DNA of 64,000 nt. It comes from Dokdonia sp. PRO95. GTDB taxonomy: Bacteria > Bacteroidota > Bacteroidia > Flavobacteriales > Flavobacteriaceae. Of the stretch, positions 1-64,000 are shown in pieces (positions within the stretch are counted from its first letter, which is position 1; the number at the start of each line of letters is the position of its first letter). A program made the position numbers and the translations under genes. The stretch covers positions 1,888,155 to 1,952,154 of the forward strand of contig NZ_CM001837.1 in NCBI RefSeq assembly GCF_000355805.1. The letters are read 5' to 3'. Below the pieces are notes generated by a model, which worked only from the letters and a program-made list of their open reading frames with translations, was not told where the DNA came from and did not search any database.

Positions 1-348
1 AAAATCTGCAACTTCTAGTCCTAATGCACCAGATAAGTCTTCTAAATCAATAGAGAAATTTGATGGGAAGGTGTCTGTAGTGTATACAGTTACGTAATCT
101 GATAAAACACCTCCTGTAGAACGAGCTACTTGCAATTCGTAAGATGCTACGTTTGGTACTGGCGCTTTTAGTACTCCAGTAATAGCCGTATTCTCTAAAT
201 CTGTAACATCAAGTATTAAATTGTCAAACTCAACAGTTACAAACGATCCATCCTCTGTAGCAGGTAATGGATATTTTTCATTATCCTCACAGCTGAAAAT
301 ACCAACTGCTATAAAGGCAATGAGAAACGTTTTTAATATATTTTTCAT
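1..348 (-). CDS. Lipoprotein of a SusCD locus (3' end outside the window)
   Basis: The reading frame is open from an ATG at 348 to the window edge, giving the first 116 residues only. The N-terminus is a lipoprotein signal peptide: Lys residues, a hydrophobic stretch and the lipobox IFSC with Cys20, followed by acidic EDNEK, so an outer-membrane lipoprotein is likely. The rest is beta-rich and has no motif I can name. It lies 17 nt downstream of susD on the same strand, the place where SusE/SusF-like or other surface glycan-binding lipoproteins usually sit. Specific function unknown. Confidence 0.75.
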   Translation of the reverse strand, partial: MKNILKTFLIAFIAVGIFSCEDNEKYPLPATEDGSFVTVEFDNLILDVTDLENTAITGVLKAPVPNVASYELQVARSTGGVLSDYVTVYTTDTFPSNFSIDLEDLSGALGLEVADF

Positions 349-365
349 TTTTTCTAGTTTTGAAA

Positions 366-2123
366 TTAGTTAATAAATCCAGCTGGATTTTTGTCCCAAA
401 ATACTTGACGTGAAATATCAGCTTGTTGAGCATTTGGATTGTTGTTGATACTTGAATCAGGATATAAAGCACTTCTGTAAAAATCTCCTGGATTAGGGTT
501 TAAAGAAGGTTGCATGTTGTTAGGGAATCCTGTACGACGGTATGCGTTGTATACTTCAAGTCCATTACCAAATGAAGCAATGTGATGCTCTTTCATCACA
601 ACATTGAGTTTAGCGTCATTCCCAACAGCTTGATCATAAGCATCATTTACAAAATTGACATAGTTGTCAATTTGAGCTTGTGAAGCTAAAAATTCTCCTA
701 ATAAAACCTCCTCATTAGCTGCCGTACCTGAATCATCTGCAACAACAATAGTAGATGGATTTAATCCTCCAAAAGAAGTTACTTTATCCATTGAGAATCT
801 GATAGCTTCTTCAAGACTAGCTTGAGCATCACCTATTCCTAATTCTAAGGCAATTTCCGATTTAATAAAAGCGATGTGTGAACTCAAAAGAATTGGTTCT
901 ATCCCAGCTCCTAAAAGACCATCTGCTCCTTCATTCTGAATTCCAGCAGCATCACCTACGTCAAACGCACCTCCAGCAGGGTAAAGTCCCCATACTGTTC
1001 TTTTTGTGTTGTCTGGTGGTATACCATTGTCATCTCCGTGATCACGACCCCAGTAACCTCTAGAAGGAACTGCAGTACAAAAAGGTACAGTAACATCAAC
1101 GTCTTCATATATTGAAGTAACACTAGCATAGTGTCCCGGTGCTGATTGTACAGCACATCCTAGAGTAAATATATCCTCATTCTGTGCGTTAGTATCTTGG
1201 CGGTAGAAATAATAGAATAATCTTGGATCATCAAAGCCTTTTTCTTGTGTCATCTCCCACATCAAGTAATTAGCTAAATATCCAGAAGAATCATTTTCAT
1301 AATTCAAACTGTATCCTGGATGACGAGTGTTAGGGTTTAATCTATTGGCACCATAGTTAAATTGAAGATCTTCTGAAGCATCATCGATTAAATTATTGTC
1401 ATTCAATAATGCAGTAATTCTTCCTGTAACATCAATGCCTAAGTCACTAGCACCTGCTTTTGCATTGTTTAATGCACGAAGCTCTAATGAGTTTGCTGCT
1501 GTAATCCATTTTCCTCTTGAAGTAGAAGAGTTGGCAAGTCCATAGAAGAAGTCTTCTAATGGTTCAATACCAGTACCTGAAGAAAGTAATGCTCTACCTT
1601 GATTTAATTCATCAAATGCTGCTAAATAAACTGATACTTGATCAGTGAAATTTGGACTTTGATTATCAGCGCCTTGTAAAGCTTCTTCTAGTGGAACATC
1701 TCCAAAGAAATCAACTAATGTAAAAAGGACCTGAGCTTTTAATATCTTGGATACACCCAATTGATAAGAGAAGTTTGTTTCAGCTTCTGGGAAATTTTCA
1801 AGTGTTTGAATATCTTGAAGTAATCCTGCGTAAGCGTTTGACCAAATTCCGTTGAAAGTACCTGGGGAGTATGCACCTGCATAAACACTAGATCCTGTCA
1901 TTGAGAACTGTCTAGTTACAGATGAAGCAAATGATCCATACCCTCCTGTAGTTGAAGCAAATCCTGCAAAATTTAATTGAATATTATTAAACAAGAATTG
2001 CGGATCAAGTTGGTCTTGTCCTACTTGAGTAGGACTCTCTAGTAAATCTAACTCTGTGGTCTCGCACGAATTAGTAGCAAATATCATAGATAATGCCAAT
2101 ATAGAATAAAATATTTTTTTCAT
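366..2123 (-). CDS. SusD/RagB-like nutrient-binding outer-membrane lipoprotein (pair 1)
   Basis: This 585-residue protein starts with a lipoprotein signal (lipobox TNSC, Cys20), followed by ETTELDLLESPTQ, typical of SusD-family N-termini. Length and composition fit the SusD-like alpha-helical TPR fold, and the C-terminal part has the usual YNAYRRTGFPNNMQPS stretch. SusD proteins cap the SusC channel and bind the substrate before TonB-driven import. The gene lies 10 nt downstream of its susC, so the two are co-transcribed. The substrate cannot be read from sequence; no glycan enzyme is nearby in the window. Confidence 0.9.
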   Translation of the reverse strand: MKKIFYSILALSMIFATNSCETTELDLLESPTQVGQDQLDPQFLFNNIQLNFAGFASTTGGYGSFASSVTRQFSMTGSSVYAGAYSPGTFNGIWSNAYAGLLQDIQTLENFPEAETNFSYQLGVSKILKAQVLFTLVDFFGDVPLEEALQGADNQSPNFTDQVSVYLAAFDELNQGRALLSSGTGIEPLEDFFYGLANSSTSRGKWITAANSLELRALNNAKAGASDLGIDVTGRITALLNDNNLIDDASEDLQFNYGANRLNPNTRHPGYSLNYENDSSGYLANYLMWEMTQEKGFDDPRLFYYFYRQDTNAQNEDIFTLGCAVQSAPGHYASVTSIYEDVDVTVPFCTAVPSRGYWGRDHGDDNGIPPDNTKRTVWGLYPAGGAFDVGDAAGIQNEGADGLLGAGIEPILLSSHIAFIKSEIALELGIGDAQASLEEAIRFSMDKVTSFGGLNPSTIVVADDSGTAANEEVLLGEFLASQAQIDNYVNFVNDAYDQAVGNDAKLNVVMKEHHIASFGNGLEVYNAYRRTGFPNNMQPSLNPNPGDFYRSALYPDSSINNNPNAQQADISRQVFWDKNPAGFIN

Positions 2124-2133
2124 TTTCTTTTTT

Positions 2134-5100
2134 TTAGAATGTTGCGTTTAGACTAAAACCAAATCTTTTAGAAGTAGGTCCTGTGAGGTAATCAAACCCT
2201 TGACCATTTCCTACACCTGTACTTGATACATCTGGATCAAAATTAAGACCATCTGGGAAGTTTATAGCTTTAAACCATAAATTTTGACCGATGAAGTTAA
2301 CTCTAAGGCTACCTAATGGTGTGCGTTCTAAAAGTTTCTCAGGGAATGTATAACCTAAAGATACTTCTCTTAAACGTATTGAGGTAGCATCATAGATTGC
2401 TTGTTCATCAATAAAGAATCCAGAATTTCTAAAACCTACATCTGTAGCTGCTATTTGTATGTTGTTAGGAGCTCCATCTTGTGTTACACCTGGTAATACA
2501 TACGTTTGAGTTCTATCGAAATTTGTATCCTCAGTTAATCCACGAGCTAGAAGTGCCGCAGCTGTTGTAGAATACATATCTCCTCCATGTTGATATTCAA
2601 GTTGAGCTTGTAATGAGAAGCCTTTATAAGAGAATTCATTTATTACTGTTGATCTCCAGTCTGCATTCGGATCACCGATTACAGATAGGTTGTTGTCTAC
2701 AAGGTAATTACCATCACTTCCCACAACTAAGTTGTTGTTTGCATCTCTCGTGATTGAGCTACCTACAATGACACCAAAAGCTTCGCCTGATATAGCCGCG
2801 TTACCTAAGTTACTAAATCCAGCGAAAACAGTAATACTTCCGTCCTCACCTCCGTTATCTTCAACAATATTCTCATTAACAGACCATTGTCCATTAATAT
2901 CCCAGTTGAAATCACCTTCTTTCTCTCCGCGAATTGCTTTAATTCCGAATCCTACTTCAATACCTTTATTAGTAATTTCTCCAATGTTATCAGATGTAAC
3001 AGTATATCCTGTTGCAGGATCTAAGAGTCTATTCTGGATAATAAGATCATTAGAAACTTTATCATAAACAGATAAATCTAGGGATAATCTATTCTTAAAT
3101 AAGCGTGCTTCTATACCAGCTTCAAGTTCTTGAATAAGTTCAGGTTTTAAATCTGGATTTCCTAAAGTATTTGCTACAGTAAGAACGTTTACTGCTCCAC
3201 CATCTTGATTTTGGAATACGTTTGTTCCACTTCCAAGCCCAATTGTTGTTGCATATGGGTTAGGGAAACCTGCAGAAGATCCATATCCTACTCTAAGTTT
3301 TATGTAGTTAACAACATCATTGCCTTTAAGAGACTCAAATGCAGACGTAGGGATTAATGATAAACTCGCAGAAGGATAGAATATAGCTCTGTTTTCTTTT
3401 GGTAAAGAAGAGAACCAATCATTTCTACCTTGTAAGTTTAAATAAGCATAGTTATCGTAACCAAGTGTTACGTTTCCGTAAAGACCTATGATATTTTGCT
3501 CTTGAAAACCTGTAAAACCGTTTGATTCTTCAAAATTGTTGTGAGTCAATAGACCATAAACAAATTGTTGATTACTCGAAACTCCTTGAAGACTCGTAAC
3601 TTCTCTTCTTGGGTTGAGACCAATGTTACCATCAATATTTAATTTGTCAGAAATAGATTTATCAAAGTTTAAACTTAATGTGTGATCCCAAGTTTCATTT
3701 ATTCTACTAGAAGTAGTTAAAACACCACCTTGGATTTGATTACCTCCTTTATTTGCTCCATACTGCTGCTCTTGTGAATAAGTATCATATGCTACACGGT
3801 AACTTACGTTGAACCAATCGCTAATATCATAAGATGCAGATATATTAGTAAAGAATCTATTCACGCGTTCATCATTCTGAATGTTGTTTAATGTCCAGAA
3901 AGGATTGTCAATATCATTTCCACCTCTATAGTAAACACTTGAGTTGTCTACCGGGTTTTGATATGGAAGCCCAATTAAGTCTACACTTCTAGGTGTATAG
4001 AGAACGTTTGCAAAAAGTGATGCTGTTCCTGCTGCAGGGTTACTTCCTGTAGCAACTGCAGTAGGAGGTGTTGTTCTGTCTGTTCTTGTAAAGTTGAATG
4101 AGCTAGATATATTCAATCCATTTGCGAGTTTTGTAGATCCTCCGGCACTAAAGTTAATACGTTGGTATGTACTTGTTTTTACAAATCCTTCTTCATCAGT
4201 ACGTCCAAAACTTACATTATAAGAACCTTTGTCTGTTGAAGAGTTTACCCCTATAGAAGTTGTAGTTACGCCTCCTGTAGTAAAGAATTGCTCAACACTG
4301 TCGTAAGGACGGTAAGCATAATCTGCACCTTGAAATTCTGGGAACACATCTGCAAGAGCAGCTCTGTCATATGGGTGTGGTACATTACCATTTTCATCTA
4401 CGCCATTTGTACCTCTAGAATCAAAATTAGGTCCCCAGTTACTAAATGCTTGAGAGTATGACTGGTAAAATCCATTACCATAAGTATCTTGATAATCTGG
4501 AAGGTTTGCAATCTCAGTCACAAAATATGATTGATCTACAGAAACTTCAAACTTCTTTTGAAGAGACCCTGAGGTAGAACCAGACTTAGTCGTGATAAGA
4601 ACAACACCATTACGTCCAGCTTGTCCGTATAGAGTTGTTGCACTTAAACCTTTAAGAACTGATATTTCAGCAATGTTGTTAGGATCAATATCTAGGAAAC
4701 GTGATGATGCAGAGTTTCCACCTGAGTTAAACCCTTGGTCAGAATTAGTAGCTGTATTAAATGGGATCCCATCAACAACAAAAAGTGGCTGGTTACTACC
4801 ATTAATAGAAGAATAACCACGGATAATAATGTTTGTACCAGATCCTGCAAGTCCAGAGGTTTGCTGTATGTTTACCCCAGGAGCTTTACCTTGAAGTACA
4901 CGAGCAACATCTGTAGAAGGTCTTGATCCAATCGCTTCAGATTGAATGGTGGTTACTGCATAACCTACCGCCTTTTTTTCTCTTTTAATTCCTTGAGCAG
5001 TAACAATTACTTCTTCAAGAGCATTATCTGTTGCAAGGCCTACGTTAATAGTTGTCTGATTTCCTACAGTTATTTCCTTTGTAGTGAATCCTACGAAACT

Positions 5101-5313
5101 GAAAATAAGAACATCAGTTGGACTCGCTTGAATTGAATAATTACCGTCAAAATCGGTTTGTGTTCCAGTTGATGTTCCTTTAACAATGACATTTGCACCA
5201 GGCAAAGGACCATTTTCTTCGGTAACAGTTCCGGAAACTGTTGTCTGTGCAAGGGAAACTTGCACTACAAACGCTAGTAATAGCGTTAAAATTCCACTAA
5301 ACTTTGTTTTCAT
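2134..5313 (-). CDS. SusC/RagA-family TonB-dependent outer-membrane receptor (pair 1)
   Basis: The 1059-residue protein has a signal peptide (about residues 1-23, ending LAQ), a carboxypeptidase-regulatory-like domain (about 25-95, with GPLPGANVIVKG and TDFDGNYSI), a TonB-box/plug region (about 100-235, with EEVIVTAQG and QPLFVVDGIPF) and a long beta-barrel ending in aromatic Phe (SLNATF). This is the standard SusC architecture and length. It imports oligomers with its SusD partner, powered by TonB-ExbBD. Its first codons and leader are almost identical to those of the second susC in this window. Confidence 0.95.
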   Translation of the reverse strand: MKTKFSGILTLLLAFVVQVSLAQTTVSGTVTEENGPLPGANVIVKGTSTGTQTDFDGNYSIQASPTDVLIFSFVGFTTKEITVGNQTTINVGLATDNALEEVIVTAQGIKREKKAVGYAVTTIQSEAIGSRPSTDVARVLQGKAPGVNIQQTSGLAGSGTNIIIRGYSSINGSNQPLFVVDGIPFNTATNSDQGFNSGGNSASSRFLDIDPNNIAEISVLKGLSATTLYGQAGRNGVVLITTKSGSTSGSLQKKFEVSVDQSYFVTEIANLPDYQDTYGNGFYQSYSQAFSNWGPNFDSRGTNGVDENGNVPHPYDRAALADVFPEFQGADYAYRPYDSVEQFFTTGGVTTTSIGVNSSTDKGSYNVSFGRTDEEGFVKTSTYQRINFSAGGSTKLANGLNISSSFNFTRTDRTTPPTAVATGSNPAAGTASLFANVLYTPRSVDLIGLPYQNPVDNSSVYYRGGNDIDNPFWTLNNIQNDERVNRFFTNISASYDISDWFNVSYRVAYDTYSQEQQYGANKGGNQIQGGVLTTSSRINETWDHTLSLNFDKSISDKLNIDGNIGLNPRREVTSLQGVSSNQQFVYGLLTHNNFEESNGFTGFQEQNIIGLYGNVTLGYDNYAYLNLQGRNDWFSSLPKENRAIFYPSASLSLIPTSAFESLKGNDVVNYIKLRVGYGSSAGFPNPYATTIGLGSGTNVFQNQDGGAVNVLTVANTLGNPDLKPELIQELEAGIEARLFKNRLSLDLSVYDKVSNDLIIQNRLLDPATGYTVTSDNIGEITNKGIEVGFGIKAIRGEKEGDFNWDINGQWSVNENIVEDNGGEDGSITVFAGFSNLGNAAISGEAFGVIVGSSITRDANNNLVVGSDGNYLVDNNLSVIGDPNADWRSTVINEFSYKGFSLQAQLEYQHGGDMYSTTAAALLARGLTEDTNFDRTQTYVLPGVTQDGAPNNIQIAATDVGFRNSGFFIDEQAIYDATSIRLREVSLGYTFPEKLLERTPLGSLRVNFIGQNLWFKAINFPDGLNFDPDVSSTGVGNGQGFDYLTGPTSKRFGFSLNATF

Positions 5314-5337
5314 TTTTATAAATTATTTGAATTAGCC
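5255..5337 (-). repeat. 83-bp susC 5' module, copy 1
   Basis: The segment covers the signal-peptide codons and 24 nt of leader of the first susC. It matches 10389-10471, in the same relation to the second susC, at 82 of 83 positions (the difference is A at 5280 against G at 10414). Similarity falls sharply on both sides, so this is more than shared protein ancestry. Confidence 0.9.
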
Positions 5338-5586
5338 GTGGCTAAAATAACATTTTATATATAAAAATTAATATTTCTTTAACGAAATTAAGGTTGGAAA
5401 TGAGGTTAGTAGGGTGTTTTATTAACTTATTATTAATATTTATAGTCTTAATGTTCAGAAAAACAGAGGGTTGACATGAAATGACATATTGTTAAGAAAA
5501 ATTCAAAATTATTACAAAAGCTTTATGATTTTAACATTTTATAATTCATTAGATTTTATTGTTTACTATTGCTAATCTGTTAAGCC
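5338..5586. other. AT-rich intergenic stretch before susC pair 1
   Basis: No open frame of note. The region must hold the promoter of the first susC-susD unit, since a terminator separates it from the upstream genes, but I see no full TTTG/TAnnTTTG pair on the minus strand. Otherwise nothing recognisable. Confidence 0.5.
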
Positions 5587-5625
5587 AAAAAAAAAAGGCC
5601 ACTCATGAATTGAGTGGCCTTTTTA
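5587..5625 (-). terminator. Intrinsic terminator of susC-susD pair 2
   Basis: A perfect 9-bp stem (5597-5605 with 5611-5619, GGCCACTCA/TGAGTGGCC) with a 5-nt loop. It is flanked by ten A on the left, the U-tract for minus-strand transcription, and by five T on the right. It sits 25 nt after the second susD stop and separates the two SusCD units. Confidence 0.9.
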
Positions 5626-5643
5626 GATGTTAATTACAAAAGT

Positions 5644-7239
5644 TTAGTTAACGTCCCAAAATAATTTACTGATTATTAAATCGCCATTTGATAAGTTGGC
5701 TGCCGCTGCGTCTCTGTTCGCACCGTTGAGAGTTTGTAATATTTGTGGGTATCTTAATCTAAATGGTAAATCAGATACCGATGGATCAACAGGTCCTGCT
5801 TCAAAAACGTAACTTTCTACTCTGTTTTCTGGTGCTAGTCCATCAATCTGTTCTTGAGGAAGATCAACAGTTTCATTTACCTGAACTAAAATGTTAGGAA
5901 AACCTGTTCTTCTGTACTCAGTGTAAGCTTGATGTCCTTGCATGTATAAAGCAATATATTTTTGATTTAAAACATTTGCTTGATTTGCTGGAGGAAGGTT
6001 GCTTACAAATGTCGCTATATCTACAGCAGGAACTCCCCACTTTTCCATACTTGCTGCTACACCGTCTTCATAGTTCGCTTGCGCGAAACCATTTCTTTCA
6101 GAAATTAAGAACTGAACTTCCGCATATTCCATCAGCATTTCTCGGTAATCAGGTTTAATAACATTACTACTTGGATAAGAGTATGTAGTTCTATCTAGAA
6201 AATTAGTATTTCTAAATGCATACGGCACTCCTAAATAGTCATCGTAATCCATAGTTACTGCTGCTGTCCCTGATTTCACATCTTCGATGTCAACAGAAAT
6301 TGGCACAGCCATTTGAAATAATCTTGGATCTTGATCAAAGTTTCCTCTTTCACCTTTAAGTAGTTCAACAAAAGGAGCAGCTACTGCAAAGTCTGTTCTA
6401 GTAAGAAATGCTCCCCATAGTGGAGATGCATTTGCGTCTGCAGTATCATAGGCTTGTGAAGCATTGTCATCATTTGATGTCATTACTCCGCTAGCAATTG
6501 CTGCGTCAAAAGCAGTTTGATATGCACCAGCATCAACACCTTTGATAGTTGTAGCAACTCTTAAGATAAGTGAGTTAGCAAACTTTTTCCATTTTGTTGC
6601 ATCACCATTAAATATGTTGTCTCCATTTGTAAAAACAAGTTCATCCTCATTAATCATATCTGCAGATTCTCTTAGTTCTTTAAGAATATCTGTGTAGATG
6701 TCCTCTTGCGCAGCAAATACAGGTGTAAAGTTTCCAGCTTCTAATTGTGCTGCTTGGAAAGTTTCATTGTCAGATCCATAAGAGTAGTAAGGCACATCCC
6801 CAAAGAAATTTGTCAACTCATAGAACATATAAGATAACATAATACGAGATGCAGCAATTTGATTATCATTATTGCCTGATGCAGCTGCATCGCCTCTTGT
6901 TTCCTCATTAGTATTTAAATCTAAAATTGCTTTGAAATCTGTCATCGTCAAATACGTGTTGTTGTAAATTGATTCGGCAGTTGTCTCACGATAAAGAAAT
7001 CTATCTTCATCAGCATAGGCGGTTTGTCCCCAGTATTGCATCCAAGGTAATGTTAGACGCCCTTCGTTAAATCCACTTCTTGAGAAATCTGTAAATTGTT
7101 TCGTAGCGCTTGAAAATATATTAGCGGTTGGAACGACCTCAGGTTGGTTAGGATTTATGTTTAGCTCAACTAAGTCATCGGTGCATGATGTGAATGCGCC
7201 CGTGATTAGTAGTATAATTATAAAAAAGTTAGTTTTCAT
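5644..7239 (-). CDS. SusD-like nutrient-binding lipoprotein (pair 2)
   Basis: 531 residues with a lipoprotein signal (lipobox FTSC, Cys19) followed by acidic TDDLVELNINPNQPE; the early NINPNQP motif is typical of the SusD-like_2 group. The central part contains MLSYMFYELTNFFGDVPYYS, a usual TPR-region signature of the family, and the C-terminus has YTEYRRTGFPN. The gene follows its susC after 4 nt and ends before a strong terminator. It should act as the surface lid of the adjacent SusC channel. Substrate unknown. Confidence 0.9.
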   Translation of the reverse strand: MKTNFFIIILLITGAFTSCTDDLVELNINPNQPEVVPTANIFSSATKQFTDFSRSGFNEGRLTLPWMQYWGQTAYADEDRFLYRETTAESIYNNTYLTMTDFKAILDLNTNEETRGDAAASGNNDNQIAASRIMLSYMFYELTNFFGDVPYYSYGSDNETFQAAQLEAGNFTPVFAAQEDIYTDILKELRESADMINEDELVFTNGDNIFNGDATKWKKFANSLILRVATTIKGVDAGAYQTAFDAAIASGVMTSNDDNASQAYDTADANASPLWGAFLTRTDFAVAAPFVELLKGERGNFDQDPRLFQMAVPISVDIEDVKSGTAAVTMDYDDYLGVPYAFRNTNFLDRTTYSYPSSNVIKPDYREMLMEYAEVQFLISERNGFAQANYEDGVAASMEKWGVPAVDIATFVSNLPPANQANVLNQKYIALYMQGHQAYTEYRRTGFPNILVQVNETVDLPQEQIDGLAPENRVESYVFEAGPVDPSVSDLPFRLRYPQILQTLNGANRDAAAANLSNGDLIISKLFWDVN

Positions 7240-7243
7240 TTTC

Positions 7244-10200
7244 TTAAAATTTTAATTGTACGTTAAAACCGTAGCTTTTTGTTGATGGAAGAGATCCCCC
7301 TTCAGAACCTTGAATGTTACCACTTCCTGATGTAGCCACTTCTGGGTCGAAGTTATCATTATCAAGACCCCAGACACCTAAGTTTCTACCAAAAGCAGAT
7401 ACCATTACATCAGATACTCCTAGGTTTTTAATCCAGTCAGTAGGTAATCTGTAGCTAAGAGAAACTTCTCTTAGTTTAATGTAATCAGCATCGAACACAT
7501 TGGCTGCATCTGGCCCAAAAAAGTAGTCAGTACCCTCTTGTTGTGCAGAGATGACTTGTGTGTTTTCTGCAGTGTCTGTAACCGTGTAATTGCCATTTGC
7601 ATCATAAGTTACTGTTCCTGTTACACCTTCTAAAACTGTTCCTACTTCACGCTTATTATCGGTAGCTGTTTGTTCAAGAATACCAGAATAGTTACCCCAT
7701 ATGTTAGTTAAAGATCTGTATTTTCCACCTTCTTGGATATCGACTAAAAATCCTAAGCTTAGATTTTTATAGCGGAAAGTATTTCTAATTCCTAAATTAA
7801 AATCAGGTAAAATTGTTCCTAAATTTTCTTGATCTTGAGTCTCTGCAAAACTTCCATTAGAGTTAACTACTTTATTTCCTTGATCATCAAAAACAAAATT
7901 CGTTCCTCTTATAATTCCATAAGGTTCACCTACAACAGCGTTTAGGGTTACTGAGTTAAATGGAAAGCCTGCGATTTGTAAAGATTCGACTCCATCAATT
8001 AATTCAATTAACTCATTGTTATTTTTAGAGAAGTTGAATGTTGTGTCCCAAGAAAAATCTTCTGTTTGAATAACAGTTGCATTTAATAAAGCTTCAATAC
8101 CTCTATTTCTCAATGTTCCACCATTTGTAAATGTTGAAGAGAAACCAGTAGCGGGGTCAACTTGAACTGGTGTAATTAGGTTGGAAGTTTCTTCGTTATA
8201 GTAGGTAAGGTCGAAGCTTATACGATTTTGTAAAAATGCCATTTCTAGACCAAATTCGTAGGTGTTCTTGAATTCTGGTTCCAGATTTGGATTTTGACTT
8301 GTATTAGATGTACTAAAAGGTACATCTCCCAAGAATGGAATTGAAGCACTAAATATTGTTGCTAGTGAATATGGGTCAGTATCACTTGCGACCTCGGCAT
8401 ATCCACCACGTATTTTACCAAACGAAAGCCATTCAGCCTCAATAAGATTAGAGAATACAAGACTACCATTTACACTTGGATAAAAGAATGAAGCGTTATC
8501 CGCTGGTAGTGTTGATGACCAATCATTTCGTCCTGTAAAAGTTAAATAAGCAAAATTGTCATATCCTAAAGATACTGATCCAAATACGCTGTTAACACGT
8601 TTTCTTGAATCAAACTCTGTTGCTTGTGCTGGATCTGCAGAGTTACTTATTGTGTAAAGTCCTGGGACTACAAGTCCTCCCGAAGTTGCTGCAGAAAGTC
8701 GATGGAATTCAGCATCCCTTCTGTTTGTACCTAGAAAAGTATTAAGACTCACTTTGTTATCAAAGAATTTTTTATCATAGTGAACGCGGGCTTCATAGTT
8801 TATTTCTTCGAAATCACGATCTGATTCGGCGTAACCTGCGACACCTTGAGAACCAACAGCTACACGTTCATTTATTCTAAAGTCATATGTATCTGCATAA
8901 ACTTTACCTACAACATAGAGATCGTCGGTAAAATTATAAGTTGCACCTAGATTCCCGTACCAACGAGTTCTTTTGTCTTTTGCTGTGTTTTCATATAAAG
9001 TCCAGTAAGGGTTATCGGAGTATCTAGGATTTCCGTTTGTAGCAGAAATTCTGTTCCAAGGTCTTTGTGATCCATCAGCGAGTTTGTAGTCTCTCAAGCG
9101 ACCATAATCAAGTGAAGTTTGTCCAAATTGGTAAAGCTGTTGAACTACACCTGCACCAGTATATCCAGAAGCTGGTCTGTTAAAACCTTCGGTAACTGTT
9201 AAATTCACAATCGCTTCAACTTTAAGCTTATCAGAAATCTGACTAGAAGCATTAAAATTTATTGAGTTTTTTCTCAGATTAGAGTTAGGAACAATACCAT
9301 CTGTTCTCGTATTGTTAGCACTTAAACGCATTGTTGACTTATCTGTTCCTTGAGAGAATGATACGCCATTGTTATAAGAAACACCAGTATCCCAAAATGA
9401 GTCAATGTTATTTTTAGGTGCAGACCAAGCACGAGTTTGAAGAAAATCATCTTCAAATTCCGGATCAAACGCATCCCAGTGTAACACTTGTTGTCCTTCA
9501 AATCTAGGACCCCATGATTCATCAGTACCGTAGTCTACTACGTCATATGTAGTGCCATTTATCGTAGCTTGATTAAATCCAGCTTGGCCTATAGTACTTG
9601 CATCACCAGCACCTCCTCCGTAGAGTTTTTGAATTTTAGGGAGAATATTAACTGTTTCAAATGTGATTCCTGAGTTTACCGTAACTTCAGCTCTTCCTTT
9701 TTTTCCAGATTTTGTAGTGATGAGAATCACACCATTACTTGCTCTAGATCCATAAAGTGCTGCTGCTGGCCCCCCTTTAAGAACGTTCATTGTAGCAATG
9801 TCATCTGGATTGATGTCAAATCCAGCATCGCCATAATCTCTACCACCACCACCAGATTGGGTAGATGAAGAGTTGTAGTTACTATTATCTAATGGTATAC
9901 CATCTACAACAATAAGAGGTCTATTTTCACCCGTTATTGATGATGCACCACGAATTACAATTCTTGTAGAACCTCCTAAGTTACCGGTAGCATTAGAAAT
10001 TTGTACACCGGCCACTTTTCCTGATATTGAGTTAAGTGCATTTGGGTTTCTAGTTTCCGCAATTTCTTCGCCGGAAACTTCTTGAGTTGAGTATCCTAGT
10101 GATTTTTTCTCTCTAGAAATACCTAAGGCTGTGATTACCACCTCGTCTAGCGCATCTCCAGCAGCTAGCGTTACATTGATAGTTGAAGAAGTACCAACTA

Positions 10201-10447
10201 CTATAGTTTGGTCTGTAAATCCAACATAAGTAAATACAAGAGATTGCCCTTGTTCTGCCTCTATTGAGTAATTACCATCAAAATCTGTTTGAGTACCTGT
10301 GTTAGTTCCTTTTAAAAGAACATTTGCTCCTGGAAGTGGTACGCCGGTATCGTCTTTCACCGTTCCAGTCACTGTTAATTGTGCAAACGAAACTTGCACT
10401 ACAAACGCTAGTAGTAGCGTTAAAATTCCACTAAACTTTGTTTTCAT
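7244..10447 (-). CDS. SusC/RagA-family TonB-dependent outer-membrane receptor (pair 2)
   Basis: 1067 residues with a signal peptide (ending FAQ), carboxypeptidase-regulatory-like domain (GVPLPGANVLLKG, TDFDGNYSI), plug domain (DEVVITALG, RPLIVVDGIPLDN) and a beta-barrel ending in Phe (NVQLKF). The signal peptide differs from that of the first SusC at one residue (L to F), but the mature proteins diverge clearly, so they probably carry different ligands. It heads a two-gene unit with the susD 4 nt downstream. Confidence 0.95.
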   Translation of the reverse strand: MKTKFSGILTLLLAFVVQVSFAQLTVTGTVKDDTGVPLPGANVLLKGTNTGTQTDFDGNYSIEAEQGQSLVFTYVGFTDQTIVVGTSSTINVTLAAGDALDEVVITALGISREKKSLGYSTQEVSGEEIAETRNPNALNSISGKVAGVQISNATGNLGGSTRIVIRGASSITGENRPLIVVDGIPLDNSNYNSSSTQSGGGGRDYGDAGFDINPDDIATMNVLKGGPAAALYGSRASNGVILITTKSGKKGRAEVTVNSGITFETVNILPKIQKLYGGGAGDASTIGQAGFNQATINGTTYDVVDYGTDESWGPRFEGQQVLHWDAFDPEFEDDFLQTRAWSAPKNNIDSFWDTGVSYNNGVSFSQGTDKSTMRLSANNTRTDGIVPNSNLRKNSINFNASSQISDKLKVEAIVNLTVTEGFNRPASGYTGAGVVQQLYQFGQTSLDYGRLRDYKLADGSQRPWNRISATNGNPRYSDNPYWTLYENTAKDKRTRWYGNLGATYNFTDDLYVVGKVYADTYDFRINERVAVGSQGVAGYAESDRDFEEINYEARVHYDKKFFDNKVSLNTFLGTNRRDAEFHRLSAATSGGLVVPGLYTISNSADPAQATEFDSRKRVNSVFGSVSLGYDNFAYLTFTGRNDWSSTLPADNASFFYPSVNGSLVFSNLIEAEWLSFGKIRGGYAEVASDTDPYSLATIFSASIPFLGDVPFSTSNTSQNPNLEPEFKNTYEFGLEMAFLQNRISFDLTYYNEETSNLITPVQVDPATGFSSTFTNGGTLRNRGIEALLNATVIQTEDFSWDTTFNFSKNNNELIELIDGVESLQIAGFPFNSVTLNAVVGEPYGIIRGTNFVFDDQGNKVVNSNGSFAETQDQENLGTILPDFNLGIRNTFRYKNLSLGFLVDIQEGGKYRSLTNIWGNYSGILEQTATDNKREVGTVLEGVTGTVTYDANGNYTVTDTAENTQVISAQQEGTDYFFGPDAANVFDADYIKLREVSLSYRLPTDWIKNLGVSDVMVSAFGRNLGVWGLDNDNFDPEVATSGSGNIQGSEGGSLPSTKSYGFNVQLKF

Positions 10448-10471
10448 TTTTATAAATTATTTGAATTAGCC
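10389..10471 (-). repeat. 83-bp susC 5' module, copy 2
   Basis: This is the partner of 5255-5337, covering signal-peptide codons and the proximal leader of the second susC. Beyond 10471 the two upstream regions no longer resemble each other. Confidence 0.9.
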
Positions 10472-10891
10472 ATTCCAAATAAAGTCATAAAGAAATCTAA
10501 TTAATACGCTTTTAACGAAATTGGCAATGACTTAACAAAAAAGTGATATTTTGATGGTTTGTTTAACATATGTAGTTCTTAATGAATTGTTAAGGCTCAA
10601 TATTGTTTCTTAAAATTTAACAATATGAGATTTGCTAATAAGTTTTGTTTAACATTTCATAATTCTTTTTTAATTGAAGATTGTGAATGAATATTCCTTT
10701 AATTATTGTTTTTCTGTACAGTGCAGCCCCTTTTTTTTGAATGGAATTAATGATCTTTTTCTTCTTAATAGAGTGTGCTTGTCATTTTGATTGAGTGTTA
10801 TTAATTGTTTCTCAGTTAAATCTGTTGCTCTACTTTATCGTTTTCGCGAAAGCAGTGTTATAAGAATTGGATTATTTGGTTTATTGGGTAT
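10472..10891. other. Intergenic stretch before susC pair 2
   Basis: About 420 nt of AT-rich sequence with no credible gene. It contains one copy of the dispersed palindrome at 10839-10854 and presumably the promoter for the second susC-susD unit, which I could not pin to a consensus match. Confidence 0.5.
10839..10854. repeat. Dispersed palindrome, copy 1 (imperfect arms)
   Basis: Exact core TTTCGCGAAA at 10842-10851; the right arm continues as GC, the left arm has one mismatch. Intergenic. See the finding on the palindrome family. Confidence 0.8.
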
Positions 10892-10923
10892 AAAAAAAGC
10901 TCGAAACAATTAAGTTTCGAGCT
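10892..10923 (-). terminator. Intrinsic terminator of susC-susD pair 3
   Basis: A perfect 10-bp stem (10898-10907 with 10914-10923, AGCTCGAAAC/GTTTCGAGCT), 6-nt loop, and a run of A on the left that is the U-tract on the minus strand. It lies 34 nt after the third susD. Confidence 0.9.
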
Positions 10924-10957
10924 CTAATTTTGTTTGATTAACAACTATATACTAATC

Positions 10958-12343
10958 TTAGTAACCAGTATTTTGAGTTAAACCTGATAATTCAACTTCC
11001 CTGGCTGGGATAGGTAGAATTGTTTTGTTAGCTCCAGCAGCAGATTCTGCTTCTTGTGGCATACCAGGTCTTCTTAGACTTAGGTTGTTTCTCAATAAAT
11101 CCATTCTACGTTGCCCTTCAAAGGCAAGCTCTTTACGACGTTCGTTGAGAATGTTATCTAATGTAAGAGATGTTAAAGCAGGAAGGCCAGCACGATCTCT
11201 TAGATCATTAATATCTGTAAGAGCTGACGCTCCAATGGACGATCCATTTCTAAAGTTTGCTTCAGCTCTTGTTAAGTATGCTTCGGTTACACGTAATACA
11301 GGAGCATTATCTGAGTTGTTATTTCCATCAGGGAATTTAGAGGTGAAAAGTCTGTCTTCTCCAGTTGCTGATGTTCCTGTTTGCGTCAATAAGAAACGAG
11401 CATCGTCTGCTTCTTCTTCGTAAGCTGCAATAAGGTTGTCCGAGAAAGGGGCATCACCTCTTCCTGCTGGTGCTGGGTTTGTTAATCCAGAAAAACCTTG
11501 ACCAGAATCTTGACCGTCAGCACCAGTATTAACCAGAGTGAAGAAAAACTCAGAAGATTGTGTGTCATAAAAACCGTAATCACTAGCTAACTCAAATTCA
11601 GGATTAGTTATAGCATCATTGGCTAATGTAGCAGCTTCAGCAAAACGTTCTTGATAAAGGTACAAACGAGCTAATAGCGCTTGTGCAGCTCCTTTAGTTG
11701 CGCGAGAGTTGTCATCATTATTTAATACAGCGATAGCATCTACCAAATCTTGCTCAATCTGCGTGTGTACTTCTCCTAAAGTTGCGCGCTGAGGGAATTC
11801 TATCCCCGAAATAATAGTAGGTTCAGTAACTAAAGGAACAGATAGTGAACTAGCACCGCCTATCTGTAAAGGCTGTCCAAATAGATTCGCAAGCTTAAAA
11901 TAAGTAAGGGCTCTTAAAAATTTTGCTTCTGCAATGAATTGATTTCTAGTTTCATCTGCAAAAGTTGCGTCTTCTACACCTGGTACGAATGCTATTATGT
12001 TATTTGCAGCTCCAATAACTTCATAGTTGTCATCATATATAGAAAAAACTGAGCCATTATCTGATAACGTTGTGTAAGTCCTCACATCATTAAACGTAGG
12101 GAAAGATCCAACAAAATCAATGTTGTCTGCTTGCCATTCACTAAGTAGTGTAGATGTCCCATTAAGAACATCATCCTGTTGAGAAAGGCTGTAAAGTCCG
12201 GTAACTGCTCCGCGTACACCAGCTTCACTTGCAAATACTTGCTCTACTGATTGGCTATCTTCCGGAAGTAATTCTAATTTGCTTTCGCATGCTACTAGTC
12301 CAGTTACGGCTAGTGCTAAAGCTAATTTTTTATATGTTTTCAT
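10958..12343 (-). CDS. SusD/RagB-family nutrient-binding lipoprotein (pair 3)
   Basis: 461 residues with signal and lipobox LVAC (Cys19) followed by ESKLELLPEDSQS, the classical start of the SusD_RagB family. It also has AEAKFLRALTYFKLANLFG (the conserved TPR helix) and, near the C-terminus, NERRKELAFEGQRRMDLLR, the hallmark of canonical SusD proteins. The typical ending in an asparagine-rich YPIP-like motif is reduced to ILPIPAREVELSG. It lies 11 nt after its susC. It is a more canonical SusD than the two to its left. Confidence 0.93.
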   Translation of the reverse strand: MKTYKKLALALAVTGLVACESKLELLPEDSQSVEQVFASEAGVRGAVTGLYSLSQQDDVLNGTSTLLSEWQADNIDFVGSFPTFNDVRTYTTLSDNGSVFSIYDDNYEVIGAANNIIAFVPGVEDATFADETRNQFIAEAKFLRALTYFKLANLFGQPLQIGGASSLSVPLVTEPTIISGIEFPQRATLGEVHTQIEQDLVDAIAVLNNDDNSRATKGAAQALLARLYLYQERFAEAATLANDAITNPEFELASDYGFYDTQSSEFFFTLVNTGADGQDSGQGFSGLTNPAPAGRGDAPFSDNLIAAYEEEADDARFLLTQTGTSATGEDRLFTSKFPDGNNNSDNAPVLRVTEAYLTRAEANFRNGSSIGASALTDINDLRDRAGLPALTSLTLDNILNERRKELAFEGQRRMDLLRNNLSLRRPGMPQEAESAAGANKTILPIPAREVELSGLTQNTGY

Positions 12344-12354
12344 ATGTGTGTTTT

Positions 12355-15336
12355 TTAAAATTGGAATGTAGCTCCAAATAAGAATGATTTAGATTGTGGA
12401 GGTGTAAAGAAAGTTTCTCCTTGACCTAAAGCAGCACTAGTGTCTGTAACTTCAGGGTCGATACCTGTCAAATCATCACCTTTTATAGTTAATAAGTTAG
12501 TTGCTGTAGCATATAGTCTTATGCTTTTGAAAAATTCTAAAGCTCCTAATGCTTCTTGACCTAATGTATATCCAAGAGTTACATTTTTCATTCTCAAGAA
12601 TGATCCATCTCTTAATTGTAGGGTAGATCTTTGGGCGAATGTTCCAAAAGTTGGGCTGTCAAATGCTGGTACGTAAGCATTGTCTCCTGGTTGAGTCCAA
12701 ACGTCAAGTACCGCTGTTCTGTGGTTAAAACTAGCAGAAGCAGCATTATCTGTAAAACGTAAACCATCAATGAAAATGTCATTACCAACACTAAAGTTAG
12801 CTAATATATTTAGATCAAAATTCTTGTATTTGAATGTGTTTGTGATACCTCCTACAAAATCAGGATTTGCATCACCAGCTATTACTCGATCATCAGGAGT
12901 TGGAGAGGTAGTAAGGTTTCCATCTCTGTCTAACCACTCTGCATCACCAGTTTGGCTATTTACCCCATTATATCTCACTAAGAAGAATGTGTTGACAGAT
13001 TCTCCAACGATTGCTCTTTGTGATGCAGATCCAGCAATAAATTCTCTTCCTTGACTATCAACTGCAGCACCAGGTAAAGAGATTACTTCGTTTTCGTTAA
13101 TTCCAACATTAATACTCGTTGTCCAAGAAAAATCTCTTCCTCTAAAGTTGTCTGTGGTCAAGCTAATATCAAAACCTCTATTTTCAATTTCTCCAACGTT
13201 AGCCGGCCTTGTGTTAGGTCCTGAAAATGCAGAAACAGATACTGGTACGAATAATATAAGATCGTCTGTATTCTTTTTGTAATAATCAACTCCCAGTGTA
13301 ATTCTGTTATTTAAGAATGATCCTGAAATTCCAATATCAAATGACTTTGAGCGTTCCCATTTCAAATCTGGGTTTCCAAGTGAACCCGGTGCTAGTCCAG
13401 CGTTGTTATTGTATTGCCCTCCAATACCACCAGCATAAGTGGCAAGAGAAGGGAAGTTACCTATACGATCATTACCATTTGTTCCATAACTACCTCTTAA
13501 TTTAAGATTGTTTATCCAAGAAACGTCCTCTAAAAATTTCTCTTCAGAGAGATTCCAACCTGCACCAATTGCAAAAAAAGTTCCAAAACGGTTGTTAGCT
13601 CCGAATCTTGAAGAGCCATCTCTTCTAAGTGATCCTTCTAGGATGTACTTATCATCGTATGCGTAATTTGCTCTAGCAAAGTAACCTACAAGGCTATTAG
13701 CAGTGGCACTCGATGTAGTTGATGTTTTTTCTGCAGCAGAAGTTACGTTGATATCTGAGTCGCTAACAAATCCTGTTCCAGCTACGAATGATTGTCTAAT
13801 CGTATTTTCTTCGAATGAAGTTCCAACTAAGGCTCCAAAATCGTGCTTTTCTCCAAATGTTTTTTGGAAGTTAAGAGTATTTGTACTTACCCATCTATTA
13901 TCTTGCGCGTAGAAATCTGATGCACTACCACCTGGAGTGTTTATTTCGAAACTTCTTCTTTGCTCTTCAATAAGTACTCTATCAATACCAAATGAGGTTG
14001 TGAAACTTAAGTAGTCAGTAATATCTGCTGTTAAGTTTACATTTCCTGTTGTTCTTGTTTGATCAAGTTTGTTTATATCTAAAGTCTCTATCGCAATAGT
14101 ATTTTGAATAAAACCAGTATTTACGAATGCACCTTCTTCATCTCTTGGTTGTACCCATGGGCGAATAAGATATGAAGATGTAAGAGGAGCTGCTGTGTTA
14201 TTTTCAGCACCTACACGGTCAAATACACTATTTGAAATACCCATGTTAGCCGAAATGTTTAACCAATCTTTAGCTTGATGGTTAATGTTAATTCTTCCAG
14301 CGCGTCTATCTAGAGCGTTTCCAATGATGAAACCATCCTCGTTTTTAAAATTAGTGCTTATGAAAAAGGATGTTTTTTCACTACCTCCGCTTACAGAAGC
14401 GTCAATGTTTTTTGAAATTCCAGAGCGTGTTACTCCGTCAATCCAATCAAAATCTCCTTGTGGTAAATCATCAGTTGTGATATCACCGAAATATCCAGCG
14501 TCTACAGCGTATTGTCTATATTGATCACCACTTAACATGTTAAAGGTGTCAGTAGAATTTGATACAGCAGTACTTAAGTTAAGAGTTACTGTTGTGTCAG
14601 CTCCTTTTTTACCACTTTTAGTAGTGATTAAAACCACACCATTTGACCCTCTAGATCCATAAATTGCTGTTGCTGAGGCGTCTTTTAATACTGAAATATT
14701 TTCAATATCATTTGGGTTGATGTTTGCAAGTGGATTGAGTCCTTGATTTGCACCTTGATTAGATGACAAGTCTGTGTCATTTAGTGGTACGCCATCAACA
14801 ACGAATAATGGTCTTGCACCTGATGATACAGAGGCTACACCACGGATTTTAATTGTTGGCGCTGCTCCTAGTACCCCAGAAGATTGAACTACTTGAACAC
14901 CGGCTGCTTGACCTTGAAGTAGCTCTTGTGGAGAGTTTGCAGGAATATCCTTAAGTGCTTCCGAACCTATGCTAGCAACACTTTGAATACTTTTCTTTTT
15001 CGTTTGTGTTCCAAACGCTACAACTACCACTTCATCAAGTGAATTTCCAGCCTCTAAGCTTACGTTGATTGACGTTTGATTTCCGACTATAATGTCTTGC
15101 TGTTCAAATCCAACATAACTAAATGTTAGTACATCTGTTGATGATGCCTGAATTGAATAATTCCCATCAAAATCGGTTTGAGTTCCCACTGTAGAACCTT
15201 TAATGATTACTGTAGCTCCTGGGAGCGGACCATTTGCTTCGCTAACTGTACCTGTGACAGTCTTTTGCTGAGCAAACAGTGTAGTAGTGCATAATAGCAC
15301 AAGCGCATAAAACGCTTTGAGTGTAACTGTTTTCAT
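12355..15336 (-). CDS. SusC/RagA-family TonB-dependent outer-membrane receptor (pair 3)
   Basis: 993 residues: signal peptide ending FAQ, carboxypeptidase-regulatory-like domain (GPLPGATVIIKG, TDFDGNYSI), TonB-box region (DEVVVVAFGTQTKKK), plug domain with the family signatures RPLFVVDGVPLND and ILKDASATAIYGSRGSNGVVLITTK split over about residues 175-240, and a barrel ending in Phe (GATFQF). Its 5' end does not share the 83-bp module of the other two susC genes. It forms a two-gene unit with the third susD. Confidence 0.95.
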   Translation of the reverse strand: MKTVTLKAFYALVLLCTTTLFAQQKTVTGTVSEANGPLPGATVIIKGSTVGTQTDFDGNYSIQASSTDVLTFSYVGFEQQDIIVGNQTSINVSLEAGNSLDEVVVVAFGTQTKKKSIQSVASIGSEALKDIPANSPQELLQGQAAGVQVVQSSGVLGAAPTIKIRGVASVSSGARPLFVVDGVPLNDTDLSSNQGANQGLNPLANINPNDIENISVLKDASATAIYGSRGSNGVVLITTKSGKKGADTTVTLNLSTAVSNSTDTFNMLSGDQYRQYAVDAGYFGDITTDDLPQGDFDWIDGVTRSGISKNIDASVSGGSEKTSFFISTNFKNEDGFIIGNALDRRAGRININHQAKDWLNISANMGISNSVFDRVGAENNTAAPLTSSYLIRPWVQPRDEEGAFVNTGFIQNTIAIETLDINKLDQTRTTGNVNLTADITDYLSFTTSFGIDRVLIEEQRRSFEINTPGGSASDFYAQDNRWVSTNTLNFQKTFGEKHDFGALVGTSFEENTIRQSFVAGTGFVSDSDINVTSAAEKTSTTSSATANSLVGYFARANYAYDDKYILEGSLRRDGSSRFGANNRFGTFFAIGAGWNLSEEKFLEDVSWINNLKLRGSYGTNGNDRIGNFPSLATYAGGIGGQYNNNAGLAPGSLGNPDLKWERSKSFDIGISGSFLNNRITLGVDYYKKNTDDLILFVPVSVSAFSGPNTRPANVGEIENRGFDISLTTDNFRGRDFSWTTSINVGINENEVISLPGAAVDSQGREFIAGSASQRAIVGESVNTFFLVRYNGVNSQTGDAEWLDRDGNLTTSPTPDDRVIAGDANPDFVGGITNTFKYKNFDLNILANFSVGNDIFIDGLRFTDNAASASFNHRTAVLDVWTQPGDNAYVPAFDSPTFGTFAQRSTLQLRDGSFLRMKNVTLGYTLGQEALGALEFFKSIRLYATATNLLTIKGDDLTGIDPEVTDTSAALGQGETFFTPPQSKSFLFGATFQF

Positions 15337-15534
15337 AAAAAAATTTGTTTATTTCTAGCAAAAATCTACAATATGATTATTTGATTCATAGCTATAAGTG
15401 TTAAAAAAATTAAGATAATTTAACTTTAACTTATCGTTAACTTTTTTTTGTGATAAGCACTTATCAAATTTAACTTTTTAGGTTTTGATTAGAATACTGA
15501 TTTGCATAAATGGCAGCTGATATTTGGGCTTTTT

Positions 15535-17226
15535 TTAAAAATTCACCTCAAGAATTACATGAAGTTTAGTGTCTGAAAACGTAAAGGTCTGATTTTCAAA
15601 TATGCCATTTGCAATGTTTAATTTTAATATACCTGCTTTCGTCTGAATCCCAGTCCCTAAGCCAAAACTGTAGAGTTTTTGTTTTGATTTCTCTATGTTA
15701 TTTTCAAGGTATCCTAGGTCTAAAATTGAGTTTACGTAAATGCTTTTGTTGAGTTTATATCGATATTCCGTATTTAGAGTGTTGTAAAAGTTTGCGAGCA
15801 GACTATTTTCTTCAAATCCTCTCAATGTTAATATTCCGCCAAAGCGGTAGAGTTCATTTGTTAAAAATTGATCTGATATCAAAAATTGCGTGGTGTTTTT
15901 TGCAAATATTGAGTGTTTGTCATTTAATGTAAATTCATTTTCTAGTATTCCAGTAAACGATATTTGTTTGTTAACGTTTTCTGTAACTACTCTATTTCCA
16001 AATGAAGTCCTAATGTGAAGGCGCTTTTTTGTTGGGAAAAATGTATCTGACGATAGTTTTTGGTGGGTAAATGAAGCAGTAAATCTTTTGAAGTTGTAAT
16101 CTTTAAGATTTGTTGTGGTAGTGGTATTCTCAACTAGGTTTTCTGATTGTTCAGATATCATTCCTATTGTGAGTTGGTTTTTTAAGTTTAGTTGATAGAC
16201 TAGGTCTAAAGATTGCTGTGTTGTAGAAAATGTGCTGTCTTTTCTAAAGAGGTTGAGGGATGCCTCAATACCTAACGGAGTCTTGAGAATATAGGGGAGT
16301 TTAGTTTTTAGGTGTAATTGTGATTGGTCCCTTCCGTCTGCTTTGTAATTTAAAATGAAAGTTTCGCCGTAGTTAAAGTTATTCGTAAGCAATAGATCTA
16401 GATATCCATTCAGCTCTATAGAATTGTCTTCTTGGTTTGTGAATCCCAAAAAGCCATCAAATTTGTTCTGGTTTTTGCGTTCTAAATATAGATAGACTGT
16501 TGTGCTATCAGGTGTGAAAAGAACTTGCGGGGCTTTTGTTTGACTTACAAAAGGGATGGATGCGATTTTCAAATTCTGCTCGTTGAGTTTTTCGCGGTTG
16601 AAAAGATCTCCTTCCTTTAATTTGATGCTATGTTTAATGAAACTCTTAGGTATGTTGGTGTAACCTTCAATTTTTATTTTGTCAATGGTTCTGTTTTTCT
16701 TTAACTCAAGAATGAGATTTCCGTTGAGGTGGTGTTGATCTGTTTTGGTGATGTTTTTTATTTGAAAGGTAGCAAAAGGGTATCCATTATTTGAAGCTAT
16801 TGAACTTAATCTTTTAAGGTACGCTTTCGCGAAAGCGGTCTCTATCTTTATGCTGTCTTCAGTGATTTTGTATCCAGTCTGGGTGATATACTGCCGTAGT
16901 ACCTCTTTATGGTCAATTTTTAGATGTAAGAAAGGGTAGTGGGTGTTGAGATGGAAGACAGCTAGATATAATGAGTCGTTTGTAGTAGTTAGGTTATAGG
17001 TGTTGTCTAGGTATCCTAATTCCTTTAACTGGTTGCTTAGAAGCTGAAGTTCTTGAGAAGCAGATGGTTTGTCCTTGAATATAGTTTTGTATTTGAGGTC
17101 GGATAGAATGTTTGATTCTGATGCGAGCTCAGTAATTACTTTTAATTGTATCCCTGCTTCATTTTTTTGCGCAGACATATGCTGTCCAAATAGAGATGCA
17201 ATTATAAATAGGTATATTAATTTCAA
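15535..17226 (-). CDS. Omp85/BamA-family outer-membrane protein
   Basis: 563 residues with an N-terminal signal peptide (ending SAQ). A POTRA-like stretch follows at about 180-260 (IDKIKIEGYTNIPKSFIKHS, then KEGDLFN), and then a beta-barrel of about 300 residues ending in Phe (VILEVNF). The motif LRGF near residue 467 matches the conserved RGF/Y of the Omp85 lid loop. BamA/TamA relatives insert proteins into the outer membrane. This one is shorter than BamA (which has five POTRA domains), so it is a TamA-like or other Omp85 member rather than the housekeeping BamA. It diverges from rpsL. One palindrome copy lies in its coding region. Confidence 0.75.
   Translation of the reverse strand: MKLIYLFIIASLFGQHMSAQKNEAGIQLKVITELASESNILSDLKYKTIFKDKPSASQELQLLSNQLKELGYLDNTYNLTTTNDSLYLAVFHLNTHYPFLHLKIDHKEVLRQYITQTGYKITEDSIKIETAFAKAYLKRLSSIASNNGYPFATFQIKNITKTDQHHLNGNLILELKKNRTIDKIKIEGYTNIPKSFIKHSIKLKEGDLFNREKLNEQNLKIASIPFVSQTKAPQVLFTPDSTTVYLYLERKNQNKFDGFLGFTNQEDNSIELNGYLDLLLTNNFNYGETFILNYKADGRDQSQLHLKTKLPYILKTPLGIEASLNLFRKDSTFSTTQQSLDLVYQLNLKNQLTIGMISEQSENLVENTTTTTNLKDYNFKRFTASFTHQKLSSDTFFPTKKRLHIRTSFGNRVVTENVNKQISFTGILENEFTLNDKHSIFAKNTTQFLISDQFLTNELYRFGGILTLRGFEENSLLANFYNTLNTEYRYKLNKSIYVNSILDLGYLENNIEKSKQKLYSFGLGTGIQTKAGILKLNIANGIFENQTFTFSDTKLHVILEVNF
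16822..16837. repeat. Dispersed palindrome, copy 2 (16-bp perfect, in gene)
   Basis: A perfect 16-bp CGCTTTCGCGAAAGCG inside the Omp85-family gene; on the coding strand it specifies Ala-Phe-Ala-Lys-Ala. Confidence 0.9.
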
Positions 17227-17324
17227 GTAGATTTGTTTGGCTTGTTTTTAAACGGTATTAATGTAGCGAAAGTATGTTAGTTTTTTGGTATTCAGAACTT
17301 TTTCTGAATTTTAATCAAAGTAGG

Positions 17325-17355
17325 TTTGATGTTTAGTAAAATATTCTTACTTTTG
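17325..17355 (+). promoter_or_regulatory. Consensus promoter of the ribosomal superoperon
   Basis: TTTG at 17325-17328, exactly 19 nt, then TACTTTTG at 17348-17355. This is a full match to the Bacteroidota primary-sigma consensus TTTG-N19-TAnnTTTG. Transcription should start near 17360, leaving a leader of about 50 nt before rpsL. Confidence 0.85.
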
Positions 17356-17409
17356 CAAACCCTAAAATTGGGTAGATTAAGAAAATTAACAATTAGGTAG
17401 AAAGAAATT

Positions 17410-17784
17410 ATGCCAACAATTTCACAATTAGTACGTAAAGGAAGAACCAAGATTACCAAGAAGAGTAAATCTGCTGCCCTTGAATCGTGCCCACAACGAC
17501 GTGGCGTATGTACTCGTGTTTACACGACTACACCTAAAAAACCAAACTCGGCTATGCGTAAAGTTGCGCGTGTTCGTTTAACAAATGGTAAAGAGGTGAA
17601 TGCATACATCGGTGGTGAAGGACACAATTTACAAGAGCACTCGATAGTATTGGTAAGAGGTGGAAGGGTAAAGGATTTGCCAGGAGTTAGATATCACATT
17701 GTACGTGGAGCCTTAGACACCGCTGGTGTTGCAGGAAGAACGCAATCGAGATCTAAGTATGGTGCAAAACGCCCTAAGAAGTAA
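17410..17784 (+). CDS. rpsL: 30S ribosomal protein S12
   Basis: 124 residues, the family length. S12 sits at the decoding centre and helps monitor codon-anticodon pairing. The conserved [17 protein letters not shown] and [17 protein letters not shown] are present. Lys43 and Lys88, the positions altered in classical streptomycin resistance, are both the wild-type Lys. It is the first gene of the superoperon, behind a perfect promoter, and precedes rpsG by 25 nt. Confidence 0.98.
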
Positions 17785-17809
17785 ATCAACAACACTTTAA
17801 GAAGAAGTA

Positions 17810-18286
17810 ATGAGAAAAAAACAGGCCAAGAAGAGACCAATTCTTCCAGATCCAAAATTTAACGATCAGTTAGTGACTCGTTTCGTTAACATGATGATGT
17901 GGAGTGGTAAGAAGTCTACTGCATTCAAAGTTTTTTATGATGCAATTGATATCGTAGAAGAAAAAAACACAAATGAAGAGAAAACTGCTCTTGAATTGTG
18001 GAAAGATGCTTTGTCTAATGTGATGCCTCACGTAGAAGTACGTAGTCGTCGTGTAGGAGGGGCAACATACCAGATCCCAAACCAAATTCGCCCAGATCGT
18101 AAGATCTCTACGGCAATGAAGTGGTTAATTAGCTTTTCTCGTAAGAGAAATGAGAAGTCAATGGCTGCAAAACTTGCGGCAGAAATTCTTGCTGCTGCAA
18201 AGGAGGAAGGGGCTGCTGTAAAGAAGCGTGTTGATACACATAAAATGGCAGAAGCAAACAAAGCATTCTCACACTTTAGATTCTAA
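17810..18286 (+). CDS. rpsG: 30S ribosomal protein S7
   Basis: 158 residues, starting [20 protein letters not shown]7 nucleates assembly of the 30S head by binding the 3' domain of 16S rRNA and contacts the E-site tRNA. The conserved core [19 protein letters not shown] is intact. It lies between rpsL and fusA, 3 nt before the fusA start, the classical str-operon order. Confidence 0.98.
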
Positions 18287-18289
18287 GAA

Positions 18290-20416
18290 ATGGCAAGAGA
18301 CTTAAAATTTACTAGAAATATTGGTATTGCAGCTCACATTGACGCTGGAAAAACTACGACAACAGAGCGTATCCTTTATTATACAGGTGTAAGTCACAAA
18401 ATTGGTGAAGTACACGATGGTGCTGCAACAATGGACTGGATGGAGCAAGAGCAGGAGCGTGGTATTACAATTACCTCTGCTGCTACTACTTGTACTTGGA
18501 AGTTCCCAATGGAGAACGCACAAACACTTCCTGATACTAAGGATTATCACTTTAATATTATTGATACTCCTGGTCACGTTGATTTTACTGTAGAGGTAAA
18601 TCGTTCTTTGCGTGTGCTTGATGGTTTAGTATTCTTGTTTAGTGCTGTTGATGGTGTTGAGCCACAATCAGAAACTAACTGGAGACTTGCAGATAATTAT
18701 AAAGTTCCACGTATTGGATTTGTAAATAAAATGGATCGTCAGGGTTCAAACTTCTTAGAGGTCTGTACGCAGGTTAAAGAAATGTTAGGTTCAAATGCTG
18801 TGCCTATCGTTCTTAACATTGGTGACGAGGAAGATTTTAAAGGTATCGTAGATCTTGTTAAGAATCGTGCTATTGTATGGCATGAGGAAGGAATGGGAGC
18901 AACATTTGATGTTGTTGATATTCCAGATAACCTTAAAGAAGAAGCAAGAATGCTTCGTGGTAAACTTATTGAAGAAGTTGCTGCGTATGATGAGGACTTG
19001 CTAGAAAAATACATGGAAGATGAGGATTCAATTACAGAAGATGAAGTGCATGCTGCTCTTCGTGCTGCTGTAATGGATATGTCTATCATTCCTATGATCT
19101 GTGGATCTGCATTTAAGAACAAGGGTGTTCAATTCCTTCTTGATGCAGTATGTCGTTACTTACCTTCTCCAATGGATAAGGAAGGTATCGTGGGTGTTAA
19201 TCCAAACACAGAGAAAGAAGAATTACGTAAGCCAGATGTAAAAGAGCCTTTTGCTGCACTTGCATTTAAAATTGCAACAGACCCTTTTGTAGGGCGTCTT
19301 GCATTTTTTAGAGCGTACTCAGGTCGTTTAGATGCTGGATCTTATGTTTTGAATAACCGTTCAGGTAAGAAAGAACGTATCTCTCGTATATATCAAATGC
19401 ATGCTAATAAGCAAAATGCAATCGATCATATTGAGGCTGGAGATATTGGTGCTGCTGTAGGATTTAAGTCTATAAAGACTGGTGATACTCTATCAGACCA
19501 AGAACATCCAATAGTACTTGAGTCTATGGACTTCCCAGATCCAGTAATTGGTATCGCGGTAGAGCCAAAGACGAAGGCAGATGTAGATAAGCTTGGAATG
19601 GGATTAGCAAAACTTGCTGAAGAAGACCCAACATTTACAGTGCGTTCTGATGAGGCTTCAGGTCAAACAATTATATCAGGAATGGGTGAGCTTCACTTAG
19701 ATGTAATTGTAGATCGTCTTAAGAGAGAATTTAAAGTAGAGGTAAGCCAAGGTCAACCTCAGGTTGAGTATAAAGAGGCTATTACTCGTGCAGCAGATCA
19801 CAGAGAGACTTATAAAAAGCAATCTGGTGGACGTGGTAAATTTGCAGATATTGTATTTACAATTGAGCCAGCAGACGAAGGTGTTGTTGGACTGCAGTTT
19901 GAATCTGTTATTAAAGGTGGTAACGTTCCTAAGGAATTTATCCCTTCAATTGAGAAAGGATTCAAAATGGCAATGCAGAATGGACCACTTGCTGGTTACG
20001 AAGTAGATGCTATTAAAGTAACATTGAAGGATGGATCGTACCACGATGTGGATTCGGATCAACTTTCTTTTGAACTTGCTGCTAAACTTGGATTTAAAAA
20101 CTCTGCTAAAGCTGCCAAAGCTGTTATAATGGAGCCTATTATGAAACTTGAGGTGATTACACCAGAAGAGAATATGGGTGATATCGTAGGAGATTTGAAC
20201 CGTCGTCGTGGTCAAATGGCAAGTATGGGTGACCGTGCTGGTGCAAAGACTATTAAGGCAACAGTGCCACTTTCTGAGATGTTTGGTTATGTAACTACAT
20301 TACGTACGCTATCATCTGGACGTGCAACTTCTACTATGGAATTTTCTCACTATGAGGAAACACCAGCAAATATTGCGGCAGAAGTTATCGCAGCATCTAA
20401 AGGTACAAACGATTAA
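18290..20416 (+). CDS. fusA: Elongation factor G
   Basis: A 708-residue translational GTPase that drives translocation and, with RRF, ribosome recycling. The G motifs are clear: [13 protein letters not shown] (P-loop, from residue 15), RGITITSAA (switch I), [12 protein letters not shown] and a GSAFKNKG G5 region. Domains II-V follow at standard length, with [19 protein letters not shown] in domain III and [11 protein letters not shown] in domain V. In this genome rpsJ follows directly and tuf is not here, unlike the enteric str operon. Confidence 0.98.
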
Positions 20417-20427
20417 TTACTAAGGAA

Positions 20428-20733
20428 ATGAGTCAAAAAATTAGAATTAAACTAAAATCTTACGATCACAACTTAGTAGATAAAAGTGCTGAGAAGATTG
20501 TTAAGACTGTGAAGACAACAGGAGCTGTAGTGACAGGGCCGATTCCTCTTCCAACACATAAAAAAATCTTTACTGTATTGCGTTCTCCACACGTAAACAA
20601 AAAATCTCGTGAGCAGTTTGAGCTTAGCTCTTACAAGCGTTTACTTGATATTTATTCTTCTTCATCAAAGACTATTGATGCTTTAATGAAGTTGGAATTA
20701 CCATCTGGAGTAGAGGTAGAGATAAAAGTGTGA
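20428..20733 (+). CDS. rpsJ: 30S ribosomal protein S10
   Basis: 101 residues with the conserved [17 protein letters not shown] start and [30 protein letters not shown]10 is in the 30S head and also acts as NusE in antitermination. It starts 11 nt after fusA. The 155-nt gap downstream, holding a palindrome and a terminator-like hairpin, is the largest spacer inside this otherwise tightly packed operon. Confidence 0.98.
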
Positions 20734-20740
20734 TAGGTTT

Positions 20741-20762
20741 TTACGCTTTCGCGAAAGCGTAA
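20741..20762. repeat. Dispersed palindrome, copy 3 (22-bp perfect)
   Basis: The core CGCTTTCGCGAAAGCG is extended by TTA/TAA to 22 bp of perfect dyad symmetry, 7 nt after the rpsJ stop. The only other 22-bp copy lies at 56652-56673. Confidence 0.9.
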
Positions 20763-20822
20763 TTAGTAACCGCACTAACTTGTCCTGAGCTGCGAGCGAG
20801 GGAAAAACGGATAACACACATT

Positions 20823-20854
20823 CAAGGTCGAACGTGTTCGGCCTTGTTTTTTTT
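20823..20854 (+). terminator. Terminator-like hairpin between rpsJ and rplC
   Basis: A 10-bp stem (20823-20832 with 20837-20846, CAAGGTCGAA/TTCGGCCTTG, one G-U pair), a 4-nt loop and eight T. It fits an intrinsic terminator although the operon continues, so it could act as an attenuator; 34 nt separate it from rplC. Confidence 0.75.
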
Positions 20855-20888
20855 AGAATAGAATTTTTAATAACAAATATTTATAATT

Positions 20889-21500
20889 ATGTCTGGGTTA
20901 ATCGGAAAGAAAGTAGGTATGACTAGCATCTTTGACGAGAACGGAAAGAATATTCCTTGTACCGTTATTGAAGCAGGTCCCTGCGTTATCACCCAAGTCA
21001 GAACCAAAGAAGCTGACGGGTATGAAGCCCTTCAACTTGGTTTCGATGACGCTAAGAAGGCAAACAAAGCTGCTGCTGGCCACGCCAAAAAAGCAGGAAC
21101 TGTTGCTAAGCGTAAAGTTGTCGAGTTCCAAGGATTTGAAGGAGAGTTTAAATTAGGAGATGCAATTACTGTAGATCATTTTGCTGAAGGAGAATTTGTC
21201 GATGTATCGGGAACTTCAAAGGGTAAAGGTTTTCAGGGTGTTGTAAAGCGTCACGGTTTTGCCGGTGTAGGTCAAGCGACTCACGGTCAGCATAACCGTC
21301 TAAGAGCTCCTGGTTCAATTGGAGCAGCATCTTACCCTGCACGTGTATTCAAAGGAATGCGTATGGCAGGTCGTATGGGTGGTGACAAAATTAAAGTTCA
21401 AAATCTTAAAGTATTAAAAGTAGTTGCTGAGAAGAATCTACTTGTAGTGAAGGGATGTGTTCCTGGTCATAAAAATGCTTATGTAATCATTCAGAAGTAA
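20889..21500 (+). CDS. rplC: 50S ribosomal protein L3
   Basis: 203 residues. L3 binds near the 3' end of 23S rRNA and reaches the peptidyl transferase centre. The loop signature [17 protein letters not shown] and QNRLRAPGS-like [12 protein letters not shown] are intact. It is the first gene after the terminator-like spacer, and its stop overlaps the rplD start by 1 nt (TAATG), suggesting coupled translation. Confidence 0.98.
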
Positions 21501-22129
21501 TGAAGGTAACAGTTGTAGATATTAAAGGAAAAGAAACAGGGAGAAAGGCAGACCTTTCTGATGCTGTTTTTGGAATTGAGCCTAATAAGCACGCTGTGTA
21601 TCTTGATGTGAAGCAATATCTTGCTAACCAACGTCAAGGAACGCACAAATCTAAAGAAAGAGCTGAGATTGCGGGATCTACTCGTAAAATCAAAAAGCAA
21701 AAAGGAACTGGTACAGCTCGTGCGGGTAGTATCAAATCTGGTGTATTTAGAGGTGGAGGACGTATGTTCGGACCAAGACCTAGAAATTACTCTTTCAAAT
21801 TAAACAAAGGATTAAAGAGACTTGCACGTCGTTCTGCACTTACAATTAAGGCTAACGATAACGCAATCACTGTAATAGAAGACTTCAATTTTGACGCTCC
21901 AAAAACTAAAGATTTTGTGAATGTTTTGAAAGCCTTAGGGTTAGAGAATAAAAAGTCGCTTATAGTGTTGGGAGAGTCAAATAATAACGTATATTTGTCG
22001 TCGCGCAATTTAAAGTCAGCTAAAGTCGTAAAAAGCTCAGAATTAAGCACTTACGGAATAATGAATGCAAACAATGTTGTATTCTTAGAAGGCTCTTTAG
22101 AAGGTGTTGAAGCAAATTTAGCAAAATAA
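21500..22129 (+). CDS. rplD: 50S ribosomal protein L4
   Basis: 209 residues. L4 lines the exit tunnel through its extended loop, here [19 protein letters not shown] with [15 protein letters not shown]. In Escherichia coli L4 also represses its own S10 operon through the leader; whether it acts on the rpsJ/rplC spacer here is only a possibility. It starts inside the rplC stop codon. Confidence 0.97.
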
Positions 22130-22135
22130 GACACG

Positions 22136-22426
22136 ATGAGTATTTTAATAAAGCCTGTTATTACAGAAAAAGCAACAAAAGATAGTGAGGAATTAAATCG
22201 CTTTACTTTTGAGGTTAGTATGAGAACAAATAAGGTTGAAATTAAGAAAGCGGTAGAAGCTGCTTATGGTGTTTCAGTTGAAAAAGTTCGCACAATGAAT
22301 GTCCGCCCGGATCGCAAGTCTCGTCATACGAAGTCTGGTGTTCTTACTGGTAAAACAAATGCAATTAAAAAGGCAATTGTACAGCTGGCGGAAGGTGATA
22401 CAATAGATTTTTATAACAACATTTAA
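22136..22426 (+). CDS. rplW: 50S ribosomal protein L23
   Basis: 96 residues, family length. L23 surrounds the tunnel exit and is the docking site for trigger factor and SRP. It begins MSILIKPVITEKATKDSE, the usual start, and contains EIKKAVEAAYGVSVEKVRTMN. It is 6 nt after rplD and 9 nt before rplB. Confidence 0.97.
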   Translation: MSILIKPVITEKATKDSEELNRFTFEVSMRTNKVEIKKAVEAAYGVSVEKVRTMNVRPDRKSRHTKSGVLTGKTNAIKKAIVQLAEGDTIDFYNNI

Positions 22427-22435
22427 GACAACAAA

Positions 22436-23260
22436 ATGTCAGTAAGAAAATTAAAACCTATCACTCCAGGGCAGCGATTTAGAGTTGTAAATGGTTTCGA
22501 CCAGATTACAACTGATAAGCCGGAAAAAAGCCTATTGGCTCCGAAAAAACGCTCAGGAGGTAGAAATAATACTGGTAAGATGACTATTCGCCAAGTAGGT
22601 GGAGGTCATAAAAAACGTTACCGTATTATCGATTTTAAACGTAACAAAGAAGGAGTTCCTGCAACTGTTGCGTCAATCCAGTATGATCCAAATAGAACAG
22701 CGTTTATCGCTCTTCTTGATTATCAAGATGGTGAGAAGCGTTATATTATCGCTCAGAATGGTTTACAAGTTGGTCAGAACTTAGTTTCTGGTGCAAGTGT
22801 GGCTCCTGAGATTGGTAATGCTATGCCACTTTCGGCTATTCCTTTAGGAACTATAATATCTTGTATTGAGCTACGTCCAGGTCAGGGTGCTGTTATGGCG
22901 CGTTCGGCAGGTTCTTTTGCTCAGTTAATGGCTCGTGATGGTAAGTTTGCTACGGTAAAACTTCCTTCTGGAGAAACAAGATTGATCTTATCAACGTGTA
23001 TGGCAACAATAGGTGCTGTATCTAATAGTGATCACCAGTTATTAGTTTCTGGTAAAGCTGGTAGAAGTCGTTGGTTAGGTCGTCGTCCACGTGTACGTCC
23101 AGTTGTTATGAACCCTGTCGATCACCCAATGGGAGGTGGTGAAGGTAAGTCTTCTGGAGGTCACCCAAGAAACCGTAATGGTGTACCTGCTAAAGGTTAC
23201 AGAACGCGTTCTAAGACGAAGTCGAGTAATAAGTATATTGTAGAACGTAGAAAGAAATAA
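22436..23260 (+). CDS. rplB: 50S ribosomal protein L2
   Basis: 274 residues. L2 is needed for subunit association and for peptidyl transferase activity. The C-terminal signature [19 protein letters not shown], with the conserved His of the HPxGGG motif, is present, as is [24 protein letters not shown]. It lies between rplW and rpsS in the standard S10 order. Confidence 0.98.
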
Positions 23261-23266
23261 TTAGAT

Positions 23267-23548
23267 ATGGCACGTTCATTAAAAAAAGGACCTTACGTTC
23301 ACTATAAGTTAGAAAAGAAAGTTGCTGCAAATGTAGAAGGCAATAAAAAGACTGTCATTAAGACTTGGTCTAGAGCTTCTATGATTACTCCAGATTTTGT
23401 GGGGCAAACAATTGCAGTACATAATGGTCGCCAGTTCGTACCAGTATATGTTACTGAGAACATGGTAGGGCATAAGCTAGGAGAATTTTCACCTACGCGC
23501 TCATACAGAGGGCACGGAGCTGATAAGAAAAATAAAGGTAAAAGATAA
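23267..23548 (+). CDS. rpsS: 30S ribosomal protein S19
   Basis: 93 residues with the standard start [19 protein letters not shown] and the core [28 protein letters not shown]19 pairs with S13 in the 30S head, near the A-site tRNA. It is spaced 6 nt from both rplB and rplV. Confidence 0.98.
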
Positions 23549-23554
23549 CAGGAG

Positions 23555-23965
23555 ATGGGAGTTCGTAAAAAAGAAGCGGCTAATCGTCGCAAAGAGGCTA
23601 ATAAGTCTATCGCTTTCGCGAAATTGAATAACTGCCCTACCTCTCCACGTAAAATGCGTCTTGTAGCAGATATGGTACGAGGTACGCAAGTGGAAAGAGC
23701 ACTTCAGTTGTTGAAATTTAGTAATAAAGAAGCGTCACGTAAAGTTGAAAAACTTGTTCTTTCTGCAGTTGCAAACTGGGAAGCAAAGAATGAAGATGCT
23801 AGTATCGAAGATGCTAATCTTTTTATTAAAGAGATTAAAGTGGATTCTGGAACAATGTTGAAAAGACTACGTCCGGCACCACAAGGTCGCGCGCACAGAA
23901 TAAGAAAACGTTCTAATCACGTAACTGTGATTCTTGGAGCAAAAGATAACACACAAAGCAATTAA
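23555..23965 (+). CDS. rplV: 50S ribosomal protein L22
   Basis: 136 residues. L22 forms part of the exit tunnel with its long beta-hairpin; the C-terminal signature [24 protein letters not shown] is intact. The start at 23555 keeps the N-terminal extension [18 protein letters not shown], which I believe is common in this family. The segment SIAFAKLNN is coded by one copy of the dispersed palindrome core (23614-23623). Confidence 0.97.
23611..23623. repeat. Dispersed palindrome, copy 4 (core, in rplV)
   Basis: CGCTTTCGCGAAA; only the 10-bp core is symmetric. It codes for Ala-Phe-Ala-Lys in L22. Confidence 0.75.
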
Positions 23966-23969
23966 TTAG

Positions 23970-24692
23970 ATGGGACAGAAGACAAATCCAATCGGAAATC
24001 GCCTTGGAATAATCAGAGGATGGGAATCTAACTGGTACGGAGGTAATGACTACGGTAATAAACTTGCCGAAGACGATAAGATTAGACGTTACATTCACGC
24101 TCGTTTAAGTAAAGCTAGTGTGTCTAGAGTTATAATTGAGCGTACGCTTAAACTTGTAACCGTTACTATTACTACTGCAAGACCTGGTATTATTATTGGG
24201 AAAGGTGGTCAGGAAGTAGACAAGTTGAAAGAGGAGCTTAAGAAACTCACAGGTAAAGAAGTACAAATTAATATTCACGAGATTAAACGTCCAGAGCTTG
24301 ATGCATTTCTGGTAGGTCAAAGTGTTGCTCGTCAGATTGAAGGAAGAATTTCTTTCCGTCGTGCAATAAAAATGGCAATCGCAGCAGCGATGCGTATGAA
24401 TGCTGAGGGTATTAAAATCCAGATTTCTGGACGTTTGAATGGTGCAGAAATGGCACGTTCAGAGTCTTACAAGGATGGACGTATTCCTTTATCTACTTTT
24501 AGAGCCGACATAGATTACGCTTTAGTTGAAGCTCATACTACTTATGGTAGATTGGGTATTAAAGTGTGGATCATGAAAGGTGAAGTATATGGCAAGAGAG
24601 AACTTTCTCCTTTAGTAGGACTGCAGAATAGCAAGTCTGGAAAAGGTGGTGGAGGTCGTAAGGACAACCGTGGACCACGTCGTAGAAAGTAA
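23970..24692 (+). CDS. rpsC: 30S ribosomal protein S3
   Basis: 240 residues. S3 forms part of the mRNA entry channel. The type II KH domain carries [20 protein letters not shown] (from about residue 70), and the C-terminal domain has [12 protein letters not shown] and [15 protein letters not shown]. The tail is basic ([15 protein letters not shown]). It is 4 nt after rplV. Confidence 0.98.
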
Positions 24693-24713
24693 TTTTTAAA
24701 AAGACAGTAAAAA

Positions 24714-25136
24714 ATGTTACAGCCTAGAAAAACAAAATTCCGCAAGCAGCAGAAGGGTCGTATGAAAGGACTAGCTAATAGAGGGCATTTGCTTTCTAAC
24801 GGTCAGTTCGGTATAAAGTCACTCGATTCATCTTTTGTAACTGCGAGACAAATAGAAGCAGCTCGTATAGCAGCAACACGTTACATGAAAAGAGAGGGAA
24901 CTCTTTGGATTAAGATCTTCCCAGATAAGCCTATTACAAAGAAGCCTTTAGAGGTACGTATGGGTAAAGGTAAAGGTGCTGTAGAATATTGGGCAGCAGT
25001 TGTAAAACCAGGACGCATAATGTTCGAATTAGGAGGGGTTCCAGAACCAGTAGCAAAAGAGGCTTTACGTCTTGCAGCTCAAAAACTTCCAGTAAGAACT
25101 AAGTATGTCGTAGCTAGAGATTTTTCAGCTGAATAA
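24714..25136 (+). CDS. rplP: 50S ribosomal protein L16
   Basis: 140 residues. L16 helps shape the A-site of the 50S subunit. It starts [19 protein letters not shown], as expected, and holds the conserved [20 protein letters not shown] and [19 protein letters not shown]. It follows rpsC by 21 nt and precedes rpmC by 11 nt. Confidence 0.98.
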
Positions 25137-25147
25137 ATTATAGTACT

Positions 25148-25336
25148 ATGAAACAATCAGAGGTAAAAGGATTATCTGTAGCAGAATTGCAAGAGGAGCT
25201 TGGAAAAGCAAAAAGATCTTATATGGATCTTAAGATGGCACATGCTATCTCTCCGCTTGACAATCCTATTCAACTGCGTTCTATGAGACGTACAGTCGCT
25301 AGAATCGCAACTGAATTAACTAAAAGAGAACAATAA
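25148..25336 (+). CDS. rpmC: 50S ribosomal protein L29
   Basis: 62 residues, two predicted helices, starting [19 protein letters not shown] with the LRRTVARI-like [14 protein letters not shown] near the end. L29 sits at the tunnel exit beside L23. Position between rplP and rpsQ is universal in this operon. Confidence 0.96.
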
Positions 25337-25347
25337 CGCTGCTTAAG

Positions 25348-25605
25348 ATGGAAAAAAGAAATTTAAGAAAAGAGCGTGTCGGTGTAGTAACTAGTAACAA
25401 GATGCAAAAGTCTATCGTTGTTGCCGAGGTTAAAAAAGTAAAGCACCCTATGTATGGTAAATTCGTTTTAAAAACGAAGAAGTACGTAGCACACGACGAA
25501 ACAAACGACTGCAACGAAGGAGATACTGTTAGGATAATGGAAACACGTCCTATGAGTAAATCAAAGACTTGGAGACTAGTAGAAATCATTGAAAGAGCGA
25601 AGTAA
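25348..25605 (+). CDS. rpsQ: 30S ribosomal protein S17
   Basis: 85 residues, an OB-fold protein binding 16S rRNA early in assembly. The signature [18 protein letters not shown] and [19 protein letters not shown] are clear. Its stop overlaps the rplN start by 1 nt (TAATG). Confidence 0.97.
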
Positions 25606-25973
25606 TGTTACAGCAAGAATCAAGATTAAAAGTAGCAGATAATACTGGAGCAAAAGAAGTTTTGACTATCCGTGTATTAGGAGGTACTAAGAGAAGATAT
25701 GCTTCTGTAGGAGATAAGATTGTAGTTTCTGTAAAAGATGCTACACCGAACGGTCAAATTAAAAAAGGAGCCGTATCTACAGCAGTAGTTGTGCGTACTA
25801 AGAAAGAAGTACGTCGTCCAGATGGATCATACATCCGTTTTGATGATAATGCTTGTGTTCTTTTAACTGCTCAAGGTGAAATGCGCGGAACTCGTGTATT
25901 TGGACCGGTAGCAAGAGAGCTTCGTGACAAACAGTTTATGAAGATTGTATCATTAGCACCAGAGGTGCTTTAA
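25605..25973 (+). CDS. rplN: 50S ribosomal protein L14
   Basis: 122 residues, the invariant family length. L14 contacts 16S rRNA in a subunit bridge and is the target of RsfS silencing. It begins [19 protein letters not shown] and has the [22 protein letters not shown] core. Translation is probably coupled to rpsQ. Confidence 0.98.
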
Positions 25974-25986
25974 TACAGACAATAAG

Positions 25987-26298
25987 ATGACAAAGCTTAA
26001 AATAAAAACGGGAGATACTGTAAAGGTTATTGCTGGAGATCACAAAGGATCGGAAGGTAAAGTCGTTAAAGTATTTATCGAGAAGAACAAAGCAATCGTT
26101 GAGGGTGTGAACATGGTGAAGAAGCATGAAAAGCCAAGTGCCGCAAATCCTCAAGGTGGAATTAAAGAAAAAGAAGCGCCACTTCAAATTTCTAACTTAT
26201 CTTTGATGGATAAGGATGGTAAGACTACAAGAGTAGGTTACCGTATGGAAGGAGATAAGAAGGTACGCTTTGCAAAGTCTAACAACGAAATATTATAG
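25987..26298 (+). CDS. rplX: 50S ribosomal protein L24
   Basis: 103 residues with an N-terminal KOW motif ([23 protein letters not shown]). L24 starts 50S assembly at the 5' end of 23S rRNA. The stop TAG (26296-26298) is immediately followed by the region where rplE begins. Confidence 0.97.
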
Positions 26299-26300
26299 TG

Positions 26301-26852
26301 ATGGGATACGTACCAAGACTAAAACAAGAGTTTAAAGACCGCGTAACGCCAGCCCTTCAAGAAGAGTTTGGTTACAAAAATATTATGCAGGTACCGCGTC
26401 TTAATAAGATTGTAGTATCTCGTGGTGTTGGAGCTGCGGTTGCAGATAAGAAGCTTGTAGAAAACGCTGTTGAAGAGCTTACGCTTATCACAGGACAAAG
26501 AGCTATCTCGACAATGTCTAAGAAGGATGTTGCGACATTTAAATTACGTAAAGGAATGCCTATTGGCGCTAAAGTTACTTTACGTGGAGAGCGTATGTAT
26601 GAGTTTTTAGATAGACTTGTAACATCTGCATTACCGCGTGTACGTGACTTTAACGGAATCAATGCTACAGGTTTTGATGGTCGTGGTAATTACAGCATGG
26701 GAGTTACTGAGCAAATTATCTTTCCTGAGATCAATATTGATAGAATAAAGAAGATTGATGGTATGAACATCACTTTTCAAACTTCTGCTCAAACTGATAA
26801 GGAAGCGAAATCATTACTTGCAGAATTAGGTTTACCTTTTAAAAAGAATTAA
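26301..26852 (+). CDS. rplE: 50S ribosomal protein L5
   Basis: I place the start at ATG 26301 ([14 protein letters not shown], 183 residues); a GTG at 26298 would add one residue and overlap the rplX stop. L5 binds 5S rRNA and contacts P-site tRNA. Conserved stretches are [27 protein letters not shown] and [16 protein letters not shown]. It is in the usual place between rplX and rpsN. Confidence 0.96.
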
Positions 26853-26855
26853 GAT

Positions 26856-27125
26856 ATGGCTAAAGAATCAATGAAAGCCCGTGAGGTAAAGCGTGCTAAA
26901 ACAGTTGCAAAATATGCTGAAAAACGTAAGGCTTTAAAAGAAGCTGGAGATTACGAAGGACTGCAGAAATTGCCAAAGAACGCTTCACCTATACGTCAGC
27001 ACAATCGTTGCAAACTTACTGGTCGTCCTAAAGGTTATATGCGTCAGTTCGGATTATCACGTGTGATGTTTCGTCAGATGGCAAACCAAGGATTAATACC
27101 AGGTGTTAAGAAAGCGAGCTGGTAA
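26856..27125 (+). CDS. rpsN: 30S ribosomal protein S14 (zinc-free type)
   Basis: 89 residues ending [37 protein letters not shown], the S14 signature. The two CxxC pairs of the zinc form are absent; a single Cys remains in HNRCKLTGR, so this is the C-minus type. An 86-nt spacer with possible RNA structure and a palindrome follows before rpsH. Confidence 0.97.
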
Positions 27126-27142
27126 TATAAAGAGTATAAATT

Positions 27143-27197
27143 GGTAGAAGGTTCTTTTTATGCTTTCGCGAAAGCGAAACTAGAGAAAACCACTACC
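27143..27197 (+). promoter_or_regulatory. Possible RNA structure before rpsH
   Basis: GGTAG-AA-GGTT (27143-27153) can pair with AACC-A-CTACC (27188-27197), closing a stem with a small internal loop around the 14-bp palindrome hairpin at 27162-27175. It ends 14 nt before the rpsH ATG. S8 is an autoregulator in Escherichia coli; a similar role here is only inferred. Confidence 0.4.
27162..27175. repeat. Dispersed palindrome, copy 5 (14-bp perfect)
   Basis: GCTTTCGCGAAAGC in the rpsN-rpsH spacer of the ribosomal operon. Confidence 0.9.
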
Positions 27198-27211
27198 GTA
27201 ACTATAATTAA

Positions 27212-27611
27212 ATGAATACAGATACTATTGCAGATTTTCTGACACGTGTGCGTAACGCATCGGCAGCAAATCACAGAGTGGTCGAGATTCCCAGCATCAA
27301 ACCTTAAGAAGGCGATGACTAAAATCTTATTTGACCAAGGTTACATTCTTAGCTACAAGTTTGAAGAAGGTAAAGCGCAAGATACTATCAAGATAGCCTT
27401 GAAGTATGATCGTGTTACTAAAGAAGCTGTTATTAAGGATATACAAAGAATAAGTAAGCCTGGTTTACGTAAATATTCTTCATCAACAGACATACCTCGT
27501 ATACTTAATGGATTGGGTATTGCTATTGTTTCAACTTCAAAAGGAGTTATGACAGGTAAGCAAGCTGCTCAACACAACGTAGGAGGAGAGGTACTTTGTT
27601 ACGTTTACTAA
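27212..27611 (+). CDS. rpsH: 30S ribosomal protein S8, with a one-base frameshift in this sequence
   Basis: From ATG 27212 the frame reads MNTDTIADFLTRVRNASAANHRVVEIP, a normal S8 start, but then hits a stop at 27305. In the +1 frame the protein continues ASNLKKAMTKILFDQGYILSYKFEEG to 27611, ending VGGEVLCYVY, the conserved S8 C-terminus. Removing one C from CCC at 27290-27292 restores a 132-residue protein, the family length. S8 binds the central domain of 16S rRNA and is normally essential. A sequencing or assembly error is the simplest explanation; +1 slippage at CCC-A would also give exactly the right residues. Confidence 0.93.
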
Positions 27612-27631
27612 TCAGATAAAAAGACAACGAA

Positions 27632-28174
27632 ATGTCAAGAATAGGTAAAAGCCCAATTACAATTCCAGATGGTGTTACGGTAAACGTAGCAGACGGTGTT
27701 GTAACGGTAAAAGGAAAATTAGGCGAGCTTACGCAAGAGTACTCTGGTATAGATATCAAAATCGAAGACGGAATTATTACTCTTGAGCGTGACTCAGATA
27801 AGAAGGATGTTCGTGCAAAGCACGGACTATACAGGTCTTTGATTGCAAACATGATTGAAGGAGTTTCTAAAGGTTTTGAAAAACAATTAGAGCTTGTAGG
27901 TGTAGGTTATAGAGCAAGTAACCAAGGAAATAAACTTGATCTTGCCGTAGGATTTTCTCATAATATAGTTTTGGATATCGCTCCAGAAGTTAAGGTTGAG
28001 ACAGTTTCTGATAAAGGAAAGAATCCTATTGTAAAGTTAACTTCACATGATAAACAACTTGTAGGTCAGGTAGCCGCAAAAATACGTGGTTTCCGCAAGC
28101 CAGAACCTTACAAAGGAAAAGGTATCAAGTTTGTAGGAGAAGTAATTAGAAGAAAAGCAGGTAAGTCTGCATAA
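27632..28174 (+). CDS. rplF: 50S ribosomal protein L6
   Basis: 180 residues starting [17 protein letters not shown] and ending with the conserved [26 protein letters not shown]6 stabilises the sarcin-ricin loop region near the factor-binding site. It lies 20 nt after rpsH and 11 nt before rplR. Confidence 0.98.
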
Positions 28175-28185
28175 TACATAGAGAA

Positions 28186-28542
28186 ATGGCATTATCAAAA
28201 AGTGAAAAAAGAAATAGAATTCATCTTAGAATTCGTAAGACTATTTCTGGATCTGCGGAGAGACCAAGACTCTGTGTATTTAGAAGTAATAAAGAGATTT
28301 ATGCTCAATTAGTAGATGACCTTACGGGGAAAACTATTATGGCAGCATCGTCACGTGATAAGGATATCGCAGCTGCAAAATCAACTAAAACTGAGACTGC
28401 AAAGCTTGTAGGTAAGGCAATCGCTGAAAAAGCTACAAAATCTGGAGTTGAGGCTGTAGTATTTGATAGAGGTGGTTACTTATATCATGGGAGAATTAAA
28501 CAACTAGCAGAGGGCGCAAGAGAAGGCGGTCTTAAATTCTAA
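28186..28542 (+). CDS. rplR: 50S ribosomal protein L18
   Basis: 118 residues. L18 carries 5S rRNA into the large subunit with L5. The start [42 protein letters not shown] and the end [26 protein letters not shown] all match the family. Confidence 0.97.
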
Positions 28543-28547
28543 AAAGT

Positions 28548-29072
28548 ATGTATCAAGATTATAAAAACGTAGAGTTAGTAAAACCATCTGGGTTAGATCT
28601 TAAAGATCGTTTAGTTGGTGTACAGCGTGTTACTAAGGTAACTAAAGGAGGTAGAGCTTTTGGATTTTCTGCTATTGTTGTAGTAGGTGATGAGAACGGA
28701 GTTGTAGGTCACGGTTTAGGTAAATCTAAAGAAGTAGCATCTGCAATTGCAAAGGCTATGGAAGATGCTAAGAAGAACTTAGTACGTATTCCATTAAATA
28801 AGGCAACTATCCCTCACGAACAGAAAGGGAAATTTGGAGGAGCTCGTGTACTTTTATTACCAGCAGCAGCGGGTACTGGAGTTATAGCGGGTGGTGCAAT
28901 ACGTGCGGTACTTGAATCAGTAGGTATTCATGATGTATTATCTAAAAATCAAGGATCTTCAAACCCACATAACGTAGTAAAAGCAACTTTTGATGCTTTA
29001 CTTAAGTTAAGAAGTGCTGAGACTGTTGCAAAGCAACGTGGTATCACACTAGATAAAGTGTTTAAAGGATAA
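28548..29072 (+). CDS. rpsE: 30S ribosomal protein S5
   Basis: 174 residues. S5 contributes to decoding accuracy and mRNA helicase activity. The N-terminal dsRNA-binding-like domain has [22 protein letters not shown], followed by [14 protein letters not shown] and the C-terminal [25 protein letters not shown]. It is 10 nt before rpmD. Confidence 0.98.
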
Positions 29073-29082
29073 ATCAAGGACA

Positions 29083-29262
29083 ATGGCAAAAATCAAAGTA
29101 ACAAAGGTTAAGAGCGCGATAAATCGCACTCAAAACCAAAAGAGAATCTTAGAATCTCTTGGATTGAGAAAAATAGGCCAGGTAAAGGTGCATGAAAATA
29201 CACCAAACATCCTTGGTATGGTAAATAAGGTTAGTCACTTAGTTTCTGTAGAAGAAGCTTAA
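29083..29262 (+). CDS. rpmD: 50S ribosomal protein L30
   Basis: A 59-residue frame, MAKIKVTKVKSAINRTQNQK to SHLVSVEEA, found by reading the rpsE-rplO gap. It has the L30 signature RTQNQKRILESLGLRKIGQ and the NTPNILGMVNKVSHLV end. L30 binds 23S rRNA domain II. Its position between rpsE and rplO is the standard one. Confidence 0.96.
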   Translation: MAKIKVTKVKSAINRTQNQKRILESLGLRKIGQVKVHENTPNILGMVNKVSHLVSVEEA

Positions 29263-29274
29263 TATAAATAACAG

Positions 29275-29727
29275 ATGGAGTTAAATAACTTAAGACCTGC
29301 AAAAGGTGCTGTTAAGAAAAACGATAGTCGTAAAGGACGTGGTCAGGCAACTGGTCAAGGTGGTACGGCTGGTCGTGGACATAAGGGACAGAAGTCTCGT
29401 TCAGGTTACAGTAAGAAAATTGGTTTTGAAGGTGGGCAAATGCCACTTCAACGTCGTGTTCCTAAGTTTGGATTTACAAACATTAACAGAAAAGAGTATG
29501 CAGGTGTAAACCTTGACACACTTCAAGAGTATGTTGATGCTGGACGCCTTACGGAAGAAGTATCTATCGAATCTCTTATGGAGGCTGGATTAGTTGGAAA
29601 AAACGATCTAGTTAAAATATTAGGTAGAGGAGAGCTTAAAGCGAAAATTAAAGTATCTGCACATAAATTTACTGCAACTGCAAAGGCTGCTGTTGAAGCT
29701 GCTGGCGGTGAAGCTGTAACGTTATAA
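29275..29727 (+). CDS. rplO: 50S ribosomal protein L15
   Basis: 150 residues with the flexible Gly/Arg-rich N-terminus (KGRGQATGQGGTAGRGHKGQ) that threads into 23S rRNA, then GFEGGQMPLQRRVPKFGF. It is 13 nt before secY, as in most spc operons. Confidence 0.98.
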   Translation: MELNNLRPAKGAVKKNDSRKGRGQATGQGGTAGRGHKGQKSRSGYSKKIGFEGGQMPLQRRVPKFGFTNINRKEYAGVNLDTLQEYVDAGRLTEEVSIESLMEAGLVGKNDLVKILGRGELKAKIKVSAHKFTATAKAAVEAAGGEAVTL

Positions 29728-29740
29728 TTGATATAAGAGG

Positions 29741-31093
29741 ATGAAATTTATAGATACAATAAAGAATATCTGGAAGATTGATGAGCTAAGGAATAGAATA
29801 CTCCTTACGCTCACTCTTCTCCTCGTATATCGTTTTGGTGCTCAAGTTGTACTTCCTGGTATTGATGCTTCACAACTTGGAGGCCTTCAGAGTAGTACTG
29901 ACCAAGGTTTGTTAGGTCTTCTTGCTGCATTTACAGGTGGTGCATTTTCAAATGCATCAGTATTTGCGCTTGGTATTATGCCATACATTTCTGCATCTAT
30001 TGTGGTGCAGTTAATGGGGATAGCAATACCTTATTTACAGAAATTGCAAAAGGAAGGTGAAAGCGGTCGTCGTAAAATAAATCAAATTACTAGATGGTTA
30101 ACCATCGCAATTTGTTTGTTACAGGCGCCGGGATATCTTGCTGCACTTCCAGCATTAGGAGTTCCTTCTAGCGCTTTCGTAATGGGATTGACACCTACAT
30201 TCTATATATCATCTGTATTAATATTAGTAACAGGTTGTGTTTTTGCTATGTGGTTAGGTGAAAAAATCACTGATAAAGGTATTGGTAATGGTATTTCACT
30301 TTTAATTATGGTGGGGATTATTGCAACATTACCTATATCATTTGTGCAAGAGTGGGTTGCTCGCGTTACTGAGTCTAATGGAGGTTTAATCATGATACTC
30401 ATTGAGTTAGTGATTTGGTTTGTTATTATTCTATTATGTATACTACTTGTAATGGCGGTACGTCAAGTACCTGTTTCCTATGCAAGGAGAACAGCAACTG
30501 GAGCATATGAAAAAAATGTTTTTGGTAGTAGACAATTTTTACCACTAAAACTTAATGCTTCTGGTGTAATGCCTATTATATTTGCACAGGCAATTATGTT
30601 TGTTCCTGGTTTGATAGGTGGAGCAAGTTTCCTCGCAGATACATCTGCTGGTACTTGGCTGCAAACTAATTTTGGGAATAATATATTTGGATTTTGGTAT
30701 AATCTTGTTTTCGCATTATTGATAATTGTGTTTACATATTTTTATACTGCAATCACAGTCCCTACTAATAAGATGGCAGACGATTTAAAACGTAGTGGTG
30801 GCTTTATTGCTGGTATACGTCCAGGATCTGAAACGGCTGAGTATTTAGATAGAATAATGTCACAGATTACCCTTCCGGGTTCTATTTTTCTGGCACTTAT
30901 CGCAATATTTCCTGCAATAGCAGTTAATGTTTTAGGTATGCAACAAGGATGGGCATTGTTTTATGGTGGTACATCACTTCTTATTATGGTGGGTGTAGCA
31001 ATAGATACTATGCAACAAGTGAATTCTTACCTTTTAAATAAGCACTATGATGGTCTTATGAAATCAGGTAAAAACAGAAAAGCAGTAGCATAA
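29741..31093 (+). CDS. secY: Preprotein translocase subunit SecY
   Basis: A 450-residue polytopic membrane protein with about ten transmembrane segments, the channel of the Sec translocon, working with SecE, SecG and SecA. The N-terminus [26 protein letters not shown], the plug-region [32 protein letters not shown], and [34 protein letters not shown] are typical. The stop overlaps the infA start by 1 nt. Confidence 0.98.
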
Positions 31094-31308
31094 TGGCAAA
31101 ACAAGCAGCAATAGAACAAGATGGATCTATAATCGAGGCATTGTCTAACGCAATGTTTAGAGTAGAACTAGAAAACGGTCACGTTGTGACAGCGCATATC
31201 TCAGGTAAGATGCGTATGCACTATATAAAATTATTACCTGGAGATAAAGTGAAATTAGAAATGAGTCCTTACGATTTATCAAAGGCTCGTATAACTTACC
31301 GCTATTAA
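31093..31308 (+). CDS. infA: Translation initiation factor IF-1
   Basis: 71 residues, a single OB/S1-like fold occupying the A-site during initiation. The core [56 protein letters not shown] is nearly the family consensus. The start ATG overlaps the secY stop (TAATG). Confidence 0.98.
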
Positions 31309-31325
31309 GCGGAAAAAAGCTGGAT

Positions 31326-31442
31326 ATGAAAGTAAGAGCATCCATTAAAAAGAGAAGTGCCGATTGCAAGATCGTTCGTCGCAAAGGCAGATTATACGTA
31401 ATCAACAAAAAGAATCCTAGGTTTAAACAAAGACAAGGTTAA
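31326..31442 (+). CDS. rpmJ: 50S ribosomal protein L36 (zinc-free type)
   Basis: A 38-residue frame, [20 protein letters not shown] to NPRFKQRQG, found between infA and rpsM. The usual zinc ligands Cys11, Cys14, Cys27, His33 are here Ser11, Cys14, Asn27, Phe33, so three of four are lost and this is the C-minus form. It starts 17 nt after infA. Confidence 0.95.
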
Positions 31443-31447
31443 TAGTT

Positions 31448-31822
31448 ATGGCTAGAATTGCAGGGATAGATATCCCAAAACAAAAGAGAGGTGTAATTGC
31501 ATTAACGTACATCTTTGGAATCGGAAAGAGCAGAGCAGAAGAAATTCTTGCTACTGCAAATGTATCAGTAGATAAAAAAGTATCTGATTGGGATGACGAC
31601 GAGATTGGTCGCATACGTGATGCTGTTGGTACATTTACAATAGAAGGAGAGCTTCGTTCAGAAGTTTCTTTGAACATAAAGCGTCTGATGGACATCGGTT
31701 GTTACCGTGGTATTCGTCACCGTGTGGGTCTTCCTTTAAGAGGACAACGTACAAAGAACAATTCTCGTACTAGAAAAGGAAAGCGTAAAACAGTTGCAAA
31801 CAAGAAGAAAGCAACTAAATAA
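31448..31822 (+). CDS. rpsM: 30S ribosomal protein S13
   Basis: 124 residues. S13 lies at the top of the 30S head, contacting P-site tRNA and bridging to L5. [26 protein letters not shown] and the helix-two-turn-helix part with [27 protein letters not shown] are intact. It starts 5 nt after rpmJ. Confidence 0.98.
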
Positions 31823-31831
31823 TAAGGCATA

Positions 31832-32215
31832 ATGGCAAAGCAAACTGCAAAAAAACGTAAGGTTGTTATAGAATCAGTTGGGGAAGCTCATATTACTGCT
31901 TCTTTTAATAACATCATTGTTTCGTTAACAAACAAAAAGGGAGATGTAATCTCTTGGTCATCTGCTGGTAAAATGGGTTTCAGAGGTTCTAAAAAGAACA
32001 CTCCATATGCTGCTCAAACTGCTGCAGAAGATTGTGCAAAGGTTGCTCACGAAGCTGGCCTTCGTAAAGTAAAAGTATATGTTAAAGGCCCTGGTAATGG
32101 ACGTGAGTCTGCAATCCGTGCTGTACATAATAGTGGAATTGAAGTGACTGAGATAATCGATATCACTCCAATGCCTCACAACGGTTGTCGTCCTCCTAAG
32201 AGACGTCGCGTTTAA
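31832..32215 (+). CDS. rpsK: 30S ribosomal protein S11
   Basis: 127 residues. S11 forms the platform that holds the mRNA exit region. It has [37 protein letters not shown] and the end [18 protein letters not shown]. An 87-nt spacer with inverted repeats separates it from rpsD. Confidence 0.98.
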
Positions 32216-32238
32216 TAATTTATTATAATTAATATCTC

Positions 32239-32286
32239 GAGGGAGAACGATTAGCAAAGGATTGACCTTAATTTCTAATCACCCTC
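32239..32286 (+). promoter_or_regulatory. Two-part stem before rpsD, possible S4 autoregulatory leader
   Basis: GAGGG (32239-32243) can pair with CCCTC (32282-32286), and GATTAG (32249-32254) with CTAATC (32275-32280), giving an 11-bp helix with an asymmetric internal loop and a 20-nt apical loop, ending 16 nt before the rpsD ATG. S4 represses its own synthesis through leader RNAs in several bacteria; that link is inference here. Confidence 0.5.
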
Positions 32287-32302
32287 AACAAATACATTTA
32301 AA

Positions 32303-32908
32303 ATGGCAAGATATACTGGTCCCAAAACAAAGATCGCTCGTAAATTTGGCGAAGCTATCTTCGGAGAAGACAAATCTTTTGAAAAAAGAAACTACCCTCC
32401 AGGGCAACACGGAAACAACAGACGTAGAGGAAAAAAATCCGAATACGCTGTACAATTAGCTGAAAAGCAAAAGGCGAAGTACACTTACGGAATCCTTGAG
32501 CGTCAGTTTAGAAACATGTATGACAGAGCAAATCGTGCTCCAGGAATTACAGGTGAAGTTTTACTTCAACTTTGTGAGTGTCGTCTTGATAATGTTGTAT
32601 ACAGAATGGGGATGTCTCCATCTAGAAGTGGCGCTCGCCAGCTAGTAGGACACCGTCACATCACTGTAAATGGTAGTATAGTTAACATACCGTCATATCA
32701 GGTTAAGCCTGGGGATGTTGTTGCTGTACGTGAGAAGTCTAAATCTTTAGAAGTAATTTCTAATTCTCTTCAGAATTCAAGTAACGTTTTCGAATGGATT
32801 TCTTGGAATAACGATAAGAAGGAAGGTACTTTCGTGGCAATTCCACAACGTCTTCAGATTCCTGAAAACATCAATACCCAGTTCATCGTCGAGCTGTACT
32901 CTAAGTAA
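32303..32908 (+). CDS. rpsD: 30S ribosomal protein S4
   Basis: 201 residues. S4 starts 30S assembly at the 5' domain. It has [37 protein letters not shown] and an S4 RNA-binding domain ([18 protein letters not shown], about residues 93-155). No zinc-binding Cys cluster at the N-terminus. It follows a structured spacer after rpsK. Confidence 0.98.
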
Positions 32909-32933
32909 TAACCACTAAAGCTAGAAAACCGAT

Positions 32934-33926
32934 ATGGCAATATTAAATTTCCAGAAGCCCGATAAAGTCATTATGATTGACTCTACTGATTTTGAAGGTA
33001 AATTTGAGTTTAGACCTTTAGAACCAGGTTACGGTTTAACCGTAGGAAACGCTTTACGTCGTGTGTTGTTATCTTCATTAGAAGGTTTTGCAATCACATC
33101 TGTACGTATAGAAGGTGTAGATCACGAGTTTTCTACATTGGCTGGAGTAGTTGAGGATGTAACAGAAATTATCCTTAATCTTAAGCAAGTACGTTTTAAA
33201 AGACAAATAGAAGAGATAGACAATGAGACTGTAACAATTTCATTATCTGGAGTTGATCAATTAACAGCTGGAGATTTCCAAAAATTCATTTCTGGTTTCC
33301 AAGTGCTTAATCCTGATATGGTGATAGCAAACATGGATAAGAAGGTGAATCTTAATATGGAAATCACTATCGAAAAAGGACGTGGATATGTACCTGCAGA
33401 AGAGAACAAGAAGTCTAATGCACCTCTTGGAACTATCTTTACAGACTCTATTTATACTCCTATCCGTAATGTTAAATATAGTATAGAGAACTATCGTGTT
33501 GAGCAAAAAACTGATTATGAAAAATTAGTTTTTGAAATCATCACTGATGGATCTATTCATCCTAAAGAGGCTCTTACTGAGGCTGCTAAGACTCTTATTC
33601 ACCACTTTATGTTATTCTCAGACGAGCGTATCACTTTAGAGGCAGATGAGATAGCTCAGACTGAGACTTATGATGAAGAATCTCTACATATGCGTCAGTT
33701 GCTTAAAACTAAGCTAATCGATATGGATCTTTCCGTACGTGCGCTTAACTGTTTAAAAGCTGCAGAAGTAGAAACATTAGGAGATCTTGTTTCTTATAAC
33801 AAAAATGACTTGATGAAATTTAGAAACTTTGGTAAAAAATCACTTACTGAGCTTGAAGAGCTTGTAAATGTAAAAGGCCTTAGTTTTGGAATGGATCTAG
33901 CTAAGTATAAATTAGATAAAGACTAG
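32934..33926 (+). CDS. rpoA: DNA-directed RNA polymerase subunit alpha
   Basis: 330 residues. The N-terminal domain (about 1-230; [45 protein letters not shown]) dimerises and holds beta and beta'. The C-terminal domain (about 250-320; [35 protein letters not shown]) contacts upstream DNA and activators. It is in the usual position between rpsD and rplQ. Confidence 0.98.
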
Positions 33927-33950
33927 TTAGCTATAGTAGAAATACAGTAG

Positions 33951-33966
33951 CGCTTTCGCGAAAGCG
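33951..33966. repeat. Dispersed palindrome, copy 6 (16-bp perfect)
   Basis: CGCTTTCGCGAAAGCG in the 57-nt rpoA-rplQ spacer. Confidence 0.9.
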
Positions 33967-33983
33967 GGAAAATACATATTACA

Positions 33984-34454
33984 ATGAGACACGGAAAGAA
34001 ATTTAATCACTTAGGGAGAAAGACTGCACATAGAAAGTCTATGCTTGCAAATATGGCTTGCTCTTTAATTGAACATAAAAGAATAAACACGACAGTGGCA
34101 AAAGCAAAAGCTTTAAAGCAGTTTGTTGAGCCAATGATCACAAAGTCAAAAGAAGATACTACTCATAATCGTCGTATCGTTTTTGCTAAACTTCGCCAAA
34201 AAGACGCAGTAACTGAATTATTCAGAGACGTAGCGGCAAAGATAGGTGATCGTCCTGGTGGTTACACTCGTATCATCAAATTGGGTAACCGTCTTGGTGA
34301 TAACGCAGATATGGCAATGATAGAACTTGTTGATTACAATGAGATTTATAGTGCAGGTAAACCTGTTAAGAAGAAAAATACTCGTCGTGGAGGTAAGAAA
34401 ACAGAAACTGTTGCTCCAGTACAAGAGGAAAAAGCTTCTAATGAAGAAGAATAG
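33984..34454 (+). CDS. rplQ: 50S ribosomal protein L17 with acidic C-terminal tail
   Basis: 156 residues. The first 120 or so match L17 ([65 protein letters not shown]). A low-complexity tail with [13 protein letters not shown] and [11 protein letters not shown] follows, longer than in enteric L17; I believe such tails are common in Bacteroidota. L17 sits near the tunnel exit. Last gene of the superoperon, ahead of a strong terminator. Confidence 0.97.
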
Positions 34455-34487
34455 ACAATGATTAATCTATTTTTATATTAAAAAAGA

Positions 34488-34518
34488 GGGATTTGCCAAT
34501 AGGTAAATCCCTTTTTTT
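34488..34518 (+). terminator. Intrinsic terminator of the ribosomal superoperon
   Basis: A 10-bp stem (34488-34497 with 34502-34511, GGGATTTGCC/GGTAAATCCC, one G-U pair), loop AATA, then seven T. It is 33 nt after rplQ. Confidence 0.93.
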
Positions 34519-34543
34519 ATATGTTTTTTATTTTTTTTAAAAC

Positions 34544-34551
34544 TATTTTTG
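34544..34551 (+). promoter_or_regulatory. Likely -7 element of the carA promoter
   Basis: TATTTTTG fits TAnnTTTG; no TTTG lies 19 nt upstream, so the match is partial. It would start transcription about 30 nt before carA. Confidence 0.45.
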
Positions 34552-34584
34552 TCTCGATTTTGACAAAGATTTTAGAACTATTTT

Positions 34585-35697
34585 ATGAAATATCAATCTA
34601 GAAGACCAGCCATAATATTACTTGCAGACGGAACAATCTTTCACGGTAAATCTGTGGGAGATAAAGAAGCAACTTCTTTTGGTGAAGTTTGTTTTAACAC
34701 TGGAATGACTGGCTATCAAGAAATCTTTACTGATCCATCGTATTTTGGTCAGCTAATGGTTACTACAAATGCTCATATTGGAAACTATGGAGCTACAGAT
34801 GTTGAAACGGAATCAGATACGGTTAAAATATCAGGTTTAATTTGCCGAAATTTCAGCTATACATATTCCAGGAAAGATGCAGAAGAGTCTTTAGAGACCT
34901 TTTTAAATGATAGTAAACTATTTGCGATTTCAGATGTAGATACAAGAGCACTCGTTGCTCATATTCGTGATAACGGCGCTATGAATGCTGTTATTTCAAC
35001 TGCTGTAGATGATATTGAAGGTTTAAAGAAGCAATTATCTGACGTTCCAGACATGAACGGACTAGAATTAGCGTCAAAAGTTTCCACTAAAGAGGCATAT
35101 TACTTCGGAGATGAAAATGCAGATGTTAAAGTTGCTGCTTTGGATATAGGGATTAAACGTAATATTTTACGCAACCTCGCAAAAAGAGGTGCATATATAA
35201 AAGTTTTTCCATTTGACACTACTTATGATCAAATGAAAGAATGGAGTCCTAATGGTTACTTTCTTTCTAATGGTCCTGGAGATCCAGAACCACTTGATAA
35301 CGCAATACAGGTAGCTAAAGATATTATTAAGGCAAATGATCCTTTGTTTGGAATATGCTTAGGTCACCAAGTGATTGCACTTGCTAATGGTATCTCAACA
35401 TATAAAATGCATAATGGACATCGTGGTATTAATCACCCTATAAAAAACTTAATCACTGGAAAAGGAGAAATCACTTCTCAGAACCATGGTTTTGCAATTA
35501 ATAGAGAAGAAACTGAAGCAAATAATGATGTGGAGATAACACATGTTCACCTCAATGATAATACAGTTGCTGGTATAAAATTAAAAAACAAGAATTGTTT
35601 TTCAGTTCAATATCATCCAGAGGCTAGTCCAGGTCCTAATGATGCAACCTATTTATTTGATCAGTTTATAGATAACATAAAAAGCACAATAGCTTAA
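34585..35697 (+). CDS. carA: Carbamoyl-phosphate synthase small subunit
   Basis: 370 residues. It hydrolyses glutamine and passes ammonia to CarB for carbamoyl phosphate, used for pyrimidines and arginine. The N-terminal CPSase small-chain domain (GEVCFNTGMTGYQEIFTDPSYFGQ) is followed by a class I glutamine amidotransferase with FGICLGHQ (nucleophile Cys) and QYHPEASPGP (His-Glu of the triad). carB is not adjacent, so the two subunits are encoded at different loci. It has its own terminator and probably its own promoter. Confidence 0.97.
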   Translation: MKYQSRRPAIILLADGTIFHGKSVGDKEATSFGEVCFNTGMTGYQEIFTDPSYFGQLMVTTNAHIGNYGATDVETESDTVKISGLICRNFSYTYSRKDAEESLETFLNDSKLFAISDVDTRALVAHIRDNGAMNAVISTAVDDIEGLKKQLSDVPDMNGLELASKVSTKEAYYFGDENADVKVAALDIGIKRNILRNLAKRGAYIKVFPFDTTYDQMKEWSPNGYFLSNGPGDPEPLDNAIQVAKDIIKANDPLFGICLGHQVIALANGISTYKMHNGHRGINHPIKNLITGKGEITSQNHGFAINREETEANNDVEITHVHLNDNTVAGIKLKNKNCFSVQYHPEASPGPNDATYLFDQFIDNIKSTIA

Positions 35698-35703
35698 AAA
35701 TTA

Positions 35704-35737
35704 ATCCCCATCTTGAAACTTAAGATGGGGATTTTTA
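35704..35737 (+). terminator. Intrinsic terminator of carA
   Basis: A perfect 11-bp stem (35704-35714 with 35722-35732, ATCCCCATCTT/AAGATGGGGAT), 7-nt loop, then a T-rich run. Confidence 0.93.
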
Positions 35738-35752
35738 CATTTTTAGTGATTG

Positions 35753-35768
35753 CGCTTTCGCGAAAACG
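35753..35768. repeat. Dispersed palindrome, copy 7 (core only symmetric)
   Basis: Core TTTCGCGAAA at 35756-35765 with an intact left arm (GCGC) and a degenerate right arm (ACG). Between the carA terminator and eno. Confidence 0.8.
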
Positions 35769-35836
35769 TTATCGCGACAAAATAAGTCCAACTTCATAAA
35801 ATCATCATCAAAATCGTATTTTTACGTAACTAATAA

Positions 35837-37138
<1,302 letters not shown>

Positions 37139-37162
37139 CAGTTATAAGAATTATATTATTGT

Positions 37163-37193
37163 AAAAAGCCTTCTCCTTGAGAAGGCTTTTTTA
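37163..37193 (+). terminator. Intrinsic terminator of eno
   Basis: Stem AGCCTTCTC (37167-37175) with GAGAAGGCT (37179-37187), extended by A/T pairs, a 3-nt loop and a T-run, 30 nt after the eno stop. Confidence 0.92.
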
Positions 37194-37479
37194 TTTTGAA
37201 TAGTAATGGTTTTTTCAACTTCTTTGTGGCTTATCTTAATACTTTGCATCGTAGAAATATTCTTCAGATAATGATTCTTTAGGATTGTTATAATGATGTC
37301 AAGAATTATTTTGAACAGTTTTGTTGTTTTAATTCATAAAAGTAGGGTAATTCTTACCGAATAAGTGCTTGATATGCGTTTAAAAGCATTAATTTTACAT
37401 TTCCAAACTGTAATCTTTAGAGAGTGATGTTTTGCTTTCGCGAAAGCGGATTTAAAATAAATGTATCTCTTTAAATTTT
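37194..37479. other. AT-rich intergenic stretch after eno
   Basis: No credible gene and no RNA gene that I recognise. It contains one palindrome (37434-37447). The whole eno-gltA gap is 736 nt, the longest in the window. Confidence 0.5.
37434..37447. repeat. Dispersed palindrome, copy 8 (14-bp perfect)
   Basis: GCTTTCGCGAAAGC in the eno-gltA gap, about 33 nt before the structured element. Confidence 0.9.
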
Positions 37480-37665
37480 TTACCTAACTCATTCGTTGCA
37501 TCGTTAGTGAATAAACAAGCAAGTATGATTTTAAGTTGGGTAAGAGCGGGCAGTTACGCTTCAATGTTGTACACTCGCTCTTTTTTTAAATGGATTTTGG
37601 AGATATCCAAAATCTAGATTTAAGTTGGGTAAAGGACATGTGCTTAGGTACATGTCCTTTTTTAT
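37480..37665 (+). ncRNA. Candidate structured RNA with three hairpins and a duplicated leader
   Basis: Three hairpins: 37542-37548/37576-37582 followed by seven T; 37593-37601/37606-37614 (GATTTTGGA/TCCAAAATC); 37631-37641/37650-37660 (AAAGGACATGT/ACATGTCCTTT) followed by T. The first and third are each directly preceded by the same 14-mer TTTAAGTTGGGTAA (37530-37543 and 37619-37632). TTACCTAACT at 37480-37489 can pair (9 Watson-Crick plus one G-U) with either copy. This could be a cis-regulatory leader or one or two small RNAs. I do not recognise a known family. Strand is inferred from the T-runs. Confidence 0.5.
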
Positions 37666-37874
37666 TGCTGTTTTACCAATTACACTTTCTTAAGTTGATA
37701 ATCAAGCTCAGACGAGGCTAGTTGATATTATGTACTTCCTCTAAAATTATCTTGTAAGATTTTAATTAATATTTAACCTTGTATAAGGGCTATATGTTAA
37801 AAAATGAGACTTCTTTTTTGTAATTTAGCCTTACTTCAAATAATAGAATAAAAAAAAGAAAAATATAACGATAG
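37666..37874. other. gltA upstream region
   Basis: AT-rich with no gene. It must carry the gltA promoter if the hairpin before it terminates transcription, but I find no full two-box consensus. Confidence 0.4.
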
Positions 37875-39161
37875 ATGGCAGATAAAGCAACCCTAACGAT
37901 AGATGGAAAAAGTTTCGAGTTTCCTATCATTACAGGAACAGAGCAGGAGCAAGCAATAGATATTAAAACATTAAGAGGTGCTACTGGAGGTATTACTACA
38001 ATTGATCCAGGTTATAAAAATACGGGCTCTTGCCAAAGTGCTATTACCTTTCTTGATGGAGAAAAAGGTATCTTAAGATATAGAGGTTACTCAATAGAAG
38101 AACTGGCCGAAAAAGCAGACTTTCTTGAAACTGCTTATCTTTTGATTTTTGGAGAATTACCAACAAAAGAACAACTTGCAAAATTTGATGCAGACATTAA
38201 GTCTGAGTCTCACGTAGATGAGGATATGAAGAAAATCTTAGATGGTTTTCCTAAGTCTGCTCACCCTATGGGAGTATTAAGTGCTCTTACATCTGCACTT
38301 ATTGCATTTAACCCTTCTACTGTAAATGTAGATTCTGAAGAAGAAATGTATAACGCAATTGTAAAGCTACTAGCAAAGTTTCCAGTGCTAGCTGCTTGGG
38401 CAATGCGTAAAAAGAAGAGTCAGCCATTAGATTATGGTGACAATTCATTAGGATATGTGGAGAACTTACATAAAATGATGTTCTCAAAACCTAATCAAGA
38501 ATACAAGGTTGATAAAGCAGTTATCGATGCAATCGATAAATTATTAATCTTACATGCAGACCACGAGCAAAACTGTTCTACTTCGACAGTACGTATCGTA
38601 GGGTCGTCACACGCTGGTTTATTTGCTTCTATTTCTGCAGGAATCTCTGCGTTATGGGGGCCATTACACGGAGGTGCAAATCAAGCGGTAATAGAGATGC
38701 TTGAAGCTATCAAGGCAGATGGTGGGGATACTAAGAAATATATGGGTAAAGCTAAAGATAAGCAAGATCCTTTCCGTCTTATGGGCTTTGGACATAGGGT
38801 GTATAAAAACTTCGATCCACGTGCAAAGATTATTAAAGTAGCTGCAGATGATGTTCTTACACAATTAGGAATTGAAGATCCAGTACTAGATATTGCAAAA
38901 GGTCTTGAAAAAGAAGCGCTAGAAGATCCATATTTTGTAGATCGTAAATTATATCCTAATGTAGATTTTTACTCAGGTATTATTTACAGAGCTCTAGACA
39001 TTCCAGTAGAAATGTTTACGGTTATGTTTGCTTTAGGTCGTCTTCCAGGGTGGATAGCTCAATGGAGAGAGATGAGATTAGGTAAAGAGCCTATAGGCCG
39101 TCCACGTCAGGTTTATACCGGTGAAAACTTAAGAGCTTTCAAAGAAGTTTCTGAGAGATAA
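37875..39161 (+). CDS. gltA: Citrate synthase (type II)
   Basis: 428 residues. It condenses acetyl-CoA and oxaloacetate to citrate at the entry of the TCA cycle. The N-terminal extension DKATLTIDGKSFEFPIITGTEQEQAIDIKTLR marks the type II, Gram-negative form. Active-site regions are HADHEQNCSTSTVR and WGPLHGGANQAV, with LMGFGHRVYKNFDPRAKI, the citrate synthase signature. Monocistronic, with a terminator 20 nt downstream. Confidence 0.97.
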   Translation: MADKATLTIDGKSFEFPIITGTEQEQAIDIKTLRGATGGITTIDPGYKNTGSCQSAITFLDGEKGILRYRGYSIEELAEKADFLETAYLLIFGELPTKEQLAKFDADIKSESHVDEDMKKILDGFPKSAHPMGVLSALTSALIAFNPSTVNVDSEEEMYNAIVKLLAKFPVLAAWAMRKKKSQPLDYGDNSLGYVENLHKMMFSKPNQEYKVDKAVIDAIDKLLILHADHEQNCSTSTVRIVGSSHAGLFASISAGISALWGPLHGGANQAVIEMLEAIKADGGDTKKYMGKAKDKQDPFRLMGFGHRVYKNFDPRAKIIKVAADDVLTQLGIEDPVLDIAKGLEKEALEDPYFVDRKLYPNVDFYSGIIYRALDIPVEMFTVMFALGRLPGWIAQWREMRLGKEPIGRPRQVYTGENLRAFKEVSER

Positions 39162-39180
39162 AAACTCAATAGTACAATAT

Positions 39181-39213
39181 AAAAGAGCAAGCGTTTAGTT
39201 TGCTCTTTTTTTA
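39181..39213 (+). terminator. Intrinsic terminator of gltA
   Basis: A perfect 10-bp stem AAAAGAGCAA (39181-39190) with TTGCTCTTTT (39200-39209), a 9-nt loop and a T-run. Confidence 0.92.
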
Positions 39214-39263
39214 TGCCTCAAAAGCAATAACGTAACTATTTAAAAAATTGTAAATTCACTTTC

Positions 39264-39761
39264 GTGAAAGATTCCAAACACCCATCACCAGTTATCATAG
39301 AGCAACCTGCACTTACTCTTGTAGGTTTACAGGCTACAATGTCTCTGTCTCATAATACTACAATCCAGTTATGGCAAACCTTTGGACCGCTAAGGAAGAC
39401 TATTCTTAACAAGTCTAATGGAGGGAGTTATAGTGTGCAATGTTATGCAGATGATTTTATGACTACTCCATTTACACCAGAAACCAAATTTGTAAAATGG
39501 GCCGCAGTAGCGGTAACAACCGAAAATGATATTCCAAATCAATTAGAAGTATTAAAAATCCCAAAAGGTAAATGGGCAGTTTTTCCATATAAAGGAACCA
39601 CACGTGATTTTGGAGCATTTGCTCAATATATCTACAGTCAGTGGTTAACAAATTCTGGGTATCAATTAGATCATAGACCACATTATGAATTTATGCCAGA
39701 GGACTACTTAGGTCCAAATAATCCACAATCTGAAGAAGAAGTGTGGATACCTATTAAGTAA
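39264..39761 (+). CDS. GyrI-like / AraC effector-binding domain protein
   Basis: 165 residues, a single domain resembling the GyrI-like small-molecule-binding fold (ALTLVGLQATMSL near the start, GKWAVFPYKGTTRDFGAFAQYIYSQWLTNSGYQLDHRPHYEFMPEDY near the end). The family binds hydrophobic ligands, either fused to AraC regulators or alone. No DNA-binding domain here. The start is a GTG inside a degenerate palindrome (CACTTTCGTGAAAG); no ATG gives a complete domain. A palindrome begins directly after the stop. Ligand unknown. Confidence 0.75.
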   Translation: MKDSKHPSPVIIEQPALTLVGLQATMSLSHNTTIQLWQTFGPLRKTILNKSNGGSYSVQCYADDFMTTPFTPETKFVKWAAVAVTTENDIPNQLEVLKIPKGKWAVFPYKGTTRDFGAFAQYIYSQWLTNSGYQLDHRPHYEFMPEDYLGPNNPQSEEEVWIPIK

Positions 39762-39775
39762 GCTTTCGCGAAAGC
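39762..39775. repeat. Dispersed palindrome, copy 9 (14-bp perfect)
   Basis: GCTTTCGCGAAAGC beginning immediately after the TAA of the GyrI-like gene. Confidence 0.9.
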
Positions 39776-39860
39776 GTAAAAATCACAGTGCACTGCGTAT
39801 ATGATAAATTTCATATAGATTGGCATTCTTTTTTTAGCAAAACTGAGTTATCTTTACCTT

Positions 39861-40775
39861 ATGCTTAAACTAAACGTAAAGAACGAAACTTCAAGGCTTA
39901 GAGCCGTAATCTTAGGTACTGCCGAAAGTAATGGGCCTACTCCAAAACTTGAGGATGCCTACGACCCAAAATCTGCGCTACATTTAAGAGAAGGAACATA
40001 TCCTTTAGAGAAAGATATGGTTCCAGAGATGGAAGCTGTAGCAGCAGTTTTTAAAAAGTATGATGTAGAGGTTTATAGGCCAAAGCTTATTGAAGATCTT
40101 AATCAGATTTTTACACGTGATATTGGTTTTGTAATAGATGATAAGTTCTTTAAGGCAAATATTCTTCCAGATAGGGAAGAGGAGATAGATGCTATTGAGC
40201 ACGTTATAAAACAAGTGCCATCTACCCACGTTTTTAGATTACCAGAAGAGGCACATATAGAAGGAGGAGATGTGATGCTGGTAGATGATCATATTTTTAT
40301 AGGTACCTATCGTGGTGATGATTATCCAGATTATATCATTGCGCGTACTAATATGCTTGCGGTAGGTATGATTCAAGATTTATTTCCTCGCAAGAAGGTA
40401 ATGTCTTTTGACCTTAGAAAGTCTAATACAGATCCTTATAATAATGCCTTACATTTAGATTGCTGTTTTCAGCCAGTAGGGAATGGGAAAGCTATACTTC
40501 ATAAAAATGGCTTTTTACAAGAAAAGGAATACGAGTGGCTGGTAAACTTTTACGGAAAAGAAAATATCTTTGAAATCACCTCTCAGGAGATGTTTAATAT
40601 GAATTCAAACATCTTTAGTATCTCTCCAGAAGTTGTTATTTCTGAGCGTAATTTTACTAGGTTAAACACTTGGCTACGCGATCAAGATATCACTGTAGAG
40701 GAGGTTCCTTATGCAGAGATAGCAAAACAAGAAGGCTTATTGCGCTGCAGTACATTACCACTTATAAGAGACTAG
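39861..40775 (+). CDS. Dimethylarginine dimethylaminohydrolase-like guanidino hydrolase
   Basis: 304 residues of the guanidino-group-modifying superfamily (arginine deiminase, DDAH, amidinotransferase). The catalytic elements are visible: TRDIGFV near residue 92, EGGDV near 135, HLDCCFQ near 197 (His) and LLRCSTLPL with Cys296 as the nucleophile. These enzymes attack the guanidinium carbon through a Cys adduct. Products could be citrulline from arginine or methylarginine; the substrate cannot be settled from sequence. TATCTTTA at 39849-39856 lies so close to the ATG that the mRNA may be nearly leaderless. Confidence 0.8.
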   Translation: MLKLNVKNETSRLRAVILGTAESNGPTPKLEDAYDPKSALHLREGTYPLEKDMVPEMEAVAAVFKKYDVEVYRPKLIEDLNQIFTRDIGFVIDDKFFKANILPDREEEIDAIEHVIKQVPSTHVFRLPEEAHIEGGDVMLVDDHIFIGTYRGDDYPDYIIARTNMLAVGMIQDLFPRKKVMSFDLRKSNTDPYNNALHLDCCFQPVGNGKAILHKNGFLQEKEYEWLVNFYGKENIFEITSQEMFNMNSNIFSISPEVVISERNFTRLNTWLRDQDITVEEVPYAEIAKQEGLLRCSTLPLIRD

Positions 40776-40804
40776 AAAATGTAGGCTAATTTTACAGTTT
40801 TTAC

Positions 40805-41293
40805 TTAAGTGTAAAGGGATGTAATGAGGTTTATATCAATCACTTTTTTGGCTTCATAAAAATAATCTAGTTGCCATTTTTGGGTCTTTAGTGCTAGTTT
40901 GTTGTTTGGTGTATCCCATGCTGGATATACCCTAAAGCCTCGTTTCCCTTCTCTAGTTTGGGTTGAGATGATTCCCTTTTTAATAAGTGTTGACTTTGGA
41001 AATACAAACTGACCTAAGTTTTTTTCTGATTTTACGTTTACTACATAAAAGTCAATAATATCACTTTCGTGAAAAGGTGAAATCTCTCCGCTTTCTAATC
41101 TTTTCCAGAACGTTACAAATTGACCTACTTTTTTAGGCGTTACTTTTGCATCTCTACATATGATGTCAAAGCCCGCTATTTTGAAAGTACATGCACCGTA
41201 AACTTTGCCCTCCAGCTCATTTTTGTAATTTGAAATAATAAGCGAGCATTTGTCATAAATGCTCGCTTTAATCTGTTGCAGATTAGAGGTCAT
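40805..41293 (-). CDS. MepB family protein
   Basis: 162 residues with the MepB-type core YGACTFKIAGFDIICRDAKVTPKKVGQFVTFWKR and later QFVFPKSTLIKKGIIS and GKRGFRVYPAWD. MepB was named for the gene beside the multidrug pump mepA in Staphylococcus; its biochemical role is not well defined, and no pump gene lies near this copy. It is 6 nt downstream of purT on the same strand, so it is likely co-transcribed, and it converges with the DDAH-like gene. Confidence 0.75.
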   Translation of the reverse strand: MTSNLQQIKASIYDKCSLIISNYKNELEGKVYGACTFKIAGFDIICRDAKVTPKKVGQFVTFWKRLESGEISPFHESDIIDFYVVNVKSEKNLGQFVFPKSTLIKKGIISTQTREGKRGFRVYPAWDTPNNKLALKTQKWQLDYFYEAKKVIDINLITSLYT

Positions 41294-41299
41294 TGTTTG

Positions 41300-42463
41300 T
41301 TAAATTACAGTAACCTTGGCAGCTAGCTCTTTTGCTCTCGATATTACCTCTGTAATATCTCCATCAAGGCTATCGTAGGTTACCACAATTCCCATTCGTC
41401 TGTATGGGCGAGAAGTAGGTTTTCCGAAGAGCCTAAAATCGCTTTTTGGCGCAGTGGCTATTGCATTAATCCCTGTAAATCCTGGATTGTCAGAATTCTG
41501 AGTTGCTAGAATAACAGCACTCGCACCTATACGTTCTTGAGTAATTTCTTTTATGGGAAGTCCTAGCACGGCTCTTAGGTGTAGCTCAAACTCATTATAA
41601 TTTTGCGTGTTTGCTAGCGTTACCATACCTGTATCGTGTGGGCGTGGAGAAAGCTCAGAAAAGTACACACCATCATCTCCTACAAAGAACTCAACACCCC
41701 ATAAGCCAGCTCCGCCTAATGCAGCCGTAACTTGAGCCGCCATTTCTTGAGCGGTTTTAAGATGGGCATCTTCCATAGTAGCGGGTTGCCAACTTTCTTG
41801 ATAATCACCACGTTCTTGACGGTGACCTACAGGTGGGCAAAATAGTGTCTCACCATCTCTCTGCGTTACAGTGAGTAGTGTGATCTCATAATTAAAGTTT
41901 ACAAAAGCTTCTACAATCACCTCTGCAACATCACCACGAGAGCCTTCTTGAGAGTAGTCCCACGCTCGTTGTATGTCATCTGGTGTTTTGATAGTAGATT
42001 GTCCTTTTCCGCTAGAAGACATTAGGGGTTTTACCACGCAAGGAATCCCTACTTCCTTCACCGCTTTTTGCAGCTCTTGAGCAGAGGTTGCATAGCGATA
42101 ATTTGCAGTTTTTAAGCCAAGGTCTTTTGCAGCAAGATCGCGTATAGACTTGCGATTCATTGTGAAGTTTGCAGCTTTTGCACTTGGAATCACAGTGTAT
42201 CCTTGCTTCTCATATTCATAAAAACGCTCGGTGCGTATGGCCTCTATTTCTGGAACGATGTAGTCTGGCTTATGCTTCTCTACTAGTTTATCTAGCGCCT
42301 CTCCATCAAGCATATTTATCACTTCGCGACCATCTGCTACTTGCATAGCAGGAGCATTATCATAACTATCTACAGCAATTACGGTCTGACCTAGTCGTTG
42401 TGCAGCTATGACAAATTCCTTTCCTAGTTCTCCTGAGCCTAGTAATACTATTTTTTTATTCAT
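41300..42463 (-). CDS. purT: Formate-dependent phosphoribosylglycinamide formyltransferase
   Basis: 387 residues from ATG 42463 ([17 protein letters not shown]); a GTG at 42481 would add six residues in sequence that looks like a repeat remnant, so I prefer the ATG. An ATP-grasp ligase that uses formate and ATP to formylate GAR in step three of purine synthesis. It shows the Rossmann-like start, [13 protein letters not shown] (ATP-binding loop), [31 protein letters not shown] and a C-terminal FRLFGKP. It probably forms a two-gene unit with the MepB-like gene. Confidence 0.95.
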
Positions 42464-42471
42464 AATGTTTT

Positions 42472-42516
42472 GCTTTCGCACTTCGGCAAGCTCAGTATAA
42501 ACTTCACTTGCGTGAA
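42472..42516. repeat. Degenerate palindrome split by a CTTCGGCAAGCTCAG element
   Basis: GCTTTCGC at 42472-42479 and GCGTGAAAACG at 42510-42520 look like the two arms of the dispersed palindrome, separated by about 30 nt containing CTTCGGCAAGCTCAG. An inference from resemblance; it lies between purT and the DUF885 gene. Confidence 0.4.
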
Positions 42517-42523
42517 AACGGTA

Positions 42524-44308
42524 TTATTTACTTTCTTCTATCCAACCATTAATTTTTTCCTCAAGTAGCGCAAGAGGGATACATCCTGTCTCAAGCACCT
42601 CTTTGTGAAAATCTCGTATGTCAAATTTATCACCTAGCTCCTGAGTTGCTTTTTCTCTAAGTTCTCTAATCTTAAGTTGACCTATTTTATAAGAAAGCGC
42701 TTGTCCTGGATTTGCCATATAGCGCTCAATTTCTGATGTAATACCTGCTTCACTTTCGGCTTCATTTTCTAGGCAATATGCGATTGCTTTCTCACGGCTC
42801 CATCCTTTGGTGTGGATTCCTGTATCTACTACAAGCCTAACTGCTCGGTGCATTTCGGCTCCTAGTGTTCCAAAATATTGGTATGGGTCTGTATAAAGTC
42901 CTAACTCTTTACCAAGCGACTCTGTATATAATGCCCAGCCCTCGCCATAAGCACTGTACCATAAAGTTTTTCTAAACTGTGGTAGTGTCTCGCTTTCTTG
43001 CGTGAGTGATACTTGGAAGTGGTGACCTGGTATAGCCTCGTGTAAAAATAAAGACTCGTCTGAGTATACATTATAGGTAGTTGCGTCTGGTATAGGCGTG
43101 TAGAAAATACCTGGTCGAGTACCATCTAACGATCCTGGGTTATACTCTGCACTTGCAGATTTCTCACGGAAAGCTTCTGTCTGTCTTACTTCAAAAGCTG
43201 TTTTAGGCTGTAGGCTAAAGAGCTGGTCTACCTGCGGCTTTATAGTCTCGTGCATTGCATTAAAGTTTGCAATAATCTCTTCTGGATTACTGTACGGCAT
43301 TAGCTTTTTGTTAGTACGTACATCGTCAAAAAATGCTTTTAGATCTCCTTTAAAACCTACTTGCTCCTTTACTTTTTCCATTTCCTTGCGTATACGGGCT
43401 ACCTCACTTAGTCCAAGTTGGTGTATCTCGTCTGCGCTCATAGTAGTAGTGGTATATAATTTTATGGCATAGTCATAATACTCACTTCCTTGTTGTAAAT
43501 CACTATAACCAGAGCTATCGCGCCCAGCCGCTAGGTATTCATTTTGTAAGAAGTCACGCATCTTTGCATAAGCAGGGATTACTTTACCTTCTATCATATT
43601 TTTATAATCTGAGCGTATGATATTCTGGTCTTCTTCGGTTATTCCATCAGGAAAATTTGCGACAGGCTTATAGAAAAGGTGATTCTCTATGGTAGGCTCT
43701 GTCATAGCATCCATTTGCGGGATGATTTTCTTAATAAGTGATTTAGGAAGTACATATCCTTCTGTCATACCCTTGCGCATATTTGTTTCTGAGCTGTTGA
43801 GCCACACTAGGTACTCATCTACGCGTTGTTGCCAGTTGCGGTAATCTTCTACAGTGTTAAAAGGTTGTGCACTCGCTCCACTTGCAAGCTGGCCAAACAT
43901 AAGATGTGGTGACCACATCTGGTCTATAGGTGTGAGGTCTTTTTTAAACTCCATACCCTCTAGATTGATAGCAATATCCCAGAGCAATACCTCCTTACTC
44001 ATCTTCTCAGTGTCTGTGAGATCACTGTCGTTAAACTGCTGTATAGAGTCGCGGTAAGATGTATAATAAGTTTTTACTGCATCCTTATGAGATTGAGATA
44101 ACGCATCTGGAAATTTATCATTATACCTATTATCACCAGACATTGTTGCATTAAGCGGGTTAAGCTTTAGGCCGTCTTCATAATAGTTATCTAGCACATT
44201 GTTAAATGCCAGAGATGTATCTCCTGTGCTAGCTGTTTCTGTGGTAGCGTCGTTTTTACAAGCTATAAGGCTTAGAGCCATCATTCCTGCAAGTAGCGTT
44301 TTTTTCAT
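42524..44308 (-). CDS. DUF885 family lipoprotein, probable metallopeptidase
   Basis: 594 residues from ATG 44308 (MKKTLLAGMMALSLIAC, lipobox LIAC, Cys17); an upstream GTG at 44332 would bury the signal peptide and is rejected. The DUF885 domain fills the protein. HEAIPGHHFQ near residue 422 resembles a zinc HExxH-type site, and ENEAESEAGITSEIERYMANPGQALSYKIGQ follows, as is usual in this family. An outer-membrane or periplasmic peptidase is likely; its substrate is unknown. It is divergent from the Ntn hydrolase gene. Confidence 0.82.
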   Translation of the reverse strand: MKKTLLAGMMALSLIACKNDATTETASTGDTSLAFNNVLDNYYEDGLKLNPLNATMSGDNRYNDKFPDALSQSHKDAVKTYYTSYRDSIQQFNDSDLTDTEKMSKEVLLWDIAINLEGMEFKKDLTPIDQMWSPHLMFGQLASGASAQPFNTVEDYRNWQQRVDEYLVWLNSSETNMRKGMTEGYVLPKSLIKKIIPQMDAMTEPTIENHLFYKPVANFPDGITEEDQNIIRSDYKNMIEGKVIPAYAKMRDFLQNEYLAAGRDSSGYSDLQQGSEYYDYAIKLYTTTTMSADEIHQLGLSEVARIRKEMEKVKEQVGFKGDLKAFFDDVRTNKKLMPYSNPEEIIANFNAMHETIKPQVDQLFSLQPKTAFEVRQTEAFREKSASAEYNPGSLDGTRPGIFYTPIPDATTYNVYSDESLFLHEAIPGHHFQVSLTQESETLPQFRKTLWYSAYGEGWALYTESLGKELGLYTDPYQYFGTLGAEMHRAVRLVVDTGIHTKGWSREKAIAYCLENEAESEAGITSEIERYMANPGQALSYKIGQLKIRELREKATQELGDKFDIRDFHKEVLETGCIPLALLEEKINGWIEESK

Positions 44309-44371
44309 AAGTCGAGTCGTATTAATTCTCACAGTATTTTACTACTGATGGTGGTTTTTGTGGGTTTTTAC

Positions 44372-44387
44372 GCTTTCGCGAAAGCGA
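44372..44387. repeat. Dispersed palindrome, copy 10 (16-bp perfect)
   Basis: CGCTTTCGCGAAAGCG in the divergent 218-nt region between the DUF885 gene and the Ntn hydrolase gene. Confidence 0.9.
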
Positions 44388-44526
44388 GATTACTCATTTT
44401 AAAAATTACTCTACTAAGATACCTATAAGTACATAAATTATGAGGTAATAACTTGCTTGTTAAACTTGGTGTGTATGTGATTTTTGTTGCATCTTTAAGG
44501 AAGTCAGGTTCTTAAAGCTGTAAATT

Positions 44527-45375
44527 ATGATTCATCTCTTGACAAAGAAAGTGAGCAACACCTCTAGAAAGTGGTTATTAACGCTATGTTTAATTGCTGC
44601 TTGTGCTAGTTCTATGTATGCGTGTTCTATTTTGTATTATGTAGATAAAGAAACGGGTACTATTTATGCCGTAAATAATGAAGACTTCTGGCTTGATACC
44701 GATGCTTATATACAGATAGAAAAAGCGACTTCAAAAAAGCTAGCTAGATTATGGTATGGCTGGGATAATTTTGCTCAGGGAGGTATAAATAGCGCAGGAT
44801 TATTTTTTGACGTAGCGGTGACGCCAGAACAAAAAATGCCAGAAGGGTATGGCTGGGCAAAAGGTAACATAGGAGATGATTTACTGGCAAGTGCAAGTAC
44901 AGTAGAGGAAGCGCTTGCTTGGATAGAGGAGCAAAAACTCGCCGTGCATCAGAGTCATTTTTTAATAGGTGATGCCACCGGTAATGCAGTTATTGTAGAG
45001 TGGATAGACGGCAAGAAACATATCATACCTATGGAGGGCAACACCCTAGTAGCCACAAATTTTTTAATAAATGCTCCAGAAGAAGGTGGCTTCCCTTGCC
45101 ACAGATATCAATCTATAAACTCACGCGTAGATGAGCTAGAGCGCAGTGGAGAAGGCATCACCTTAAAATCTGTGGGGCAAACGATGGCTGGAGCAGTGCA
45201 ACCAGCTGCAGACTGGGGTGAAGGTAGAATGGGAGGGACGCTCTACACTACCTTTTTTGATATTACAGCGATGCAAATGGTTATGGTGCCAAAACTAGAT
45301 GGAAGCAAAATGATGCGTATAGATCTCAAAAAAGAATTTGCACTTAACAAAAAACGAAAAATCGATATGGATTAA
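44527..45375 (+). CDS. Exported Ntn hydrolase, choloylglycine hydrolase / linear amide hydrolase-like
   Basis: 282 residues. A signal peptide (about 14-32) ends at MYA, directly before Cys33 of CSILYYVDKETGTIYAVNNEDFW, so removal of the leader would expose the catalytic N-terminal Cys. NNEDFW takes the place of the R-x-MDW region of bile salt hydrolases, and QGGINSAGLFFD and MEGNTLVATNFL fit the fold. An alternative lipobox (IAAC, Cys26) is possible. Relatives cleave linear amides such as conjugated bile salts, penicillin V or N-acyl homoserine lactones. The substrate here is unknown. Confidence 0.72.
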   Translation: MIHLLTKKVSNTSRKWLLTLCLIAACASSMYACSILYYVDKETGTIYAVNNEDFWLDTDAYIQIEKATSKKLARLWYGWDNFAQGGINSAGLFFDVAVTPEQKMPEGYGWAKGNIGDDLLASASTVEEALAWIEEQKLAVHQSHFLIGDATGNAVIVEWIDGKKHIIPMEGNTLVATNFLINAPEEGGFPCHRYQSINSRVDELERSGEGITLKSVGQTMAGAVQPAADWGEGRMGGTLYTTFFDITAMQMVMVPKLDGSKMMRIDLKKEFALNKKRKIDMD

Positions 45376-45390
45376 CTCCATTACAAATGA

Positions 45391-45424
45391 AAAAACCCGC
45401 TAAGAGATTAGCGGGTTTTGTTTT
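45391..45424. terminator. Bidirectional terminator between convergent genes
   Basis: A perfect 12-bp stem AAAACCCGCTAA (45392-45403) with TTAGCGGGTTTT (45408-45419), loop GAGA. A on the left and T on the right serve both the Ntn hydrolase and the aminotransferase genes. Confidence 0.92.
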
Positions 45425-45438
45425 GCTTTCGCGAAAGC
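45425..45438. repeat. Dispersed palindrome, copy 11 (14-bp perfect)
   Basis: GCTTTCGCGAAAGC, 5 nt from the bidirectional terminator and 14 nt from the aminotransferase stop. Confidence 0.9.
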
Positions 45439-45452
45439 GTAATATATAAGGT

Positions 45453-46637
45453 CTATGAAACTGCAGCTTTAATCTGCTTCATTGCGTCTTTAATATTATC
45501 TACACTCGCTGCATAAGATATCCGTATACAATCTGGGTTTCCAAATGCTTCACCAGTAACCGTTGCAACATTTGCCACCTCAAGAAGGTAAAGAGAAAAA
45601 TCTGTTGCGTTTTCTATTTTTTGACCTCCTAGCGTTTTTCCAAAATAGTCTGAGATATTTGGAAATACGTAAAACGCACCTTCTGGCTCGTTACATTGAA
45701 AACCTTCAATGTCATTGAGTAAGTCCAGTATTAACGTACGACGACTTTTAAACTCATCAATCATATACTGTACTTTACTTACTGGAGCCTCAAGAGCCGT
45801 AATTACTGCACGTTGTGCAATACAATTTGTACCACTAGTAATCTGTCCTTGCATCTTGTTACAAGCGCGTGCAATATATTCTGGGCCTCCTATGTAACCT
45901 ACACGCCATCCCGTCATTGCAAATGCTTTTGAAACACCGTTTACAGTTACCGTACGGTCATACATATCTGGAAACTGTGCCATACTTGCGTGATCTCCCA
46001 CATAATTAATGTGTTCATAAATCTCGTCACTTACTACTATAATTTGTGGGTGCTTTGCAAGTACATCTGCCAGAGCGCGTAGCTCTTCTTTACTATATAT
46101 CGATCCAGATGGATTACAAGGAGAGCTATACCAAAGCATCTTTGTCTTAGGCGTGATAGCTGCTTCTAGCTGCTCTGGTGTCATTTTAAAATCTGTATCT
46201 ATTGAGGTTTTTACCTCTACTGGTACACCTTCGGCTATTTTTACAATGTCTGAGTAGCTCACCCAGTAAGGGCAAGGTAAAATTACCTCGTCACCTGGGT
46301 CAAGGCATACAAGTGCAATATTTGCAAGTGACTGCTTTGCACCTGTAGAAACCACAATTTGTGGGAGGGTGTAATCCAGATTATTATCTCTTTTAAATTT
46401 TGTGATAATCGCCTCTTTTAACTCTACATAACCATCTACCGGTGTGTATGAATTGTAATTATCATTTACTGCTTGAATTGCAGCATCTTTAATAAAGTCT
46501 GGAGTATTAAAATCTGGTTCTCCTAGACTAAGACCTATGATGTCTTTTCCTTCTGCTCTTAATTCGCGAGCCTTTGCAGCCATTGCAAGAGTTGCAGAGG
46601 TTGCCATATTTGTAACGCGGGTAGATAAATTCTTCAT
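45453..46637 (-). CDS. Class I/II pyridoxal-phosphate aminotransferase, aspartate aminotransferase type
   Basis: 394 residues of fold type I. The PLP Lys is Lys237 in NGVSKAFAMTGWRVGYIGGP. Other marks are DFNTP near the start, STGAKQSLAN, the substrate region SSPCNPSGSIYS and VVSDEIYEHINY. The I-beta/I-gamma group includes the Bacillus/Thermus aspartate aminotransferases and prephenate aminotransferases, so it may make aspartate, or aromatic amino acids through arogenate. Monocistronic by position between two terminators. Confidence 0.9.
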   Translation of the reverse strand: MKNLSTRVTNMATSATLAMAAKARELRAEGKDIIGLSLGEPDFNTPDFIKDAAIQAVNDNYNSYTPVDGYVELKEAIITKFKRDNNLDYTLPQIVVSTGAKQSLANIALVCLDPGDEVILPCPYWVSYSDIVKIAEGVPVEVKTSIDTDFKMTPEQLEAAITPKTKMLWYSSPCNPSGSIYSKEELRALADVLAKHPQIIVVSDEIYEHINYVGDHASMAQFPDMYDRTVTVNGVSKAFAMTGWRVGYIGGPEYIARACNKMQGQITSGTNCIAQRAVITALEAPVSKVQYMIDEFKSRRTLILDLLNDIEGFQCNEPEGAFYVFPNISDYFGKTLGGQKIENATDFSLYLLEVANVATVTGEAFGNPDCIRISYAASVDNIKDAMKQIKAAVS

Positions 46638-46688
46638 ACGAGGCGCATTCTTTATTTAGTTGATAAAAGATTGTAGTGCAAGGTAACT

Positions 46689-46721
46689 AAAAACGCCAAA
46701 TCCTTATGGGATTTGGCGTTT
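46689..46721 (-). terminator. Intrinsic terminator of the desaturase gene
   Basis: A perfect 13-bp stem AAACGCCAAATCC (46691-46703) with GGATTTGGCGTTT (46709-46721) and a 5-nt loop, 28 nt after the desaturase stop. The A-run on the left is short. Confidence 0.88.
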
Positions 46722-46748
46722 GATATTTTCTTAAAAATTTAACCACTT

Positions 46749-47846
46749 CTATGCAGAAATCGCAGGTTTCATACCCATCTCACGTAAGTGACTAAAGTGA
46801 GCGATAAGTGCCTTTCTAGTAGTTTTATACTCGTGGTAGGGTAAATTAAACTCTTGTGCTGTCTCCTTTACAATTTTACTAATCTTAGTATAGTGTACGT
46901 GGCTTATGTGAGGAAAGATGTGGTGCTCCACCTGGTGGTTTAATCCTCCAGAAAACCAGTTCATCACCTTGTTTTTAGTGGAGAAGTTTACAGTAGTAAA
47001 TAGCTGGTGTATCGCCCAAGTATTTTTCATAGTTCCTGTCTCATCTGGTAGCGGCATATGTGCATCTTCTACCATATGCGCTAGCTGGAAAATAATACTC
47101 AAAATAAGACCTGCCGTATAGTGCATAATGAAGAAGCCTATTAAAATTTTCCACCAAGCAAGATCAATAAATACCAGAGGTATAACAATCCACATCGCGA
47201 TGTATATCGCTTTTGTAATAAGTAGTGTGCTCCACTGCTTTGCAGGGCTCTGTAGTTTTCCGTAAGATAATTTACGTTTCATATAACGTTTCATCTGGAA
47301 GAAATCTGTAGTAAGTGCCCAATTAAAGGTAAGTAGACCATATAAAAACACCGAGTAGTAGTGCTGGAACTTATGTGCCCAGTGCCATTTTCCGTGTTTT
47401 GAAAAACGTAGCACGCGACCAGCCTCCATATCTTCATCGTGACCGTGTATGTTAGTATACGTATGGTGAAGCACGTTGTGTTGTACTTGCCAGTTATAAA
47501 CATTACCAGCTAGTATATAAATACTGCTTCCCATTAATTTATTTACCCATTTTTTACTAGAAAATGAACCGTGATTACCATCGTGCATCACATTCATCCC
47601 TATACCAGCCATACCCACACCCATAACAACGGTAAGGACAATCTGAAGCCAGGTAGGCATATCTAGCGTTAAAAATAAAAAGTAAGGAACTAAGTAAATG
47701 GCAAACATAATGATTGCCTTTAGGTACAATTTCCAGTTACCTGTGCGTTTTATATTATTCTCTTTAAAGTAGTTGTTTACACGTTTATTTAAAGTTCTGA
47801 AGAACTTTGCAGAGTCCGTGCGAGAAAATTTTATAGTAGTCTCCAT
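46749..47846 (-). CDS. Membrane fatty acid desaturase (acyl-CoA/acyl-lipid type)
   Basis: 365 residues with about four membrane segments and the three histidine boxes of di-iron desaturases: HDGNH (88-92), HNVLHH (123-128) and QVEHH (305-309). Gln in the third box is the feature of front-end (delta-5/delta-6, linoleoyl-CoA-like) desaturases, but the fused cytochrome b5 domain of those eukaryotic enzymes is missing. It likely adjusts membrane fluidity or makes unsaturated fatty acids. The double-bond position cannot be read from sequence. Confidence 0.88.
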   Translation of the reverse strand: METTIKFSRTDSAKFFRTLNKRVNNYFKENNIKRTGNWKLYLKAIIMFAIYLVPYFLFLTLDMPTWLQIVLTVVMGVGMAGIGMNVMHDGNHGSFSSKKWVNKLMGSSIYILAGNVYNWQVQHNVLHHTYTNIHGHDEDMEAGRVLRFSKHGKWHWAHKFQHYYSVFLYGLLTFNWALTTDFFQMKRYMKRKLSYGKLQSPAKQWSTLLITKAIYIAMWIVIPLVFIDLAWWKILIGFFIMHYTAGLILSIIFQLAHMVEDAHMPLPDETGTMKNTWAIHQLFTTVNFSTKNKVMNWFSGGLNHQVEHHIFPHISHVHYTKISKIVKETAQEFNLPYHEYKTTRKALIAHFSHLREMGMKPAISA

Positions 47847-47870
47847 AATGTAATAATTACTCTCATAGCG

Positions 47871-47893
47871 CTACAATAGCTGTTTTATTGTAG
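47871..47893. promoter_or_regulatory. Inverted repeat upstream of the desaturase gene
   Basis: CTACAATA (47871-47878) and TATTGTAG (47886-47893) form an 8-bp inverted repeat with a 7-nt spacer, 25 nt upstream of the desaturase ATG. It could be an operator or a leader hairpin; undetermined. Confidence 0.35.
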
Positions 47894-47913
47894 TGTTGTT
47901 GAGGTTTTTGATT

Positions 47914-47927
47914 CCGCTTTCGCGAAA
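47914..47927. repeat. Dispersed palindrome, copy 12 (core only symmetric)
   Basis: CCGCTTTCGCGAAA in the divergent region between the desaturase gene and rsmG; the right arm has decayed to A. Confidence 0.78.
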
Positions 47928-48047
47928 AAAAATAATCTTCTTTTAATAGCTTGGTAAAAGTAATGCATAATATAGGCTACATCTATGAACCTGCGTTAAA
48001 ATAATAGCGGGTATTATGGTACTTTTACACCGTTAATATACTAAATA

Positions 48048-48677
48048 ATGGATATCATATTAAAATATTTTCCAGATCTAACAGATACTCAGATTGAGCA
48101 GTTCTCAAAACTGAAAGATTTATATCAAGATTGGAATCTCAAAATCAATGTAGTAAGCCGTAAAGATATAGATGAGATTTACTTACGTCACGTACTGCAT
48201 TCACTAGGTATAGCAAAAGTTCAAACCTTTAATCCTGGTGCCGGTATAATGGATGTAGGTACGGGAGGAGGCTTTCCTGGAGTACCACTTGCCATACTAC
48301 ACCCAGAAGTAAATTTTCACCTTGTAGATAGTATAGGTAAAAAGATAAAAGTAGTAAACGAGGTGGTAGAAGGGCTAGGTATCACAAATGTAAAAACTAC
48401 AAATGACCGAGTAGAAAATGTACCTGGTCAGTATGATTTTATTGTGTCTAGAGCGGTAGCTCAAATGGAAACATTTGTAAGATGGGTGCGCGGGCACGTT
48501 GCAAAAAAATCTAACCACGAACTCAAAAACGGAATTTTATACCTCAAAGGAGGAGACCTCACAGAAGAACTTAAAAAGTATACCACGACTACTATTTATG
48601 ATCTTCCCACATTCTTTGAAGAAGATTTCTTTGAAACAAAAAAAGTAGTTCACTTACCTATGAAGTATAAAGGATAA
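48048..48677 (+). CDS. rsmG: 16S rRNA (guanine527-N7)-methyltransferase
   Basis: 209 residues. It methylates G527 in the 530 loop of 16S rRNA using S-adenosylmethionine; its loss gives low-level streptomycin resistance in other bacteria. It has LKINVVSRKDIDEIYLRHVLHSL, the SAM site IMDVGTGGGFPGVPLAI and the SRAVAQM motif. Single gene with a hairpin downstream. Confidence 0.95.
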   Translation: MDIILKYFPDLTDTQIEQFSKLKDLYQDWNLKINVVSRKDIDEIYLRHVLHSLGIAKVQTFNPGAGIMDVGTGGGFPGVPLAILHPEVNFHLVDSIGKKIKVVNEVVEGLGITNVKTTNDRVENVPGQYDFIVSRAVAQMETFVRWVRGHVAKKSNHELKNGILYLKGGDLTEELKKYTTTTIYDLPTFFEEDFFETKKVVHLPMKYKG

Positions 48678-48701
48678 GCTATAAAACAGACCTTTATGTG
48701 C

Positions 48702-48754
48702 AAATCCAAATTTCTAATTACACTACGGTAAGAAGAAATTTGGATTTTTTTTTT
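48702..48754 (+). terminator. Terminator of rsmG
   Basis: A 14-bp stem AAATCCAAATTTCT (48702-48715) with AGAAATTTGGATTT (48734-48747), an 18-nt loop and a run of ten T. Confidence 0.85.
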
Positions 48755-48762
48755 GCCTTGAG

Positions 48763-48788
48763 GCAACCTTTTTTAAAAACGATGCGTC
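48763..48788 (+). promoter_or_regulatory. Candidate ECF-type promoter of the sigma factor operon
   Basis: GCAACC (48763-48768), 16 nt, then CGTC (48785-48788), 28 nt before the sigma factor ATG. AAC in the -35 and CGTC in the -10 element with a 16-17 nt spacer is the general ECF promoter pattern, so the operon may be self-activated. No primary-type promoter is evident here. Confidence 0.55.
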
Positions 48789-48816
48789 TTTATAAATAGA
48801 AACCCAAACATCAGGT

Positions 48817-49386
48817 ATGAAAGTCATACAATTTAATAACGAGCGACAACTCATAAAAAAAGCCATTAAAGGCAATAGAGATGCACAGCGCAAACTCTAT
48901 GATGAGCACTCGCCAAAAATGCTGAGCATCTGTCGTTATTATATAAAAGATGTACATCAAGCCGAAGAAGCGATGTGCAACGGTTTCTTAAAAGTATTTA
49001 CAAAGCTAGACACCTACGGAGGTAACGGGAGTTTTGAAGGGTGGATACGTAAGATTATGGTGCGAGAAAGCATCTCATACCTAAGAGCAATAAAGAAGTT
49101 ATATTTTTCAGAAGATGGTGTGGTAGAAAATAATGATGCTATAAATAACATACAGACAGATCTAGAAGTGGCACATATACAATCACTCATAGACGACCTG
49201 CCAGAAGGATATCGAGTCGTATTTGTAATGTATGCCATAGAGGGTTATAAGCATAGAGAGATAGCAAAAGCACTTGGGATTAGTGAGAGCACTTCAAAAA
49301 GCCAATTGTTTAAAGCGAGAAAGCAGTTACAAGCAGCGGTAAAAAAAGAATTAATAAATAACGGTAGAGATGAACTTAGAGGATAA
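48817..49386 (+). CDS. ECF-family RNA polymerase sigma factor
   Basis: 189 residues: region 2 at about 22-90 (YDEHSPKMLSICRYYIKDVHQAEEAMCNGFLKVF, then FEGWIRKIMVRESISYLR) and region 4 at about 123-178 (LPEGYRVVFVMYAIEGYKHREIAKALGISESTSKSQLFKARKQL). Regions 1 and 3 are missing, as in ECF factors. The downstream gene overlaps by 17 nt and encodes a one-pass membrane protein that looks like its anti-sigma factor. The signal it responds to is unknown; the third gene points to the cell envelope. Confidence 0.92.
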   Translation: MKVIQFNNERQLIKKAIKGNRDAQRKLYDEHSPKMLSICRYYIKDVHQAEEAMCNGFLKVFTKLDTYGGNGSFEGWIRKIMVRESISYLRAIKKLYFSEDGVVENNDAINNIQTDLEVAHIQSLIDDLPEGYRVVFVMYAIEGYKHREIAKALGISESTSKSQLFKARKQLQAAVKKELINNGRDELRG

Positions 49387-50131
49387 TTTTAAAGATAAGC
49401 TAGAGAGACGCCGTCTCGAGCCTACCGCATCTGCCTGGGATCGTATAGAGGGCAAGCTAGATGCTAGTCAGGGCAAGAAAAAAAGTAAAATAGTTTTATG
49501 GATGGGTATCGCGGCAAGCTTTATTGCAGGCGTGTTTATCACAGCACTTATTTACAACACGAGTGTGGTAGATGAACAAACACCTTATGTAGAAAATCAA
49601 CCAGTAGAGGTGATAGATGAGATAGCACCAGAACAAATAATTGATAAGCCTAGTGAAATCATACTAACAGATGCAACAACAAATAATGTGGAAGTACAAA
49701 AATCTGTTACGTCACCCCAAAACAATACTGCTACAAAGAAGAAAAGAACAAATCCTACTAAAAGTAAGTATCGCCCATACAGCAATGCTAATACTATAAA
49801 CTCACAAGTAGAAGAAGCTGTAGCCACTTCTATTAAGAAAGAGGAAGCGATAAAATCTACTATAAATGCTGTTGTAGATGTAAATCCTGATGAAGTAAAA
49901 ACAAGCGAAGAGTTACTAGATGATGAGGTAGAAAACCTACTCAAAGCTGCCCAGCAAAATATCAATAAACAACCAGTGTATGCACAGCCACAACGAGTGG
50001 TAGACGCAAACGAGTTATTACTAGACGCCGAAGCTGAGGTAGACCCAGACTCCTTTAAAGATAGAATGTTCCGCACGCTCAAAAAAGAATTTAATAGAGC
50101 CGTAGAAGCAGTTGCAAATAAAGATAATTAA
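49370..50131 (+). CDS. Probable anti-sigma factor, single-pass membrane protein
   Basis: 253 residues. A cytoplasmic N-terminus (1-40, with LEPTASAWDRIEGKLDAS, a stretch typical of proteins following flavobacterial ECF genes) is followed by one transmembrane helix (about 41-62) and a long, charged, low-complexity periplasmic part. No anti-sigma domain with a zinc motif is visible. The call rests on the 17-nt overlap with the sigma gene and on the topology. Confidence 0.65.
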   Translation: MNLEDNFKDKLERRRLEPTASAWDRIEGKLDASQGKKKSKIVLWMGIAASFIAGVFITALIYNTSVVDEQTPYVENQPVEVIDEIAPEQIIDKPSEIILTDATTNNVEVQKSVTSPQNNTATKKKRTNPTKSKYRPYSNANTINSQVEEAVATSIKKEEAIKSTINAVVDVNPDEVKTSEELLDDEVENLLKAAQQNINKQPVYAQPQRVVDANELLLDAEAEVDPDSFKDRMFRTLKKEFNRAVEAVANKDN

Positions 50132-50182
50132 GAAAATTCATCAATAACGCGCCATCATCGAGCGCACAAAACACAAACAATT

Positions 50183-51346
50183 ATGAAGTCAATTATTAAA
50201 ATTGCCCTAGCGGCAACAGTGATCATCTTTGCCCAAAATGTGCATGCGCAAGACACAGAATCCCCTGTGGAGACAGAAAAAGAGCAGAAAATACGTGAGA
50301 TGAAAGAATGGAAAGCAGAATATGACAAAGAACATGCTGAGGAAAATGAGCAAAAAAAACATGAGCAAATTACCGCTTTAAATAAACGAAAAGAAGATGT
50401 CATAAAAAGGTGGAAAGAAGCTTTGAAAGTGAGAATAGAGGCAGGAAATAGGTTAAGGGATAGCGGGTTTTACACTCAGGAAGAATTAGAAACAAGCAAG
50501 AAAAAAGCAGCAGAAGAAGTTGCTCTTAATATTGAAAACGAATTAGCAATTATTAATAATCAAATAGAATTAGTAAAGCGTACCGGTCACATTAATTCTT
50601 TATACGGAACTTCAGTTGAGATAGGATTAGGAGGTATGGACCAAGATGGAAATAGGGTTTTAGGGGTTGCTGTAAATAGGAATAGACCTGGAGTAACAAA
50701 TTATGACAGACGCACCTATGGAGAAACCGTTTTTGCAATGGGTCTTAATAATGCGATAAGTGATAATGCAGATATAGGTGATGATTTTTCTATAGGTAAA
50801 TCTACGTTTGTGGAGTTAGGGTACGCTTGGAAAACGAGAGTTTTTGAAAATTCTGGAGCACTACAATTTAAGTACGGACTCTCCTTACAAAGCAATTTCT
50901 TATCGATTAAGGACAACAGAACTTTAGAAAGCGTAGATGGAGAAAATACTTTTCAAGAATTTCCATTTGACCTTAAGAAAGCAAAAATCAGAGTGACAAA
51001 TCTTGTGGTGCCGTTGCATTTTGAATTTGGAGGATGGAAGAAAGAACAGAAGGAAGATTATGTGCGTTACAGAACGGGTGGCAAGTTTAGAATGGGAATA
51101 GGTGGATATGCAGGGGTGCGCTTAGGAACTCAGCAGAAATTGAAATACAAAGAAAATGGCGATCGTGTAAAAACAAAGTCGCGTCAAGACTACGATGGTG
51201 ATAATCTAGTCTACGGACTGTCAAGTTACATAAGAGTGACAGGGGATTTGAGCTTGTATGCAAAATACGATTTGAGTTCGGCGTTTAAGACGGAAGAGTT
51301 GGGAGAGGTAAATAATGTTTCTCTTGGGTTGCGATTAGACTTGTAG
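50183..51346 (+). CDS. Predicted outer-membrane beta-barrel protein with coiled-coil N-terminus
   Basis: 387 residues with a signal peptide (1-23, ending VHAQ), then a Glu/Lys-rich region (about 24-130) likely to be coiled coil. A C-terminal part of alternating beta strands follows (GTSVEIGLGGMD, SGALQFKYGLSLQS, YAGVRLGTQQ) and ends VSLGLRLDL, an outer-membrane barrel-like ending. I do not recognise a named family. It lies 51 nt after the anti-sigma gene and is probably the effector or target of this ECF system. Confidence 0.6.
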   Translation: MKSIIKIALAATVIIFAQNVHAQDTESPVETEKEQKIREMKEWKAEYDKEHAEENEQKKHEQITALNKRKEDVIKRWKEALKVRIEAGNRLRDSGFYTQEELETSKKKAAEEVALNIENELAIINNQIELVKRTGHINSLYGTSVEIGLGGMDQDGNRVLGVAVNRNRPGVTNYDRRTYGETVFAMGLNNAISDNADIGDDFSIGKSTFVELGYAWKTRVFENSGALQFKYGLSLQSNFLSIKDNRTLESVDGENTFQEFPFDLKKAKIRVTNLVVPLHFEFGGWKKEQKEDYVRYRTGGKFRMGIGGYAGVRLGTQQKLKYKENGDRVKTKSRQDYDGDNLVYGLSSYIRVTGDLSLYAKYDLSSAFKTEELGEVNNVSLGLRLDL

Positions 51347-51357
51347 GTTAGTTGTTA

Positions 51358-51373
51358 CGCTTTCGCGAAAGCG
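51358..51373. repeat. Dispersed palindrome, copy 13 (16-bp perfect)
   Basis: CGCTTTCGCGAAAGCG, 11 nt after the stop of the barrel-like gene. Confidence 0.9.
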
Positions 51374-51467
51374 GAATTATGAAAGAAGGTAGCTCAGATA
51401 TGTAAAATGTCTGGGCTATTTCTATTTATATGTGATTCTATTTTATAAAAACGCTCTTGTGTATTAT

Positions 51468-51499
51468 ATTGAAAACTGTTGTAATTTGAAGTACTTTTG
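51468..51499 (+). promoter_or_regulatory. Likely dnaG promoter
   Basis: TACTTTTG at 51492-51499 matches TAnnTTTG; ATTG at 51468-51471 is a near match to TTTG with a 20-nt spacer. It would start transcription about 40 nt before dnaG. Confidence 0.55.
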
Positions 51500-51543
51500 C
51501 AGGCTACCAAAAGTTATTGTAACATAATCACGACAAGCTAGAT

Positions 51544-53526
51544 TTGATATCAAAAGAAACCATAGACAAAGTTTTTGAAACCGCCCGTGTAGAGGAGGTG
51601 ATAGGTGATTTTGTAAATCTTAAAAAATCTGGATCTAATTTTAAAGGCCTCTCTCCATTTTCGGACGAGCGTACGCCTAGTTTTATGGTGAGTCCTGTAA
51701 AACAAATTTGGAAGGATTTTTCTACTGGTAAAGGAGGTTCGGCGGTTTCATTTTTGATGGAGCACGAGCATTTTAGCTATCCAGAAGCGATAAAATACCT
51801 AGCCAAAAAGTACAACATTGAGGTAGAAGAAACAGAGCGCACAGACGAGCAAAAGGAAGCTGCAAATGAGCGTGAGAGTATGTATCTCGTAAGTGAGTAT
51901 GCTCGTGATTACTTCCATAAAACGATGCTCAATTCTGAGCAAGGTAAGGCTATAGGTCTTTCATATTTTAAAGAACGCGGGTTTACTGCAGCGACTATTG
52001 AAAAATTTCAGCTAGGGTATAATCCAGATCAATGGGATGCTTTTACGAGTGAGGCAATACGTCAAGGTTACAAACTAGATTACTTAGAAAAAACCGGACT
52101 CTCTATAGTTAAGGAGGAGAAGCAATTTGACCGTTTTAAAGGGCGTGTGATGTTTCCTATACACTCTATGAGTGGTCGTGTACTAGGTTTTGGAGGTAGA
52201 ATATTAGATAGTAGTAAGAAAGCAGCAAAGTATCTCAACTCGCCAGAGAGTGACATTTACCATAAGAGTAAAGTGCTGTATGGTATTTACTATGCAAAGC
52301 AAGCTATTGCAAAGGAGGATAACTGTTACCTAGTAGAAGGGTATACAGATGTGATACAGATGTTTCAGTCGGGTATTGAGAATGTAGTTTCTTCTTCTGG
52401 AACGGCACTTACTCCAGAGCAAATACGATTAATCAATAGACTTACTAAAAATATAACGGTCCTCTTTGATGGTGATGCTGCTGGACAGCGTGCAGCACTA
52501 CGAGGGATTGATTTAATTCTCGAGCAGGGAATGAATGTTAGGGTTTGCTCTTTTCCTGAGGGTGAAGATCCAGACTCATTTTCGCGAAAGCATAGTAAAG
52601 AAGAAATAGTCGCCTTTTTTGATGAAAATGCAAAAGACTTTATACAGTACAAAGCAAATCTTCTTGTAGAAGAAGCGGCTGGTGATCCTGTAAAAAAAGC
52701 AGATACTGTGCGTGATATGGTAGAGAGTATTTCTAAAATACCTGACGCCATAAAGCAAGAAATTTATGTGCAAGAGTGTGCGCGCATAATGGAGGTCTCT
52801 GAGACTGTGTTGTATAATACGCTTGCTCAAATACTTAAGAAAGATAAAAAGGAAACTGTAAAACAAAATAGGGGTAATCAACCTCAATCACCACCACCAG
52901 AATATATGTCTGTGGTGCCAGATGAGATGCCTAATGCTGTTGAAAAAGTTAATGTGTTATATGAGCTTGAGCGCAAGCTTATAGAGTCATTGCTTTTATA
53001 TGGTCAGGTGGAAGAAGATTTTGAAGATCTGGTTCTCAAAGAGAATGAGGATGGTAGTCTTGAGCTGGAGCCTATAGTGCATAAAGCTAGAGTTTTTGAG
53101 AAAATCTATTTGGATCTGCAAGATGATGAGGTGGAGTTTACAAATGACCTCTTTAAGGTGCTCTATGGTAAAATAGTGGAGCAGATGCATCTAGATACTA
53201 ACTTCCAAGTTCAGAATTTTATCAATGAACTCGCTCCAGAAGAAGCTAGTGAGATTTCAAATATTATTCTCAATGATGAGAAGTATGAACTTCATCGCTG
53301 GGATACTCGGGAGGTTTATGTGCGCAAGAAAGATACTTCTGTAGGTCAGTTTGTAACAGAGACAGTATTGAGTCTCAGAAAATATCTTATCACAGAAAAG
53401 ATAAAAGAGTTAATGAATCAAACCAAGGATAGTGTTGACAACAAAGAAATCATTAAAGATATTCTAGATTATCAATCTCTCAATACATTACTGGGTAATA
53501 AACTGGGAAGAGTATTATCTGTCTAA
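51544..53526 (+). CDS. dnaG: DNA primase, zinc-ligand-free variant
   Basis: 660 residues from a TTG start (MISKETIDKVFETARVEEVIGDFV); no ATG fits without losing this conserved N-terminus. It makes RNA primers for replication with DnaB. The CHC2-like domain has GLSPFSDERTPSF and KDFSTGKGG: Ser37, Ser40, Asp58 and Thr61 stand where Cys, His, Cys, Cys bind zinc in the usual enzyme. The TOPRIM catalytic core is intact (YLVEGYTDVIQMFQ near 263, FDGDAAGQRAALRG near 308). A C-terminal helicase-binding part follows. The stop overlaps that of the convergent regulator. Confidence 0.93.
   Translation: MISKETIDKVFETARVEEVIGDFVNLKKSGSNFKGLSPFSDERTPSFMVSPVKQIWKDFSTGKGGSAVSFLMEHEHFSYPEAIKYLAKKYNIEVEETERTDEQKEAANERESMYLVSEYARDYFHKTMLNSEQGKAIGLSYFKERGFTAATIEKFQLGYNPDQWDAFTSEAIRQGYKLDYLEKTGLSIVKEEKQFDRFKGRVMFPIHSMSGRVLGFGGRILDSSKKAAKYLNSPESDIYHKSKVLYGIYYAKQAIAKEDNCYLVEGYTDVIQMFQSGIENVVSSSGTALTPEQIRLINRLTKNITVLFDGDAAGQRAALRGIDLILEQGMNVRVCSFPEGEDPDSFSRKHSKEEIVAFFDENAKDFIQYKANLLVEEAAGDPVKKADTVRDMVESISKIPDAIKQEIYVQECARIMEVSETVLYNTLAQILKKDKKETVKQNRGNQPQSPPPEYMSVVPDEMPNAVEKVNVLYELERKLIESLLLYGQVEEDFEDLVLKENEDGSLELEPIVHKARVFEKIYLDLQDDEVEFTNDLFKVLYGKIVEQMHLDTNFQVQNFINELAPEEASEISNIILNDEKYELHRWDTREVYVRKKDTSVGQFVTETVLSLRKYLITEKIKELMNQTKDSVDNKEIIKDILDYQSLNTLLGNKLGRVLSV
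52580..52589. repeat. Dispersed palindrome, copy 14 (core, in dnaG)
   Basis: TTTCGCGAAA, coding for part of Ser-Phe-Ser-Arg-Lys in DnaG. Arms beyond the core: none on the left, GC on the right. Confidence 0.7.
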
Positions 53527-54161
53527 ACGTGACTGCTCTGTAATAATCTTGCGTGCTTTATGAGCTCTGCAACATTTTGTGCTTCTAGTTTCTTAAGAAG
53601 TCTCATTTTATAAGTACTTACTGTCTTCTCATTAATGTCTAGCTCTGCTGCAATTTCTTTATTGCGCTTTCCATTAGATAATAAATTTAATACTTCTATC
53701 TCTCGACTAGAGAGTTTTTTGTATTTAAATGCTAGTCCTTGAGTTGCGTTACCGTCACTCACTAGTCTCTGACTAAGTGCTTCGTTGAGGTAAATTCCTC
53801 CTCGCTGTACTTGGTTTATCGCATTAAGAACGCGCTGTATGGAAGCGGTTTTTGCAACATATCCAGAAGCCCCATATTTTATAGCGCTTAAGGCATACAT
53901 CTCTTCTGGATGACAGCTTAATACTAATATCTTGATGTGAGGAAATTCTCTTTTTATGGCCTTTAGCGCGGTAATACTATTGAGGTTAGGAATGTCTATC
54001 TCGAGAATGAGAATGTCAATCTCTGTAGTAGTCAGTGTGTTAAGTAGGTCATTGCCATCATTAACATATCCGATAACTTCATAGTTTCCCTCCGCGAGAA
54101 GTATGGAAGAAATTCCTTTACGCGTTATTGGGTGGTGGTCTGCTATTAAAACTTTGTTCAT
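53523..54161 (-). CDS. LuxR/NarL-type response regulator with Glu at the phosphoacceptor position
   Basis: 212 residues: receiver domain (about 1-120; IADHHPITRKG, YVAKTAS with the conserved Lys) and a LuxR helix-turn-helix (about 148-205; LSSREIEVLNLLSNGKRNKEIAAELDINEKTVSTYKMRLLKKL). In the ILILEIDIP segment the usual phosphorylated Asp is Glu54, which can mimic phosphorylation; Asp8 of the acidic pair is present. No histidine kinase gene is adjacent. The target genes are unknown. Its end overlaps dnaG by 4 nt. Confidence 0.9.
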   Translation of the reverse strand: MNKVLIADHHPITRKGISSILLAEGNYEVIGYVNDGNDLLNTLTTTEIDILILEIDIPNLNSITALKAIKREFPHIKILVLSCHPEEMYALSAIKYGASGYVAKTASIQRVLNAINQVQRGGIYLNEALSQRLVSDGNATQGLAFKYKKLSSREIEVLNLLSNGKRNKEIAAELDINEKTVSTYKMRLLKKLEAQNVAELIKHARLLQSSHV

Positions 54162-54276
54162 TAGTTATTTTGTTTAACAAGTAATGAAACAAGTGATTGA
54201 GGGGTAGTACTTGTTTGTTTGCACTGCAAAGTACGCTCAATTGTTTATAGTTTTAACCTTTTTGATGATTTATTCG

Positions 54277-55095
54277 TTAAAATACCTGCTTTTTTAGGTT
54301 AACGGGGATGTTGCAGACTGGTATTGGGTTCATTTTGTGCAAATTGGCGGTGTTTAATCTCTTATAAAGGTCAAAAACTCGTCTTTGTTCTGGAGTGAAA
54401 TCTTCAACAGTTTTGTTATTTTCTCCACTTTTAATTAACTCATCTTGGTGCATTGCCCATTCAAGTTGATCATATGTAGCACCTATTTGATCTTCATCTG
54501 TGCGGTCATCTCCCCATAGTCCATCTGTAGGGGCTGCATTTTGAATACTTTCTGGAACACTAACAGCTGCTGCAAGCTCAAACACTTCAGATTTCATAAG
54601 ATCTGCAATAGGGCTTAAATCTACACCTCCATCACCGTATTTAGTATAAAAGCCTACACCAAAGTCTTCTACTTTGTTACCTGTACCAGCGACAAGGTAT
54701 TTGTGAAGCCCTGCAAAATAATATAAAGTACTCATACGCAGTCTAGCTCTAGTATTTGCTAGACTTAGATTAAGCTGCTCGCTCATCTCTACTGTAGGTA
54801 CAGCCTTTTTCATTTGCTCAAAGGTGTCGGTAAGGTTAACCTCTACGTCTGTAACGTTTGCAAATCGTTCCTTAAGTTGTTTAATGTGTTCTTTTGCGCG
54901 TGTCACTTGACGCTCATCCTGATGTATAGGCATCTCTACACAAAGTACTCGTAGTCCAGTTTTTGCACATAACGTTGAGGTAAGTGCGCTATCTATACCG
55001 CCACTTATACCCACTACAAAGCCGTTCATTCTCGCATTAGTTGCATATTCTTTTAGCCAGTTTACGATGTGTTCTACTACTTTGTCAGTTTGCAT
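54277..55095 (-). CDS. nadE: NH3-dependent NAD+ synthetase
   Basis: 272 residues. It amidates nicotinic acid adenine dinucleotide to NAD using ammonia and ATP. The PP-loop GISGGIDSALTS (SGGIDS at 31-36) and the family stretches ANTRARLRMSTLYYFA, GTGNKVEDFGVGFYTKYGDGGVDLSPIADLMKSEV and LPTDGL-like APTDGLWGDDRTDEDQIG are clear. There is no glutaminase (nitrilase) domain, so it needs free ammonia. Divergent from gldB. Confidence 0.96.
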   Translation of the reverse strand: MQTDKVVEHIVNWLKEYATNARMNGFVVGISGGIDSALTSTLCAKTGLRVLCVEMPIHQDERQVTRAKEHIKQLKERFANVTDVEVNLTDTFEQMKKAVPTVEMSEQLNLSLANTRARLRMSTLYYFAGLHKYLVAGTGNKVEDFGVGFYTKYGDGGVDLSPIADLMKSEVFELAAAVSVPESIQNAAPTDGLWGDDRTDEDQIGATYDQLEWAMHQDELIKSGENNKTVEDFTPEQRRVFDLYKRLNTANLHKMNPIPVCNIPVNLKKQVF

Positions 55096-55127
55096 AGGTT
55101 GCTGTATTTTGAAGTGCTTTAAATTGG

Positions 55128-55135
55128 TACTTTTG
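55128..55135 (+). promoter_or_regulatory. Likely -7 element of the gldB promoter
   Basis: TACTTTTG matches TAnnTTTG; the nearest TTTG upstream (55108-55111) is 16 nt away rather than 19. It lies 71 nt before gldB. Confidence 0.4.
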
Positions 55136-55206
55136 TATGCTTAAATGTATGAAATATACGCTTTAAGAAAAAGACTCGTTTTCTTGAATATAAAGATACA
55201 AACTCT

Positions 55207-56160
55207 ATGAATAAAATGCTTATAATTCTGTCATTGCTAGTGTTTATTGCTGGTTGTGCAGAGGATACCAAAACCCCACCAGAAATTAAGGCCATGTCTG
55301 TAGATATGGAGGTGAGAAGATTTGATCAATTATTTGCGGCTGCTTCAAAAGAAGATCTTGCGCCTCTACGGGCAGAATTCCCATACTTGTTTTCAAAAAA
55401 ATTCCCTGACGAATATTGGGCGCAGCGTTTTACAGACACCATACAGCAAGAAATTAATGAAGAAATTAAAAAAGTCTTCCCAGATTTTGATGCAGAAGAA
55501 GCGTCTATTGAAAATCTTTTTCGTCATATTAAGTATTACTTTCCAGAAACTACGGTGCCTAAAATTGTCACCCTAACGACAGAAGTGGATTATAGGAATA
55601 AAGTAGTGCTCGCAGATAGTCTTTTGTTAATAGGATTAGATACGTACTTAGGTGAAGATCATCATTTTTATACAGGTATTCCAAAATTTCAAAGCAAAAA
55701 CTTTAGAACAGAGCAGATGCCTGTAGATATAGCAGCTGCTTTTGCAAAAACTAAAACCAATAGACTGCGTCAAAAAGATTTTCTATCTGAAATTATACAC
55801 GAAGGTAAAAAGCTTTACCTCATGCAGCTGTTGCTTAGTGAGACACCTGCACACGAAATCTTGGGATATACTCTTCAAGAATTGTTATTTGCACAAGAGA
55901 ATGAAAAGAATATGTGGGAGTTCTTTGTAAAAAACGAACTACTGTATAGTACGGATAGAAAGTTGCTTAGTCGTTTTGTGAATCCAGCACCTTTCTCAAA
56001 ATTTTATCTCTCTTTTGATAATGAGACACCTGGCCGAGTGGGTAGGTATATAGGTTTTGAGATTGTAAAATCATATATGGATAAGAACGATGTATCGCTC
56101 AAATTCTTACTGAATCAAGATGCAACTACTATCTTTGCAAACGCAAAATACAAACCTTAA
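55207..56160 (+). CDS. gldB: Gliding motility lipoprotein GldB
   Basis: 317 residues with a lipoprotein signal (lipobox IAGC, Cys17). The body, from VDMEVRRFDQLFAAASKEDL through FPETTVPKIVTLTTEVDYRNKVVLADSLLLIGLDTYLG, is characteristic of GldB. In Flavobacterium johnsoniae gldB is needed for gliding; its molecular role is unclear. gldC follows after 3 nt, the conserved order. This supports membership of the Flavobacteriia, though gldB also occurs in non-gliding relatives. Confidence 0.9.
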   Translation: MNKMLIILSLLVFIAGCAEDTKTPPEIKAMSVDMEVRRFDQLFAAASKEDLAPLRAEFPYLFSKKFPDEYWAQRFTDTIQQEINEEIKKVFPDFDAEEASIENLFRHIKYYFPETTVPKIVTLTTEVDYRNKVVLADSLLLIGLDTYLGEDHHFYTGIPKFQSKNFRTEQMPVDIAAAFAKTKTNRLRQKDFLSEIIHEGKKLYLMQLLLSETPAHEILGYTLQELLFAQENEKNMWEFFVKNELLYSTDRKLLSRFVNPAPFSKFYLSFDNETPGRVGRYIGFEIVKSYMDKNDVSLKFLLNQDATTIFANAKYKP

Positions 56161-56163
56161 GGA

Positions 56164-56502
56164 ATGGCTAGAAAAGAAAAATCTGAAATAAAAATAGCAA
56201 TCGAACTTGATGAGAATCGCGTTCCAGAAAAGATGGCGTGGACGGCTCGTGATGGAGGAGTAGCAAATGAGGAAGCAAAGGCAATGCTTTTGTCATTATG
56301 GGACCCAAACCAGAAGGAGAGTGTACGTATTGATTTGTGGACAAAAGATATGCCTGTAGATGAGATGCAGCAGTTTTTTCATCAGGTACTTGTAGGGATG
56401 ACAGACTCATTTCGTCGTGCTACAAATGATGAGAAAATGGCAGACACCATGAAAGACTTTACAGATTACTTTGCAGAGCATCTTAACTTAACTGAGAAGT
56501 AA
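56164..56502 (+). CDS. gldC: Gliding motility protein GldC
   Basis: 112 residues, no signal peptide, so cytoplasmic. KSEIKIAIELDENRVPEKMAWTARDGG and LWDPNQKESVRIDLWTKDMPVDEMQQFFHQ are typical GldC stretches. In Flavobacterium johnsoniae it improves gliding but is not essential for it. It is co-transcribed with gldB (3-nt gap) and followed after 5 nt by an unknown gene. Confidence 0.9.
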   Translation: MARKEKSEIKIAIELDENRVPEKMAWTARDGGVANEEAKAMLLSLWDPNQKESVRIDLWTKDMPVDEMQQFFHQVLVGMTDSFRRATNDEKMADTMKDFTDYFAEHLNLTEK

Positions 56503-56507
56503 AAATT

Positions 56508-56891
56508 ATGGGTTTGCTATTTATATATAATGCAAACTCTGGTGCCTTAAATGGTCTTTTAGATACAGCTCATAAGCTGGTGAGTCCAGAGACTTACCAG
56601 TGTGAGCTTTGTGATCTTACCCACGGAGCTTTTACAGAAAAAAAGGAATGGTTACGCTTTCGCGAAAGCGTAAAAACTCCAATGCAGTTTTTGCATAAAG
56701 ATGAGTTCTTAAAGCGTTACAAGTCTAAGTGGTTGCCGCAGTATGATTTTCCTGTGGTTCTAGCTGTGGTCGATAGTGGTCTAGAAGTAGCTATCTCAAA
56801 AGAGCGATTTACTCAGTTGCAAACGCCTCAAGCTTTGATAAAAGAAGTGCGAGAGGTGTTGCGCCTATTTAATTTTCAAGATTATTGTTAA
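56508..56891 (+). CDS. Unknown small protein downstream of gldC
   Basis: 127 residues, not recognised. It is probably cytoplasmic: no signal peptide and no membrane helix. It starts [25 protein letters not shown] and has a CELC pair (Cys34, Cys37) that could bind metal or be redox-active. A 22-bp perfect palindrome lies in frame in the coding region (Leu-Arg-Phe-Arg-Glu-Ser-Val). It is the third gene of the gldB-gldC unit, and its last 23 nt overlap the 3' end of the convergent engB gene. Confidence 0.7.
56652..56673. repeat. Dispersed palindrome, copy 15 (22-bp perfect, in gene)
   Basis: The same 22-bp perfect dyad as at 20741-20762, here inside the open frame of the unknown gene without disrupting it. 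Confidence 0.9.
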
Positions 56892-57474
56892 TCTCTTCTA
56901 TGTAGTTTAATATATCGTCTTGACCTCTACCATTTGTTGAGCTACTTATAAAGTAGTTAGGAAACTCCCACCATACACCCTCAAGCATAATACGTTTATA
57001 TTCTTCTATATTACGTTCTAGTACTTGTGGTCGCAGCTTATCTGCCTTAGTAAATATGATTGAAAAAGGTATTTCCTTCTCACCCATATACTCCATAAAC
57101 TCCATATCTATTTTTTGAGGCTCGTGGCGGCAATCTACAAGCACAAATGCAGAGATCATTTGCTCGCGTTGCTCAAAATAGTCTGTAATGAATTTTTGGA
57201 AATACTTCTTATCCTTTTTTGAAACTCGAGCATAACCATAGCCAGGTAAATCTACTAGGTGCCAGTTTTCGTTTATTAAAAAGTGATTAATAAGCTGCGT
57301 TTTACCAGGTCTTCCAGAAGTTTTGGCAAGACTCTTACGGTTAGTAAGCATGTTAATAAGCGAAGACTTTCCTACATTAGAACGGCCTATAAAGGCGTAT
57401 TCTGGGATGCGAGTGTTGGGACACTTTGTGACTTCGGAGTTACTTACTACAAAAGAGGCAGACTTGATTTTCAT
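56869..57474 (-). CDS. engB: Ribosome biogenesis GTPase EngB (YsxC/YihA)
   Basis: 201 residues from ATG 57474 ([15 protein letters not shown]); a further-upstream ATG at 57522 adds 16 residues unlike the family. It is a TRAFAC GTPase for 50S assembly: G1 GRSNVGKSS (30-38), SGRPGKTQ (switch I), [12 protein letters not shown] (G3), TKADKL (G4). TATTTTTG lies on the minus strand at 57479-57486, four nt before the ATG, so the transcript may be nearly leaderless. Confidence 0.95.
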
Positions 57475-57478
57475 ATCG

Positions 57479-57486
57479 CAAAAATA
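57479..57486 (-). promoter_or_regulatory. Possible -7 element of engB
   Basis: On the minus strand this reads TATTTTTG, fitting TAnnTTTG, but no -33 TTTG is present at 19 nt. If used, transcription would start about at the engB ATG. Confidence 0.4.
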
Positions 57487-57595
57487 GTAATGTAATCGTT
57501 TAATAAAGAATATGCAGCACATTATGTGCTCAAAAGTCTAAGAGATGACTGTGAGGGTAATTCTTAGTGTGTATTATTAATGTGGGTAAGAGGTA

Positions 57596-58360
57596 TTAAA
57601 ATTCTCTTTCTTTAAGCCACTTAAGGAGTATGTCGTTAAACTCGTTGGGCTTTTCCATCATTGCTGCGTGACCACACTCATCTATCCAGAAAAGATCTGA
57701 GTCTGGAAGGAGTTTATTAAAATCCTCAGCAACCTCTGGCGGAGTGACTCCATCTTGACGTCCCCAGATAATACAAGTAGGTGTATTCATTTCTGGAAGG
57801 TCTTGCGCCATGTTGTGACGTATAGCGCTTTTTGCAATCGCAAGTGTTTTGAGTAATTTGTTACGATCGTTTACAGTGTCGTACACCTCGTCTACAATTT
57901 CCTTAGTAGCACACTCTGGGTTGTAAAAAACACCTTGAGCCTTCTGTTTGATGTATTCATAATCACCGCGCTTAGGGTAGCTTTCTCCCATTGCACTTTC
58001 GTAAAGTCCAGAGCTTCCTGTGATTACAAGAGCTTTTACTTTTTCTGGAGACATTTTTGTGTGATAAAGCCCCACATGACCACCCATAGAATTACCTAGA
58101 AGAATTACTTCTTTGTAGCCCTTCATGGTGATAAATTCATCAAGGTACTTTGCAAATGATTTTACACCTGTTTTAACAAGCGGCATTGTGTACACTGGAA
58201 GTTCAGGTATAACCACCTTATACCCATTTTCCGAAAAATGAGAAGTTACTGCATCAAAATTACTCAAGCCTCCCATTAAACCATGTAAAATGATAATTGG
58301 TGTTCCTTCGCCTTTTTCTAGATAAGTAAATTTCCCTTCGGTTATTAAGTCGTGTTTCAT
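57596..58360 (-). CDS. Alpha/beta-fold hydrolase
   Basis: 254 residues of the alpha/beta-hydrolase fold: oxyanion region LHGLMGG (25-31), nucleophile elbow GNSMGG (Ser91), probable acid Asp203 in WGRQDGVTPP and His231 in ECGHAAMMEKP, so the triad is complete. No signal peptide, hence cytoplasmic. It resembles meta-cleavage-product hydrolases and general esterases; the substrate is unknown. A -7-like TATATTTG lies at 58386-58393 on the minus strand. Probably a single gene. Confidence 0.85.
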   Translation of the reverse strand: MKHDLITEGKFTYLEKGEGTPIIILHGLMGGLSNFDAVTSHFSENGYKVVIPELPVYTMPLVKTGVKSFAKYLDEFITMKGYKEVILLGNSMGGHVGLYHTKMSPEKVKALVITGSSGLYESAMGESYPKRGDYEYIKQKAQGVFYNPECATKEIVDEVYDTVNDRNKLLKTLAIAKSAIRHNMAQDLPEMNTPTCIIWGRQDGVTPPEVAEDFNKLLPDSDLFWIDECGHAAMMEKPNEFNDILLKWLKEREF

Positions 58361-58385
58361 AAAAGTGGTTAGTAATCAATAGAAG

Positions 58386-58393
58386 CAAATATA
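58386..58393 (-). promoter_or_regulatory. Likely -7 element of the hydrolase gene
   Basis: TATATTTG on the minus strand, 25 nt upstream of the hydrolase ATG; no TTTG is seen at -33. Confidence 0.4.
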
Positions 58394-58485
58394 GTTATTT
58401 CGCTTTTGATTAGTCGTTCTTTTTTGACTTTGAATTTATGAGGGTTTATCTGTATTTGTTAGAAGTATAACACATTGTTTTTGTG

Positions 58486-58501
58486 CGCTTTCGCGAAAGC
58501 G
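58486..58501. repeat. Dispersed palindrome, copy 16 (16-bp perfect)
   Basis: CGCTTTCGCGAAAGCG in the hydrolase-mraZ divergent gap, about 70 nt before the MraZ repeats. Confidence 0.9.
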
Positions 58502-58570
58502 AAATTTTAAAATCATAGTTCGTTTCTACAAGAAATGTAAAAAAAACATTCATCAACATATTGTTAACAA

Positions 58571-58627
58571 GTGGCGGGAGGTGGTACAACTTATCAACAA
58601 AGTGGTAGAATGTGGTAAAAAGTGGTA
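58571..58627 (+). promoter_or_regulatory. Probable MraZ operator (GTGGTA repeats)
   Basis: GTGG occurs at 58571, 58581, 58602, 58612 and 58622, four of the five as GTGGTA. Spacings are 10, 21, 10 and 10, so all lie on one face of the helix with one repeat skipped. MraZ in other bacteria binds direct TGG-type repeats about 10 bp apart upstream of its own gene and represses the dcw cluster, so autoregulation is likely. Confidence 0.8.
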
Positions 58628-58637
58628 ATATTTGCGC

Positions 58638-58645
58638 TATATTTG
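58638..58645 (+). promoter_or_regulatory. -7 element of the mraZ/dcw promoter
   Basis: TATATTTG matches TAnnTTTG. The expected -33 position (58615-58618) falls inside the repeat array instead of reading TTTG, so MraZ binding would block polymerase directly. The start would be about 25 nt before mraZ. Confidence 0.65.
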
Positions 58646-58675
58646 AGTTAATACATAAAAACTAACCTATCTCGA

Positions 58676-59146
58676 GTGATTAATCTCATTGGAACATATG
58701 AATGTAAAATAGACGCTAAGGGTCGACTCATGTTGCCTCAAGCGTTTAAAAAGCAGCTGGCGCCTGTCCTTCAGGATGGTTTTGTGCTTAAGCGTGCTGT
58801 GTTTCAAAAATGTCTTGAGTTGTATCCTATTGCAGAGTGGAATGTGCTGAGTGCAAAAGTGAATAAGCTTAATCGTTTTAATAAGAAGAATGATGAGTTT
58901 ATACGTCGTTTCAATGCAGGTGTTAAGCCAGTGGAGGTTGATGGAACGGGTAGAGTTTTAGTATCAAAAGATTTAGGAAGTTTTGCAAAACTTGAGAAGT
59001 CGATTGTGGTTAATGCTGCTTTCAACATACTTGAGATTTGGGATAAAGATTTATATGAAAAAGCCATTGACGAGGCAGCGGTAGATTTTGCAGATCTTGC
59101 TGAGGAGGTGATGGGAGATAGCGATATACCAGATGGATTATCATAA
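58676..59146 (+). CDS. mraZ: Transcriptional regulator MraZ
   Basis: 156 residues from a GTG start (MINLIGTYECKIDAKGRLMLPQAFKKQL). Two SpoVT/AbrB-like DNA-binding repeats: about 5-55 and 75-125 (FNAGVKPVEVDGTGRVLVSKDLG). MraZ forms rings that bind repeats upstream of its gene and controls the division/cell-wall cluster. It is the first gene of the dcw operon, as usual, and overlaps rsmH by 14 nt. Confidence 0.96.
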   Translation: MINLIGTYECKIDAKGRLMLPQAFKKQLAPVLQDGFVLKRAVFQKCLELYPIAEWNVLSAKVNKLNRFNKKNDEFIRRFNAGVKPVEVDGTGRVLVSKDLGSFAKLEKSIVVNAAFNILEIWDKDLYEKAIDEAAVDFADLAEEVMGDSDIPDGLS

Positions 59147-60029
59147 CCCAGTATTATTAAAAGAGACGGTAGGTGGTCTCAATATCAAGCCAGATGGCAT
59201 CTATGTAGATGTCACTTTTGGTGGTGGTGGTCATTCTCGTGAAATCATGAGCAGGTTAGGTCCTGAGGGAAAGCTATATGGTTTTGATCAAGATGTAGAT
59301 GCTCAACAAAATGTTATTGAGGATGAGCGATTCACGCTTATCCCAGAAAACTTTAGATACATCAAGCGATTTATGCGCTTTCATGGTGTGAAAAAAGTAG
59401 ATGGCATCCTTGGTGATTTTGGCGTGAGTTCACATCAATTTGATGTTGCAGAGCGTGGTTTTTCTACTCGTTTTGAGAGTGATCTCGATATGAGAATGAA
59501 TCAGAATGATACGTTATCTGCTTATAATGTCATTAATGATTATGCAGAGGAAGATTTAAGACAAGTGTTCTGGCAGTATGGAGAGCTTCGTAATGCTCCT
59601 AAGCTGGCTAGTACTATAGTGCATGAGCGCAATAGTCAGTTTATAAAGACTAGTGAGCATCTTAAAAAGGTGTTAGCTCCTTTTTTGCCTAAGCATAGAG
59701 AGCATAAAATACTTGCTCAGATTTATCAAGCAATACGCATAGAGGTTAATCAAGAGATAGAGGTTCTTAAAGAATTTTTACTTCAGACAGAGCAGCTCCT
59801 TGAGCCGGGTGGTAGAATAAGTCTTATAAGTTATCACTCACTTGAAGACCGTCTAGTGAAGAGATATATAAGAAATGGAATGTTTGAGGGAGAGCCAGAA
59901 AAAGATATGTATGGCAATTTTGAAGTTCCTTTTAAGAAAGTAGGGAAGCTCATTATTCCAGACAGCAATGAGATAAAGTCAAACAACAGAGCGCGTAGTG
60001 CAAAGTTGAGAATCGCTGAAAAACTTTAA
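59133..60029 (+). CDS. rsmH: 16S rRNA (cytosine1402-N4)-methyltransferase
   Basis: 298 residues (old name mraW). It methylates N4 of C1402 in the 30S P-site. The SAM site VDVTFGGGGHSREIMSRL, ILGDFGVSSHQFDVAERGFS and ISYHSLEDRLVKRYI are family hallmarks. It starts 14 nt before the end of mraZ, so translation is probably coupled, and ftsL follows after 8 nt. Confidence 0.97.
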   Translation: MDYHNPVLLKETVGGLNIKPDGIYVDVTFGGGGHSREIMSRLGPEGKLYGFDQDVDAQQNVIEDERFTLIPENFRYIKRFMRFHGVKKVDGILGDFGVSSHQFDVAERGFSTRFESDLDMRMNQNDTLSAYNVINDYAEEDLRQVFWQYGELRNAPKLASTIVHERNSQFIKTSEHLKKVLAPFLPKHREHKILAQIYQAIRIEVNQEIEVLKEFLLQTEQLLEPGGRISLISYHSLEDRLVKRYIRNGMFEGEPEKDMYGNFEVPFKKVGKLIIPDSNEIKSNNRARSAKLRIAEKL

Positions 60030-60037
60030 GAGGCACA

Positions 60038-60358
60038 GTGAGCAAGTTTAATAATATACTCAAGGGTAAATTTCTAGTAGATGAGGATGCCTTTAAAAAC
60101 TGGAGGATGATCATCTTTATTTCTGCACTCGCATTAATCATGATTGCTAGTTCGCACAGAGCAGATGAGAAGGTCTATGAGATTGCAAGGTTAAAAGAAG
60201 AAGTAGCTGAGCTGAGAAGTGAAGCGGTAGACAGCCGAGTAAATCTCTGGAAGTTAAAAACAAATAGTAGTGTGGCAAAAGCATTAGAGTCAAGGGGAAT
60301 TAAACCATCTAATGTGCCGCCAAAAAAGATAAAAGTAACAACACAAGAAACAGATTAA
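60038..60358 (+). CDS. ftsL: FtsL-like cell division protein
   Basis: 106 residues from a GTG start. A cytoplasmic N-terminus, one transmembrane helix (about 24-41, MIIFISALALIMIASSH) and a short coiled coil (VYEIARLKEEVAELRSEAVDSRVNLWKLK). Sequence is poorly conserved in FtsL, so the call rests on topology and position between rsmH and the division transpeptidase. It links FtsB/FtsQ and activates FtsWI. Confidence 0.82.
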   Translation: MSKFNNILKGKFLVDEDAFKNWRMIIFISALALIMIASSHRADEKVYEIARLKEEVAELRSEAVDSRVNLWKLKTNSSVAKALESRGIKPSNVPPKKIKVTTQETD

Positions 60359-60362
60359 TAAA

Positions 60363-62354
60363 GTGGCAACCACAGAGAAGCACATATTAAACCGCCTTTA
60401 TTTCGTCGCTGGATGTATGTTCCTCCTAGCGATCATAATCGCATATAAGCTTATTGCGATTCAGGTGTTTCAGGGTGCAAAGTATCGTGAGCTTGCTACT
60501 ACTAGCACAGAGAAGATGGTAACCATCCCAGCTACTCGCGGTAACCTTTATGCAGAAGATGGTAGTCTTCTCGCGACCTCACAAATCAAGTACGATATAC
60601 GATGGGATGCAGTAGCACCATCTAATGAAAATTTTAACGAGAATATAGTTGGTCTTTCTAAGGGGCTCTCTCAAGTGCTCGGTAAGCCTCAATCATATTA
60701 TGAAAATAGATTGCGCAAAGCGCGTAGTACAAAAAATCGCTACTTGTTTATAGCCCGTAAACTAGGTTATGCAGAGTATGTGAAGATTAAATCACTTCCA
60801 TTATTCAATAAAGGCCAATTTAGAGGTGGTATCATTATCGAGGAGCATACAGAGCGTGAGCATCCGCTTGAGAAAATGGCAGAACGCACCGTGGGTTATG
60901 AGCGTCAGGATGATAGTGGTTATTATACACGAGTAGGTCTTGAGGGTGCATACGGATATTACTTACGTGGTAAAGAAGGACGCCGTCTCAAGCAAAAGAT
61001 TGCAAAGGGAGAATGGAAACCTCTTGGGGTGGGTAATGTTATTGAACCACGAGATGGTTATGATGTAATCTCAACCATAGATGTAAATATTCAAGACGTT
61101 GCACACAACGCCTTGCTTGCTAGTCTTGAAAAATACCAAGCAGACCACGGTTGTGTGGTTGTTATGGAGACTAAGACGGGCGAGATTAAAGCAATATCAA
61201 ATTTAGGTCGTACTAAGGAAGGGAAATATTACGAGCGTCTCAATTATGCAGTAGGAGAAGCACATGAGCCGGGTTCTACATTTAAGTTAATGTCTATGGT
61301 TGCTGCGCTTGAAGATAAGGTGATTGACTCAAGTACGGTGTTTGATACAGAAAATGGTCGTGTGAAATTCTATGACCGAACGGCGATAGATTCTAAAAGA
61401 GGTGGTTATGGTAAAATAACAGCTGCAAAGGCATTTGAGCTGAGTAGTAATACCGCTTTCGCGAAAATGATAAACGATAACTATGCCTCAGATCCAGAAA
61501 AGTTTGTAAAACGACTTTTTAATATGGGGCTCAACGATCAATTAGGACTTGAAATTAAAGGAGAAGGAAAACCGAACTTTCCTTACCCAGGCGATAAAAA
61601 CTGGTATGGAACTACCTTGCCTTGGATGGCTTTTGGATATGGAATAGAGTTAACGCCATTACAAACGCTCACATTTTATAATGCTATTGCAAATGATGGT
61701 GAGATGGTAAAACCTCGTTTTATTAAAGAGGTGAAGGAGTGGGATCAAACCATTGAGTCTTTTGATAAAGAGGTGATTAATTCTCGTATCGCTTCTCAAG
61801 CTACTATAAACGTAGTAAAGGAGATGATGAAGAAAACAGTAGAGCGAGGTACAGCGAGAAATATTTATAGTGAAGAATTTTCAATGGCGGGTAAGACGGG
61901 TACTTGTCAGACTGAGTATTGGATAGAAGCAGGAAGATATATTTCATCATTTGCGGGTTATTTTCCAGCAGATGAGCCTAAGTATTCTTGTATTGTAGTG
62001 GTTAATAAACCTAAAAAATCTATAGGGTTTTATGGAAATGTTGTTGCAGCTCCGGTGTTTAAGGAAATTGCACAGAAAATTTATACAGATACTCCTGTAA
62101 TTGATGAGGTGAATTTACCCACGGAGAATTCAAAGATTATTGAGGGGGATTATCAGAGGTATTATGCAAATGTCAATAAAGCACATAGCAAGATGCCTAA
62201 TGTAAAAGGAATGCCTGGAATGGATGCGATTGCATTGCTAGAAAACCTAGGCTTAAAAGTAAATTTTCGCGGAAGCGGGAAAGTGAAAAGTCAGTCTGTA
62301 AAAGCTGGTGATAAAATAGAGAAGAATAAAACAATCACGCTACAATTATCTTGA
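60363..62354 (+). CDS. ftsI: Division-specific peptidoglycan transpeptidase (FtsI/PBP) with PASTA domain
   Basis: 663 residues from a GTG start: one N-terminal transmembrane helix (about 11-31), a PBP dimerisation domain, and the transpeptidase domain with EPGSTFKL (SxxK, Ser near 304), SSN near 361 and KTGT near 510. A C-terminal PASTA domain (MPNVKGMPGMDAIALLENLG to the end) is present, unlike in enteric FtsI. It cross-links septal peptidoglycan. One palindrome core lies in the codons of SSNTAFAK. The stop overlaps murE. Confidence 0.95.
   Translation: MATTEKHILNRLYFVAGCMFLLAIIIAYKLIAIQVFQGAKYRELATTSTEKMVTIPATRGNLYAEDGSLLATSQIKYDIRWDAVAPSNENFNENIVGLSKGLSQVLGKPQSYYENRLRKARSTKNRYLFIARKLGYAEYVKIKSLPLFNKGQFRGGIIIEEHTEREHPLEKMAERTVGYERQDDSGYYTRVGLEGAYGYYLRGKEGRRLKQKIAKGEWKPLGVGNVIEPRDGYDVISTIDVNIQDVAHNALLASLEKYQADHGCVVVMETKTGEIKAISNLGRTKEGKYYERLNYAVGEAHEPGSTFKLMSMVAALEDKVIDSSTVFDTENGRVKFYDRTAIDSKRGGYGKITAAKAFELSSNTAFAKMINDNYASDPEKFVKRLFNMGLNDQLGLEIKGEGKPNFPYPGDKNWYGTTLPWMAFGYGIELTPLQTLTFYNAIANDGEMVKPRFIKEVKEWDQTIESFDKEVINSRIASQATINVVKEMMKKTVERGTARNIYSEEFSMAGKTGTCQTEYWIEAGRYISSFAGYFPADEPKYSCIVVVNKPKKSIGFYGNVVAAPVFKEIAQKIYTDTPVIDEVNLPTENSKIIEGDYQRYYANVNKAHSKMPNVKGMPGMDAIALLENLGLKVNFRGSGKVKSQSVKAGDKIEKNKTITLQLS
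61455..61466. repeat. Dispersed palindrome, copy 17 (core, in ftsI)
   Basis: CGCTTTCGCGAAA with core at 61457-61466, coding for Ala-Phe-Ala-Lys right after the catalytic SSN motif. Confidence 0.75.
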
Positions 62355-63814
62355 TACTACTTAAAGACATATTATATAAGGTAACACTAGAGTCTGTAGT
62401 GGGTAACACTGCTGTTGCAATTACTAATATTCATTTTGACTCACGTCAAGTGTCTCTCAACGATGTGTTTGTCGCTGTGCGCGGTACGCAAAGTGATGGG
62501 CATGAATATATAGCAAAAGCTGTAAATCAAGGCGCGCTTGCAATCATTTGTGAGGAGCTTCCAGAAAAAACGGTAAACGGAATAACCTATGTGAAAGTCG
62601 CAGATACTTCTAGCGCACTTGCTACAATTGCTTCTAATTTTTATGGAAATCCTTCGGCTAACTTAAAGCTTATTGGTATTACGGGAACTAATGGTAAGAC
62701 TACTATCGCTAGTTTGTTATACCAGCTGTTTCAAAAGGCAGGTTATAAGACAGGACTGCTATCTACGGTAAAGATTTTAGTAGATAAGACCGAGTATAAA
62801 GCGACGCATACCACTCCTGATAGTTTGACAATAAATAAGTATCTCGCAGAGATGTCTGAGGCTGGTGTAGAGTATTGTTTTATGGAGGTGAGCTCGCATG
62901 GGATTCATCAAAAACGTACAGAAGGTTTGCATTTTGAGGGAGGGATTTTTACAAACCTATCTCACGATCATCTAGATTACCACGACACCTTTGCAGAGTA
63001 TAGAGATGTTAAGAAAAAGTTTTTTGATGAGTTACCTAAAACGGCTTTTGCGCTCGTAAATAACGATGATAAAAATGGACCTATTATGGTTCAGAACACA
63101 AAAGCAAAAAAAGTAACCTACGCTTTAAAATCATATGCAGATTATAGAGCGCAAATTCTAGAAAATCAATTATCGGGATTATTACTTAAAATTCAAGATC
63201 AAGAAGTTTGGGTGAAGCTTATTGGTTCGTTTAACGCATATAACCTCTTAGCCATTTTTGCAACAGCAGAATTGTTGGGGCTAGATCAAATGGAAGCATT
63301 ACAGCTTTTAAGCGAGCTAGAGAGTGTGTCTGGACGTTTTCAATATTTCATTTCTGAGGGTAATGTGACTGCAATAGTAGATTATGCACATACACCTGAT
63401 GCTCTTAAAAATGTGCTAGAAACCATAAATGATATCCGTACTAAAAATGAAGAGCTTATTACGGTTGTAGGAGCTGGTGGAGATAGAGATACTACAAAGC
63501 GTCCTAAAATGGGGCATATTGCAAGTGCACTTAGTACAAAGGCAATTATCACTAGTGACAATCCACGTACAGAGAAACCAGAAACAATTATAGAGCAAGT
63601 AGAAGCAGGTGTTGAGCCTATTAACTACAAAAAAATCTTATCTATCACAGATAGAAAGCAAGCTATAAAAACAGCTTGCCAACTTGCAAATCCAGGAGAT
63701 ATAATTCTAATCGCGGGTAAAGGTCATGAGACTTACCAAGAGATAATGGGAGAGCGATTTGATTTTGACGATTATAAAATAGTACAAGAAACCCTTAAAC
63801 AACTTAATAAGTAA
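62351..63814 (+). CDS. murE: UDP-N-acetylmuramoyl-tripeptide synthetase, diaminopimelate-adding
   Basis: 487 residues from a TTG start ([19 protein letters not shown]) that overlaps the ftsI stop by 4 nt. It adds the third residue to UDP-MurNAc-dipeptide with ATP. The P-loop [15 protein letters not shown] (about 113-127), [16 protein letters not shown] and [15 protein letters not shown] are present. The DNPRTEKPE motif near residue 403 is the signature of meso-diaminopimelate specificity rather than lysine. Confidence 0.96.
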
Positions 63815-64000
63815 TGCTGTATCATCTTTTTCAATGGTTAGACGAAGCTTACAACTTGCCAGGAGCAGGGTTGTTTCAGTTCAGTACGTTTCGTGCTGCA
63901 CTTGCGGTGTTGATATCGTTAGGACTTTCTACTATTTATGGAGAGCGCATTATTAAGCTCCTGCAGCGCAAGCAAATGGGAGAGCAAATAAGAGATCTAG
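63814..64000 (+). CDS. mraY: Phospho-N-acetylmuramoyl-pentapeptide transferase, 5' part
   Basis: From ATG 63814, overlapping the murE stop by 1 nt, the frame reads [19 protein letters not shown] and continues [37 protein letters not shown] to the window edge (62 residues). This is the N-terminus of MraY, which makes lipid I; the first membrane helix is visible. Truncated only by the window. Confidence 0.93.

Follow-up and report, generated by a model that had tools for sequence, protein, structure and literature searches.

Copy number and structure of the palindrome

What kind of element is a short palindrome that recurs many times along a bacterial chromosome, and what might maintain it? In the 64-kb stretch of the Dokdonia sp. 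PRO95 chromosome analyzed here (the window), the 10-mer TTTCGCGAAA is present in 17 copies against 0.10 expected, and the highest count reached in dinucleotide shuffles was three. The original prediction listed 17 exact copies and put the random expectation below one per 64 kb; both statements held, and 16 of the 17 coordinates were right, the other being off by one (44374, not 44375). The whole 3.3-Mb genome contains 1018 copies, approximately 310 per Mb, compared with ten copies of a reversed control, and a 464-kb sample contains 142 copies against 0.19 expected under an order-3 Markov model of the motif-masked sequence, so the genome-wide count is well above the Markov expectation, as had been proposed. 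Variants that differ from the motif at one position are in 3.0-fold excess over the Markov-model expectation. The idea that near-miss variants are unusually rare was dropped, as a Haemophilus influenzae table in PMC1939737 gives the same fold. A literature search, with most subscription journals outside its reach, returned no report of the motif.

The perfect palindrome spans 10 bp in six of the window copies, 14 bp in four, 16 bp in five, and 22 bp in two. The two 22-bp copies had been predicted, and the claim that most copies reach 14–16 bp corresponds to 11 of 17 with at least 14 bp. The site as a whole consists of the symmetric core and an arm on each side, located 12–25 bp from the center, and covers approximately 50 bp. 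In the half-site logo, the arms contain little G on the outward strand, to the same degree within genes and between them, and this G-poor zone ends approximately 25 bp from the center. A 14-nt arm without any G was found in 111 of 284 half-sites, against 15 expected. On either strand, G and T are more frequent on the side that lies 5′ of the palindrome. Copies lacking the outer GCG of the core have poorer arms (a mean of 1.43 G vs. 0.89), and there is therefore no sign of strong arms offsetting weak cores. Aligned copies have the core and the compositional bias to approximately 25 bp in common but no common flanking sequence, and are therefore not copies of one insertion element, the origin that would have undermined the original prediction. 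Left–right covariation was sought in the variable core columns and the arms; 23 of 24 tests were within |z| 1.6 and the other gave −3.2, with none beyond base composition. As the two halves do not covary, the site is not a hairpin.

Distribution of the sites along the chromosome

By gene calling, 13 of the 17 window copies are intergenic, or 12, the number originally given, if the copy at 56658 is counted as genic, because it also falls in a doubtful 127-aa ORF (56508–56891), which has no Pfam match. In the following, conservation is given as the number of five aligned genomes, the window's own included, that share a site. The first copy (10842..10851) is located in an intergenic region (10447..10958), and the second (16825..16834), a 16-bp palindrome, within a POTRA-domain gene on the minus strand (15535–17178). 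Sites are also present inside the ribosomal operon. The 22-bp palindrome between the S10 and L3 genes (20747..20756) is shared by four of the five genomes and by G161 of another genus, and the copy within the L22 gene (23614..23623) by all five and G161, while those between S14 and S8 (27164..27173) and between the RNA polymerase alpha and L17 genes (33954..33963) are found in all five. Intergenic copies follow at 35756..35765 and 37436..37445 (three of five each), at 39764..39773, directly 3′ of an ORF ending at 39761 (two of five), at 44374..44383 (five of five), at 45427..45436, between convergent genes and adjoining a separate terminator-like hairpin at 45392–45419 (four of five), at 47918..47927 (four of five), and at 51361..51370 (five of five). 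The copy at 52580..52589 lies within the DnaG primase gene (four of five), the second 22-bp palindrome at 56658..56667 (four of five), an intergenic 16-bp palindrome at 58489..58498, and the last copy, at 61457..61466, within a penicillin-binding protein gene.

The motif-free first 10.8 kb of the window had been regarded as possibly special. This now appears weak, because gaps of more than 8 kb occur five times in the first 99 along the chromosome, and one of these is longer than 10.8 kb. Pfam confirmed one SusCD pair of the two assigned to this region.

The density of sites in intergenic DNA is ten times that within genes; 65 of the 142 sampled copies are nevertheless genic, and these occur in all reading frames. 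Copies between tandem genes lie a median of 45 bp from the upstream stop codon vs. 108 bp from the downstream start. The sites avoid each other, with a coefficient of variation of the spacing of 0.54 compared with 1.02 ± 0.08 in simulations that kept the genic/intergenic preference, and 10 gaps shorter than 1 kb were observed vs. 41 simulated. Twenty stretches of 20 kb contain 4–9 sites each (Fano factor 0.32, P 0.002). Spacing is likewise even in two other genera, where the arms are strong (g10) or weaker (G161).

Conservation and phylogenetic range

A count in relatives, as originally suggested, found 138–711 copies of the 16-mer in each of the 18 own-genus genomes searched. Two other genera of the same family carry hundreds of copies, and all other sampled genomes carry at most 13. 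Thirteen sites of the window's genome are retained 12, 12, 9, and 7 times in four related species, where the background conservation of intergenic 10-mers is 0.37, 0.34, 0.43, and 0.19, respectively, with similar values in genes. Many sites are thus kept in place, with only a modest excess in G299 (9 of 13 vs. 0.43). Phage contigs and islands that look mobile or carry metal-efflux genes contain sites with the same arms.

For the phylogenetic analysis, the tree rows were built by tblastn, and 14 of 96 rows, all outgroups, were dropped beforehand. In AU tests, a single clade of the own genus, G161, and Leeuwenhoekiella was neither rejected (p 0.34) nor shown, and the same applies to that clade joined with g10 and Nonlabens (p 0.16). 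A search for another iterated 10-mer covered 40 kb from each of ten other genera and found no 10-mer with at least three different letters that reached a count of eight over the two strands combined. Mild excesses of palindromic 8-mers do exist, such as AAGATCTT in G131 (20 vs. 3.6).

Possible functions of the palindrome

Domain families were tested in 15 of 22 carriers, comprising 12 of 18 own-genus genomes, two of three in g10, and G161, and in 35 non-carriers hand-picked from 294. The palindrome has features of several known kinds of motif and fits none of them by the tests run. With a probability of roughly 0.45, the copies are recognition sites for a putative dimeric DNA-binding protein, probably a chromosome-organizing one. 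One sequence-specific protein would bind double-stranded DNA as a symmetric dimer, read the core CGCTTTCGCGAAAGCG, and also sense a stretch of approximately 14 bp on each side with little G on the outward strand, giving a footprint of approximately 50 bp. It would act on DNA long resident in carrier cells, and selection rather than drive would keep approximately one site per 3–5 kb, fairly evenly, where genes tolerate sites. Its likeliest role would be in organizing the chromosome, where it could load or anchor a structural or topological machine or set the limits of that machine.

parS, the Noc sites, and matS are architectural sites. Like these and the gyrase motif, as the latter is described in PMC6379681, the palindrome would be a symmetric site for a DNA-acting protein with a footprint of tens of bp or more; unlike them, it is present in approximately 1000 copies, evenly spread with no obvious regional trend. 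An extra ParB/Noc-type paralogue was rejected as the binder, with a single HTH_ParB match in 13 of the 15 tested carriers, and so was a gyrase-type motif, as the flanks have no GC periodicity of 10–11 bp (p 0.93; positions 27–86 from the center, 171 sites), and in both respects the palindrome differs from the Noc/ParB and gyrase cases.

REP elements moved by a RAYT transposase are also short, mostly intergenic palindromes with hundreds of copies, and the position of tandem-gene copies nearer the upstream stop is what a terminator hairpin in RNA or DNA would predict. One copy, at 56658, scored as terminator-like in the scanned 44–64 kb part. But this explanation is already contradicted and most improbable. 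An intrinsic terminator is ruled out by the lack of compensatory stem changes and of a T tract 3′ of the palindrome and by the copies inside the ribosomal operon, between S10 and L3, S14 and S8, and RNA polymerase alpha and L17; an insertion element or REP/RAYT system is ruled out by the absence of copied flanks and of Y1_Tnp in most carriers (above cut-off in four of 15 tested and below it in 11, with no match in the window's genome). The large genic share of the copies also speaks against a hairpin or REP element. Hardly more probable is a motif that maintains itself through a DNA methyltransferase and biased repair, in the manner of HIP1 (GCGATCGC) of cyanobacteria. The palindrome is, like HIP1, highly iterated genome-wide and restricted to certain lineages; the window's genome has two C5 methyltransferase matches, and TCGCGA shows a mild excess outside the motif (82 vs. 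58.6 expected). Unlike HIP1, it shows a tenfold intergenic bias and G-poor arms, which a HIP1-like origin leaves unexplained, and its density compares with approximately 500–2500 per Mb for high-frequency cyanobacterial sequences in PMC4390886. TTCGCG and TTCGCGAA outside the motif are at background (TTCGCGAA 2 vs. 3.0 expected, both strands), and the C5 methyltransferase domain is missing in nine of 15 tested carriers, which rules out an m5C methyltransferase as a partner required by all carriers and leaves the m5C version of the original methylation proposal unsupported.

RecA prefers GT-rich DNA. The arm orientation, the even spacing, and the phage contigs with sites are in keeping with a palindromic Chi-like site that would restrain a recombination nuclease (AddAB, for example) arriving from either side, with the arms helping to load RecA, and the copy number is near that of Escherichia coli Chi (1008; PMC1939737). 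We consider this improbable: the Chi described there is a non-palindromic 8-mer, the palindrome is without orientation, and a site read on a single strand has no need of strict symmetry. RecBCD Chi itself is ruled out, with RecC (PF04257) in none of 50 genomes. A more serious rival, possible but unlikely, is that site-bearing DNA would be preferentially imported or recombined, copies piling up by molecular drive, by analogy with the DUS/USS of Neisseriaceae and Pasteurellaceae. This rival fits the density of the sites, their presence in all frames, their excess between genes, and their even spacing, as well as the flank preference and the copies in mobile-looking DNA. As described in PMC1939737, uptake sequences likewise have a core of approximately 10 bp with a weaker flank preference, many copies that are genic but enriched in intergenic DNA, and even spacing, and one-off variants are 3.0-fold in excess in H. 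influenzae too (Table 1; over a base-composition rather than a Markov expectation). Genome-wide over-representation is thus found here, together with a weaker preference in the DNA that flanks a fixed core. It is reported that Riemerella columbina, a competent relative, prefers its own DNA (PMC7965970). The pilus/secretion ATPase PF00437 turns up somewhat more often in carriers (6 of 15 vs. 6 of 35 non-carriers), and a ComEC-type domain, found in all 50 genomes, does not discriminate. But the rival is weakened because a type IV pilus uptake machine is not general to the tested carriers: PF00437, the ATPase of type IV pili and type II secretion, stays under the cut-off in nine of the 15, the window's genome among them. 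Uptake sequences are moreover "not palindromes" in PMC1939737, unlike this long perfect palindrome with symmetric arms.

The symmetry without covariation, the footprint, the even spacing, and the kept positions fit a genome-wide site read as double-stranded DNA, the half of the original prediction that is supported, while its HIP1-like or methylation half is unsupported as regards m5C. Against this preferred reading, the even spacing, the presence in all frames, and the 3.0-fold variants are also reported for DNA-uptake sequences (PMC1939737). Somewhat more tentatively, the sites may belong to a new chromosome-organizing system, with a dimeric protein and an approximately 50-bp palindromic site each 3–5 kb, in three genera of one family that are perhaps not sisters, whose resident phages and metal-efflux islands would have evolved the same sites.

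Implications

Genome-wide iterated motifs understood so far are of few kinds, namely uptake signals, Chi, HIP1, and REP. If the bound protein organizes the chromosome, the palindrome would define an evenly spaced, sequence-defined scaffold readable from sequence alone. Should the motif instead mark DNA for uptake or exchange, it would be, to our knowledge, the first palindrome to do so, and its machine would lack the usual pilus ATPase in nine of the 15 tested carriers. Under either reading, the motif may tag phages and mobile islands by their past hosts.

Copy number and range

The 17 copies of TTTCGCGAAA that the original prediction had counted were real, with one coordinate wrong by a single position. 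The window corresponds to positions 1,888,155-1,952,154 of the PRO95 genome, a single contig of 3,305,093 bases, in which the 10-mer occurs 1018 times, against 10 for its reversed control, and the longer palindrome CGCTTTCGCGAAAGCG (16-mer) 577 times, against 0. Among 299 genomes of the family, five carried the 10-mer in hundreds: PRO95 and a second genome of its genus (G175, 1107), two of genus g10 (G009, 595; G207, 700) and one of genus g162 (G161, 559); the remaining 294 had at most 34 each. Across 397 family genomes from 235 genera, the 16-mer was abundant solely in these three genera (630 in G175, 495 in G009, 579 in G207, 448 in G780, and 153 in G161), with at most 13 copies in each of the other 391. 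Within the genus of PRO95, all 18 genomes searched, PRO95 among them, held 138-711 copies. In a phylum sample of 392 genomes, in which PRO95 was the single known carrier, no other genome had more than 11 copies of the 12-mer.

Anatomy and placement of the sites

A 464-kb sample of the PRO95 chromosome, made up of the window and 20 stretches of 20 kb (L031-L050), contained 142 copies. A home-made gene caller, which predicted 406 genes and a coding fraction of 89.5%, placed 65 of them within genes and 77 outside, four of the latter lying at stretch ends and being left unassigned in one analysis. Site density was 1.57 per kb between genes and 0.157 per kb within them. Genic copies used all three reading frames (40, 14, and 11), Ala-Phe-Ala-Lys-Ala being the commonest reading of the consensus. 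From the centre outward, the half-site consensus was CGAAAGCGTAA, followed on the outward strand, 12-25 bp from the centre, by arms strongly depleted of G and enriched in A and C. This bias was the same for genic and intergenic sites, fell at about 25 bp, and left a weak tail out to about 100 bp. Arms of 14 nt without any G occurred in 111 of 284 half-sites (15 expected); half-sites lacking the outer GCG had poorer arms, averaging 1.43 G against 0.89. Four control palindromes (9-24 copies each) showed no G-poor arms. In the same sample, counting both strands, ATCGCGAT was also over-represented (26 vs. 7.5 expected), without such arms, and the palindrome CTATATAG was strongly depleted (2 vs. 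20.9 expected), perhaps through restriction avoidance.

Outside the full motif, the core sub-words were near background, with both strands counted: 49 against 50.7 expected for TTCGCG, 2 against 3.0 for TTCGCGAA, 82 against 58.6 for TCGCGA, and 81 against 132 for TTTCGC. One-mismatch variants of the core numbered 28 against 9.2 expected, alongside the 142 perfect copies. This 3.0-fold excess, calculated here from a Markov model, equals that of the Haemophilus influenzae uptake sequence, for which PMC1939737 (Table 1) uses base composition, and therefore does not discriminate between the hypotheses.

A hairpin or terminator reading of the palindrome was rejected. Paired positions of the variable core and arms matched no more often than with right halves shuffled among sites; 23 of 24 covariation tests lay within |z| 1.6, and the remaining one (z -3.2 at shift -1) showed fewer matches than chance. 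No T tract was found 3' of the palindrome. Three pairs of genes (S10/L3, S14/S8, and RNA polymerase alpha/L17) have a copy between them, at places where a strong terminator would do harm. Together, these observations make a pair of similar half-sites in double-stranded DNA the best reading of the symmetry.

Spacing

The sites were more evenly spaced than expected. In the 464-kb sample, the coefficient of variation (CV) was 0.54 (n = 121 spacings), compared with 1.02 ± 0.08 (lowest 0.76) in 3000 simulations keeping the observed genic and intergenic densities, and 10 gaps were shorter than 1 kb against 41 expected. Over the first 100 chromosomal sites the CV was 0.67, lower than in any of 5000 uniform simulations. 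Twenty stretches round the chromosome held 4-9 sites each, counts with a Fano factor of 0.32 (P 0.002) and without an obvious trend between regions. In 240 kb each, G161 (CV 0.56, n = 34; sampled stretches 46% G+C) and g10 (CV 0.50, n = 30) had no gap shorter than 1 kb; g10 had strong arms and G161 weaker ones. Among the rare close pairs in PRO95, three are 126-136 bp apart (C1:155249/155381, C1:324155/324291, and 8521/8647 of sampled stretch L033).

Conservation and phylogeny

In a 40-kb alignment of five genomes, 13 PRO95 sites were retained 12, 12, 9, and 7 times in G301, G303, G299, and G304, respectively. Ordinary 10-mers were kept at 0.37, 0.34, 0.43, and 0.19 between genes and at 0.39, 0.38, 0.40, and 0.19 within them; the contrast is modest in G299, the sites are few, and small alignment shifts were tolerated for the sites and not for this background. 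Sites before L3 and within L22 occupy the identical place in G161, possibly by convergent gain. A tree of seven conserved proteins paired the genus of PRO95 with Aquimarina (support 93), g10 with Nonlabens dokdonensis (L082), and G161 with Leeuwenhoekiella (L052, with zero motif copies in its 20.6 kb). The three carrier genera thus do not group together in the tree; a single clade was not rejected by tests.

Phages and mobile islands

The 16-mer was found in 41 IMG/VR contig stretches. In those below 48.5% G+C (34 stretches), 47 distinct sites were counted, and their arms were poor in G (0.10). Proteins on some of these stretches matched phage portal, major head, tape measure, terminase, or baseplate hub families; one stretch (L156) had an integrase match. 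Each of the seven of higher G+C had a single site whose arms were not G-poor (G 0.32), the pattern that chance matches would give. Within this set (L151-L191), phage contigs of about 36-48% G+C (e.g., L164, L171, L181, and L188) carry the motif, several in more than one copy and with host-like arms. The motif may serve as a host-range marker on such contigs. Both the motif and TCGCGA were absent from the related Nonlabens phages P12024S and P12024L (about 35.7 kb each), which are lytic.

In genera without the genome-wide family, part of the few 16-mers were clustered, with spacings alike across genera. Ten stretches (L246-L255, from G069, G262, G074, G086, and G243) contain related islands that encode RND efflux, outer-membrane efflux, and heavy-metal P-type ATPase proteins; those of G086 and G243 match at up to 99.9% across 14 kb. 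Their 24 distinct sites had G-poor arms (G 0.11), 21 of 26 palindrome copies lay within called genes, and some recurred at like spacings (933, about 2446-2481, and 3460 bp); a few sites resemble another local repeat (three in L250). These heavy-metal efflux islands look like visitors from motif-bearing hosts.

Possible function

None of the families searched for in 15 of the 22 known carriers and 35 non-carriers follows the motif distribution. The type IV pilus/type II ATPase PF00437 was above cut-off in 6/15 carriers and 6/35 non-carriers, a single HTH_ParB in 13/15 and 29/35, Y1_Tnp above cut-off in 4/15 and 16/35, and C5 methyltransferase in 6/15 and 19/35; a ComEC-type domain occurred in all 50 genomes and RecC in none. 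PF00437 is patchy within the genus of PRO95, being above cut-off in G300, G304, G306, G310, and G314 and not in the other seven tested. PRO95 itself has two neighbouring C5 methyltransferase matches at C1:2994546-2996633, each with a 700-aa open frame. No gyrase-like periodicity was detected (compare the gyrase motif of PMC6379681).

The sites are well supported as double-stranded elements of about 50 bp, putatively read by a protein. According to PMC1939737, the even spacing of uptake sequences was earlier taken to hint that they act in replication, repair, or compaction, whereas its author judged them insufficiently even for compaction; the evenness observed here shifts the balance of readings only slightly. 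A signal for DNA uptake or exchange is the main rival and somewhat less likely. An architectural role for the site is the best among several inferences, with a probability of roughly 0.45.
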